Part shown: positions 1 through 64,000 of the stretch, in pieces
Position numbering within the stretch: position 1 is the first letter of the stretch
Layout of the letters: every line of letters begins with the position of its first letter
NCBI GenBank assembly: GCA_949128115.1
Contig: OX421966.1
Span: forward strand, 62,121,416 to 62,185,415
Length of the DNA stretch: 64,000 nt
Source of the DNA: Anaspis maculata
Lineage: Eukaryota > Arthropoda > Insecta > Coleoptera > Scraptiidae
Direction: 5' to 3'
Position numbers and translations under genes: made by a program
The notes under the pieces: model-generated
Databases searched by the model: none
The model's input: the letters and a program-made list of their open reading frames with translations, nothing else
What the model was told of the DNA's origin: nothing

Positions 1-1
1 T

Positions 2-2480
2 ATTTTGGTATTTGGGAGAAGTCAAGAAAAACACAACAAATCTTTGGAGCAAGTTTTGAGAACATTGCATGAAAATGGCTTGACAATAAACAACAAGAAG
101 TGCATTTTCAACACAGAAAAGTTGAAATTCTTTGGATTCATATTCTCATCACATGGAATACATCCTGATCCAGAAAAAGTAAGCAGCGTTCTGAACCTAA
201 AACCCCCGAAAGACCAGCATGAACTCAGAAGTTTCCTTGGAGTTTTGAATTATGTGGGAAAATTCTTGCCAAATCTTGCAAATAACACAGATATATTACG
301 CAAACTTCTTGTCAAGAAATCCATTTGGAAATGGACAGATGAACATCAACAGGCTTTCAGCAAATTAAAAGATCAGCTGAGTTGCGCTGACAAACTTGCC
401 TATTATGACACGACGAAGCCCACACACGTAATTGTAGATGCAAGTCCACACGGACTCGGAGCTATTCTGTCTCAAGGAAACGAAGACAACATCAGCATCG
501 TTTCATTTGCAAGTAGATCACTCAGCGATGTCGAGCAACGATACAGCCAGATTGAACGAGAAACGCTAGCAGCGGTATGGGCAGTCCAGCATTTCAGAAT
601 TTTCCTCCTAGGCACATGTTTCACCTTGCACACCGATCACAAGCCACTTGTCAGAATCATGATGAACCCGAAATCAAGTCCTAGCGCTCGCATTGAGAGA
701 ATGTGTTTGAAAATTCAAGAATTCAGTTTTGTAGTCAAACATCAACAAGGATCTTTAAACCCCTCTGACTACTTGTCAGGATATGTTGAACAAGTACGGA
801 AGAAGCAAGATCATGTCGAAGAACGTAAGGTTGAAGAATACGTCAATTTCACCACTCTGAACAGCATCCCAAAACTGATATCATTGAAAGACATTCAAAA
901 AGAAACAGCCAGAGATGAAACGCTAACACAACTGAAGATTGCACTCAAAAATGATGACTACCGATTATGGGAAAAACCAGAACTCAAACCCTTCAAGATG
1001 TTCAAGAGCGAAATTTCGGAATCCAATGATGTGCTAATCAGAGAACACCGTCTGATAATTCCTAGAAACCTCCAACAACGTATTGTTGAGCTCGCACATA
1101 AGGGACATCAAGGAATCAACAAGACGAAGCAACTACTGCGCACAAAAGTATGGTTCCCAGGAATGAACGAAATAGTCGAAAACAACATCAAGACCTGCAC
1201 AGCGTGTCAAGCAACTACAGCACACAAACAACGAGATCCGATAACAATGGTATCAAGAGCTACATATCCATTTGAATACGTTGATGTAGATCACGCAGGC
1301 CCGTTCCCCAACGGAAAGTATTGCTTTCTCATGATAGACGAGTATTCGAAATTTCCTCTCATCGAAACCGTAACATCAACCAGTTTTCGCCAGTTGAAAC
1401 CTATATTGGACGAAACATTCGCACTGTTCGGCATTCCAAGACAAGTACAATCAGATAATGGACCACCATTCAACGGATTTGAAATGCAAGAATATTGTCA
1501 GAAAATGAACATCAAGCACCACAGAGTAACACCAGCGTGGCCAGAAGCTAATGGACTTCCAGAGCGATTCGTAAGAACACTGAAAAAAGTTCTAACATGC
1601 TTGCTTTTGGAGAATGGCAACATGATGGAACAACTGCAATATTTCCTAACTAACTACAGAAGCACACCCCACTCAACAACAAATATGACGCCGTACCACA
1701 TGGTATTTCAAAGGGAAGTAAAAGCATGCTCACCTACCATCAGTATACACCCCAGGAAGATTACAGCTGAGAAGAAGAGAAGAAGAAAGGGATACGAAGA
1801 GGAAGATCGAAGAAGGAAGGCAAAACATCACGATTTCAAACCCAACGACCAGGTGCTATTCAAACAAAGAAAGATCAACGCGCTGACACCACATTATGAT
1901 CCAAGACTATTTGTGATCACAAAAGTCCAAGGGTCACAAGTCCAAGCGGAGGGAGATGGGAAGCGTTTGATAAGAAATTCATCCTTCTTCAAACGTTACC
2001 TTCCAGCAGCCGAACGGACCAGACCTTCTGCCGCGCCATTGATGAACACCTGGAGAACATTTGAAGCGGCAATACTTGAAGATCTACCAAACAACACTTC
2101 GGTGACGACTTCATCTTCCGTTGCACCACTGGCAAACACCGAGCAGACACCTGAAGACACCCGGCAGACTCCCGAAGTTTCACCTGGCACAGCGGAAACG
2201 GTTGTGACTCCCGCGGATGTCGACTCCAACACCCAAGGTAGCACCTTCCCCTGTGGGAATCTCAGTATCGCCCCCACCTCACGAGGCTCAAGAAGATGAC
2301 GCAACCGCAGCTCCTGCAGATGTCGACTTGCTGTCGCTATCTGAACGACCTGCAGTTTCCACTGCACCTTCCTCCACCAGAAGATCAACACTGCCTCCAC
2401 CCCAACACGCTCAAGACGACGCCACCCCTGAGGTTAGACGCTCAGAAAGGGAAAGAAGACGACCAAGAAAATATATGTGA
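2..2480 (+). mobile_element. Ty3/gypsy retrotransposon pol, 3' part (RT end, RNase H, integrase), with a C-terminal frameshift
   Basis: The reading frame is open from the window edge and starts just after the catalytic aspartates of reverse transcriptase: the first residues, ILVFGRSQ, are what follows YxDD in Ty3/gypsy elements. RNase H follows, with VDASPHGLG (about residue 145), an ERETLAAVWA block and TDHKPL. The integrase zinc finger (HKGHQG ... CTACQ) lies near residues 362-400. The DDE core shows D near 425, SDNGPPF near 481 and LPERF near 518, so all three catalytic positions are present. A basic region and a Ser/Thr/Pro-rich tail complete the chain. The frame stops at 2299, but the adjacent +3 frame (about 2217-2480) continues the same type of tail and ends in a basic RRSERERRR segment. 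I infer one frameshift near 2230-2300. Apart from that it looks recent. The 5' LTR, gag and protease lie outside the window. Confidence 0.9.
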
Positions 2481-2902
2481 ATGATCAGTTCTATTTATTT
2501 CATTATAAACTCGTTTATTGAATGAAATTCATGTTCACACTTGCTGAATCTCAAAATCGGTTCTATGCTTACTTGATTAGCATAATGTATTGTAAATATT
2601 GTTAATGTTGTATTTAAATGTTTGATTGTGACGTTAGCTGAACTGTATCAGTTGAAAATGTTAGTATTGTAGATTGCGTTGCATTCATTTATAAAGTGCC
2701 CGAGGGATGTCCTGTTTGTTATTAATCATGTATGAATGAATCATAAGAGATGGCACCCGCGCACATCGCGATACGCACACTTTAGGTACTGATAACGAAC
2801 GGTAGCCATGAAATGTAATTAGAGAGCTCCGAATAAAGAATAGAACGATCAGCAGGATAAACAAGTTTTTCCGCAATCCTTCACCTACCAAAAGACACAA
2901 CA
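2476..2902 (+). repeat. Probable 3' LTR of the first gypsy element
   Basis: This AT-rich segment of about 427 bp starts TGTGAATG right at the end of the pol frame and ends ACACAACA. It contains a TATA-like tttataaag (about 2688-2696) and an AATAAA (2832-2837), the expected order for promoter and poly(A) signal in an LTR. Its right edge is fixed by the neighbour: at 2903 the sequence resumes inside the RNase H domain of a different gypsy element. The 5' LTR is not in view, so the left boundary is inferred from the TG start. Confidence 0.6.
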
Positions 2903-4484
2903 ATCACTTTCACCAGTACCTCTATGGCCGGAAATTTTTGGTGAGGACTGACCACGCTGCCCTGAAATGGCTACTGCAGTTGAAGAATCCTGAGGGACAG
3001 TTGGCACGGTGGATCGAGAAACTGCAACAATATGACTTCAAAGTCCAACACCGCCCTGGAAGAAGTCATGGCAACGCGGATACTCTATCTCAAAGACCAT
3101 GCAACGAAGACTGTTAGCACTGCAAGGGGGTAGACCAGCAGAATGGGAACGTCGAAGTCAAGGCAATTGTTTTCGACACCCCGAGAAATTGGACTACGGC
3201 TGAGCTCAAGAAGGAGCAGCGTGAGGACCCAGCCATCGGTACGCTTGCTGAAAGGAAGGAACTTGTCCAAGACAGACCAGAATAGGCCGAGATCTCTGGT
3301 GAAGGGCCCGAATTCAAGGCCCTTTGGACACAGTGAGGATAGAGAGTGGGCTGCTGAAGAGTCTTGGAGAGTCCTGATGGGAAGGAGATGGTTCAGTTGG
3401 TGCTTCCCAAGAAGGGGGTGAAAGAGGTCCTGGAGGAAATGCACGATGGCGTCACTGGAGGGCACCTTAGAGTGAACAAGACGTTGGCCAAGGTGTGCGA
3501 GCGGTTCTACTGGTGAAATGCCGGAACGACGTGGAAACATGGTGTCGCCAGTGCGAGGTTTGTGCGGCCAGCAAAGGACCAAGAACTCGCAGACGAGGGG
3601 AGCTGAAGACTTACAACGTTGGAGCGCCTTTTGAACGCATCGCGATCGATGTGGCTGGCCCCTTCCCGACAACGGAAGATGGCAACAAATACATCCTGGT
3701 TGCTATGGACTACTTCAGCAAGTGGCCGGAAGCGAATGCCCTACACAACTAAGAGGCTTCTACGGTGGCAAGGGTGCTAGTAGACAATCTGATTAGCCGC
3801 TTCGGAGTACCTCTGGAGCTACACTCAGACCAGGGACGAAACTTCGAGTCCAACGTGTTTCAAGGTGTCTGTACTCTACTCGGGATACAGAAGACCAGGA
3901 CGACGCCTCTCCACCCACGGTCCGACTGAATGGTTGAACGGTTCAACAGGATGATGGAGCAGCACCTGTCGAAGGTCATTGACGAGCATTAGCGAAACTG
4001 GGATTGTCATCTGCCAATATTCCTTATGGCATATCGCACTGCCATTCACGACACCACAGGGGAAACGCCAGCACGTGTTCTTTTTGGCCGAGAGCTTCGC
4101 CTTCCCTGCGATTTGCAATTTGGCACTTCGGATAATGATCCTAAAGACATCCCCGAATATGTCGACGACCTGAGGCAAAGAATGCGTGACATCCACGAGT
4201 TGGTTCAGAACCTGATTCGGATCGCGACCGACCGAATGAAGACCCGTTACGACTTGAAAGCGAACTCCACGGGATTTCAGGCTGGTGACCTGGTCTGGCT
4301 GTACAATCCTCAACGCAAAAAGGGAAGGTCTCCGAAGTTGCATCCGTCGTGAGAAGGACCGTACACGGTAGTCAAGAGGATTAATGACGTCGTGTACAAA
4401 ATCCAGCGAGCCCCAAGAGCTAAGTTGAAAGTTGTCTACCTTGATCACCTTGCACGTTACTCCGGGAGTAACGATGAGGAGTAA
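2903..4484 (+). pseudogene. Decayed second Ty3/gypsy element: RNase H end plus integrase, interrupted by the first element
   Basis: From about 2906 a frame encodes the end of an RNase H domain (FLVRTDHAALKWLL, then the HRPGRSHGNADTLSQRP motif that closes this domain). An integrase follows, with a degenerate HHCC finger (about 3440-3570, containing a frameshift) and a DDE core: IAIDVAGPFP near 3640, LHSDQGRNFE near 3820, MVERFNRMM near 3930. A long post-integrase tail ends at the TAA at 4482. In-frame stops at 3750, 3927, 3990 and 4350 show it is dead. Codon use and motif wording differ from the first element, so this is another family. It begins abruptly at the right LTR end of the first element, which fits insertion of the younger copy into this one. 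The 5' half must lie left of the window. Confidence 0.85.
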
Positions 4485-4526
4485 CGATGAGCCTATTGAG
4501 GACGAACAGGCTTAAGAGGGGGGCAG

Positions 4527-5072
4527 TGTCACGAGCGGCTATTCCGTGCCTACTAGTAAGCACGGGATCTTTCTGTATTCTTCCATCCCATATATCGCAG
4601 TGTAGAAGTGCGGAGCGATCTGGTGCATTCCAGACATATACGCGATGGCTTATTGGCATTGGGAACCTTCAACGCTCGATCGAGACACATCTTTCAATTT
4701 TGGCGGAGGTGCAGATTCCAGAACACACGGAAAGCACGCGAAAGGTGTGTGTGTGTGTGATTATTCAGGAGTCGTCTAGAAACCGCATATGCCGGGCCAC
4801 TATGGAAATTGCTGGAAGATGATAGAAAGTTCGGGAACGCGAGTCGGAGGCATATAAAAGCACCATTCTCTAGTGCGACAGTCAGTATGGAATTGGAATG
4901 CGAAGTGGTAGCGAGCGGATAACAGCGAAGTACCTACCTGCGATATATTTCCAAATAAATAATTATTGGCGTGTATTTATTGTAGTACACAGTAATAAAC
5001 AGAGTGTGTTTTAAAACGATCATCTCAATTATATTCGAACCCGTACGCGAAACCCGAGGCGAAACCGTAACA
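4527..5072 (+). repeat. 3' LTR of the second gypsy element
   Basis: It begins TGTCACGAGCGG directly after a purine run (aagagggggg, a good polypurine tract) and ends CGAAACCGTAACA, about 546 bp. It holds a TATA box, catataaaag, at 4851-4860, followed by a cagtcagt-type initiator region. An AATAAA lies near 4954. The TGT...ACA ends are typical of gypsy LTRs. No second copy is in the window for comparison. Confidence 0.75.
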
Positions 5073-6439
5073 TTATTATTACGTATTATGATTAAACTTT
5101 TGAGCGATTTCAGAATTTTCAAACATTTTAAAATGTGAATTTGCACTGGCGTGGGTTCACTTACATAATATGTAGGGGTAAGTATATTAGATACCTACCT
5201 ATCTATGTGTCTATGGTAGTATCTCTATCTATAATAATTATGATCTATGCATGATTGTGACCGTGAACTTATAAAAAAAATATTAGGGTCAAACCGAGGG
5301 TCAAACGCGGCTATAGGTAGGTATAATATACCTGACCTACTCCTACTGGTAAACATTATATTATAAATAACGAAGCGAACCCTCGAGGAACGGTGAAATT
5401 GAATCGTAAATGATGGGAGTAGCTATAGATGGGAGGGTTCGGTAATATCAACGAAATATAACAAACTGATGGTTATCCATAGAAAACAATGCAAGACCAT
5501 GCACTTACCTTCAACTGCTTCCATTTGTCAAGCCTCCAGATGAGTCCAAAATATTGCAGTCTGGAGTCTAGTTCAATAGTTCTAGTAGTCTAGTTAGTAG
5601 TCCAGCAGCCCAACCCAACGCTTGTTCCTTGAGCTCGTTTTTGAAGCACTTGATTAACCTTGATTTTTGACTTTACAGGAGGTTGAAGTGTGGGTGTGGC
5701 CAGTATGTGGTGTAGCCTACCTCATCCTAGTCCTGCTCTACCAAGGCTCTATACTGTACCGTACCCCCTTCCTCTACACCACACGGCGACCCCGGCGTTA
5801 TTCCGGCGGATTCATCACCTTTCTTTACCATTACCAGTGGCGTGCGTAAGGTAAAGTAGGTACCTACTTACTTAATCATAATGAGAACACAGCCATCAGG
5901 ATTGTGACCAATTAAAATCTGAACAAAATAAGGGAGGAGTGAGGAGTCCTGTGTCATTCATAGGTTATACGATGCATCGCATCAGTCATCAAATTGAGGC
6001 TATTCACTGAGGAGTGATGATAATGTCCGGAATGAGAATTCAAAATAAGAAATACGGATCACCTCTATGCAGTTTGTTGTTCTTTCCTATTTATTATGAT
6101 GCTAAATAAGCTAGAGGAAGGGGGAAATGGAAAGGGACGACGCACTACTCTGCTCGTCTATGCTCTGCTCAATCCGTACTTTGTGGTCTGCATCTGTGGT
6201 GGTCTGCTTTGTGGCGTGCGCTCGAGAAAATAGTTCGACAGAATCAATTATTATCTAAGAATCGGAATGCTTTCCAGCAACACAGCTAAGAAACTCTGTG
6301 CAGATATAGGCAGAGAGTTGGGCCAAATACTAACGTAACGTGAATACTTATACATACTTACATACTTATACATACTTTCAGAATGTATTCAAATAATAAA
6401 TACCTTTTTATTAGGTGAAAAAGACGTACGACGGACGAT
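5073..6439. other. Non-coding, AT-rich spacer
   Basis: Both strands carry only short open frames without recognisable domains. There are a few degenerate taggta/tacctac runs. I see no host gene and no clear element. Confidence 0.6.
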
Positions 6440-6815
6440 CATATAGGGGTGCGACATGCGACAGCGATCACTTTTCATGGTAATGGCAAAACTCCATCAC
6501 TCCATCTACGAGAACCAGAGGAAAACCAAGAAAAGAGATCGAGCAGAATTATATACGCGAGTATGTACGGCAGAGGTCAATTAAAAAGAGAAGAGATAAC
6601 CCAAGAATTCAAGAACAAACTGGGAGAACACTTCACCGAACCAGAAATGACGTAGAAGAACGCACAAGACGAATGGAGGAAAATACAGAAAAGCATATGT
6701 TGGACGCACCATCGACTTTGAAGGTAAATGAGAAGAAAAACCATTTTGGTAGCTGGTTTGACAATGACTGTAGAAACATCATCAAACAGAAAAATTCGAG
6801 AATTCTAAAATCAAT
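6440..6815 (+). pseudogene. Short fragment of a non-LTR retrotransposon (endonuclease-to-RT linker type)
   Basis: A frame at 6449-6655 and its continuation across a stop encode the kind of linker found between endonuclease and reverse transcriptase in RTE- or R1-like LINEs, including KNHFGSWFDNDCRNIIKQKN, which resembles the common 'WFDEECxxAIxxKN' block. It has several stops and no reverse transcriptase behind it. The call rests on one motif and is tentative. Confidence 0.45.
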
Positions 6816-6864
6816 GTATCTCTAATTATTACGAGTATATTCAAGAGTTTGTTCCTTGGTTCAT

Positions 6865-6957
6865 TAGACGTCCGTTAAAAGTTTATAAGACGTTCATCGA
6901 ACGTTCATAAGACGTCAGCTAGACGTCCATAAGATGTCCATCAGACGTCCATCGAAG
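6865..6957. repeat. Degenerate short tandem repeat built on gacgtccat
   Basis: Variants of gacgt(c/t)cat(a/c) recur about seven times in 90 bp, spaced roughly 12-17 bp apart (taagacgttcat, tagacgtccat, cagacgtccat). It is an imperfect minisatellite with no coding content. Confidence 0.6.
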
Positions 6958-7689
6958 ATCTGACTCTGCAGACTCTGCTAAAGTAGGTATGACACCTCGC
7001 ATACCTGTTGAGTGACACCGTCCCAGACTTATCAAGATTGGCGTTCCTCTCTGCGTCCGTTGTGCAGGCTCCATGCATACAAGAGGAAAACAAACATAAA
7101 TGAAAAGTTTGTATACGAAATAAAGCAGATATAAAGTTGGGCAAATGACTATACGTGAGCCCCCCAAATACTTATCCTGGAAAAACTAGAAGTTCACCCG
7201 AAAACTCAACTTTTTCCTGCGCAAATCTTGTCGGTTTTTGAAACAGGAGAAGGGTGTCAGATCACAAAAATTTCTCGTGCAGCCTGTAGAGGTATGTATG
7301 TAGGTACATTAGAATTCTAGCACTTTCAAAGATTTTGGCTGAATCAAGTACTACGTTGATATGTGATAATCAACAGAAAAGTTCCGTGCCATTATTTTGG
7401 TGTGTAAGATAAACAGAAGAATTTTTTTGCAGACGAGGTATAGATAATTTATCCAAAAATAAGTATTTTGTTTACCAAGTACAAATTCATCATTACTCCA
7501 TTACTATTACGACCGAGATTACTACACCATTATTACTACCATTACTATGTTACTGTATTACGTCAATAAAATTTACTATCTAGTAAACAAAGGCGTACAA
7601 TCAATTTTTAAACGGTTGAACGCCGCGCCGCTTATAATTAAGGTTATAACACCTTGGACATGACATTGATGATAAGTAATGCAAGTGAC

Positions 7690-7854
7690 TAATGGTAGCC
7701 TTACATTGAGCATCAAATGCTGCAGCTTTATTAGCTGCAGAGTTCTGATTGGACCTGACGCCTGTCATTGCTGTCAATGACCAATATGTGACTAATGAGA
7801 GTTCGGCAGCTAAAAAAGCTGCAGCATTTGATGCCCAATGTAAAGCTACCATTA
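7690..7854. mobile_element. MITE-like element with long terminal inverted repeats
   Basis: The left end TAATGGTAGCCTTACATTG and the right end CAATGTAAAGCTACCATTA are inverted repeats that continue for about 50 bp on each side (through GCATTTGATG / CATCAAATGC and GCTGCAG). The whole element is 165 bp and has no coding capacity. Confidence 0.75.
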
Positions 7855-8550
7855 ATCCTTTCTTTATGGTTAGCTTAGCTGTCGTGTATGTCAAAGTGAT
7901 TCAATCAAAAGAAAACATAGACAATATGTTATGCAACAAGCGTGTAATGATGGCTAATATGCTAATACTATACTCATGGGGACATGTTCGCAGACACGAG
8001 CCGTAGGCGAGTATCCTAATTTATTTGAATGAGTACATATTAGCCATTACACGAGAGTAGAATAATGTGCTTTATCTACGATCATTGTACCTATAAACCT
8101 AAGACCATTCAAAGCAGATTGATCGTCTTGGATGAACCTCCAGCACAACGCAATGAATTCTGAAATTGTAAGCGCAAAATGTAAAATAGCAGAAAACATA
8201 ATATATGTTTTCAGGATGAAGTCAGTTTGTTTTTTGATTCTCTGTCGACTGACAAAGAGTGAATATCATTAGGAGGCCACCCTGTATATTATGTGCAAGA
8301 GATATCGAAAGATAGTCGTAAATACTTACCCTATAAAACTGCAAAACGATGTTTGGAGGAATTTTTTAGGTCGGGATGATTTTTGAAAAACATGGTCGAA
8401 AAAATCTGCTAGCATCTTCTCTATTCGATTAAGCTCGAACTAGGCTAAAGGCAATTTTAGCATTCGTAGAGGTACTAGTTAGTTCCAACGATCTTACAAA
8501 TCCTTCCTTCAACATAGCTACCTAGCCTAGACATAGGCAAGTAGGTATAC
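7855..8550. other. Non-coding spacer
   Basis: There are no supported genes or long repeats here. Only a fragment near 8273 (ccaccctgtatatt) resembles the terminus shared by the foldback elements elsewhere in the window. Confidence 0.5.
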
Positions 8551-9501
8551 AGGGTTATTCAAAAGTCCGGAATAAAATTCATAATTTTTAACCATATTTT
8601 CTTCAGAAAAAACGCTCGAACAGGTCGATTTCTGCAAGGGCAAGCCGTTTTTCCATGACACGTGTCATGATCTACCGTCAACCCTTTGACCCCTAGCCAC
8701 CCTTAGTATTTTTTTTTTAATGGTAAAATGGCTCAGGGGGGCTCGTTGGAAAGCTTGTCACAAACTGTATTCAGATCTACAATTGAAAATTATATCGAAC
8801 GCTTCATTATGAAGTTTTGAGTAACCCTAGGGTTACTCAAAAGTCCAGAACAAAATTCATAATTTCTTACCATATTTTTTTCCGGAAATACGCTCGAACA
8901 GGTCGATTTTTAAAAGCGGTAAGTCATTTTTCCATTATACGTGTCATGATCTACCGTCAACCCCTTAACCCTGAGGCCCTTGACCCTCAACCCCTTAAGC
9001 GTCCAACCAGCGACAAGCTTTCCAACGAACCCCCACAAACCATAGGATGCGATTCAAAAAAATACTAAGGGTGGCTGGGGGTTAGGGGGTTGACGGTAGA
9101 TCATGACACGTATCATGGAGAAACGGCTTACCGTTTTTAAAAATCGACCTGTTCGAGCGTTTTTTTTTGGAAAAAATATGGTAATGAATCATGAATTTTG
9201 TTCCGGGATTTTGACTAACCCTGGGGTTTCTCAAAACTTCATGGTGAAGCGCTCGATCTAACTTTCAATGGTAGATCTGAATACAGTTTTTGACAAGCTT
9301 TCCAACGAGCCCCCACAAGCCATAGGGTGCCATTTAAAAAAAATACTAAGGGTGGCTAGGGGTCAAGGGGTTGACGGTAGATCAAGACACGTGTCATGAA
9401 AAAACGGCTTGTCTTTTTCAGAATCGACCTGTTCGAGCGTTTTTTCCGGAAAAAATATGGTCAAAAATCATTAATTTTATTCGGGACTTTTGAATAACCC
9501 T
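8551..9501. mobile_element. Foldback element with a second copy of the same family nested at its centre
   Basis: The outer ends are AGGGTTATTCAAAAGTCC (8551) and its reverse complement (9484-9501). Inside, a second palindrome runs from AGGGTTACTCAAAAGTCC (about 8828) to about 9229 and has nearly the same arm sequence, including CGCTCGAACAGGTCGATTT and ATGACACGTGTCATGATCTA-type blocks. So four related arm segments are present, two in each orientation. No open frame of note. Confidence 0.8.
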
Positions 9502-10159
9502 CTAGGTAGGTACCTAGGTAGTATTACTCACCTGCACTTTGTGTACCAATACCTACCTACGGATAGATTTACGGGGCAAAAAAAAACAATAATCGATATT
9601 TAGTCAATTTTCCAGCAGCCAGTTTTTCTCACATACTGTTTTTCCTCCCCATTATCTGCGACGATGGCATGTAGAACAGACGACTTCAATCAGGCCACCG
9701 CCACAGTTCTTTATCACACGCCCGCCTTGGCTTCACGTACATATCGTGTGTTCTAATGGAATCTTTAGAAATGGCTTTGTTTACGATGTCTCACACAAAA
9801 CAACACACATTGTGAATTAGCTCTTTTCCTTTCAGCATATCAGTTCGGTATTTTTCCAGAAAAATATGATTTGTTGTGTCTTCGCGACACTCCAACAGCC
9901 ATCGCCAGACGGTCCTTTCTCCCTTTCATCCGATTTTGCCCCCAATAAAAAATGTGTACCTAGGTACCTACCACAGAGAGGTAGGTAGGTACTCCTTTGA
10001 CTTCTGGTTCAAAACACACTTATGTAAGTAACATGAATTCAATTGCTTGCCTTCATCCCCTTAGACAGAGTAACTACCATTTGAAAGAAATAAAAAGGGG
10101 AATGGGGGCCAAAATAATACGTCATTCTGAAGGCCTTCCAGCTCTCCGAACCTAGTCTA
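9502..10159. other. Non-coding spacer downstream of DDX46
   Basis: It contains taggtaggtacctacc-type runs (9504-9560 and 9955-9995). I see no gene. Confidence 0.5.
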
Positions 10160-10232
10160 ACCTTATACTCCAGGAATTTTAGACGTTGAAATCGCAAATA
10201 GCGAACAAAAACGAATCCCAGACGGATTTTTG

Positions 10233-10296
10233 TATACAGGGTGTTCATTTGGAAAGTTGTCAGGGGTGACAACTTTTCAAATGAACATCCCGTATA
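10233..10296. mobile_element. Minimal 64-bp foldback insertion with CAGGGTG ends
   Basis: The sequence runs TATACAGGGTGTTCATTTG ... CAAATGAACATCCCGTATA. The two arms are about 29 nt each with a GGGG-like loop, so it is almost pure hairpin. The corresponding position of copy C (about 40618-40632, minus strand) reads straight through ctgtatataag. This fits insertion at a TATA site with duplication of TA or TATA. Confidence 0.8.
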
Positions 10297-10463
10297 CTTG
10301 ATCTCATTTAAGCATGCAGTTCAACATACTCAAAGTCCTCAAGGATCCAGTGTGAGCTTCGGCCGTGTGGCCTTAAAAAGAATTTGAGGATCAGTAATTT
10401 CGCATTTATCTCGTGAACGATGGCACTTTGAGAAAAAGTACCTGAGTAGAAATTGTTGGAAAT

Positions 10464-10469
10464 TTTATT
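10464..10469 (-). terminator. Candidate poly(A) signal for DDX46
   Basis: This AATAAA on the minus strand lies about 320 nt beyond the DDX46 stop and is the nearest canonical hexamer. It sits inside a dispersed repeat, so its use is uncertain. Confidence 0.4.
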
Positions 10470-10787
10470 GCCTACAAGAAAGGTCTTTGCATATTTCATC
10501 GCTAGTCCACTCCTTTTCCAAAGACTCAAAGAACAAACGCTCAGTTGAAAAAATTTAATTTCAAAATTGCTTCTCTCATTACACACACACACGCACACAT
10601 GTTGTGCCTCTTAAAATCAAGGAATTAATTGTTTTGTACAAGTATTTCTTATTTACTCAGCACTTCTAAATCATTGTGTATCATTTAAATAAGAATAAAA
10701 ATCAAAAGAAAAATTATGACTATGATTGTTAATAGGTCTATATAAAAATCATTGGAATAACGATTATTACACTGGAGCACCGGGGTC

Positions 10788-11030
10788 TTAGACGACCTTG
10801 TATCTGGCCTTGTTGAACGTGTGGTGTCCCGCAGTTTGGAGCTTGAGCAGCTCCTCCTTTATCAGCCTGGTGATTTCCGATTTCGCCTTGGCCACGGCGA
10901 TGTCCGACGTGCTCTCGATGGCCAAATAAAGCTTGCGTTCTCCTTCGGGTGGATTCTTGCCCGTCTGGACGTACGTTCCGCGAACGGTGATGCCGGCCTC
11001 CGAGTACTCCGAGATCTGGGCTAGGGCCTC
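10788..11030 (-). CDS. DDX46: DDX46 coding exon 9 (C-terminus and stop)
   Basis: It encodes [46 protein letters not shown] and the terminal RYKVV before TAA (10790-10788). The acceptor tgtgttccag matches phase 0 of exon 8. This exon lies about 27.8 kb from exon 8, with only repeats and unrecognised DNA between. Confidence 0.95.
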   Translation of the reverse strand, partial: EALAQISEYSEAGITVRGTYVQTGKNPPEGERKLYLAIESTSDIAVAKAKSEITRLIKEELLKLQTAGHHTFNKARYKVV

Positions 11031-14000
11031 CTGGAACACAAAAGGGCCGTAAATTAATCCAACGTGTCTTTTGTAATGGAGGTAGGTGGGTGGCAATAGC
11101 AGTAGGCAGCGGACGACGCGCGAGATTAGTCTCTTGTGGCCGAGAGAAGCAAAGGCAGAGGATACGGCTGAAAGGGACGGAAACAGAACGTGGCTGCGGC
11201 ACTGGAGGCGCATTCGGGGAAGAGCCCGGCAAGCCCGCAGCAGCTAGCTAGCAACAGAAAGTTTCTTTTTCCGCTTGCGTATACGTTGAATATCTCGTAT
11301 ATCAACGTGATTAAACTTTGGAAAAAGCAAGGGTTTTTCTCACGGTTCCTGTTTTTTATTTTTGTTCGAAACGTACCCGAGGGCAACAACAAGACAGGAG
11401 AAACAAGTACGAAAGTAATTGCGTTGTGAGCTAGTTACAAATGCGGATCGCCACCTCCGAGCGCCGAGCCTCACCTATCCTATTAGGTATCATTACCACA
11501 CATTACACCTTGTCCAACGTACAGTGACGTCTAACCTAGTGGAAACTTCGAGAGTGCGAATGGAAAGAAACGGGTGGTTGTAGAATAGCGATGAAAGATG
11601 CCCCGTTAACTTTGTTTTACGTGTCTGAAAATGTCAAATTCGATATGCATTTCGATTGTTCATGTACTTGTTCCAAATTTCAATATAATCTCTTCAAAAA
11701 TAAAAATAAAAATGAAAACGTCAAAGATGATAGGGAATGAACCTAAGGTTCCTTAGGGCAAGTTATTATTGGGCCATTTTTGAACGCTAATAACAATGCC
11801 ATGATATAGCAAACATTTGCTTAACTGACATCCAGCTTTATAAAAAAAAAATGAATATATTCAATATGGTGGCCTCTTGAAACGTCAAAAATCAAAATTT
11901 GACAAATGATGCATTTCGATCGCCAACCTCAAGTGGGTATAGGTTCAAAATTCCAATCAGATCAGTTGAAAAATGCAAAAGTTCAAAATGGCGGCCTCTT
12001 GAAACGTCAAAAATCAAAATTTGACAGCCGCATTTCGATCGCTAACCTCCAAATGGGTATGGGTTTAAAATATCAATCAGATAGGTTGGAAAATGCACAA
12101 GTTCAATATGGCGGCCTCTTGACATGTCAAAAATCAAAATTTGACAGATGTATTTTGATCGCCAATCTCAAGTGGCTATGGGTTCAAAATACCAATCAGA
12201 TCGGTTGAAAAATCAAAAGTTCAATATGGCGGCCTCTTGAAACGTCAAAAATCAAAATTTGACAGCTGCATTGCGATCGTCAACCTCAGGTGGGTATAGG
12301 TTCAGAATCCCAATCAGATTGCTTGAAAAATGCTCAAGTGCAATATGGCGGCCTCTTGAATTGTCAAAAATCCAAATTTGACAGACGCATTTTGATCACC
12401 AACCTCAAGTGGGTGTAGATTTAAAGCTGGGTTCCCAGATGCGAATATTCGGACAGAAAATGCGATTTTATATGTCAAATTTTGAATTCGAGGGCTCTGA
12501 TTGGCCAATATGACGACTTTGACATGAAATTTCGCATTTTCTGAATATTCGCAACTGGGAATCCAGCTTTAGAATGTCAATCAGATCGGTTGAAAAATGC
12601 AAAAGTTCAATATGGCCTCTTGAAACGTCATAAATCAAAATTTGACAGATGAATTTTGATCGCCAATCTCAAGTGGCTATGGCTTCAAAATACCAATCAG
12701 ATTGGTTGAAAAATGCTAAAGTTCAATATGGTGACCTCTAAAAACGAAAAAAATCGAAATTTAACAGATGCATCTCGACTGCCCAACCAAAGCAAGTATG
12801 GGTTCTAAATACCAATCAGATAAGTTGAAAAATGCGGGAGTTCAATATGGCGGCGGAAGTGAAACTGTCAAAACGACAAATTTGACAGATGTATTCAGAT
12901 TGCCTATTTCAAGTTGTCGTAGATTCAAAATCCTAATCGGATAGGTTTAAAAATGCAAAAGTTCAATATGGTGCCTTTTGGAACGTCAAAAATCAGAATT
13001 TGACAGATGCATTCCAGTTGTCTGTCTCAAGTGGTCATAGGTTTTAAATCCCAATCGGATCGGTTGAAAAATGCAAAAGTTCGATATGGCGGCCTTGGAA
13101 CTGTCAAAACGTCAACTTTGATAGATACACCGATACACCTCGATTGTCCACCTCAAGTGGGTACCTATTATGTTGAAAATCCCAATCAGATCGGTTGAAA
13201 ATGCAAAAGTTCAATACGGCGGGGGGGGGGGGGGGGGGGGGGGGCTTAGAACTGTCAAAATGACAAATTCGAGAATTTGACAGATGTATTCAGGCTATCT
13301 ATTTCAAGTTGTCATAGGTTCAAAATCCCAATCGGATCCGGTGAAAACTGCAAAACTTTCATATGGCGGCCTCTTGAAACGTCAAAAATCAAAATCAGAC
13401 AAATCCATTTTGATTGTCAACCTCAAGTGGGTATAGGTGTAAAATCCCAATCGCATCGGTTTAAAATTGCAAAAGTTCAATATGGCGGCCCTAGAACTGT
13501 CAAAATATCACATTTGACAGATGCTTCTCGGTTGTCCACCCCAAATGGGTATAGGTTCTAGATCACAATCGGATAGGTTGAAAAAAGCAAGAGTTCAATA
13601 TGGCGGCCTCTTGAAACGTCAAAAATCGAAATTTGACAGATGCATTTAAGCTGTCTATTTCAAGTTGGCATAGGTTCAAAATCTCATTCGGATCTTGTGG
13701 TAATGATGATAGAAAAATGTCATGTAACGATTTCCGCTTTCATCACTACATTTACTCGCGAAAACGTCCATGACTGTCAACATCATTGCAACGTACAACG
13801 TACGTATCTGAGATCACTCGCGAAGTACTGCCCAAGGAATCCGCGAAAAATGACTTGAGAAGTGCTGTGACATTTGACATTACATTGACATTTGCAAATG
13901 GCACAACACAACAACTGCGACGCTGAGTACTGTTGCCGATGCTTGTGAACTTTTGGAAAATTTGACAAGAAAAACTTCGAAACAAGGACGCAAATCAAAA

Positions 14001-17000
14001 CAAGGACCCCTTTCTGGAGGTCTAGCCAGAAGATCCGATGGAATTATCATGGAATTCCGTAACCGACATGAAATGTGTTCTGGAGGACCGAAAAGGCCCC
14101 TTTCTCGAAATGTGAAGTCGCTGGAAATTGCAAATGAATTCTGAGTACCCCCAGACGTGTTCTGCTCCCTCAACTTGCCTGTTTTTGTGAAATTACGCCG
14201 TCAACAGCAGAGCCGGCCTGCGAAATACGATCAAAGTGCCGTCGAATTTAAAGAATGCTTTGGTTTTTGGTGTCTGATGGACGCTCAAAAGTCTCCTCGA
14301 GACCACGGTTCAATTTCCCATGCTGACATGGTCAATTTCGTTCCAAAAGCACAGTTGAAATGCCCCTAAGTGTTGAGTTTGCCAAAACGGAGAGCGTCAA
14401 TTGACGTTCCTGTCAGATTTGCCGAGCCGTGTTCCAATTTCAGCATTTTCTGGCAAATATTCAACAGTAATATCACAAGTACTTAGATTTTCACGATAAT
14501 TTTGGTCAGGCGATCGCGAGTGCTGATTGTAGCGATAAATGCCCGACTCCGTAGGAGGAGGGCATTTATCCAGGGACAATCAGCCCGAGGAAAACGCCTG
14601 GCCAAAATTATCTGGGAAAATCTCGAGCACGAGTGATATTTTGAAAATTATTACAAGAAGTCCGAAGTGACAGCTGTCAGATTTTGTTGTTTACATGAAT
14701 TTTATTCCGTTGCTATTGACAGTGGGATTTAGATAAGTGATTATTATCCTTGTAGGTCTAATAATCAAGGGCGTTGTATGTAATAATCAAAAAAAAAACC
14801 GTCGCATGGCCCTCATTGGACGACACGCGGCCCCCGAAACCCCCCGGTCGGCATTTCACACCAATTTCTCAAAATTCTCCCCGAAAAGTCGAGTTTTCGC
14901 CACGAAAACGTAACAAGGTATTTGGAATGGATTATTCGAACATCGGTTCCCTTGTAAAATTTTGAATGAATTATAAGATTTCGAAAAATCTTGACAAATT
15001 CAGCAAAAATTTTGAAAAATTCTCACTCTTCACTTGGGATGCGGTTCGTTTGCGAAAATTGAAAAAAAAATACCCCGCCAAAATCCGACGTCTGGTTTTT
15101 ACAAATTTTGACGGCAGGTCGTTCGGTTGCCGTCGGCGGTTTCCATGAGTTGAAAAATGACATGAAAATTTCAGTCCAGCGCCGGCGGCGAGATACCAGA
15201 AAAAGATCATAATTAGGAGACACTTTGAAAAAGTGTTTAAAACCAAAATCAGCTCAAAAGGACGTTTCGTTCTTGGAATATGATTTATGCTGATGCTAAT
15301 GTAACTCAGTACAAGAGTTACATCAGGTTACAGTTACAAGAGGCCTTGGGGAAATATTTGGTCCAAAAATAGTTGATGCCGCCACAATTGTAGAAATTAA
15401 TACTAAATCCATTTGATAATTTGAGTTTGTTCGTCCCTCTATTCATTTCTGAACCATCAGACCAATTATGACAAAATTTGATGGTCGATGGTGGAAACGT
15501 AAAAATGAAGTTTTCATTGTGATCTGTCAGACGGAAATGTCACTGTCAAACGGACAGGAGATTTATGGCGGCTTTACAGAACTTCGTATGTCGCCGGCGA
15601 CAAATTATTCAACTACAGTGGAGTGGGAGACTGTCGCCGGCGACATACGAAGTTCTGTAAAGCCGCCATTCGATGTAACGATTTTGACATTTGACAGCTC
15701 TTTCCAAAACTCTCCAAAAACTCTACTCAAAACATGCAGAAATTATGACATATCTGCCATCTGTCAAAAGCTAGAGGCTGTCAAAGCAGAAACTTTGATG
15801 TTCAATAGCTCGAGAAGTACTGAACGGATTTGAATAAAATTTAGTCAGTTATTGCTTAGGTACATCCAAATTAATTAATTTTCTAATTACGTGAAATTGA
15901 AACAAAAAGTGTATCACAAAAATAATATTGCATTATCTAGGCAATTTTAACACTTTTACAGATATCTGACGTTGCAGGAAGGATGCGCTACGATGAGAAG
16001 TCTCGCGGCAGACATGGCGACGTTTTTTTTTTAGCGCGTTCACAATACATACTTCCTTTTTCCTTGGGTGGTGTGTCGGAAAAATTGAATAATAAAACAA
16101 GTGAGTATGCCTTCACGTGCGTGAGTCTCAGTAGCGCATTTTCTCAAAAAGGGATATTATGAACGTAAAGAAATTTGGTTGATAGCTTAGGGGGAATCCA
16201 TAAGAATCGTGCACTTTGTGCCAAGTCTTTCAAATTTGGTATGGTCTTAGGTATGGTCTTAAGGTTTTAGGAAACCATCGCAAGCAACTTGTGCGCGACC
16301 TCTGGTGGCCTGTTTGCGTTAAATTCAATATGGCCGCCATCTGTACTTCTACTAGCTTCTATTGGACACAAAAACTTGAGTAATATAACTTTTTATAGGT
16401 TTCAATATGCGAGAAGTCCATTTCTCAGGTCTTATTTGTGTTTAAAAATCAATTTCAAGGTCATTAAGTGCTTTGATATGACAGATTAGACAATAAGATG
16501 CAAGGTGAAGAGACAATTTTCAATATAAATCCCGCGTGATTACAAAATATAAAGAAACATGAACGGTGGACACAAATACAATGGAATCTGACAAGTTTAC
16601 AGCAAGATATTATATTTGTTACTTTATGCGTTATGTAAGCTGTCTTTGCAACCTTCCTGACACTTGCATATTGGACTCCAGCGAAAACCGGCTCAATAAG
16701 ATCCATATCTGCCTGTGCATGACACCAAACAACCACAGTTGAGTAGTAATGAATATCCACGGCTTGCATCTGGAAGATCAGTTCAGTAGGGTATTCATTA
16801 TTTGGTTCTGTTATTCCATTCCCAACCAAATTTTCTGTAATCAGGGATATCAGGCGCTCTGGACAGCGAATATGCGGTAGTGAGCAGAGCTCGCTTTTTA
16901 TGCTGAAATAGAGCATGTTGTAATGGTGATATAGATTCAAGAGACTTTAGACCTTGGGAAACCATCAACTTCTTTCCATCATTGACTGAATTTGCACCAC

Positions 17001-20000
17001 AGTTTCTACTGTACATCAGAACTACGCTTACTTTGATCTCGCTTTGGTCGACTGGACTTTCCTGTGCGGATTGGAGGACGTTGACACTGCTGTTGAGGCT
17101 TTTTATTCCAAACTGTATACCTTGTTTTATAAGCACATACCTTTGAAGAAGCAACCGACTCGCAAATATCCGTCTTTGTTTAACGGCAGAATTATCTCCT
17201 GCCTTAGACAGAAGGACAGAGCGTGGAGGGGGTTTGGGAGGAGTGGGAGTGATGCTGATCTGGCTCGCTTTAGGGAGTTGCGTGGGCTTCTCAAGCGGGA
17301 GATCGACATCAGCTATAAGAGCTACCTCGTCCATATCGAGAGGAACATCGTTCATAATCCGTCAACCTTCTGAAGAAACATCAACTCTATACCTAAGGCA
17401 GTGTGGAGACGTCTCACCGGTAATGGTTCACGATGGCGTCGAGTACAATACCCCTCAAGGAATCGCTGACACCTTTGCGGCGAGGTTTTCCTCCGTTTTT
17501 GTGAGCCCCCCTATACTTTTCCTCAACAGCCTGCGTGCGAATTCCCTAAGACCAGTAGCTTGTTGATTGTCAATGAGATAGATGAGAGTGACGTCCTCGC
17601 TGCTTTGAAAAAACTCGAGTCCGGAATGACAACTGGTCCTGATTCTGTGCCTGCCTTCCTCATTAGGGACTGCTCCTAAGTCTTCGTAAAGCCTTTGACC
17701 GACATGTTTAATCTGACATTAAAGAGATCCATATTTCCTGAAATCTGGAAACGTACACGTATTTGTCCAGTTCATAAGAAAGGCAATAAAAATGAAATAT
17801 CAAATCATGGACCAATCTCCCTCCTGAGGAACTCCAGTAAGGTCGTCAAGACTGTGCTGCAAACCTTTCTCTATAATCATACCTGCAGGTTGTTGTCTCC
17901 AAATCAGCATGGTTTTGTCAGGGGACGCTCAACTGCGTCCAATCTCATGTGTAAGACCCAGTTCATCGGCGGTGTGCTTGATTCTGGTGGTCAGGTGGAC
18001 GTTATTTACACCGATTTTTCAAAAGCTCTTAATACCCTGGACCACGACACTTTACTGCATAGTGCATAAGTTGTCCGCCTTTGGCTTGTCCCCTTCGTTG
18101 GTTGAGCTCTCGGTTGAGCTCTTGAAATCATATTTATGTGACAGCGATCTATTTGTCCAGCACAACGGTAGCAGGTCTGGTGAATTCCTTCAGCAATAGG
18201 GTGTGCCACAGGGTTCTAATCTTGGTCCTGAGTTGATAAGAATTTCACCCATTCCGAACCCTTTGGTATAGGCTTTTTTGCAGTAATTACACCATAAGGT
18301 TGTTTCCTACATTTATGGGGGTACGTTAAAGACAGAGTCTATCTCAACTATCGCTAAACAATCATGGAGCTCAAAGACAATATTCGGGGACTTATTGAAG
18401 AAATAGAACCTGAAATCTGCGAAAATGAAATAAAAATGTTCACTGAAAAAATAGCTCTTTGCAAAGACAACCAAGGAGTACATGGACAGATGTTGTTTTT
18501 CATCTTAATTTTCATGTTTCTACTTTAGTAGGTATGAGATAGGTAATTTTCCGATTTTCAAAAGACTGCGCCTTTTATTCAAAAAAAAAAAATGCTTCAG
18601 TTTAACCTGGGACACCCTTTATATTCTTATATTATTCTTATATTCATAAACTATACTGATATTATGGTAATATATTATTCAATCATATTTCATGTCTCGT
18701 AGAAACCCATCTATCAAAAATACCAGCACATATAGCGGCCATATTGGATTTAACGCAAGCAGGCCACCAGAGGTCGCGCACAAGTTGCTTGCGATGGTTT
18801 CCTAAAACCTTTAGACCATAGCTAAGACTATACCAAATTTCAAAGACTTGGCACGAAGTGCACGATTCTTATGAATTTTCAATAATTACTGCTCCGCTAT
18901 GAAGGAGAAACACCATTCCTTGCCCACTTTCTTCATTCGAAACTCATTGTGATATTTTGTTATCAGAATGGGGTACTAATCATGGGCGGGAATGAGCGAC
19001 TAATCAAAAGTGGCCTATCTCTTCCCATATTTAGTCAGCTATCTACAGGGTGATTCACCACCAAATGGACATAGCCTAAGGGTAGGTCCAGTTTTACCAG
19101 GCGAACCAGGATCTGGCTTTGAAATTTTTCTAACACTGTTTGTTTCGAAGTTACAGGGTGATCCATGTATGTTGTCGAATTTTTTGACAAGCCGTATCTT
19201 CAGAACGACCGGATGGATTGGATTGAAATTTTGTGGGTTGATTCTTCCATTGATATCTGACACATCGCCCTATCAAACAGTTTGAAGTTTCCAGGGCCGG
19301 CCTTGTAAAAAAAACTCCAAAGCTTTTTTCTAAAATAGACATTCTGTATGCATATTTTTCGAATTTCATTTTCAAAATCGGAAACTACATCAAACATGCT
19401 TATAATATCGCAAAAAAAATTGCTTGGCACCATTGAGCTGTCAAGAAAATTTTGACAATCGCAAGATTTTTGAGGTTAGGATTTTTTCTAAATTAATATT
19501 TTCAAATACTTGCAAATTATCTATTATGGCCCTGAATTTCAGCCGTTTTGTCAGACACATGAAACCGACATTTTTCTCGTTTTCTCAGAAGTAACAAAAA
19601 ATTTCATCAAAATTTTAAAAAAATTTTTGATACGTTCCTCAATTTTAGCTCAATTTGGGATAAAAGTGAAGCTGAGGGACGTTACAATATTTTTTTTCAA
19701 ATTCGGCTGAAACTTTTTGTTACTACTGAGAAAACGAGAAAAATGTCATTTTTATTTTTATGACGAAATGGCTGAAATTTGGGGCCATAATAAATCATTT
19801 GTGAATATTTTGAAATAATAATTTACAAAAAATCCTAACCTCAAAAATCATCAGAATTATCAATTTTCTTTTGACAGCTTAATGGTGCCAAGCAATTTTT
19901 TTCGCGATATTGATAGCATGTTCCATGTTGTTTCTGAATATGAAAATGAATTTTGAATAATATGCATACAGAGTGTCTTTTTTGAAAAAAGCTTTCAAAT

Positions 20001-23000
20001 TTTTTTTTCAAGGCCGGCCCTGGAAATTTTGAACTCTTTGATAGAGCGATGTGTCAGATATCAATAGAAGAATAAACTCACAAAATTTCAAACCCATCTA
20101 TTGGGTTGTTCAAAAGTTATGGCCTGTCAAAAAATTCTACGAAATACATGAATCACCCTGTAGCTTTGAAACGAACAGCGTTAGAAAAAATCCAAAGCCA
20201 GATCCAGGTTCGCCTGGAAAAACTGGACCTGCCCTTGAGCTTTATTGAGGTTATGTTATACATTTCTCTTACTTTGGGGGCGGCGTGTTGGAGCGGCAGA
20301 GTTTGGCGAAGAAATTCTTCCACAGTTTGAGTTTGGAGTTTCTGAATGTTTGAGGTAACATTAAAATGTAAATCAGTGGAAATTATTGAAATTTGCACTT
20401 TTTTTCTTTTGGGGGTGGAAGTTGGAGGCGGTGCCATATCAAAAGTAGCCTACTCTTTCCCATTTTTAGTTAGCTATCTATATAGCGAAAGAATTAGATC
20501 GTTATGTCTTCGGGTTTATGTTTTTCATTCATCTCTCACTTTGAGGGCAGCGTGTGGGGGCGGCAGCATTCGGCAAAGAAAATGTTGCACAGTTTGAGTT
20601 GAGAGTTTCTGAATGTAAGGGAAATATGAAAATCAGTGAAAATTGTGAAAGTTGCATTTTTTTTGGTTTGGAAGCGGCGGCTAATTAAAAGTGGCCTATC
20701 TTTTCCCAATTTTAGTCAGCTATCAATATAGTGAAAGAATTAGATCGCTATGGCCCGTATTCATATCCCACTTTTAAGCTAAAAGCGCTTTTAGTGCGAT
20801 GCGCATTTAGGGGCATTTCTCATATTTCAGTGTTCAAAAATACATTATTGCGATTGAGAGCGATTGTATGTACTTAATTGCAATTAATTTGCGAGTTGAT
20901 TTGTATTTTTGAACACTAAAATATGAGAAATGCCCCTAAATGCGCATCGCACTAAAAGCGCTTTTAGCTTAAAAGTGGGATATGAATACGGGCCTATGTC
21001 TTCAGGTTCATGTTTTACATCTATCTCTCACTTTGGGGGCGGCGTGTGGGAGCGGCAGAGTATGGCAAAGAAATTCTTGCACAGTTTAAGTCAAGAGTTT
21101 CTGAATGTTCGAGGTAACATTATCAGCTAAATCAGTGAAAATTGTTGAAAGTCGCACTTTTTTTCTTTTGGGGGCGGAAGCTGGAGGCGGCGCCATATCA
21201 AAAGTAGCCTATCCTTTACCATTTTCAGTCAGCTATCCATATAGCGAAAAACTTAAGCGAAGCTATGTCTTCGGGTTCATGTTTTTCATTTATCTCTTAC
21301 TTTGGGGGCGGCGTGTGGGAGCGGCAGCGTTCGGCTGAGCAAATGTTGCACAATTTGAGTTGGCAGTTTCTAAATGTTTAAGGGAACATCTCAATCAGTA
21401 GAATTTATGAAAGTTGCACTTTTTATCGTTTGGGGGCGGAATCTGGGGGCGGCGACTAACCAAAAGTAGCCTATCCTTTCCCATTTTCAGTCAGCTATTC
21501 ATACCGAAAGAATCAGATCGCTATGTCTTCGGGTTTATGTTTTACATTTTAAAGTGATTGTGGGCGGTTTTTAGCAGTTTTTTTCATGTCGGCGGCGCAT
21601 ATTGAAGACGGAATGATTCTTGGCTTACGTTTATAAGTGGCAACTATGTATTATTCAAAAAATGAAAACACCAGAGCATCAGGTCTGGTAGAAAGTGCAA
21701 TATTATGTTATTTCAAGTTTATCTGGGGCGGTTTTCTATATGTTGGCGGCGCAATATGGACATCCAATATAGCCTAACCCTCCTTTGGGAGTGGCAGCTA
21801 TATAACAGCGAAAAAATTAGAAAGCTAGGTCGTCTAGTTTGGGAGGAGTTCGAGGAACGGACGGACGGACGGACGGACGGACGGACGGACAAAGCGGTTG
21901 CAATAGCGATTTTCATCAAGATGGAAAATGCGCTGAAAACTATTATCTACTTTGCGTTGCTAATGGATTCATTATTACATCGAAAGCGGTGCTTTAATGG
22001 AGAGTATCAATTAACTGCTTTTCAGCCAATAGCAACAATTTATTGTCAATAGAAGGTAGGCAAACGTCAGTGTGAAGGTGTCACCAGTCAAACGTTTCTA
22101 TTTTTAGCAGCCAGAATTCACGATCTCTGGGCGTTAATCAGAATTAACTACTTAATTCTGTAGACGGATTGTCACACGACTTCATGATTAGTTTTGAGGC
22201 ACGACGAGCTTGGGACAGCAAAACTAGTCGTGTGACAATACTATGTCTTATGAAACTCTTATAATAATATCATTATACTATATTAGGAAGGCTGGAAATG
22301 TTTTCGAAAAATGGAAATGTTTCTTTCAGGAAGTCTACCATCGAAGCGCATCATTTACAAATTTAACTGTTTGTTTTTTTAAACAACCGGGTGATAATGC
22401 CAAAACATAATTACTATTGTTTACAAGTTTACACTATTAAAACGTTAAACATTACAATGATAACGAATACTGGCATGTATCTTCCAAATTCGCAATAAAT
22501 TACATATCATTCCGTAATTTCTAAGTCTGATCTAATAATAATTCGGGTAATCATTTATTATTATCACATGGATGTCAACCCTGCAGTGTGGGGTGGATTT
22601 GTGGGTTCACATGACGAAAACCGCATCAATAAATTTCGACAGACTTAATTCGATTTCACATTTGTAATAGGTAGGTAGTACACACACCATAATCGATTAC
22701 GTTCAGTCGATTGAATCCTTTTAATCAACCTAGTGTGTAGAAATTCGTCCGATTTCCGATAGTTTGCATGACTGGTTTCGTTCCAAACAATCAATAACAC
22801 GAATCTTTTAAGTGTATATGAGGGTAGTAGATATTTGAGAAAGATAAAATGCATTTGTCGTCTTCACTTTTCACACAGAGGACTTTTCGAGTCGGGTCTA
22901 TCGGTACAAAAATAGCTCCATGACCGAAAATTTTCGTTATCAAAAATGTAATAATTAATAAATAAAACGGCTATCGCTTTGTTTTTTTCTTTCGGGTAAA

Positions 23001-26000
23001 TGTCACATGAAATCCGTGTGCCTGTATCACTTTGATCCTCATTAAAATTAGAGAGGAGAATATCAGAAAAATAACCTCTCATTCGTGGTACGGTTTTTAT
23101 CTCAGTAATTATTATTACTAATAATAATAAATGTATTTTTTGTTTTGACAATTGGTGATGTGCACCAATGGAATGCAACTGTGCAGAAAAAATAACTTTG
23201 AAGATCAACTTGAAAATGAGATTATGACGACCTAATTGGAATGAGAAGGTGACATCTCTAATCGTATTTTTTACATGATTAGTATTCATTAAAACATTAT
23301 GATAGCTCAGAATCAACAAGATGTGCGTACTTAGGTAAGTACTGAAAAAGTACTGCATTGCTATGAACCGATAAAATCAATTTGAACGAAGCAGATGAAA
23401 AAAAAAATCGTTTTTATTGCAAAAATAGCAATATCGCATGTAGGCCAATCGACAAGATTCTGGATTTATTGGGCGAAGTTGATGGAACATTGTTCCATCT
23501 GGCACATGGGCCTCGCTATTGGGCCCATTGTACGGCTCCTAGACCAGCCGGACTAACCGGGCCACAATATGGTGCCTGGATGTTTGATGGTCGGTCCATC
23601 CAAGCATTAAAGCCGACAAGCACACAGTTGACCAGGACTGCACTGTCGGTTTTCCTTCACATATTGCCGTACTGACGGTTGCAAGCATGTTATACTTGGG
23701 AGGTTTGCCTAGGATTACTCGAGGAGGAGTTTTAGCCAGGTCAGATCAGAGGAGACCTGCCAACGGCTTGCCCACTGGCACTACCCACCGGCGGTCTCCC
23801 ATCCAACTATTGGCCACGCTGAGCGTTGCTGCAGTCGAGTTATCACCCCACTGGAACGGTGTACTAAACGCTATGCCCTCCTCTTCATAATACATCATTT
23901 AATTATGAATTGTGATGTTGGCGTGGCGGGATGAGGAATAAGGTATAGTATGGAATTATGCCTAAGTACTCGCACATTAAACTTTCAACTATCGAACTGG
24001 AACGAAGAGTTCGAACCTAAATAAATTTATGGAAATCGAATGGGTAGGTACCTTCAACACTACAATGCGAAGACCCACCCACACCGACCACCTTTATTCA
24101 TTGATAATGTGGAAGAGACACAAACAAAATCCTTCGTCCCGACGTGTAACCTTTCGCACTTTCCAGAAATAGGCATTCGGGATAAGTGTTTAGGATTTCT
24201 CTAGATTTTCGGTTTTCCCTAATTAAATAAAACGGGGGACTGCGGTTCGTGGCTCCCTGACCGAATCATATTTTCTAAAAATATGGCTCCGACCAGCACA
24301 GTTACCAAAGGCTCGGTTCAACAGATCCAGATTTTCTTTCAACCGGTACTTTCGTCTTGAATGAAGCGAATTTTGGTCCTTCGACTCCTTTTTAATTTTT
24401 TCCATCATTTATAAACTGGTCGGCCAAACTAAAGCGCACTTCTTTTGTTAAGGATCAGTGAACGCAAGATGTTGATTAGGGTCCTACCGTTATTCAGACA
24501 CGATTTTGCCTAAACTGCTGGACAACGAAGTTGTCGGTATCGGAAAAATGGTCCAACTTTGGAGGTTGCCATCTCTCGGTTGCCGATTGCGATTTCCATT
24601 TTGTTTGTTGCGTTAACTAGCCTAATCTTTCCGTAACCCATCCCAATAGTAAATGTTGAAAAACTTCATGTGAGTTTTCTACAGGGTGATACGTAAAATA
24701 GTGTAGAATTGCAACGACTTCATCGTTCCCCCATTTTTCAAAAATATATTTTTTTAATTTTCGAATACAAAAATTATGAAGTGTGGTGTCTTATCTCGAA
24801 ACGGTTTTGGAATTTCCCGGATTGGAAGTCTAACATTGAAGATATAAATTTTTATGTTGAATGTTACAGATTTACGAAACTCGGGCATAGCACAAGCACA
24901 AAAAGTATAACATCCAGAGGGGCTTTACTTTACTCGGACACTGAAATTTCACATCGTTACCATGTTCAGGGGCTTAAATCTGCAAATAGAACATGTTTCA
25001 CATCTGAAATTCTGATGAAATTCTGACAAAATTCAACGTACGAAAAACAGGCAGGGACAACCACTTAAAAATGTGCCCCCTGCTTGGCCCCACACCAAAT
25101 ATTCGGGTTGTGTTGAGGGTGAAATTGACCTAGACTGTTGTACGAACAATCTTACAAATACAAAATACAATACAAATTTTATTGTTTCTCAACTACACAG
25201 GCTGTAGTATAAACAAAATAGATATGTTAACATGTAGGTACTATGTGTTATGTAATCGACTGCATCATTCTGTAGGGAGGTACGAAGTTTCCGGGGAAAA
25301 AAACAAAGCCAAGGCACCTGATAAAGGTAAAATCAATGATGATAATGTGTGACCCACGAGTTAAAAAAAAAACAATCTTGCTCAATGTCAACATCCATTA
25401 ATCAAAAGTGACTGAATCTCGAGTGCCAACAAGGCAAATCTGTAACATTCAAAAAAAAAATTATATCTTCGATGTTAGACTTCCAATCCAGATAATTCCA
25501 AAACCGTTGCGAGGTAAGACACCACACTTCAAGAATTTTGTATTAGAATACATGAACAAAATTTTTTCGACAAATGGGGGTACGATGAAGTCGGTACAAT
25601 TTTGCAGCATTTTACGTATCACCCTGTAGAAATTTTACATGAAGTTTCTCAACATTCACTTCCACAGGATAGGTCACGAAAGCATTAGGCTAATTGACAC
25701 GATAAACAAAACGGAAATCGCATCCGGCAATCGGAAGTTATTGGTCTTCAAAGTCGAACCATTTTTCCGATACCCAGCAGTTTAGTTCGGTTCTCAAGAC
25801 TATGAGCTATCCATCAAGAATTTGCTGAAATGCAGGAGGTGAAACACATACTTATAATAAATGCTTCCAATTTCCTAGTTATGTCTAGTCATGACATGAA
25901 ACACTTAGTAACAAGAAAGTGATTCTGATTACCTTCTATCGAGATAAATATTTGAATTTGATATCAACATGTTGATTCTTTATTGAATAGGTATAGGTAG

Positions 26001-29000
26001 ATTTCTACATCCAGATTATGAATTTGCACTCAATAGAATGAAAATTTTTGATTTCAAAAGTCCTGAGATTTTTAGTGCTACCGACTTTTTTCAACAGTAA
26101 TGATTCTTTTTTACAGTGGTCGTACAAATTTCGGTCGAACGTTTGAGCATTGGGAGATTCGCGCGCTGTTGAAATTGGCGGCATAATGAGTCGTAGCGTT
26201 TTTTTCGTTGGGAGGTTTGAGATTATGTCATTTAAGGGTTGAAAGCTTGGAAAAATTGACCGTGTCATGCGTGGAAATGCGACTCAGGGGCCGCAGAAAA
26301 ACGTTATCGTCGTTTAGACGTTAGAACAGCATGTTTCCATCACGACACTATTTGGAGCGACGGCCTCGCAGTTTTCAGTTTGAAGCGTGGAGAAATCGAA
26401 CTCACTTCAAGCCGTTGGAAATGTTTTTCCCAACTGTCAAATGTAACAGGCTGTCCCGATTTTTTTTGTTCATTAGCGAAAATTGAATATAGGTCAGAAA
26501 ATTGCACTACTTTCTAATAAAATGGAGAAAATCGTCAAACGTCACGTCCCGCAAAAATTGACCGTTCATTTGTAGCTGAAATTCGTGAAAAATGCGTTTC
26601 TCTGTCATGAATTATCGTGTCGAATGAGTTTTATTTGCGTGATTCATTATTAAACATAGTTTAAGGGACTTTCTATAGTTATATGTTCATACTTGGAAAA
26701 CTTATGGTGCTATTCTGTAAAAAATAACATTCCATAAACGCTCTGTTATGTAAAAATTCGTGTCAGCCATTGGCTGTTGCCTAGGTAATAACAACGTAAC
26801 AGAGCCTTTATGGAATGTAATTTTTTAGAGAATCGCACCATTAGAACCAAAATCTCTAAGGTCACTTGGATCACAGTTCAGCTGGACATACTATACCTAC
26901 TAAATTAGAAACAATATTTGTAACGTTGCAATATCACGGGTTCGGCCGTTTTTCATGTATCGCTCTTCTATTTACATAATTGAGTAATAATTATCCCTGT
27001 ACTATAAAGTGATTAGTTTAATCTGCTGTTTGTTAGTTTATTCTGTAGTTAATTTCCATTGCTTTGACAGAGTGCTTGTTCTGCGTGCATCAACATTTCA
27101 CGACCTTTTTTTTTTTTCAATGTTGACAAATCAATAATTGAATTATCCACTGTTTACTAAATAATGAGAGTAATGAGATTAAATAGCATGTAAATATTTA
27201 CGAATTGACAATCGAACAATTTCAAACAAGAGATAAGAAATGCTTTGATTGAATAATCATGATGTTTAAAGGAAAAATCCAACTTTCGTGCTTTGTCACA
27301 CCAAAAAAAAAAAACTGATTCTCCTGAAAATGGGCAGTAAAATGGGCCATCATTGTATGGTTTTTTGAGCATAATTTCAGGAAAATTCTGAATTAGAAAG
27401 TGCAAATTTGGAAGAATTTCTAGCTCCTACGAAACTACTTTTCAATATCGTTATACCTAATAAAGAGGAAAAGTATGACCCTATCATAAACCTTGACAGC
27501 ATCAGTCGCCATGTCGATATCATTCTTTACTGTTTAAAAAATTCAAGTATTGGCTAGTGCGAAATATTTGTTTTCATCCTCACCTACAAGAACATGAAGA
27601 ATTGGCGCGTTTATGTCGTTTCCCACATTTTCGCATCAGCTCATTCCATTTATGAAGTTGAAATTGCGATAATTCTACTTTTAGAAGAATGTCAGACAAA
27701 AAAGTGACCAATTTTCATTGCCTTGTTCAACAGCGGGTTTTCCAATTTTTCCAACCGATATAACTAGTAAACGAAAAATAGATTGGACTGTAGCAGTATT
27801 TCGAGATTTTGAATGCGGAACCGCAGGTGAGAATCCTGAAGACATTTTGTTATCAGGAGCGGTAAGAAGGTTTTCAGCTCTCAGTTGTACCAGTTCCAGG
27901 AGAAATGAAGTAGGCAGCGGCAAAAATATTTCGCGCAACTATTCTCACCTCACGACAAGCGGTGTTCAAATTATTTTGGACCGGCATCTTGCTTTTTCAC
28001 TTTACTGGAGTAGACCCTTTTATAAGGTCATCGTCCTTCATAGTGAGTGTTTAAACAGAGCGTCCTACGCAAAGTACTTTTTGCAGCCAAAACAATAAAT
28101 TGACTCACTTTGATTGAAACTGAAACACCCTGTATTTCAAATCGAAATGAAATCAATAGGGAAAAAAACGTGTTTGAATGAAAAGAGATCTTATTGGGAA
28201 GATGTTTGCAAAAAATGCAGGCTTACAAAATCTCTGTACAGGGCAACGATTCAATTTCCGATTCTATCCGATTCTATAAAACAAAAAATTGAAAAATTTG
28301 TATTTTAAATAAGAAATGCATGGAGCTTTGGGTAGCCTCAGCAACAAACTGCTGCTTCTAGACTGACCACTTTTAGTAAGTATAGGTGCAGACGGACCGG
28401 TCAAGACAGGGGCCATCTCAAGATAAGACGAACAGACGAAAACAAACTCTTACAGATAAAGCCACTTCTTCTAGAAACGATATCGAACAAATCCGACTTT
28501 TTTCGACCGTGTCCAACAAACGAAAGTTTCGAAATAAATCCCTAATAATGACTATCATCTAAGTATGCTTGAAAAAAAAAATTGTGAAACCATTACTTTT
28601 GCCAATCCTCAGCTATAGCTGCGCGTAAACCAAAATTGGTAGCGTGTAGCAGTAGAGTAGGCAGCCTCTGGTAGGTAGTAGCAGTCATAATCCAATGAGT
28701 GTGACGTCACGGCATATCCAAAGCTCGCACATATTACATTAGCACATTCAAGAGGCCATATTATCGAAACACGCACACAAATTTTGGTTCGCACTTTGCC
28801 ACTTCAGGTGGGCGCTCTAGCACTAACCATCATCCCGATGTGGACTGAATGGAAACGGCAGTATGTGGGTTGAAATTTCAGATTGTTATTGGAGCTGATG
28901 CAACTTTTCAATGGCTTGCCGCAGTTTGTGATGATGCGGGTTTTCGAGGATGTTGCATCATTCACCCTTTTGTTGCTACATACGCTTCGAGTACCTAGTT

Positions 29001-32000
29001 ATTTCCATTAACTACTAGTTATTTGCTATTTGTCAGTTAGTGCAGTATAATCCTATCGCCAAGGAATGTCCCACGAAAACTACCCCTAAATACGCTAACT
29101 GTACGCTATCTTCCACCATGCTTGAATCGCAACCGTGTTTGGATTGGTCGCCAATAGCTTGCCTGGGAGAATTTCATGAAAGGGCCTTCAACAACAGGTT
29201 GATACTGACAGACCAATGACCGTGATAGAAGGCTCTAACCACCAATTTCATTCCAGTTTTGTCGTGGCGTTAATGTTTCTGTGCAATTTTCAACAAAAAC
29301 GGGGTTTCACGAAGTAAGGGGAGCTCCTGATGTGATTTTCAGTGCTCGAAATTTGATCGCCATCGGTTGAACGGTTAAAAAGTTATGCCAAAGAATCGAT
29401 TCAAACATTAAACAACGCCCTGTAGCTTTGTGACGGAGCATTTTAGAACATCCATGTCATAATATGATATGAATTTGTACAAGTTTTGTGGTAGAAATGT
29501 AGCCAGATTCGACAATTATTTTGATCTCTCAAGATTCAGTATCAATGTACAGATAAAAAAAAATTTGCACCACTATGATTCCCGGGAATCTGAAGTACTG
29601 ACAGATTGGAGCGGCCAGCGTTGTCACTCGACATGAACCCTATTGAACATGCTTGGGATTAGCTAAAGAGGGCTGTGGGACGCCGAAGAAACCTGCCGCG
29701 TACTGTTTCTGAGATTCGAGTAGGCGCCATTGAAGAACGGGATGATTTGGAGCGGCAGAGCCTCAATGACTTAGTGGATAGCATGCTTTGTCGAGGGCGG
29801 GCTTGTCGACTTGCAAGACGTGAAATTACCCGTTAATGTGTCACTATAAGATTCCCTCTGAACAATTTAATCAAGAAGAACTTTTTTCAAAATTTGCTAC
29901 TTTTTGTTTCTATTAGTTCTGCTTTTTCTTGTGTGTATTGTTTTGCTTAGAGATTAGAAATCTTTCTTCTTCTTCTTCTATACTCCAAAGATTGTATTTA
30001 TCACGGCGCTGGAAGAAAATTATACACGATTTCCATGTTACTACATCTCACCGCTATGAAGTTGTTGGAGATAAGATTCACTCCGTGATGTTTTTGACGG
30101 CAGAAATGACTAATGCACAATGTACATAGACTCGATACGCATTAAAGAGAGCATAAACGTCATAATTGGTTTCCTCGCAGTTTTCAATGTTGCGGGGAAG
30201 TAAGTTTCTTCTACTACAGCAGTTTTCGATGTGGCAAATGGATGGTTTTCGGCGAACTGCACTAACTACTCTACGTCCGCTCGTGTGCTATCTTGCAGCG
30301 CCGAAGCCTGGTCGTTAACGTCAGTCGTGCCTTCCGTCCCACGTTTTAAATTGAAAACTGTTGTTTTAGAACAGCTATTTCATGCACCACGTGTTGCAAT
30401 GACCAGCCTTCCTGAAGTTTCGCGATGGCAAACCTTCTTTAAGACAGTATTTGAGCAAAATATTTATTGTGCGAGCCACTGAATACAGGGTGATTCACCA
30501 CCAAATGGACATAGCTCAAGGGCAGGTCCAGTTTTTCCAGGCGAACCTGGATCTGGCTTTGAAATTTTTCTAACGTTGTTCGTTTCGAAGCTACAGGATG
30601 ATTCATGTATTTCGTAGAATTTTTTGACAGGCCATAACTTTTGAACAACCCAACAGATTGGTTTGAAATTTTGTGGGTTTATTCTTCTATTGATATCTGA
30701 CACATCGCTCCATCAAAGAGTTCAAAATTTCCAGGGCCGGCCTTGGAAAAAAAAATTTGAAAGCTTTTTTCAAAAAAGACACTCTGTATGCATATTATTA
30801 AAAATTCATTTTCATATTCAGAAACAACATGAAACATGCTATCAATATCGCGAAAAAAATTGCTTGGCACCATTAAGCTGTCAAAAGAAAATTGATCATC
30901 CTGATGATTTTTGAGGTTAGGATTTTTTGTAAATTAATATTTCAAAATATTTACAAAGATTAATTATGGCCCCAAATTTCAGCCATTTCGTCATAAAAAG
31001 AAAAATGACATTTTTCTCGTTTTCTCAGTAGTAACAAAAAGTTTCAGCCGAATTTAAAAAAAATTATTATAACGTCCCTCTGCTTCACTTCTATCCCAAA
31101 TTGAGCTAAATTTGAGGAACAAATCAAAAAATCTTTGAAAATTTTGATGAAATTTTTTGTTACTTCTGAGAAAACGAGAAAAATGTCATTTTCATGTGTC
31201 TGACAGAACGGCTCAAATTCAGGGCCATAATAGATCATTTGCAAGTATTTGAAAATATTAATTTAGAAAAAATCCCAACCTCAAAAATCTTGCGATTGTC
31301 AAAATTTTCTTGACAGCTCAATGGTGCCAAGCAATTTTTTTTGCGATATTATTAGCATGTTTGATGTAGTTTCCGATTTTGAAAATGAAATTCGAAGAAT
31401 ATGCATACAGAATGTCTTTTTCAGAAAAAAGCTTTAGAGTTTCTTTTACAAGGCCGGCCCTGGAAACTTCAAACTGTTTGATAGGGCGATGTGTCAGATA
31501 TCAATGGAAGAATCAACCCACAAAATTTCAATCCAATCCATTTGGTCGTTCTGAAGATACGGCTTGTCAAAAAATTCGACAACATACATGAATCACCCTG
31601 TAACTTCGAAACTAACAGTGTTAGAAAAATTTCAAAGCCAGATCCTGGTTCGCCTGGTAAAACTGGACCTACCCTCAGGCTATGTCCATTTGGTGGTGAA
31701 TCACCCTGTACATATAGCCTCATAGCTGACAAAAACTGTTCAAACTGCTAGCTACTGCTGTTTAAGCCGGTCGATAGCTCAATCCTTCAGCTCCGACTCT
31801 CATTCTCTCTTCATTTCACCACTAAAGGCATTAAGAAAGACCTCATCTACATGGTTTCTGAATTTCCCGCCTATCTCTTTTATTTACAGGGTGATCTGAA
31901 GAAGCAGATTTTTGGTTCTTCGGTGACTTGGTTTTCCAGTAATAACCTTTTCCCAGGTCAACCGATTTTCACAATCTAGGGTTCGTGCTGACGCTAAAAC

Positions 32001-35000
32001 TTCAGTAGGAAGACCTGAGGATCAGAATCGACTGAAGGCTAACATTCAGAATGCAGAGTTGCACCAGAAATGACCCAAATCCGAATAGATCCCGACATTC
32101 CGTTTGAAATGAAGATCTTTTTTATGAAAATCAACTTACTTTCGAACAAATCATTGATGCACATGACCTCATCCCGTCCAAGTATGGCGTAAAACGTTGA
32201 AGAAACCACGGCGTTAAGAGCATCATGCCCACGATCGACGTACAGGTGATCCACCGAGAATCCCCCCGTTAGAACTACCCCGTTGTAATAAATTGGCAGG
32301 AAAAGAAATTTTTCGCAAACTTTTTTCCCGTAGAATTCAAATTGGACACCAAACTTTTTTGACACCCTTTATTTAAATATTGGAGATGATGCGGTATTTT
32401 CTTTTGTGTCCGAATAGGTATTAGGTCTCTTTTTAGCCCAGGCATTTTAGGTCAAAAATCGACAAAACCTAGAAATAATTCGCCTAAGGCTGAATTTTTG
32501 CACATTGACAGTTTGGACCTAGTACAACAACATATCAAAATACCCAAGCTTTCCCCCGTCCGCGTCTTTGATTTTCAGGTCCTCAGGTTCTTGAAGTTGC
32601 ATCGCTGATCTTCGACTCATGCCGTAGCATTATTCTTGGACCGATCAAGCTCAGTTTGGGCTTGAATTGAAGAAAAAAATCAAACAATGATTTTCTGGTG
32701 CAAAAAGCCCACATCCGGTGCGCAGCAAGCCGGCAGACCCGCGAAATTCAAAATTAATGCTGCTATTCGCGACCTCTTCTCACGGAATTCTCGCTTTGTA
32801 CCGTCTGTTGAAAATGAATAGTGACAAACCAGTAGTCAATGCATTCAGCAATTTTTTAGCTTTCCAAGTGTGTATCTATGGTGCCTGTGGGAGCACCGGT
32901 TGCAAATATCTCTGCAACCGCTCGGTCTGCAAATCTTTGAAAATAATTCAGGAGCCATTAGAATAAAGTGTACTCTTCACGAAAATCATCCACTTAATAT
33001 ATAATTTGGTTTCTCGAGTTTGAAAAATCGATTTGAACCTGAGTCGGCGCAGCGCAGCGTCTACTGATGACCTGAACACTACAGCATGCACCTGTAAAGG
33101 AAAATAGCCTAAACTATTGAAGAAATAATGACTCATCTCTGAGAATGCGAGGATCTGTGCAGAATTGAATTCCCTATAAGATTCGCCGTGAATCTCACCA
33201 CAGGGTTTTGAGTTATATGAGAGGAGAGGTAACATTCCCATTTGAAATATAGAGTATGAATTTTGCTGAAATATTATGCCCGTCCTCGAATAACTCAAAA
33301 TCTTGCAGCGCAATTCATGGCGATTTGAATTTTGTTCAGGGAACTCAGTTCTGCACAGATCTTCGAAGTTTGAGAGATGAGCCATCATTTTTTCATTAGT
33401 TTGAGGTATTTTTATTTAAAGATGCATGATGTAGTGTTCTGGACATTAGTAGAGGCGGCACCGGACCGGCTCAGGTTCAAATCGATTTTTTAGACTCGAA
33501 AAACAAAATTAAACATCGAGTTGATGAGTTTTCGTGAAGAATACACTCCAATCTAATGACCCCTGAAATATTTCCTGAAAGATGAACATCTCTAACAGTA
33601 ACAAAAGATCGGTAAAATTGTCAAAGTTCAAGTTCAAAGTAACTTGAAGTGTTTCAAGGTTACTTGTTCAAACTTGTTCTTATCCAAATTTACACAAGGG
33701 ATTCAAGTTCAGGAAACTGAATTCAGTGGGAAAAGATACCTAACTTGTCGTGATCGCTTCTACATAGCCAGGAAAACAAAATTAACCACCCAGCAGAGCT
33801 TGGCCCTCCCACGACTCCCCTTCAAGAATGATCGACACTTTTTCTGCCAAAATGGCATAAACGGGATATGATGCGTCGAATTATAATGTATTGGCGTCCA
33901 ATGGATTGACGGATTTCATCTCCTCCATTCTTAGCTGCAATTTTTTACCGTAGCGTTAATTTTGAATTTCGCGGGTCTGCCGGTTTGCTGCTCACCGGAT
34001 GTGGATTTTTTGCACCAGAAAATCATTGTTTGATCTTTTCTCTTTAATTCAAGCCAAAACTGAGCTTGATCGGTCCAAGAATAATGCTACGGCATGAGTC
34101 GCAGATCAGCGATGCAACTTCAAGAACCTGAGGACCTGAAAATCAAAGACGCGGACAGGGGAAAGTTTGGGTATTTTGATATGTTGTTGTACTAGGTCCA
34201 AGCTGTCAATGTGCAAAAATTCAGCTTTAGGCGAATTATTTCTAGGTCAAAACCTAATTTGACTGGGCTATTTTATTTTGAGGGGAACATCTACGACACG
34301 TTTTGCCGAATTCCTATCTTCAACCCCTTCGCCCCCACCTAACCTTTCAAATTTCAAACAGCATTACCTATCTTGGGATACTTACATCAAACTGAAGATA
34401 TTAAAGTTCTATTTCTGAAAGCACATTTTCAAAAATTTTAAGACCACTTCCCGAATCCTTCTCAAAATTCTCTCGTTGTTAATTAAAAGGAAGTCTTCCC
34501 CTTCATAACTCCCGATTCTTGAGAACAAATTCCCTAGCAAAAACAGATCTTTGTATTTCGAGGAGGACATCTAGAACACGTAATGCCACATGTTCATCTT
34601 TAACCCCTTTGCCCCCCCCCCTCGCTACTTTAAAGGGATTAGGGGATGGGTTTGATTTTTTAAATAAGTTTGATAGAAAGAGAATTTTATCGCATTCAAT
34701 TTGATGTACCACAAAAGAGGTGATGCTATTTGAAATTTAGAGTAGGGTAGGGTGGGGGACGAAGGGGTTGAAGTTGGAAATGTGACACTACGTGTTTTAG
34801 ATGTCCTCCTCGAAATAAAAATCGGCACCTTTCGGCGTTTTCCCGGGAAAAAATTGGCGGCGAGAAATCTGGGGTGGGAAGTTTGAAAATGAACACCTGT
34901 ATAATGATCATAATCAAATATCAAAAATATTATACAGGATGTCCCCGGCTTGAATGCTCTAACTGTAGGGTTGTATTCTTTGGCCAAATACAAGAAAATT

Positions 35001-38000
35001 CTTGTGTCAAACAATTAGAAAATAAAATCTTTTTTTGCTATAACTTAGTATTTACTATTTTCACGAAAACCAAACTTGGTACTATTGATGGACTATTGAT
35101 CAGCTTTCATTTAGGGTTTACCATTACTTTGTTGAAAAACCAGTGACGTAGATATTAGGGTTACCCACCAATTAACCCCGGTTATCTGCACGCCACTGAG
35201 ATAAAATCAATCTTCGATAATATTTTCTGATTCCCCGGACAATTCTAAGCAAAAGAGGTACTCTTTGTCCGAAGCTCTAAAGTCAACCATTTTCAAGAAA
35301 AACGGCATTTTATGCTGAAAAACATAAAAATCGATCATAACAATAAATTGACTGGATTCTATCTTTTCTGGATCTAATTTTTGGATTCTACGTCTAATTT
35401 AGAGAAAAAAGTTACTCTTGCAAAATTTTGATTAGAGGCTTCGTTTTCGAGATATCTGGGTTTGAAACTTTGGAAAACATCTCGAAATTGCCACTTTCAA
35501 AGGCCTAAAAATTGGAATCCAAAGAACTTATGATTTCTCAGCAGAAATAGGTTCTCTAGAATTTCCAAGTTGATAAGCCACCATTTTTTCTGAGAAACGG
35601 GGAGTTTTCAGGGGAAAAAAAATTGGGCCCATTGAAAGTGGTGATTTCAAGATGTTTTCCAAAGTTTCAAACCCAAATATCTCAGAAATGGAGCCTCAGA
35701 TCAAAGTTTTGCAAGAGTAACTTTTTTTTCTAAATTGGACGTAGAATCCAAAAATTAGAATAATTTGGGAAAATAGTTGAGAGGGTGGAAAATAGGGGGG
35801 GAAATATGAAGACACCCCCCATTATCTACGTCGCTATATATTTTTTTTCCAAACACGTTGCTATTATTCGATAGAGACTTATTCTGGTTAACTTTGTTCC
35901 AAATTTGAACAAAATCAGTTGAACGGTTCAAAAGTTATGTAGAAAAATCGATTTTAAAAAGTCAACTTGAACACCCTGTATCTTTTTAACGGAGCATTTC
36001 AGGACATCGAAGTTATATTTTTTCTTGGTCCATTTTTGATGGAGAATCTCCCTTAGAAGTTTATAACCGTAAATGCGGAACACCCTGTATAATCATCAAT
36101 CAATCATGATGTTAAAATGTTTTGAGTTTGCTTCGGCTACCCCAACTATTATTGGGTGCTTGAGAATTTCTTTACCAAGTAGTCAGGGAAAACCCACAAC
36201 TTTGGTCTGGAAAAGTCAGAGAAATTTGACTCCATTGACTAGCGAGAACCCTGACATCCCTCGGGCCAGAGGCTCTCTTGATCGGCGTCATACTCTTAAC
36301 GCCCGTGGTGGCTCCAACGTTTTACATCACACTTGCACACGTACAGGTCGCACACAAAATGGTGGATTATATTACAAGTTGAAAGAATAAGCGATTATAA
36401 GCAAGTAAGATGTTCGGTGTACAAGCGCTTGCGCGAGTGAGATTAGTTCTCACGTGTTTATATTGGCATTTCGCTCAAGTGTGTTATACGACGTTTTATC
36501 CTAGAGTAGTGGCTCAAGCTTGTGACAAACTACTTCGCTCAAATTGAAAAGATATTCCGCCAAATTATTCAAGCAATGGTTTGTTTTGATGGATATGTGT
36601 GAAAGGCATGTATAATGACTCACTTTAGTCACTTGTGGATAATAGGCTTGATTCCATAAGTGAATTGTTATGGTAATCACCGTGCTTAGATGAAATTGCT
36701 AGGGCAACGGGCCTTCCTACTGACTGTCGTCATAGCCATTTGACAGTAACCACGGTGATTACCATAACCATTCCCTCCTGGAATCAGGCCGGATAGCTCA
36801 CTTTATCACTGAAAACAAATGTATAATGGTGTTATTATAAACTACTGAGAGATAAATTGTATTATACTCTGCCACGTCATCAGTTTCAAAATCAGCTCAC
36901 ATCTGAGATCTGAAGCTATGGTTACGAGACTTGTGAGCTTTGAAGCAGGCATTGAAGCGAATCTTTTGTAAAATGACAGCCCGTCGTTATGAAAAAGCAA
37001 TCATTGTAAAGTCGGAGGGCATTATTTGTTGAATAACGTGCCTTGAATCAGAATTGTTATGATTGAAACGAGAATAATTGTATGGCGTAACGAGGCGTAA
37101 CTTCACGTGAATGAGAATACAGAAGTTCAAACACCGACTTTGAGTCTTTTTTCGCGCGGCTGTTATCAACAATTATCAAAAAATTAATAGCGACTCTCAA
37201 GCCATTTTTTTTTGTACTAACCTAACAGTACCTCTTTCAAGTACGCAAGACGTGTAATACCTAAATAAAAAATTTTCACCATGTCAACGTACCCAGCGTG
37301 CTGATAAACGGCTTTGCTCGCTTGTATTGCATCAAGCTCGGTGCGAAAGCCAGCGCGGGCACAAACGTGCTTGATAAACCAGTTTTTAACGTGTACCGCC
37401 AACTATCTATCGACTACTCTTTAAATAGTGATGTTTCCACTGAATTCTGAAATCTATAGTCTGTTCAGCGATAGAACGGACTTTTTTAAATTTCAGCGAT
37501 GCAATCTATAGCAAATAAAAGCACCAAAGACTGTAACAACATGGGCGCGTTTGGAACTAATATTAGTTTTGTTCGGTTGGTAGTTTTACCCGGGCAAATT
37601 ATTCCTACGCCAAGCCAATCAATGGCATTACATTCAGCGAGTTTCACACTTACGTACGATTTCTAACCTCCATTTCTCTATGATGTTTGTTATTTTTAGT
37701 CGGCTCGGCTGTTGTGAGTGTTGTGTAAAAAAATCAGCTTCATTCAAAAAAGTATTTTCTCAGTCATTAAAATTGGTATCAAACTGGTGTCATTTAAAAT
37801 TACCATAGCACTTAGCTGTGATTAGCGGAAATAAGCACCTCTTTCTAGCTGGAATTTTAAATTTCGCGGGTAACGCTCGGGACTACTTTTTAAGCGGAGG
37901 AATCTGGTGGTCCTTTCTATGAGTGTATAGAGTATACTCGCACTTTTCTGATGGTTCGCACCATCAGTTAGGCAAAACCAAATAGCCCATAACTAAGGAG

Positions 38001-41000
38001 TTTTTTTTTCTGATAGCCCCATTTTCTGATAGCACACATACTTAACGTGACTAAAAAACGGTTTCTGACGTAACTAAAAAACTTGTTGACGGGAATCGGT
38101 TTTTGTCAATTGTTTTCTCAAAGTAGAAACTCCTTCAAAGAAAAATGTACGGGCAATGCTGTTAAATTTTCAAAATTTGCATTTTGAAAACTAGATAGCC
38201 CATACATCTTTATTCAATAAAGTCGCATACCAAATTTGAACTTCCTATTTTCACAAAAAAAGTACCAAAAATGGTTTCCCGCAAACATGATAAAGTGAAT
38301 TGGTAGAAATCATTTTTGGTACCTTCTTTGTGAAAATAGAAAATTTAAATATGGTATCCGACTTTCTTGAATAAAGATGAATGGTCGTTTCTATCTAGTT
38401 TTCAAAATTTCAAAAAAAAAACAAAAATTTCCAATTTTTTTTGGAAATTTTGAAAATTCAATAGCATTCCCCATACATTTCTCTTTGAAGGATTTTCTAC
38501 TTGAAGGAAAAAAAATTAGACAAAACCGATTCCCGTCAACAAGTTTTTTAGTCACATCAGAAACCCTTCAAGTCTTCGACCCCAGACAGCCATTATACAG
38601 AACAATTCCGACTTAAGCTTTCCAATAACCTTGATAGCCCCAATACTGATTGGTTTGAATAAATTAAAAAAGTTGTCACTAGCCGTGCTGGAATTGAATT
38701 GCAAAGCTCGTTTCTTTTTTGCCACAAAAACTCAAGTCTCGCGCCCCTTTCGCCCGACCAAATGCCAAAACGAATAAATTAATGAAAAAAGGACGAACCT
38801 TCGATGTCACCCGCCACCTGGCCTGCTGCGGGAAGTCGTTGATCTCCAGCTCCTCCTCGTATTTCCTGAAGGTCTGTTCGGAATCGTCGTCTCCCCGCTC
38901 GTCGTCGTCCTTGGGTTGGTAGTTGAGCTTCGTGTTGAGCTTGGCGGCCAGCTGCTCGGCGACTGTTTTCGCGGTGATCGGCAATTGGCTGCTGCTGCCC
39001 TTCAATATCGATTCCGCGGCCTGCTGCGTGGCGAACTTCGTGTCCAGGGTGATGCTCTTCGACAGGTTGATCTTGGACGCCAGTCTCTTGGCCAGCTCCA
39101 GTTTGTCGACCGCCGTCTGGCTGTTGCCCACCGCCGTCGGATTGTTGATCAAGCCTGAGAAAAAATGTCCGGGAATTATTACCGCAACCTCTATCCTGGA
39201 CAAGTGGCCTCGGCCTCAGCATAGTTTTCTAAACGAATCTCAGATTACAAGCAGATTTTGCTTGATATGAGCTTCGGCTGTTGTGGCCTCGAAAAGAACT
39301 TGAGAATCAGTTTTTCGCGTTCATCTCGTGAACGATGGCACTTGAGAAGAAAGTACCGGAGGAGAAATCGCTGGAAATTTGATTGTCTACAGAAAAGGTT
39401 TTCAAATATTTCATTGCCGGTCCACTCCTTCTCCGTCAAAACAGAAGAAAAGTAAAATAGTCCAGACGCTAGATGCTAAAGGCTGTATTGACCTTGGGTT
39501 TTATGATGGCGGCATGCCACTTGGAAGATGTGTTGTTTGATCCTTCCTCTTTCGATTGAAACTTGAAGCCATTAATACCAACTGTGCCGGTGGCATATAC
39601 AGGTTGAAAGAAGAATAAAAAGTTGAACATCTGTACCTCGAGAACCAAAACAGGTGAAGACATGTAAATTGTCATGAATAATCCTAATTTCATGGTCATG
39701 AAGTCGTCAGAAACTTCAATTAGGTATCCTGAGTCGTTCCTGAAATATCTTCAAAAGACTGAAATTGTTCCTAAAAGAAAATAACTTTTTCGTATATCAG
39801 AAAAAAGTTGACTTTTTTCTTAAATAGTTGAAGGAGGCCTAGAGAAGGAATCTCACTCATTTCATGTTTGATGTTATTTATTGTGAAAACACCAAGTTTC
39901 GATTTTATATCTGAAGAATTTCTGATATACGAAAGACTATTTTTCTTTGGTAACAACTTCAATCTTTGAAATTTATTTCAAGAACGGCTCAAAATACCGT
40001 ATGATCAAAAACTTTCTTACTCAAGGGAGGCTGTGGTCTGGCCAAAATCAGCCTTGTTTGTCTGCCAATGACCAGGACTACAGCCTCCCTTGAGTAAGAA
40101 AGTTTTTGATCATACGGTATTTGATTAAAGTTTACGACGACTTCATGATCATGGAATTAGGATTATCAATGCAATTCACATGTCTTCACCTATTTCGGTT
40201 CTTGAGGTAGAAATGTTCGACTTTTTATTTTCCTTTCACCCTGTAGATGCCGCCGGCATAGTAGGTATTGATAGCTTCAAGTCTCAACCGAAAGAGAATG
40301 AATCAAACAACACTTTTTACCAAGTGGCATCCCGCCATCATAAAACTCAAGGTCCACAGAGTCTTCAGCATCGAGCACATGGACTATTTTACTTTTCTTG
40401 TGTTTTGACGGAGGAGTAGACTGGCGAATTATGTAAGGACCTTTCTTGTAGACAATGAAATTTCCAACAATTCCTCTCCAAGTACTTTTTCCAAAGTGTC
40501 ATCGTTCACGAGATAAACGCGAAAAACTGATCCTCAAGTTCGTTTCGAAGCCACAACGGCCGAAGCTCACACTGGATCCTTGGCGACTTTTAGTATGTTA
40601 AACTAAACGCTTAATTGAGCTTATATACAGAAATCCAGCTGGGTTTTATTTTTGTTCACTATTTGCGATTTTAACGTCTAAAATTCCTGAACTAAATATC
40701 TGGATTGACTGATCAAACCAAGAAAATGTCTCTTCACTTGTTAGCTCATATTTTAAGGTACTATTGGCCGGGGGAAAAGAACAAAAGCGATCCCAACTCG
40801 TTCGTTTCTGGGTTTCCTAACGTCTTGGCATCGGCCATGATTTTTAAAAAAATGAAGAAATCTATAGCCTACAACTCACCCATTGGAGCCTTGATTTCTT
40901 TGACGGTGCGCTTGGTGGCGAACATGCTTTCGATCTGTTGATCAATGTCGTGTTCCAGGTCTTCGTCGTCGGAATCGGCCAGGCCTAGAGCGGCTTTCTG

Positions 41001-42950
41001 GAACTTTTTCCTTTCGTTCACCGCCGCCGCTTCGTTCTCGTCGAATTTGAAGCCCTTGCCGCTGAAACCTCCACCTGTGTGTACCTTTTTGCCTGCAAAC
41101 CGTGAATTTTGTCATATTATTCATATCTTCCTCGAGCGAAAACAAGAAATAAGAACTTAAAAAACTGCAAAAAACAAAAGTAGAAAAATACTGAGTAGAG
41201 AATTGCACAAAGCCACACTGGCTACTGAACACAATATGGCATTTTCAAGAGCTTAACTTGCAAGACGACGGAGAGGAATTTTTTCAAATTGAAATGGGTG
41301 TGGGGGACGGGCACTACAGGTCACGCACGTTTCCCTGCCCTCTTGAGCAAGACCATAAATATTTACGCTATTATTTGGTATGTAATTTGATTATTCTGGT
41401 GTGGGAACAGCTTTTTGCCAGTTATGTCATTGTTTTAAGTGTATTACTACTCTAGGGCAAAGTCGATAACGGCAGCCAAGCGATATCCACGTGCATCGAA
41501 GAGAATTATTACAAAACTTCCCGTTTTAATTGCAACTTCAAAGGCTGTATTTTGGATATATTTTGTTTTTTTTTTATTTTGATTTTTAATTGGAAGTTCC
41601 AGTTTCTGCTTGTAAAAAAAAGCAGCGGCTTCGTCACAGCAGTTACAGTACACGAACCGATACGTGATGTATAATGGATTTTCGCTATTAGTATTCCATT
41701 ACGCGGAGATTTCACATGCAAGCGGGCGAGCTCTTTGAAATGAAAAATTAATGAGCTTGATCAAACAACACACTACTAAAAAGAGCTTGCTTTTGTTTAC
41801 TTTGTCGTTTTTTTTGTGCGTTCATTTATTTAACGTCGGCTTATTTCCGCTGCCAAGGCCCAACATCGACGCCGGTGAATACTTTCGTCCACTTATACCG
41901 GAAATTTTGCCAAATCCCTGCGTGTATCAACACAGGTAGGAATCTTCAACGACCACCAGCATCGCAAAGGGGTCGGCACCATCGTTCAAGTTGTACATGC
42001 TGATTTAGGCTAATTTTGCGACCCACGACGCGCCCTTGCATCTAGCAAGCACTCCCAACTAAATCAAGGAATCATATTTCCCGCTTACTTGGGAATCGAA
42101 CCAAGAACCCTACAGACGTGCAGCACATACTCAACCTAATTGTAACATTACACTTTCAAGTTGAAATCACATTCCCGGTCGCGTTTGACTCAAAAATTTT
42201 CAACAGTAATATCACAAGTGCTCAGATTTTCACGATAATTTTGGTCGGTCGATCGCGAGTGCTGATTGTAGCGATAAATGCCCGACTCCGTAGGAGGAGG
42301 GCATTTATCCAGGGACAATCAGCCCGAGGGAAACGCCTGGCCAAAATTATCTGGGAAAATCTCGAGCACAAGTGATATTTTAGTGATTATTGCAAAAAAG
42401 AAGTCCGAAGTGACAGCTGTCAGATTTTGTTGTTTACATCAATTTTATTCCGTTGCCATTGACAATGGGATTTGGATAAGTGAATATTATCCTTGTAGGT
42501 CTAATAATCGAGGGTGTTGTATGTAATAATCAACAGTAATATCACAAGTGCTTAGATTTTCACGATAATTTTGGTCAGGCGATCGCGAGTGCTGATTGTA
42601 GCGATAAATGCCCGACTCCGTAGGAGGAGGGCATTTATCCAGGGACAATCAGCCCGAGGGAAACGCCTGGCCAAAATTATCTGGGAAAATCTCGAGCACG
42701 AGTGATATTTTGAAGATTATTACATAAAAGAAGTCCGAAGTGACAGCTGTCAGATTTTGTTGTTTACATGAATTTTATTCCGTTGCTATTGACAGTGGGA
42801 TTTAGATAAGTGAATATTATCCTTGTAGGTCTAATAATCAAGGGCGTTGTATGTAATAATCAAACTAAAAATTGGTTGCTTTGGTTTTCGATTCGTGTAA
42901 TCTTGTCATTCATTCTTGAACATTATACCAAACAAACAGTCGTCTTCGTT

Positions 42951-43000
<50 letters not shown>

Positions 43001-46000
43001 AATTTGTTCGTGATTTTAATTTTCGCCAATGAACAAATGAATTGAAGCAGCCTATGACATTTGACAGTTGAGAAAACATCGCTAACGTCTTACACGAGCT
43101 CGGTTATTTTGATGCTTTAAACGAAGGAATTCGAAACCCTTTGCTCCAAAAAAAGCGCCCAATGGAAGCATCGAACCTTCTGGCTGTTCCAGCCAACAAG
43201 TAGCAAAGTCCTCACGGGGGTGAGTCTCATGAGCGCATTCTCGGAGTGCAGATGAGTGGACTGTTCACTGTTGCATGTAAACACATTGTCCCAAAAGTAC
43301 CACAAGAAATGATCAATCTTCGATATTCATCAAACCGCAGCGCCGCGACTGAAAATCGCAGCCGCATTCAAGTGCATAAGTATAGATTCCGCATAAAAAT
43401 GGAGGTATTTTCCTTGAGAATGAATGAATCAAGTTGATTCTTTCACTAAAAATTTCTTTATTTCTTTCTGCGGATTTCATTCGGTGGACGCATGCATCTA
43501 TCTGTAATAGGACGCAAATCGTGTCGACGTTGAAGTTAACACTACAATCAATACAAGTAACTTTCACTTTGTGAAATCGCGGGGTGAAACCCGCTTCTTA
43601 AAAAAATTGATTGTATCTCCAATAGCAATGAAGGAATCAAAATAATTCTTTCCCTAAAATTCCTCCACTACTTTCTGCAAATTTCATTCGCTGGGTGAAT
43701 GCATGTATCTAAAACGGTTTGCAAGATTCCTCGATGTACAAGTTCACACTGTAGCGTTAAATACCGACTTTTCCTCGTCAAACTTGATGAACCAGCCTTT
43801 ATCAATTATGCCAACTACCGTGGTTTTATTCGCCGCCAGGGACTGTATTCACGGTAACACGCCTCTGTGTCCTTCTAGTCGCATTTCCACGTATGTCAAA
43901 GTCAATTTTCCAAGATTTCAATATTTTGATGACAACATAACTTTACTTTTGGACAAGCCAGTCCCACACCAGCTGAAAAGGCGGCAAGACCACAATGCTG
44001 AACTATAAAATCTGCTCAACCAACTAGCACACTTAGGGTGAACGTACTTTATAATGACAGTGGTATGTTAGACTGCCAGTTGCTAGGCAACGTTACGTCA
44101 TTATTGCAGTAGTGTTACGGATTTCACGTTCAGGTTCGTTTATAATTGGGCCGATCGTTCTACTATAACATACACGTCAACAATTATTTGCGCTTGGGTA
44201 TACCGTCGATACTACTTGCTGTTATCGTTATCGCTCTGAATTGAGTACTAGTCCGTAGTCCGAGGATCGGTGCTTTATACAGGGTGTTTCATGGTGTGAT
44301 CGACATAGAGTAAGGACAGGTAGCGTTTTTCAAGGCGAATCAGTATCTAGCTTCGAAATTTTTCTAACGCTCTTTGTTTCTAAGTTACAGGGTGATTCAT
44401 GTATTTGGTCGATTTTTTGATTGGCCATATCTTTGGGACGAATCGATAGAATAAGACAAAATTTGGCAGGAACGTTCTACTACCGACAGTTGATACATTG
44501 CACTATCGATCAATTCGAAAATTCCACGGCCAGGCTAAATTTTTTTTCTTCCAAATTTCTGTCAAAAATTTTACCCTGTATGCATATTTTTCAAAATTCA
44601 GTCCCACATTCGGAAACTACATGAAAAAGACTACCCGTATGACTCCGGCTGATAAAATTCTTTGGCGCCATTGAACTGTGCCAAGAAAAAATCAATGACT
44701 TTAAATATTTTGCAAAATAAAAGTTTTATTCGTCATAACTTTCCAACGGAATAACAGAATTAAGTGAAATTTGACAGGTATATTCTAGTGATAACTCTTG
44801 TTACACCGCATCATCGATTTATTTATTGACTGCAAAAACTGCAGGGTCGGACTTAGATTTTTGCCTTCCAAGTTTTCATCACAAAAACCACCCTGTATGC
44901 ATTTTTTCCAAATACTTTTTCACGCCAGCAAACTACATGAAAAATGCTATGATTCTGGTCAATAAAATTGTTTGGCGCAATTGAACTAAGGCAAGAAAAA
45001 ATAATCATTACTTGATTTACATATTATGTAATTTTCAATCTTCAAGATATGTCATTTAACATGGTCTTTAATTCTCGCTCGCCTCGTTGAATGATTTAAT
45101 TTGCATTTATTTGATATTATATCATCAATGTCAATTTACAAGATTGAATAAGAAAGTTTTTTTTGACTCGAAAATTGAGACTAACTAGACCATTTCTATC
45201 TCGAAAATCATTGAAGCCATTATTTTTTTCCTGCCTCAGTTCAATTTCGTCCAACAATAATTTTATTAGCCAGAATTTTTTTTTGACAGAAACTTGAAAG
45301 AAAAAAATTAAGACCGGCCCTGGAATTTTCGGATTGATCGATAGTGCAATGTATCAAGTGTTGATAGTAGAACATACCTGCCAAATTTTGTTTAATTCTA
45401 TCAATTCGTCCCAAAGATATGGCCGATAAAAAAATCGACAAAATACACGAATCACCCTGTAACTTCGAAGCGAAGAGCGTTAGAAAATGTTTGAAGTTAG
45501 ATCTTGATTCACCTTGAAAAACGCTACCTATCCTTACTCTATTTCGATCTCACCATGAAACACCCTGTATAGCTTCGACTATTTTCTGGAATTTTTCACC
45601 GGTCCTCCGGCAAATTCCACAGTGACCCGGCACACGGTTTCGAGGTGATACCTCAGAAATCCTACACTATCTAATGCGAACAGTCTAGAAAGACCGCGTA
45701 TGCTCCAGAATGCACGCGACAATCGCCACTCGTGACAGTATTCTAGTCGACATGGCCAGAGTTCCATTTGTCCTGTACAGCAAATGACTCGTCGCTCCTC
45801 GATGAGTAGGGATAAACTAGGGGATAAACGCCTACCATCTAAACTGTGCAACAAATATGTCGCCGCGAAGAAAAAATTTGTCCGATTTTGGACCACAATA
45901 ACTTTTGAATGACACAAACTATTTCTGTTTCGATTCTGTTCTGACGTTTGGTGAGCTCAATCTTCCCGTTATCCACCTTCAGGAGGTAAAGATCAAGAAG

Positions 46001-49000
46001 CTTCATGCAAAATATCTACAGGGTGAAATGTAAAACAGTGCAAAATTTTAGCAAACTCAACTCAACGGACCCCCATTTTCAGAATGATTTTTTTTTTCTC
46101 AAATGCAAATAAATTTGCTAAAATTTTGCACTGTTTTACATTTCACCCTGTAGATATTTTACATGAACATTCCTGATCTTTACCTCCTGTATGTGATTAA
46201 CGGAAAGACTGAGCGCACTAACCGTCAAAACAGAATAAAAATGGTTTGTGTCATTCAAAAGTTATTGTGGTCCAAAGTCGGACCAATTTTTCCCTCGCGA
46301 CAACATACAGGTGTCTCGAAAATACACCGACAACGTTCTACGGCAGCTTCCTCTCATCAAAACAAGAAAAAAGTTTTTATGAACATGGGTCTGAAAACGC
46401 TTCCTAATAGAGCTACAGGCCCCTAAAGGTGGGACCCTGAAGATGGTTTTTCTCCAATATCTCCAAAACCGTTCAAGCGAAATCTATCAAACTTGACACA
46501 TCCACTAACCTTCTTGTGTCCAACAAAATGAGGCAAGATTATTCCCAAAATAATTTACCAGGGGTGGGTCATGCTGAGGTGTAGGGATAAAAATAACCCT
46601 CACTTTTTTTAACGTGAATTGTTTTTGAATTTAACAAAAAATTATAGAATATTGGAGTTTTCTACTAAAAAAAAGGTCACTCTGTTCAACCCCGATAGAC
46701 GCACTGTTTATGAGATATTTGAGTTTGAATGTATGAAAACGTGGTCAGTAATGCTGATTTTTCAATTACGATATTCAAGGCGAAAGAAAAACTACTTCAA
46801 AGCAACTTCTTTTTTTTTTGGCGTTCAAATTTTGTTGGGCATAAGAAGGTAATTAAATGTGTCAAGTTTGATTGATTTCTCTTGAACGGTTTCGGAGATA
46901 TTGAATAAACACCATCTTCAGGGTCTCACCTTTAGGGGCCTGTAGCTCTCTTAGGAAGCGTTCCCGGACCCATGTTCATGGGAACTTTTTTTCTTGTTTT
47001 GATGAGAGGAAGCTGCCCCAGAACGTTGTCGGCGTATTTTCGGGACACCCTGCATTTGTTGCGCAGTTTGGTTTGAAACTTCAAACATGGCGACCGAGAG
47101 CGAGAAATAGGAATCACATTACTTGCCTCGGTTGTGATTGATGCGAACGATAAGCTGATATGCGCTGTATTAGTGGAAGCTCTCGGCCGCCTTGTTGGAC
47201 GTTTCGAATCGAGCAAAAAGTTGCTCAAACAATAGAAAAACACACGAACAAAGATCATACTGACCTTCAGCCTCTTGTTTGGCCTTATAAGTGTCCCACA
47301 GATTCCTCAAGGGGTCCGGGACCGGCACCGTCGCCAGCTCGAACGCCCTGATGATGTCGCCGGCGTACCGCGACTGCTCCGGCGTCAGGAACGTGTACGC
47401 GAATCCCTTGTTGCCAGCGCGACCCGTCCTGCCGCACCTGTGCACGTAGTCCTCGTAGTGGTTGGGGCAGTCGTAGTTGACGACCAGGATCAGCTGCTTG
47501 ACGTCCAGACCTCGGGCCGCCACCGACGTGGCCACCAGCAGTTTGACCTTGCCGGACTTGAAATCGATGATGGTCGAGTCGCGATCGAACTGATCGATGC
47601 CGCCGTGCAGGCTGAGGCAGTTGTAGGCGGCCTTCATCAGTTCCTTGAGCAGAATGTCGGCGTTCTCCTGCTTGTCCACGAACACGATTATGCTGCCGTG
47701 TTCCTGGTACAGGCCGAGCAGTTCGAGCAGCTTGAGGAACTTCTGGTCTTCCTCCAGGACGACTACGTGCTGTTCGACTTCCTTGCAGACGACGGAACGG
47801 CCGCCCACCTGCACCTCGATCGGTTTCTGCAGGATCCGTCTGGCCAGCGCTTCCATCTGGCGCGGGAACGTGGCGGAGAACATGACCGTCTGGCGGTCGG
47901 GTCGGACGTTGTCGATGATGCGCATGACTTGCGGTTCGAAGCCCATGTCGAACATCCTGCAAAAAAAACGCGTTTTTAATTTAATACCCTTGACAGACTA
48001 GAGAGCTCAATGATCATTAAGCGTAAATTACGATATCAATTACTAGTGTGTCACGTAATCATTTACTTAATGATCATTTAGAACGTCATTTAGGCCCTTA
48101 ATGATCATAATTAACCGTCAGTTCCACAAAAAAGATGATCAGAGATCAAGGCTGATTGCAGATTAACTGCACTTTTTTCTGATAAAAGATTTCTCGCGAA
48201 AGTTGGATGATACGAACATTGCAAACTTGTGGCACACCATCGGTTGTCGGCACTCTATTTTTGGCAAAGTCGAATTTATTGATGAGGGAATAGGTTTTTC
48301 AGTAAGTATCCGTGAGTAGGTACCTATATAAGTATTTATTTCTATAAATATTTCATGAATAAGCTGAAACTATGCTGATAGCTTTTCAACATGCTACCTA
48401 GATAAGGTATATTTCAAAACGTCCGTCGTAAATGCAAAAGCAAGCGAAATGGAATGTACTAGTCGCAAAAGCAGTTGAAAAATTGCAAAAAAAGTTATAA
48501 TGAATCACACGATAGATACGAACATATTGAACTATAACATGCATATCTGTCAGTTGCCTTGTAGTGGAGCGAAATCGGCCTGAAAAGTCGTCGTTTTTTT
48601 TTTAAGGTATAACAGCACCAAACCTTATAGGTCTTATAGAGAATCAAATTCCACGTATGTATGGTCATTTTGGGGATGATCTTGTGGTAGGGACCTTTTT
48701 TATGGGCAAAAAACCTCAAAAATTGGAAATCAGCAGTTCAGCATTCACAACGTTATATTTCTGGATCTAGTTGAGCTATCGGTCTGTTCTTTTTTTTAAA
48801 TAAAAGTACATTGAAAAACCTTTCCAATGGTACATCACTGACTAGAGATAATTGTTCACGAACGTGTTTATAGAACAATAAACATTACATTGACCAAAAA
48901 TGCAGTCCCTTTTTGACCATGCGAGGAACTTCTTTCCTCGTAGGAATTTTTAGATACAACCTGCGAAGAAAATGAAGCCGAAATATCAGAGAAAATTTTA

Positions 49001-52000
49001 AAGAAAGTTTCATTGATCTAGGCCGGATAGTTTGTCAGTTATGAATTTTTTTCTGGCGCATTGAGTTGGAACGTCGCCTGGCGTGTGCTTGCATACAGTA
49101 AATCGCCGCATAACAAACAGTGAACGTGGCACAGCGCGCGGCGATTTACTGTATGCAAGCACACGCCAGGCGACGTTCCAACTCAATGCGCCAGAAAAAA
49201 ATTCATAACTGACAAACTATACGGTCTAGATCAATGAAACTCTCTTTAAAATTTTCTCTGATATTTCGGCTTCATTTTCCTCGCAGGTTGTATCTAAAAA
49301 TTCCTACGAGGAAAGAAGTTCTTCGCATGGTCAAAAAGGGACTGCATTTTTGGTCAATATAATGTTTATTGTTCTATAAACACGTTCGTGAACAATTATC
49401 TTTAGTCAGTGATGTACCATTGGAAAGGTTTTTCCATGTACTTTTATTTAAAAAAAAGAACAGACCGATAGCTCAACTGGATCCAGAAATATAACGTTGT
49501 GAATGCTGAACTGCTCATTTTCAATTTTTGAGGTTTTTTACCCATAAAAAAGGTCCCTACCACAAGATCATCCCCAAAATGACCATACATACGTGGAATT
49601 TAATTCTCTATAAGACCTATAAGGTTTGGTGCTGTTATACCTTCAAAAAAAAAACGACGACTTTTCAGGCCGATTTCGCTCCACTATTGCCACTTGCCAG
49701 CCGCACACATAAACCAGGGCCGCGCGAAATTAAAAGTTGGTTTGACTATGGGACTATGCGACTTATATAATATTTATGCAATATATATTATACAATAGCT
49801 ATTCTGTGGTACGACCCCAGTGTTCAACATCAGCCCCTACCCTTCTGGCTGGGGTGGGTATGCTCAATTCAAAGAGCATATTTAAAGCAAAGGTTACATC
49901 ACGGTTTATTACTTATTATGTCATATCTACCGCATACCTGTCGGCTTCGTCCAGGACGATGTAAGTGACCCTCCTCAAATTGGTCACCTTCCCTCCGTTC
50001 GCCGCCAACATGTCGATCATCCTGCCCGGCGTGCACACGATGATCTGCGCGCCCCTCTTCAGCTCGGCGATCTGCTCGGAGATCCCCGTGCCTCCGTACA
50101 CCGACACCGCCCTCAGGTTCAGACTTTTAGTGAACTTTTTGATGTCCTTGCCGATCTGCATGCACAGTTCCCGTGTCGGCGTCATGATGATGGCTATGGG
50201 GCCGTCGGTGTCTTCTAGCGCCGGCTGATCCAGAATGTGCCTGAACATCGGCAAAAGGAAGGCCAGGGTCTTGCCGCTGCCCGTCTTGGCGATGCCTATC
50301 AGGTCGCGCCCGGACATGATGGCCGGGATGGCCTGCACCTGGATCGGCGTCGGCTTTTCGAAACCCTGCTTCTTTAAAATGTTCAGTTCTTTGGTGGAGA
50401 CGCCGCACTGGGCCCAGGTTTTGATCGGCTTCGGGCAACCTTTACCTGCAAATTTATTATATTGAAGTCATTTTTTTAAACCTCGCGAAGGATCTCAAAC
50501 CCAACGTACACTCGGCAGCAAAAATAGCGCCCACTTGATTTATGTCGAAGACGACTATTTGCTTGACCTGCTGTACCGTAGTAGGTAGTCGCAGTACTCG
50601 AGATGAATAACGCAATGTTGCACTTGTTATCAATATACAGGGTGATTCACCCACTAATGGACATAGCTTAAGGTAGGTCCAGTTTTTCCAAGTGAAAACT
50701 CCATAAAACATGTTATTAATATAACAAAAAAAAAAAATGCTCGGCACCATTGAGCTGTCAATAAAATTTTGATAATTTTGAAGTTTTCTGAGGTTAGGAT
50801 TTTTTGTAAATTAATAATTTCAAATATTTGCGGTCTTAAATTTCAGCCGTTTCGTCAGTTTCAGCAGAATTTTCAAAATATTTTTGTCACGTCCCTCAAT
50901 GTTAGCTTAATTTGGGATAGAAGTGGAGTTGAGGGAAGTTACATTTTTTTTTAATTGTGATGAAACTTTTTGTTGCTATTGAGAAAACGTGAAAAAAATT
51001 TTTTTTGACGAAACGGCTGAAATTCAAGGCCATATAAGCAATTTTTTGTTATAATAATAGCATATCTTATGTAGTTTCTAAATATTGAACTGAATTTGAA
51101 ACACTATGCATGCAGAATGTTTTTTTTTAAGCTTTGGAGTTTTTTTTTCAACGCTGGCCCCGGAAATTTCAAACTGCTTGATAATGGCAATGTGTCAGCT
51201 ATCAATAGAAGAATTAACCCACAAAATTTCAATCGAATTCATTGAATCGTTCTAGAGATACGGCTTATTAAAAAAATCGACAAACTACATGAATCACCCT
51301 GTAACTTCGAAACGAACAGCGTTAGAAAAATTTCAAAGCCAGATCCTGGTTCGCCTGGAAACACTTGACCTACCTTCAACGACCCAATAACCGGTTTGTT
51401 TGCTCAGTCCGCTACAAAGGTGGCATCGATTGATCCATCTCGAGTACATGCCTACCTACTATGGTACAGCAGGCCAAGCAAATAGTCGTCTTCATCATAT
51501 ATCAAGTAGGCGCTATTTTTACTGCCGAGTGTACCTGCCCAGGATGATAACAGTTAGACCGATAGGGGTCTCACCTTGAGCTATTTGTTTCACTAGGTGG
51601 CTTATTATTATGTATCTCGTACTAATGATTTTTCTTCTCATTTTCTTCAGAAGATCTTCGATGTTACGTTCAAAAGTTGACTGAGAAATGCAGAAAACTG
51701 TACCCCAATATTTTTTGCAATTTGCAAGTACAAGGCTTGTAAACTAAACCGCGCTGGCGCGTATTTCGACTGAGGCTCATGCCGCGCACTTGCGATCCAG
51801 TTAAAATAGTCAGATTTTCATGAATGAATATTTCATCAGATTTTAACGACTGTGAATACGGACATACAGGGTGTTCGGGTCTGGTTATAACAAACTTTGA
51901 GGGATGATTCCCCATCAAAAATAAAGCCGAAAGAACAAAAAAGTCATGGTCCTAAAATGCTTCCTCAAAAAAGATACAGGGTGTTGAAGTTAACTTTTTA

Positions 52001-55000
52001 AATCGTTTTTTCACCGTAACTTTTGAATCGTTGCACAGTGGGTTGAGAATGGACATTTTGTGGCGGAAACTCTCAAACTTACAGAACTAGTCCAGAATGA
52101 GCTTGTGATTTCAAGAAGAATAATGAAAAAATTCTCATCTGAAAATTGGGGTTGTTTTCAGGGGGTGAGAATTTAACTTACTGAATAAAAGTCTGAAACT
52201 TTCAATTTTCACAAGAATTGACCTTTAAAATAAGGGAAAAATAAAGAAAAAAATCTCATTTGAAAATTGGGGTTGTTCACAGGGGGTAGAAATTGAACTT
52301 GATGAATAAAAATCTGAAACTTTTGATTTCCATAGCACTTTATCTCTCAAAATATTGAATGAATAGAATGAATTATAAAAAAATCATGAAAAAATCATCT
52401 GAAAATTGGGGGTGGGTTCAGGGGGTGCAAATCGAACAATCTGAAAAAATCTGGAACTTACAATTTTTAAAGCATTTGATCTCTTGAATTATGTAAAAAT
52501 GATGGAAAAGATCTCATTTGAAAATTTTTGTTTTTTTCAGGGGGGTGGAAATTGAACTAACGGAATAAAAATTTTCAATTTTCATAGCATTTGACCTCTA
52601 AAATAATGAACAGAGAATATTTGCGGTGGCGGTGGCTCGAAGATTCGAAGAATTCACATGTGTTGTTGTCTTGAGTTACGCCACCCAGATGAGTTTGAGA
52701 GCATCAGGACAAATAGATGCATCGAAATAGCTTCACGAAATTACAAGTTCAGTTCTCTCCCCTGAAAACCAGTCCATTTTTAAGATGAGATTTTTTCATT
52801 TTTTGTCATCAATCAAGAGGTCAAATGCTATTAAAATCGGAAGTTTCAGATCTTAATTCCGTAAGTCAACTTTCCACCCCCTGACAACAACCCTAATTTT
52901 CAAATGAGATCTTTTCCATCATTTTTACATCATTGAAGAGATCAAATGCCATCAAAATTGTAAGTTTCAGATTTTTCAGATAGTTCAATTTCCACCCCCT
53001 AAAAACAACCCCAATTTTCAGAAAAGTTTTTTTCATAATTTTTTATCATTTATTTTAATCATTCATCTATTTAAGAGGTCAAGTGCTATGAAAATCAAAA
53101 ATTTCAGATTTTTATTCATCAAGTTCAATTTCCACCCCCTATGAACAACCCCAATTTTCAAACAAGATGATATTCTTCATTTTTCCCTTATTTTAGAGGT
53201 CAATTGCTGTAAAAAATTGGAAGTTTCAGATTTTTATTCAGTGAATTAAATTTCCACCCCCTGAAAACCACCCCAATTTTCAGATGGGAATTTTTTCATT
53301 ATTTTTCCTAAAATCACAAGCTCATTCTGGACTAGTTCTGTAAGTTTGAGAGTTTCCGCCACAAAATGTCCACTCTCAACCCACTGTGCGTTGGACCGAA
53401 TAATAATAATACCACAATTCATCAAAAATTTCTGGGGGCGTAGATAATAGGAGACTGTCCCCTATTTTCGCCCCTATTTTTATCTCCTCTAATTATTTTT
53501 TTAAATTGTTGATATTTTCGGATTTTACGTTCAAATTAGAAGAAAAAGTTACTCTTGCAAAATTTTGATTAGAGGCTTCATTTTCAAGATATTTGGGTTT
53601 GAAAAATTGGAAAACAACACGAAATAGCCACTTTCCGGGGCCCAAATAGGTTTTTTTCTGAGAAACTTCATGTTTCTCTGCGAAAATGGTGGTTTATCAA
53701 CTTCAAACACCCAGAAAACTCCTTCTATTTGACGAATCATGGGTTTTCTTGAATTTTAATTTTTAGGCCCAAGAAAGTGGCGATTTCGAGATGTTTTCCA
53801 ATGTTTCAATCCCAAATATCTCGAAAACGAAGCCCTATCAAAATTTTGCATGGGTAACTTTTTCTTCTAAACTGAACGTAGAATCCGAAAATATCAACAA
53901 TTTAAAAAAAATAATTAGGGAAGATAGAAATAGGGGCGAAAATAGGGGACAGTCTCCTATTATCTACGCCCCCAGAAATTTTTGATGAATTGTGGTATTA
54001 TTATTCGATGGAGACTCATTTGACTTAACTTTGGTTCAAATTTGATTAAAATAGGTCCAACGGTTCAGAAGTTACGGTGAAAAAACCATTTAAAAAGGTC
54101 AACTTCAACACCCTGTATCTTTTTAAGGAAGCATTCTAGGACTATGAGTTTTTTGTTATTTCGGCTTTATTTTTGATGAGGAATCATCCTTCAAAGTTTG
54201 TAATAACCAGACCCGAACACCCAGTATATGCCGTTCACGTTTTAAATGAAGTAGAAATGCCTTTTTGGATAAAAATAAATTAACAAGCTGGTGGGCTACG
54301 GCTACGGCTTATGGCACCCGCGAAGTTTTGGAGCGAGACTATCAGCGGCCATCAGCTGTATCCTCCCAGCGCCCCAGCTTGTCACTTTATTTTTGTTCTG
54401 AAAAGTCATTTTACTGAACATAAAAAGTGAACGGGGTAAAGGTACGTATTTATAATAAATTTGTAAAACAAACCTTTGACTCTGATGCCTTCCATTTCTT
54501 CTTTGTAAGCGTCGACTTCTTCGGGCGTCATCTTGGCGATTTCCGGAACTTCCACGTAGAAATTCTTCCTGAACGGATAGTAAGTGATGTTGTTGTGGTC
54601 GATCTTGGCCAGCTCCTTTTTCTGCTTGTTCGCTATGTTGGCGGCGGTGTCCTTCAGATCCTCCTGCTCCTCCTCGGAGGAGTACTCCATGCCGTCCTGG
54701 TTCTGCTCGATGAGTTCGCCCTTGTTGGTGCTGACCTTGGATTTGGCCGCTATGCCCGTCACGATGACCAGGGCGCCCTTTTTGTTGTCGTCCTTGCCGC
54801 CGGCCGGCTTTTTCACGTCGAACTTGTTCGTCTTCCGCACTTCCTCCTGCACGCCCTTCATGAACTCGTCCAGGGGGTCGACGTCGTCTTCTTCTTCCGC
54901 GGGAGGCGGCGGAGGGGGCGGAGAAGCGGGGGCGATCACCGGTTCCTGTCCGTTTTCCTTCTCGTCCTCTTCCATCTCGGCCTCGGCGGCCTTGTCCGAA

Positions 55001-58000
55001 GCATCTTCCTTGTCCTTGTGGTCCTTGTCCTCGTCTTCGGAGTCGTCTTCCAGAGACCACTTCTTGGACGAGGACGAGCTCTGCGGGACCCGGATTTCTT
55101 TCTTGGCCGCGTCCTGCTCCTTCTTTTTTCGCTCGGCGCGCCAGCGTTCTATCCGCTCGCGGCGCTTTTGCATTTCCAGCTCCAGTTTTTTCTGCTCTTC
55201 TTCCTGCAACAATAATTATCAATCATGAATCGCGAAGGTGAGCGACTAAAAACCGGCATTACAATGCCAAGATTGCCAAGACAGACATGGGACTCGAGTT
55301 TTATGATGTGTGATTCTCCCTTCAGTTGACCAGAAGTCGAATCAAAAGCCGGTTCGAGAGGAAGTTGGAGACCGAAGCAGGTTAAAAATTCAAGGACAAA
55401 ATTTTACACTAGAAAAATCAACCAGAAACAGAAATTGGGTTGCTAGGGAAAGTCTGCTTAGCAACTCCTCAGAAATCTAAGCAAATACTTATACTTATTT
55501 TTTATTATTACTACCCATTATGTAGTTACAGGTGATCCACCGAGATTCCCCCCCTCCCCTTGTTGACATTTTCCCCATTGGAATAAATTGGCAGAGAGAA
55601 AAAAATTTCGCAACAATTGTTCCTGCAGAATTCAGATTTGGACACCAAAATTTTCTATATCTTGCAGTATACAGAGTGTTAACGTTTTTTTGACACCCTG
55701 TATTTGTATATTGGTAATGATGCGGCTTTTCCTTTCAAGTCCGCATAATATTATTTGATATGTGATTATGATGATATAAAGGCTGTTCATTTTCAAACTT
55801 TCTATTTCGAATTTTTTGTCACCAAATTTTTTTCCCGAAAAACGCCGAAACAAGGCAATTTTTATTTGAAGGGGGACCTCTAGGACACAAATTGCAAAAT
55901 GTTCATCTTCAAACCCTTCGCTACCACCCTACCCTACTTCAAAATTTCGAATAACATTACCTATCTCAATACCTTCTACATCAAATTGAAGTTGATGAAA
56001 TTCTCTTTCTGCCAAATATATACACACCCAAATGGTCTAGGGATCACCTCGAAATTTTGTTTTGGCTGAAATGACACAATGGGGTGTTATATTGGAAAAA
56101 ATTTGTTTTTTATTGAGTATTCCTATTGTTTCTTATCTAATTAAGCCTTTCATGTAACACGCACGTTAATTCTTGCTCTAATTATCTAGAAAAAAAAAAT
56201 CATTAATCTGTGACGTCACGTGGTGAACCATGCGGCAAACCAAACGTGACCTACTTTGCCGATATTTTGGCGTCTTCGAATCTGAATCACGTTTTGTCAA
56301 TTTTGACGTGCAATTCAAAACTTCAAATCACATGACATTTGTTGTCTGAATTAGAAACGACTGCACTAGCGAGAACAATTTTGAAAAAACGTCCTTTGAG
56401 TGGCTTTGAGGAAGGCAACCATGACGGCCACCAAGCTAGGTTAGCGCCGCAGATCAGTGAGAGAGCTTCTGGTAGCATTCCTGAATTTTTCTGTGGGCAT
56501 TCCAGCAGGGTTTGTGTCTTAATAAATCGGTTTTTCTTTGATCAAATCACGTTGATATTGGCCTAAGGGAACTTTATCCGGTGTAAATAAAAAATAGGTA
56601 GGTAGTTATATCTTTCAATACATTACTCACTTATTTTCAGAACAGCGAACTCGGCCAGGCCGCTGCAAAACGGCCCTTAGCGGTAAACTCTCGGGTGAAA
56701 TGAATTTGTTTTTGATTTATGCATGCAAACACTTCAGTCTTTCTAACTCCACCTCCTGCTCCAGGGGTACACGATAGGGGGGTATTGGGAATATTCGAAT
56801 GCTTTTCAAGTAATTTTAACGTGATTGTAATCAGAAAATTGCACTCACATTGGAACACAAAACACTCCAAAATTGACACAAAAGTTCCCTTATTTTCGCA
56901 AATTTTATTTTTATTATCACCATCTGTGACGGGCTAACTCTAGCCCCAGCGTGACTGGTGTTGCTGTGTTGCTGAATGCTGCTGATGCTTGCTTGCGGCA
57001 CAGCTTGCGGTAACACTTCACTTTTTTCTTGGCATCAGCTATTTGTCAGGTTGATAGGCTGACACGCTGGGATGTTCGGAGTTCACCGCGTTTCCGATTC
57101 CGTACGATATCTAGCGAGAAATTGTACCGCGTCATTTGGCGCCATCTGTTACGCACCCTGGTACCAGTAAGCGCGTGACGTCACGCGAAATTTTCTTTAT
57201 TTTTTTCGGGGCCTAAATGAGCGCAAAAAAATCAAATAAAAAACAAATGAGCTCTACGAAGGCTCTAGTATTTGAATTCATTTTTTCCCTAAATCCGTGG
57301 AACACCCCATTTCTCGAGAAAACATTGGCCGATTTTAGAAATTTTCGTGGTACTCGATAAAGTAATCTTTTGACTCTCTTTTGACTTTTGACAATGGAAA
57401 GGACACAAAAATGACCTGACTTCAGCAAGGTTCCGTTTCGAGAAAACAAGTCGCAGAATTTTGCAGACAACATTTTTGGATAGCGTACATCAATATCCCG
57501 AAGCGATTTTGGACTTTTGATCGTATTCTGTTTTTTCAAAGAGTTATTGATTTTTTTGTGATTCATGGACCGAGAATTAGGCTGTAAAGAAGCATTTATG
57601 ATGGGAAAAAACTGGTTACTATAGCAATTGTAATGTAACGGAAACTTGCCACTGGTTCATTTTGAACAACTCCGGGCTATTTACATGTAATGCAATGTCG
57701 CAGCATGCTTGATTTGTCATAGTCCTAAAAGAGGGGCAGGTTTTTACCACTTATGAGGGTCGATAGGATCAAATTGTTGAATGATACATTTGACAGAGCT
57801 ATTGTGTTCGTCCCTGTCCAGTTTCAAGGGTTAGCAAGACCGTTGGCAGAGTCTGCACCAAAAAATCCAAAAAAACACAAAAAATCAATTACTGTTTGAT
57901 AAAACAAAATACGATCAAAAGTCCAAAAGAATTTCGGGATATTGGTGTAGGCTTTCCGAAAATGTCACCTAAAAAATTCTGCGACTTGTTTTCTCAAAAC

Positions 58001-61000
58001 GGGACCTCTGCTGAAGTCAGATCATTTTTGCGCTCCTTTCATTGTCGCCCCGTATATCGTACAGAGGGTCAGTAATCGTGTGACCTGATGAGGTAATACC
58101 TTGTAGCCAAAGGATCACTTTATCGAACACCACAAAAATTTCTAGAATCGGTTAATGTTTTCTCGAGAAATTGTCATTTTAATTGAGACCAAATTTCGGG
58201 GTGATCCCTAGACCATTTGGGTGTGTATATTTTTGACAATTTCAAACCCATCCCTCAATCCTTTTAAAGTATAATAGGGTGAAGATAAAAATTTGGCAAT
58301 ACGTGTCCTAGATGTCCCACTTAAAATGAAAATCGACCAGTTTCGGCGTTTTCCTGGGAAAAAAAATTGGTGCCAAAAAATGTGAGGTGGGAAGTATGAA
58401 AATGAACACCCTGTATACATAGGTATAACCATAATCAAATATCAAATTATATTATTTGGACTTGAAAGAAGAAACTGCATCATTTCCAATATTTAAGTAC
58501 AGGGTGAAAGTTTTTTTTAAACACTCTATACAGGGCGGTGAAAATTTCGATGCTCACCATTGGTATCTTGGAAGCGGTAAGGGATACGAGGTCGGTCAAA
58601 TTAGAAAAAAGTTGCGCATTATTGTGGCGATTGAGAATCTGAAAAGAAACTTGGTTCCCGATTTATCACGAAAAAACTGAAAATTCTGATTTCAGAAAAT
58701 ATTTTCTATCTTTCCAACCATTCAAGCTATTTCAATCAAATTTGGTAGTTTCAAGTTTTTTATCACTCCGAGTCAAATAACGTTGACAGAAATTTTCCAA
58801 GCCTCCTTGATTTCAAATTATGATAGTCAACTTTTTTTTTCTTATGGCCGCCATATTGGATTTTTGCACTAATAGATGGAGAAAAAAATTAGCTTTCCGA
58901 ATTAGTAACCAACATGTTCTTTTTATGACATTTTAAGCGTCAAATTTCGAAATTTTCGTAAATTATTGACAAAATCGGGAATGCTTCAAAAAACAATGGA
59001 AATATCATCAATAGCAACAACAACAAAAAAATTGTGTTCAATTGACGTATCTAATTTCTTAATCGTGTTTTGTGCTTGTTTGTACCGAGAGTTCATAAAT
59101 TAAATGAGTCAAGGGTGCCTGTGAATTCAAAGCCGTCTATCGAAACGCGTGATCCCTGGTCAAAACTAGGGTAATCCTTACTCCTTTTGTAATAAATTTG
59201 TCAAACTTGAACAAGAACGATGCTAGTTTCGACAGACGTTTTTGAACTCACAGACACCCTTGACCCATTTAATAGAGTATTATACTTTTGAAAAATTTTC
59301 TTTTTTTCGATGGAATCAGAAACTACACACATCAAAAGAATCTAGGGGACAAGCAAATTCAGACGATTCCTGAAATCATCATAACTTTTGATTCTCGCAA
59401 GCGATTTCATATCGGTCTTCGGTGTTCGATAGCCCAATCTTTCGTTCTTATGCCTTGATCACGTCAAACACGAACAGTGTTTCATAAGGTTGCTACAGGG
59501 TGATCAATGGAACAGTGTAAAATTGCCGAAAGTTCAGTACGAGCGCGATTTCCCAAAAAAAATATTGCATGCATTCCGATAGCACAGTTATGAAGATCAG
59601 TGTTTCAGCTTTAGGAACGTTTTTGAATTTTGAAAATCGAAGATGAATTGCCAAAGATATTGATCATTTAGTGCCGCCATGTTGAACTTCCAAGAAAGAA
59701 GAAAGTGATCCGATTTTATTGAAACTTGGAACACAGTAATGTCTGGTTCAAGTAATTGGAATTTCAAGGTCAGATGTCACTTTCGATCACTCTCGAGCCG
59801 CTATATTGAACTTTTTACATAAATGATTCAATTTGAATGAAACTTAACACACTTTGGCAACGTTGGAGCCAGCCTCCTGGAAGGAGCTGCAACCTTCCAA
59901 AAACACCATAAAAACACTAAAATTTGCATTATCTTGAAAATTTGCATCGAATCGAAAAAAATAACACCGCTGTAAGACAATTGAACAAGCTTCAAAATGA
60001 TGTATCACTCAACCCCAATTGTCATTTGAAATTTTCGAAGGGGCTTCCACTCTGGCTACGGGGGGTGAAACTTCAAGGTTAAATTGATAGCAGTTGAACG
60101 TCCCCCTTGAAAACAAAGCTGACCTGTCCTGGCTTGATGAGATGAATGAGATAATTTGGAAACACATTTGATTTTTACCGGAAAACTCAAATTTTCCTGT
60201 TGAAATTTTCAATTTCCTGCAAATTATTTTCACTCTTTCTCTCTTCAACTTCCCACCTGAAAAGACGTTTTGAACAAAAATTTCCATAGGTTCCTAGATA
60301 CTAGTCGGGAAAGTTTTGGGGGTGACACAGCCGATTTTTAACTCTTGTTGTCTAATTCTTACTGATTTTCACCTTTGTTGTTTTTTTTCAATTTCTTACC
60401 CACCCAGCACTTCAATTTGCTCCGTGGTCTCGTAATTTCATTCATTTCGTTGCTCTCCAACACTTCTCGTTTTTTTCTTTCAATTTCTCACCTCACTAGC
60501 ATCCTGCTTCGCTCTGTTATTCCAAACCTTGAAAAAACTCTCGAAAACTGCTAGACAATCAAAAACAAATCGTTTGACCTTCATTTTTGACACTGTCATG
60601 AGTTCATTACTACTTTTGAATTTTTCAATTCAACTCTGCCTATATGAAACCGGACCCCAAAAGTGGTATTATAACTATGGTACATTTTGTAAAAGAGTAG
60701 GGACTGCTTTTTAATATTCTTTATCAAAACTTGGTTAGTACGACTCATCTCTTTTCCAGAACAAATGACTCAAATAATTTCAAGCAATTTGAAAAAAATT
60801 GGTGTTTGAAACTCACCCTGTATAGGAAACAGACAGATATTCAATACACATCCAGTATAGTTGAAACATTTTGCCCAAGATTTTACCCTAACCAGTTTAC
60901 TGAAACCCTTCGAAATAACAAAACTAAAAGGGACCATCCTCGCAATATTCATAACTTTAAAACTAGAAGTCGATGAAACTGGTTTCTTTCTTTTTTGAGC

Positions 61001-61640
61001 TTCATAAATTTCATATTATATAATATATTGCAGTATTCTTTGCTAGTACTGTGTGATACTTTTGAGACGCCTGTATAACAATGTTCAAGAAACGTAAATG
61101 CATAGTCATTACCTTATCCAAGCTGGTGGGATCAAATGCAAGCCCTGAATCATCCTTCCCTTTAGAACGTGATCGTGACCGTGAGGCACCCCTGCGCCGA
61201 AACTTCCCAAACCTCTCAAACCTCTCAAACCTCTCGAACCTCTTCTCTTTATTGTCACCCCTGAAACACACTTCATCATTTCTTTATTTCAAACATATCA
61301 ACGGACGACGTACCCTCTACGATCTCCTCTTTCTCGACTGTAGGACCTGCGTTCTCTTTCGCGCCTTTCACGAGGCGACCTGCTCCGGCTACCCCTTAGC
61401 CGTCTCTCCTTGGACCTGGACCGTCTCTCCCTCGACCTGCTCCTGCGACCGTACCGGCTGCCTCTGGCCCTCTGCTCTCGCTCCTTGCTCCTCGACCTCG
61501 ACCTGCGCCTCTTGCGTTCAAGAGAGCGGCTCCTCTCCCTCCTGGAAGAATCACGTATGAACAATATTGTAATGTTGAGTCCAAAAGTTCTCGCGCTGAG
61601 CACGCTACATGATAATTATCACTTACCCGCCTCTGACCAT
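10788..61640 (-). CDS. DDX46: DDX46/Prp5 DEAD-box ATP-dependent RNA helicase, complete gene, nine coding exons
   Basis: This is the orthologue of human DDX46 and yeast Prp5, a nuclear ATPase that remodels U2 snRNP through SF3B1 and promotes pre-spliceosome assembly and branch-site checking. Coding exons: 61640-61627, 61541-61314, 61260-61113, 55203-54474, 50445-49938, 47956-47265, 41092-40880, 39154-38799 and 11030-10788. All introns are GT-AG and all phases join. The total is 3132 nt, or 1043 residues; human DDX46 is of similar length (1031). Domains: an RS-rich N-terminus (about 5-90), a charged coiled region (about 131-160), the SF3B1-binding DPLD motif (239-242), the helicase core with AKTGSGKT (426-433), DEAD (539-542), SAT (570-572), ARGLD (690-694) and HRCGRTGR (715-722), then the conserved C-terminal region ending RYKVV. 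No frameshift or missing catalytic residue is seen. The exons are much richer in GC than the introns. The start Met is chosen from phase and the SR-like continuation; untranslated ends are not defined. Confidence 0.95.
11031..11859. other. Start of intron 8, no recognised element
   Basis: Only short frames occur near the exon, and these are shadows. I see no second gene. Confidence 0.5.
12424..12569. mobile_element. 146-bp MITE inserted in the 119-bp array, TA target duplication
   Basis: The ends AAGCTGGGTTCCCAGATGCG and its inverted counterpart (GCAACTGGGAATCCAGCTT) are flanked by TA on both sides (12422-12423 and 12570-12571). Removing the element and one TA restores a normal array unit. 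The size and TA duplication fit a Tc1/mariner-type MITE. Confidence 0.88.
13221..13244. repeat. Run of 24 consecutive G
   Basis: An uninterrupted G homopolymer replaces the ggcggcctctt part of one array unit. It could form G-quadruplexes, and it is a likely place for length error in an assembly. Confidence 0.9.
13698..14461. other. Intronic DNA without recognised features
   Basis: Short open frames on both strands lack any domain. Confidence 0.45.
14462..14790. repeat. 330-bp structured repeat, copy 1, with a 170-bp near-perfect hairpin
   Basis: It runs from CAACAGTAATATCAC to GTATGTAATAATCA. From 14469 to 14639 it folds on itself: ATATCAC/GTGATAT, GATTTTC/GAAAATC, GATAATTTTGG/CCAAAATTATC, GCTGATTGT/ACAATCAGC, GATAAATGCCC/GGGCATTTATC and CTCC/GGAG around a GTA loop. 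Two further copies lie head to tail at 42201-42863. Confidence 0.85.
14791..15564. other. Intronic DNA without recognised features
   Basis: AT-rich, with short frames only. Confidence 0.4.
15565..15669. repeat. Perfect 38-bp inverted repeat with 29-bp spacer
   Basis: Arms 15565-15602 and 15632-15669 are exact reverse complements; each includes ATGGCGGCTTTACAGAAC and TCGCCGGCGACA. Short tttgacag/ctgtcaaa matches outside the arms suggest it is the core of a somewhat longer MITE. Confidence 0.85.
16199..18873. repeat. Inverted repeats of about 145 bp flanking a LINE remnant
   Basis: The left arm 16199-16342 and right arm 18733-18873 are reverse complements with few differences (ATAAGAATCGTGCACTT / GTGCACGATTCTTAT; GAGGTCGCGCACAAGTTGCT in the right arm). 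The interior holds the jockey remnant and about 1 kb that does not pair. An old foldback element opened by later insertions fits. Confidence 0.75.
17035..18235 (+). pseudogene. Jockey-type LINE remnant: linker and N-terminal reverse transcriptase
   Basis: Frames 17044-17373, about 17400-17690 and 17695-18069, joined across stops and shifts, encode the endonuclease/RT linker ([28 protein letters not shown]), then [20 protein letters not shown], the RT blocks [17 protein letters not shown] and [18 protein letters not shown], and [15 protein letters not shown], where motif A keeps its first Asp. A GVPQGS-like segment (about 18198-18225) precedes the break. The order and wording are those of the jockey clade. 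The 3' part with the YADD box, and most of the endonuclease, are missing. Confidence 0.85.
19044..20240. mobile_element. Foldback element, family F1, copy 1 (right terminus truncated)
   Basis: The left end is TACAGGGTGATTCACCACCA. The two arms (about 19044-19640 and 19660-20240) are reverse complements throughout, for example TGGATTGGATTGAAATTTTG / CAAAATTTCAAACCCATCTA-type pairs and the GGTTCGCCTGG blocks. The last 40 bp or so of the right arm are missing, and array sequence resumes there. Related copies are at 30484-31710 and 50636-51380. Confidence 0.9.
20752..20994. mobile_element. 243-bp MITE with TIRs of about 95 bp, TAT target duplication
   Basis: The ends are GGCCCGTATTCATATCCCAC and the inverse, and the arms pair for about 95 bp each. 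TAT is repeated at 20749-20751 and 20995-20997, and removing the insert restores the array phrase cgctatgtcttc. The GGCCCGTATT end and 3-bp duplication resemble PIF/Harbinger MITEs; that assignment is inference. Confidence 0.88.
21857..21890. repeat. (ACGG)n microsatellite
   Basis: Eight and a half uninterrupted copies. Confidence 0.95.
21891..23680. other. Intronic DNA, no supported gene
   Basis: A small inverted repeat (ATTGTCACACGACT / AGTCGTGTGACAAT, about 22168-22241) is the only structure I see. The open frames here (up to 164 codons, minus strand) have no recognisable domain or codon bias. Confidence 0.45.
23783..23880 (-). pseudogene. 5S rRNA-derived sequence (5S pseudogene or 5S-headed SINE)
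   Basis: The minus strand reads GCAGCAACGCTCAGCGTGGC then AATAGTTGGATGGGAGACCG. This parallels the 5S rRNA core (AGCAACGTCGGGC...TTAGTACTTGGATGGGTGACCGCC) in order and spacing. The upstream part (TGGGGTGATAACTCGACT) matches the GATCACCGAAGTTAAG region more loosely. Flanking sequence down to about 23690 could be the body of a SINE. It is too diverged to be a working 5S gene. Confidence 0.65.
23891..24510. other. Intronic DNA without recognised features
   Basis: Nothing supported on either strand. Confidence 0.4.
24511..25794. mobile_element. Layered palindrome: foldback element (24680-25628) inside a larger inverted repeat
   Basis: The inner element has TACAGGGTGATACGTAAAAT at the left and the inverse ending CACCCTGTA at 25628. 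Beyond these termini the pairing continues: TAAACTGCTGG (24511) pairs with CAGCAGTTTA (ending 25794), with shared blocks such as TCGGAAAAATGGT and GATTGCGATTTCC. Thus about 165 bp of flank on each side is also inverted. Confidence 0.85.
25795..26701. other. Intronic DNA without recognised features
   Basis: No gene or long repeat recognised. Confidence 0.4.
26705..26840. mobile_element. 136-bp MITE, TTA target duplication
   Basis: The ends TGGTGCTATTCTGTAAAAAA and the inverse (TTTTTTAGAGAATCGCACCA) are flanked by TTA on both sides (26702-26704 and 26841-26843). CATTCCATAAA and GCTCTGTTA pair inward. Confidence 0.85.
26844..29239. other. Long intronic stretch with no supported gene
   Basis: A 126-codon frame (27718-28098, plus) and smaller ones lack known domains. 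A CACCCTGTATTTCAAATCG end near 28127 resembles the foldback terminus but I could not find its partner arm. Confidence 0.45.
29340..29480. repeat. Degenerate relic of the foldback tail module
   Basis: It contains GGTTGAACGGTTAAAAAGTT, AATCGATTC, CGCCCTGTAGCTTTGTGACG and GAGCATTTTAGAACATCCATG, in the order seen in the tails at 35900-36090, 54050-54226 and (inverted) 63544-63760. Confidence 0.65.
29603..29836 (+). pseudogene. Tc1/mariner-type transposase, C-terminal fragment
   Basis: One frame encodes [16 protein letters not shown], a clear variant of the 'WPA.SPDLNPIEH.WD.LKR' block holding the last catalytic acid of Tc1-like DDE transposases. After one in-frame stop (TAG) it continues LKRAVGRR, ends in a basic segment and stops at 29836. 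The N-terminal two thirds are absent. Confidence 0.85.
29837..30483. other. Intronic DNA without recognised features
   Basis: Nothing supported. Confidence 0.4.
30484..31710. mobile_element. Foldback element, family F1, copy 2 (both termini intact)
   Basis: It begins TACAGGGTGATTCACCACCA and ends with the exact inverse, TGGTGGTGAATCACCCTGTA. The arms of about 600 bp pair over their whole length: the minus-strand reading of the left arm repeats the plus-strand reading of the right arm. The flanks do not pair. It is the best reference copy of family F1. Confidence 0.92.
31711..32433. repeat. Intronic DNA with a module shared with 55.5 kb
   Basis: About 32250-32400 (ACAGGTGATCCACCGAGAAT ... 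AATAAATTGGCAG ... TTGGACACCAAA ... TTTTTTGACACCC) is a direct relative of 55530-55740. The rest is unassigned. Confidence 0.65.
32434..34271. mobile_element. 1.8-kb palindrome with a second palindrome at its core
   Basis: The arms 32434-32800 and about 33920-34271 pair closely (AATAATTCGCCTAA / TTAGGCGAATTATT; GGTCCTCAGGTTCTTGAAGT / ACTTCAAGAACCTGAGGACC; TGAATTTCGCGGGTCTGCCG pairs). Next inward, 32948-33080 pairs with 33405-33570 (TCAGGTTCAAATCGATTTTT), and 33130-33390 is itself palindromic around 33260 (AGTTCTGCACAGATC / GATCTGTGCAGAATT). The unpaired stretches 32800-32945 and 33580-33920 show unequal indels in the arms. Confidence 0.82.
34272..34932. repeat. Inverted-repeat element related to the 55.7-58.5 kb palindrome
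   Basis: The blocks GAGGAGGACATCTAGAACAC (34559) and GTGTTTTAGATGTCCTCCTC (34791) are inverse, as are the CCCCTTTGCCCCC / GGGGGACGAAGGGG segments. A third partial copy lies at about 34275-34370. The right end (GAAAATGAACACCTGTATAATG) matches 58390-58420. Confidence 0.75.
34933..36091. mobile_element. Foldback-family element with palindromic core
   Basis: The termini are TACAGGATGTCCCC and GGAACACCCTGTA. The core 35375-35760 is palindromic (GTTACTCTTGCAAAATTTTG / CAAAGTTTTGCAAGAGTAAC; TCTCGAAATTGCCACTTTC / GAAAGTGGTGATTTCAAGA). The same core module occurs at 53520-53890. The tail (TTGAACGGTTCAAAAGTTAT ... AACGGAGCATTTCAGGACAT) recurs at 54050-54160 and 63600-63720. Confidence 0.8.
36092..36644. 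other. Intronic DNA without recognised features
   Basis: Nothing supported. Confidence 0.4.
36645..36790. mobile_element. 146-bp MITE
   Basis: The ends GGCTTGATTCCATAAGTGAA and the inverse (GGAATCAGGCC) continue into TTATGGTAATCACCGTG / CACGGTGATTACCATAA. The interior of about 60 bp is unpaired. A target duplication is not clear. Confidence 0.82.
36791..38058. other. Intronic DNA without recognised features
   Basis: Nothing supported on either strand. Confidence 0.4.
38059..38568. repeat. 510-bp palindrome
   Basis: AAAAAACTTGTTGACGGGAA (left) and TTCCCGTCAACAAGTTTTTT (right) are inverse. TTTTGAAAACTAGATAG / CTATCTAGTTTTCAAAA, and the TGAAAATAGAA / TTCCTATTTTCAC pair near the centre (about 38313), show pairing throughout. 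It lies about 230 bp downstream of the exon 8 donor in intron 8. Confidence 0.85.
38799..39154 (-). CDS. DDX46: DDX46 coding exon 8
   Basis: It encodes [33 protein letters not shown] and [18 protein letters not shown], all strongly conserved in the DDX46 C-terminal region. It ends VTSK at a codon boundary before the very large intron 8. Confidence 0.95.
39240..40710. mobile_element. Composite inverted repeat filling most of intron 7, with a perfect central hairpin
   Basis: Copy B (39265-39440) and copy C (40430-40600) of the dispersed repeat face each other. Inside them 39480-39710 pairs with 40140-40400 (ATGATGGCGG / CCGCCATCAT; AATCCTAATTTCATG / CATGGAATTAGGATT). At the middle, 39992-40034 and 40080-40122 are exact 43-bp reverse complements with a 45-bp loop. 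So almost the whole intron can fold into one long stem. Confidence 0.85.
40880..41092 (-). CDS. DDX46: DDX46 coding exon 7
   Basis: It encodes [15 protein letters not shown], then [19 protein letters not shown] and [10 protein letters not shown], the conserved post-helicase segment of DDX46. Acceptor ggtttgcag, donor GTGAGT, phase 2 in and phase 1 out. Confidence 0.93.
41093..42200. other. Start of intron 6, no recognised element
   Basis: Nothing supported. Confidence 0.45.
42201..42863. repeat. Head-to-tail dimer of the 330-bp structured repeat (copies 2 and 3)
   Basis: Copy 2 (42201-42530) and copy 3 (42531-42863) abut exactly at taataatCAACAGTAATATC. Both keep the full hairpin of the copy at 14462-14790, with only a few base differences. 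The flanks of the three loci do not match, so this is a mobile or amplified unit, not a segmental duplication. Confidence 0.88.
42951..43000. repeat. (ATC)n microsatellite
   Basis: Fifty bases of uninterrupted ATC repeats. Confidence 0.95.
43385..43760. repeat. Two diverged direct copies of a segment of about 160 bp
   Basis: 43410-43545 and about 43630-43760 share CTTTCACTAAAAATT / CTTTCCCTAAAATT, TTTCTGC(G/A)GATTTCATTCG and GACGCATGCATCTAT / GAATGCATGTATCTA in the same order and spacing. Confidence 0.65.
43761..44277. other. Intronic DNA without recognised features
   Basis: Nothing supported. Confidence 0.4.
44278..45569. mobile_element. Foldback element, family F2 (distant relative of F1)
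   Basis: The ends TACAGGGTGTTTCATGGTG and CACCATGAAACACCCTGTA are exact inverses. The arms of about 600 bp pair (GATACATTGCACTATCGATC / GATCGATAGTGCAATGTATC). Internal words such as TTTCTAACGCT, GTTACAGGGTGATTCATGTA and the 'ggccggccctggaa'-like centre-proximal motif are shared with F1 at the same places. A second tacagggtgattcatg sits inside each arm, as in F1. Confidence 0.9.
45835..47075. mobile_element. Compound of two adjoining palindromes framed by a short inverted repeat
   Basis: Palindrome a: 45851-46308, with an inner CAGGGTG-ended core 46017-46152 and paired flanks (TTTTGGACCACAATAACTTT / AAAGTTATTGTGGTCCAAAG). Palindrome b: 46306-47052, ends CAGGTGTCTCGAAAATACAC and GTATTTTCGGGACACCCTG, arms pairing through CTACAGGCCCCTAAAGGTG. 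Outside both, AAACTGTGCAACAAAT (45840) pairs with ATTTGTTGCGCAGTTT (47054). Confidence 0.8.
47265..47956 (-). CDS. DDX46: DDX46 coding exon 6: SAT motif and helicase C-terminal lobe
   Basis: It starts (R)[12 protein letters not shown] and contains FSATFPRQ (motif III), IIVFVDKQE (IV), [11 protein letters not shown] (V) and [10 protein letters not shown] (VI). It ends at KQEAEG with donor GTCAGT. Its length and order match the second recA-like lobe of DDX46. Confidence 0.96.
48563..49685. mobile_element. 1.12-kb near-perfect palindrome in intron 5
   Basis: The left arm from AGTGGAGCGAAATCGGCCTG (48563) and the right arm ending CAGGCCGATTTCGCTCCACT (49685) pair along about 540 bp with very few mismatches. 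The centre is GCGCATTGAGTTGGAACGTC ... and its inverse around a loop of about 30 bp near 49124. It carries no CAGGGTG terminus. The low divergence points to recent origin or gene conversion between arms. Confidence 0.92.
49938..50445 (-). CDS. DDX46: DDX46 coding exon 5: Q-motif to DEAD box
   Basis: It encodes [20 protein letters not shown] (Q motif), AKTGSGKT (motif I), PTREL (Ia), [13 protein letters not shown] (Ib) and the DEAD of motif II. It ends in a codon split across the intron (AG|G). A recA-like first lobe with no loss. Confidence 0.96.
50506..51534. mobile_element. Layered palindrome: F1 copy 3 (50636-51380) inside a larger inverted repeat
   Basis: The F1 copy has TACAGGGTGATTCACCCACT at the left and a shortened right end; the arms pair but are eroded. 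Outside it GTACACTCGGCAGCAAAAAT (50506) pairs with ATTTTTACTGCCGAGTGTAC (ending 51534), and CAAATAGTCGTCTTC pairs with GAAGACGACTATTTG. The other F1 copies do not have this outer layer. Confidence 0.87.
51535..51864. other. Intronic DNA between two foldback elements
   Basis: Nothing supported. Confidence 0.4.
51865..54226. mobile_element. 2.4-kb foldback element with another palindrome in its right arm
   Basis: The ends are TACAGGGTGTTCGGGTCTGG and CCAGACCCGAACACCCAGTA. The left arm 51865-52600 pairs with 52780-53395 plus 54060-54226, using diverged internal repeats of a GGGGTTGTT...CAGGGGGTG(G)AA unit. Between the two right-arm parts lies a separate palindrome, about 53393-54062 (ACCACAATTCATCAAAAATT / AATTTTTGATGAATTGTGGT; GGGGGCGTAGATAATAGGAG and its inverse). 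Confidence 0.85.
54474..55203 (-). CDS. DDX46: DDX46 coding exon 4: coiled/acidic region with DPLD motif
   Basis: The product starts [20 protein letters not shown], matching the Lys/Glu-rich helix that precedes KKWSLEDD in DDX46. Acidic runs, a seven-residue proline run and the DPLDEFM segment follow; DPLD is the conserved Prp5 contact to SF3B1. Further on are GMEYSSEEE and [19 protein letters not shown], all family hallmarks. Phase 0 acceptor, phase 1 donor. Confidence 0.95.
55204..55671. other. Start of intron 3
   Basis: 55530-55670 holds the ACAGGTGATCCACCGAGATT module also seen at 32250. The rest is unassigned. Confidence 0.5.
55672..58535. mobile_element. 2.9-kb palindrome with central insertion and an inner palindrome
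   Basis: The left arm 55672-56090 pairs with 58170-58535 (CACCCAAATGGTCTAGGGAT / ATCCCTAGACCATTTGGGTG; GTATACAGAGTGTT / AACACTCTATAC). Further in, about 57310-57560 pairs with 57870-58180 (CGATCAAAAGTCCAAAA / TTTTGGACTTTTGATCG; AACATTGGCCGATTTTAGAA pairs). Between 56090 and 57300 there is unpaired DNA of unknown origin. Both arms also match 34272-34932. Confidence 0.8.
58536..59098. other. Intronic DNA without recognised features
   Basis: Nothing supported. Confidence 0.4.
59099..59273. mobile_element. 175-bp MITE-like inverted repeat
   Basis: ATTAAATGAGTCAAGGGTGC (left) pairs with the inverse ending CCCTTGACCCATTTAAT (right), and GTCTATCGAAAC pairs with GTTTCGACAGAC. The interior of about 75 bp does not pair. 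Confidence 0.75.
59274..61112. other. Rest of intron 3
   Basis: It includes a lone TACAGGGTGATCAATGGAAC (about 59494) of foldback-terminus type whose partner I could not locate. No gene is supported. Confidence 0.45.
61113..61260 (-). CDS. DDX46: DDX46 coding exon 3, charged linker
   Basis: The acceptor is tgtgtttcag. The product has a repeated [11 protein letters not shown] segment followed by [11 protein letters not shown] and ends ...SLDK at a codon boundary with donor GTAATG. The FER repeat comes from a short internal duplication (aacctctcaa units on the plus strand, about 61208-61240). Confidence 0.85.
61314..61541 (-). CDS. DDX46: DDX46 coding exon 2, RS domain
   Basis: It encodes an Arg/Ser/Glu-rich tract ([18 protein letters not shown] and similar), the arginine-serine domain typical of DDX46 and other splicing factors, which mediates nuclear-speckle targeting and protein contacts. 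The acceptor is ttcttccag. The donor GTACGT leaves phase 2 into a 53-bp intron. Confidence 0.88.
61627..61640 (-). CDS. DDX46: DDX46 coding exon 1 (start codon, 14 nt)
   Basis: ATG GTC AGA GGC GG is followed by a strong donor, GTAAGT. Its two spare bases join the single G that opens exon 2, giving MVRGGRERSRS. The very short first coding exon rests on splice-site strength and phase agreement, not on sequence similarity. Confidence 0.75.
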
Positions 61641-61883
61641 TTTGCTCGGGGATCACGCAGGAGAAATTGCAGAAAATGCTTCGGAAGGATAAATATTTTG
61701 TACATACACAGCTTTTCTAGGTTAGGACGCTGTCATTTTGTGACGTTTCCACGCGAATGATTGGCGTTTTCGCGTGGTTTTGTTGGTGCAACTGAAGTGA
61801 CTAGTCATGCTGCCAACCAGAGATGCCAACTATTGACGTAGGGGAGAGTGGGGCGATGCATGGATGTAGAATATGGGGCGATG
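61641..61883. promoter_or_regulatory. Upstream region of DDX46 (promoter not resolved)
   Basis: The DDX46 5' UTR and promoter must lie here or further right. I see no TATA box at a convincing distance. A short direct repeat, ggggcgatgca, occurs at 61850-61885. Confidence 0.35.
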
Positions 61884-63087
61884 CAGGGCCGGCAACAATA
61901 GTGGTGCTGACGTGCTCGAGCACTACACGTAATCCGAAGAGGTGGTGCCGAGCACCACATGTTAAAAATGCAAAAATTGAAATTAGCGCCATAGCACTCC
62001 AATTTACCAATTTCGAGAATTTTTGTTTTATTTTAAAGTTTTATTTATGTATTATTACCCCTATATTATACAGGTGTCCCAGAATAAAGTAGCCAACGGC
62101 CTATGGAAGTCCAGAAGACACTAAATGACCTCATATATTTTTTTTGCGAAAGGCTGAAATTCGCCAGAGACTTGTTTAGAATGGTTCCCCACTTATTGGC
62201 ATAATTTTACTTGATTCCAACCAATAGGCGATTGACCTTATTGGGGAAAATGGCCGTTTCGTCGAGGAAGTTTTAGGGCATTAATTTTTAGAACTGGTGT
62301 AAGTTGCCGTCCGGCAACGGCGGTGGTTACGTCAATTGGTGGCATGTCAAAACTGTCACTTTGCTGTCTTGTGCAGTACGCCACAAGCAAACTTTCGTTC
62401 CTGTGAACCCTTGGGACCCCATAGGCTCGTTATTGGGCCCCATGTTGATGACCAGCGTCGTCGCAGACCTTTCTCTAAATCATCCATAGCTTCCGCCCAA
62501 GGAAGAGCAACAGACTCTGTCACACCCGCACGGAGGGAAACACACAAGCCCGTCGACCAGCCTGCCAGCCAAGAAAAAATCACCTCGGGCTGGCCGTGCA
62601 GAGTCAACCACCACCTACCTTTTTTCCTCGCTTTTTTCTAAAGATTTCCTGCTTCGACTTCAGCTGGAGATCCGCATTTTTCATTCTAACAAGCTCGCCG
62701 TAGCTACCTCTGTGTTCGCGACGTAAACGTTGTCTTTTTTTATTGCAATAATGTAGTGCATTGCTGGGGGCGTAGTCTTTCAGCTGCGCACCTCTGGAGC
62801 TCGATCTACTAAAAACCTGCTAAATACGCTAACCATAACATGAAATAAGAGACACAAATGCAAACCCCTTTTTCAGATTATTTCTACTTGTCAAATTTCC
62901 ATGTCAATATGTGGGTATTACAGGTATCCACTAGTGCCCACCTAGGCTACTAGACGTCTGAGTAGGTTTTCCTCGCAAAAACGTCCTCGACGATCAAGTA
63001 CCGAGCTCTACACCAGGTGGCGTTTTTCTAATGTAAATCGCCTATAGTCAGCACCACACGTTCAAATCCAAAGTTGCCGGCCCTGGA
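61884..63087. mobile_element. 1.2-kb element with terminal inverted repeats
   Basis: The left end is CAGGGCCGGCAACAATAGTG then GTGCTGACG. The right end is GTCAGCACCACACG ... AAGTTGCCGGCCCTG. The interior has only short open frames, so it is non-autonomous. The CAGGGCCGG end recalls hAT elements, but no matching 8-bp target duplication is seen, so the superfamily is open. Confidence 0.7.
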
Positions 63088-63335
63088 CTATGGCATTCAG
63101 AAATAAATAAATGGCAGCGTAAATCTTAATCGATCGTACGTTATCCCTGCAGAGAAATAAAATAAAACACGGATGCATGGATGAAACGACACACAGAGAG
63201 ATATATGACAACGGAGTGCTGGGTTACAGCTGACAGCTGACGGTACGTCATTTGTCGCATCCGTTTCCGGTGTGCCTTCCGACGGCACAAAATTTTAGGT
63301 GATCCACCGGACGGCACAAAACCAGGTAAGAACAC

Positions 63336-63495
63336 GTAGATGGAAAGCACCGTTTGGAACCCGCACGTGCGCAAATGGAAGGTGTACCAAACTTGGAGCT
63401 AGGTGGAAAGCACCCGTAGATGGAAAGCACCGTTTGGAACCCGCACGTGCGCAAATGGGAGGTGTACCAAACTTGGAGCTAGGTGGAAAGCACCC
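63336..63495 (+). repeat. Tandem duplication of an 80-bp unit
   Basis: CGTAGATGGAAAGCACCGTT ... GGAGCTAGGTGGAAAGCACC occurs twice in a row (from 63336 and from about 63415) with one base difference (ggaaggt/gggaggt). Very recent. Confidence 0.9.
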
Positions 63496-63543
63496 ATTCG
63501 GTCCGGAATCTTTCCGAACGAAGTGTGTTTGCTGGGATATACC

Positions 63544-63790
63544 TACAGGATGTTTCGCAATTACGGTTACAAACTTCTAGGCGAGATTTCCCATCAAAAA
63601 TGGACCAGGAAAAAATATATAACTTCGATGTCCTAAAATGCTCCGTTGAAAAGTTACAGGGTGTTCAAGTTGACTTTTAAAAATCGATTTTGTGACATAA
63701 CTTTTGAACCGTTTAACCGATTTTGTTCAAATTTGGAACAAAGTTAACTGAAATAGATCTCTATCGAATAATAGCAACGCGTTTCAAAGA
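63544..63790. mobile_element. Left arm of a foldback-family element cut by the window end
   Basis: TACAGGATGTTTCGCAATTA, then blocks inverse to the tail at 35850-36091 (CAGGGTGTTCAAGTTGACTT, ATAACTTTTGAACCGTTTAA, TCTATCGAATAATAGCAACG). The remainder lies beyond the window. Confidence 0.75.
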
Positions 63791-64000
63791 AAAAAAATCT
63801 TTTGAAAAAAAATGGACTGTAACGTATTATTGCATCGCCAGCGTTTGTACTTCGCATAAGCCCTGTCTCTGAGTGACATCTGAGTAGTAATATGTTTTTT
63901 ACTTCGAAAGTAGCCATCAGGTTTATTTCGTTTCGAAGAACTCATCGCAAGTTGAAACAGTCATGAAGTTTCGAGAATCACTGTCTTGCGAATTTATCGA

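What the first reader, a model, noticed from the sequence alone, without database searches (positions are those of the whole stretch)
19044..58535. Introns of a splicing-factor gene are packed with long self-complementary elements sharing CAGGGTG-type ends
At least nine foldback units of 0.5-2.9 kb lie in DDX46 introns 3-8 (19044, 24680, 30484, 34933, 44278, 46017/46306, 50636, 51865, 55672), and others lie downstream and upstream. Arms pair over essentially the full length, not just at short TIRs, and many termini read TACAGGGTG next to TA. They encode nothing. In the pre-mRNA each would fold into a stem of hundreds of base pairs. Seen: the pairing and termini. Inferred: one mobile system, and a possible source of endogenous hairpin siRNA or editing substrates.
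Basis: partly seen in the sequence, partly recalled or inferred. Interest (0 to 1): 0.75.

Follow-up and report, generated by a model that had tools for sequence, protein, structure and literature searches.

The report
Nested foldback transposons in beetle introns
The introns of this beetle splicing gene are filled with several related, non-coding, hairpin-shaped relics of cut-and-paste mobile DNA, some inserted inside others; this is an ordinary kind of genomic parasite, with an unusual doubled end motif, and any small-RNA role is untested.

Summary
The foldbacks are real: 47 inverted pairs or palindromes cover 25% of the window, none in 20 shuffles; TACAGGGTG occurs 33 times against 0.21 expected. 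They are not one unit type. Some pair along their whole length (A1, A2, 48562-49686); others pair only at long ends or are nested composites (50636, 51865, 55672). The sites at 24680 and 46017 lie inside larger foldbacks. Mobility is well supported: two copies are 96% identical, in opposite orientation, though their own arms are only 85% alike, and uninterrupted paralogous sites point to insertion at TA. Best reading: several families of non-autonomous foldback DNA transposons, probably Tc1/mariner-type, whose ends carry a second TACAGGGTG 108-111 bp inside the first. No transposase was found. The closest printed match seen is a Rhodnius MITE beginning TACAGGGTGA, filed as 'Tc1-like ?' (PMC4678618). 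Nothing ties them to splicing-gene introns as such. siRNA or editing was not testable; the whole-genome search did not complete. New members of a known kind.

The parts
10791..61157 (-). DDX46/PRP5 gene of a beetle; coding blocks 61113-61157, 54472-55173, 49937-50455, 47260-47958, 40878-41093, 38799-39155, 10791-11033
   Evidence: tblastn of Tenebrio and Tribolium DDX46; best named hits of an 832-aa concatenate of five exon translations are beetles. The 61113 block is weak (E 0.06 and 0.007)
19044..20241 (.). A1: group A foldback, TACAGGGTG at the left end and again at 19152 and 20162(-); last 29 bp of the right end lost; sits in a 269-bp tandem array
30484..31710 (.). A2: complete group A foldback, TA/CAGGGTG at both ends, second motif 108 bp inside each end (left one with one mismatch)
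44278..45569 (.). A3: diverged group A foldback, both ends doubled (44278/44386, 45569/45461)
50636..51380 (.). A4: decayed group A copy; inner motif at 51303(-), right outer end replaced
50507..51533 (.). Host element of A4 with TACACTCGGCAGCAAAAATAGCGCC ends, about 50 bp from exon 49937-50455
51865..54226 (.). C1: group C composite, doubled ends (51865/51975, 54226/54117, the outer right one with one mismatch), with internal palindromes 52033-53389 and 53402-54005
34933..36089 (.). C2: group C element, doubled right end (36089/35980); left end TACAGGATG
63544..63798 (+). C3: end fragment of group C, motifs at 63544 (one mismatch) and 63655
24510..25785 (.). E1: foldback with CTAAACTG ends and internal TACAGGGTG at 24680 and 25628(-)
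45839..47071 (.). E2: group E foldback (ends CTAAACTG and CCAAACTG) whose right arm is split by the element at 46306-47054
46306..47054 (.). e46: element with TACAGGTGTC...GACACCCTGCA ends inserted at TA in E2; the other arm of E2 is the uninterrupted site
10235..10294 (.). p56: 56-bp palindromic element CAGGGTGTTCATT...AATGAACATCCCG flanked by TA; uninterrupted paralogue at 40567-40685
8548..9504 (.). Foldback with CAGGGTTATTC ends, 428-bp arms 87% alike, beyond the last coding exon
55527..58535 (.). F: decayed composite, TACAGGTGATCCACC at 55527 (no matching right end in the window), CAGGGTG motifs at 55702(-), 58415(-), 58498, inner palindrome 57309-58171
48562..49686 (.). Near-perfect 1125-bp palindrome (95.6%) filling 57% of its intron; TAGTGGAGCG ends, no CAGGGTG
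39268..40690 (.). Foldback (454-bp arms, 83%) in a 1.7-kb intron; related copy at 10171-10519
32467..34247 (.). Foldback with ACCTAGAAATAATTCG arms (296 bp, 95%) and an inner palindrome 32933-33583

Best explanation
These are non-autonomous foldback DNA transposons (long-armed MITEs) of several related groups, with decayed and nested copies. Shown: a unit copied whole (group A), TA insertion sites at three places, nesting, no transposase frame found. Inferred: a transposase of the Tc1/mariner type, encoded elsewhere, recognised the TACAGGGTG ends and cut and pasted the units into TA. The second TACAGGGTG 108-111 bp inside the end would be an inner transposase site, as in Tc1-like elements with inner and outer direct repeats. 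Long complementary arms make RNA hairpins in the pre-mRNA as a by-product.
For: A1 and A2 are 96.2% identical in inverted orientation, while each one's arms are only 85% alike; arms group as A1L+A2R and A1R+A2L; 66 of 90 arm mismatches of A2 recur in A1. Uninterrupted sites with TA: e46 in E2, p56, left junction of A1 in its tandem array. A2, A3, C1 and C2 have TA on both sides and only 1-3 of 8 flanking bases matching. Six same-strand motif pairs at 108-110 bp against 0.065 expected, at most 2 in 20,000 random placements. Inner segments of A and C are alike beyond the motif in 3 of 4 comparisons (p 0.002 or less; the fourth 0.09). A Rhodnius MITE with TA+CAGGGTGA ends was filed as 'Tc1-like ?' (PMC4678618). 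Tc1-like Bari elements carry three direct repeats in about 250 terminal bp, and give MITEs as short as 77 bp (PMC4877112).
Against: No transposase was found: of 138 open frames of 70 aa or more scanned (of 190 selected at 62 aa or more), none matched a transposase model; a badly broken one would have been missed. Outer and inner segments are alike only in the 9-16 bases at their start, so the inner/outer repeat reading rests on motif and spacing. Outer segments of A and C are not detectably related. A3 and C2 are flanked by TATA on both sides, so a longer duplication than TA is not excluded for those two. Several foldbacks have other ends. No genome-wide copy count: the genome search did not complete.
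Confidence: 0.68

Rival explanations
1. Foldback DNA transposons of another TA-targeting superfamily (for example ISL2EU or one not yet described), not Tc1/mariner.
For: TA sites alone do not decide the superfamily; no transposase found; doubled ends with unrelated outer segments are not textbook Tc1/mariner. That ISL2EU uses TA is recalled, not from a call.
Against: CAG-type ends next to TA, and a comparable Rhodnius MITE judged Tc1-like with a question mark.
Confidence: 0.17
2. hAT elements: CAGGG ends with 8-bp target duplications.
For: CAGGG-type ends are common in hAT (recalled); the 8548-9504 unit has 6 of 8 flanking bases alike.
Against: A2, A3, C1 and C2 have 3, 2, 1 and 1 of 8; the e46 uninterrupted site fits a 2-bp duplication.
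Confidence: 0.08
3. Palindromes made on the spot by foldback replication or inverted duplication, not mobile.
For: Some palindromes lack any recognised end; 48562-49686 is nearly perfect and has no second copy in the window.
Against: Group A units are copied whole with their arm asymmetry; uninterrupted sites exist.
Confidence: 0.03
4. The hairpins are kept by selection as sources of endogenous siRNA or as editing substrates.
For: Predicted stems of up to 547 pairs in the transcript strand; the core of 48562-49686 folds at -620 kcal/mol against -164 for shuffles.
Against: Most of the 47 pairs are below 90% identity, copies are nested and truncated, and similar units lie beyond the coding exons. 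No RNA data available.
Confidence: 0.04

Closest known systems
Rhodnius prolixus MITE_83.0 (PMC4678618, passages read)
   Same: TA + CAGGGTGA ends, 489-1073 bp, no partner found in that genome
   Different: No doubled end at 108 bp is described in the passages read; sequence after the first 10 bases differs
Bari and other Tc1-like elements with direct repeats inside the ends (PMC4877112, passages read)
   Same: Long inverted repeats with repeated motifs inside each end; MITE derivatives of tens to hundreds of bp
   Different: Bari has three 18-nt repeats per end; here two shared 9-base motifs whose following sequence differs; no transposase found here
Foldback elements: Drosophila FB, Galileo, Tetris, Tm1 (Galileo, Tetris and Tm1 seen in search listing only; the rest recalled)
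   Same: Very long arms, internal tandem repeats (about 119-bp units in 52115-53308), composites
   Different: Here TA duplications; Galileo (P) and Tm1 (Mutator) use longer duplications (recalled)

Membership tests
Tc1/mariner superfamily | Insertion at TA with a TA duplication | tested here: met
   e46 and p56 against uninterrupted paralogues (one e46 flank reads CA; the p56 site is TATATA, so its register is ambiguous); A1 left junction only. A3 and C2 have TATA on both sides, so their duplication length is open
Tc1/mariner superfamily | Terminal inverted repeats beginning CA(G) next to TA | tested here: met
   A2, A3, C1 left, C2 (the right end of C1 reads CTGGG); the CAG rule itself is recalled
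Tc1/mariner superfamily | DDE/D transposase of the family | tested here: inconclusive
   None in 138 open frames of 70 aa or more; an autonomous partner elsewhere could not be sought
Tc1-like with inner/outer direct repeats | Two or more similar transposase-binding repeats within each end | tested here: inconclusive
   Same 9-mer twice at 108-111 bp, but no significant likeness beyond the motif
hAT superfamily | 8-bp target duplication | tested here: not met
   1-3 of 8 bases alike for A2, A3, C1, C2; the 8548 unit alone is ambiguous (6 of 8)
piggyBac | TTAA target | tested here: not met
   No TTAA in the 4-bp flanks of the seven units taken in register (the e46 and p56 rows there were set 1-2 bases off)
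MITE (structural class) | Non-coding unit with inverted ends, several copies, target duplication | tested here: met
   genome copy number not tested
Hairpin siRNA locus | 21-22-nt small RNAs from both arms | not testable with these tools
   No RNA data held

The most novel reading that the evidence does not exclude
A TA-targeting transposon lineage of insects whose ends are built of two modules: a related inner end and an exchangeable outer end, both starting TACAGGGTG and held 108-111 bp apart. Outer ends may be gained by insertion of one terminus at the TA of another, so that families change their outer recognition sequence while keeping the inner one.
Probability: 0.12. Interest if true: 0.5.

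Novelty: new member of a known kind. Interest (0 to 1): 0.3.

Why it matters
The locus is a compact record of how foldback transposons build up and nest inside introns, with uninterrupted sites that help fix their ends. The fixed-spacing doubled end is a concrete, testable feature of how an unidentified transposase recognises its substrate. It also warns against reading such hairpins as regulatory without small-RNA data.

Tried and rejected
Whole-genome search for copies: nine requests did not complete. Relatives in other collections: TACAGGGTGATTCA in viral contigs gave 120 stretches before the scan stopped at its limit, with one match in each of the 80 rows listed, which I take as chance and did not read further. 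The paired motif TACAGGGTG-N(90-110)-TACAGGGTG gave 115 stretches in viral contigs (80 listed), many with match lengths in multiples of 9, which look like short coding repeats of phages; not read further. TACAGGGTG plus the TAACTTTTGAAC core gave none in viral contigs or bacterial/archaeal contigs. A DDX46 exon against plasmids gave nothing, as expected. No insect genomes were searchable. An alignment of three open frames from A1 and A2 found no predicted protein at E 0.001 (118 candidates), so it gave no hint of the spread of the family. RNA families at gathering score: none. Search for the ends in print: 'CAGGGTG' with transposon, terminal inverted repeat and insect gave one paper. Other listings showed me no further relevant use of the motif, judged by titles and abstract starts only: 20 listed of 213; 25 of 384; 15 of 43; 5 of 5. 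PMC5139131 (passages) proved to concern mollusc satellites.

Considered and rejected: a tandem duplication as the source of the doubled end (the two segments differ after 9-16 bases); arm-to-arm gene conversion in group A (66 of 90 arm differences are shared by A1 and A2; the 19 sites equal in A1 fit private mutations of A2, which is my reasoning and was not modelled).
Full report
Setting. The window holds a DDX46/PRP5 gene on the minus strand. Seven coding blocks align to Tenebrio and Tribolium DDX46 (the block at 61113-61157 is weak, E 0.06 and 0.007). An 832-residue concatenate of five exon translations has beetles as its best named hits, 75% identical over 100% of the query for Tenebrio. 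The species was not identified.

Noticed in passing
   Followed up: partly
20752-20994: Palindromic element with GGCCCGTATTCATATCC ends inserted in one unit of the 269-bp array; comparison with another unit suggests a TAT duplication, as in Harbinger-type MITEs (recalled).
   Followed up: partly
18996-21549: Tandem array of about 269-bp units inside the last intron, interrupted by A1 and by the 20752 palindrome.
   Followed up: partly
11847-13694: Tandem array with a 119-bp unit in the last intron.
   Followed up: no
42200-42863 and 14455-14798: A 330-bp palindromic repeat present as a head-to-tail dimer at one place (95% alike) and as a single copy, 93-97% alike, at another.
   Followed up: no
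16195-18877: 153-bp inverted arms (93%) flank a stretch with open frames that look like reverse transcriptase by eye, perhaps a LINE fragment inside an older element.
   Followed up: no
3993-4352: Open frame that looks like a retrotransposon integrase end (read by eye).
   Followed up: no
52115-53308: Tandem units of about 119 bp in opposite orientation in the two arms of the palindrome inside C1, like satellite-bearing foldback elements.
   Followed up: no
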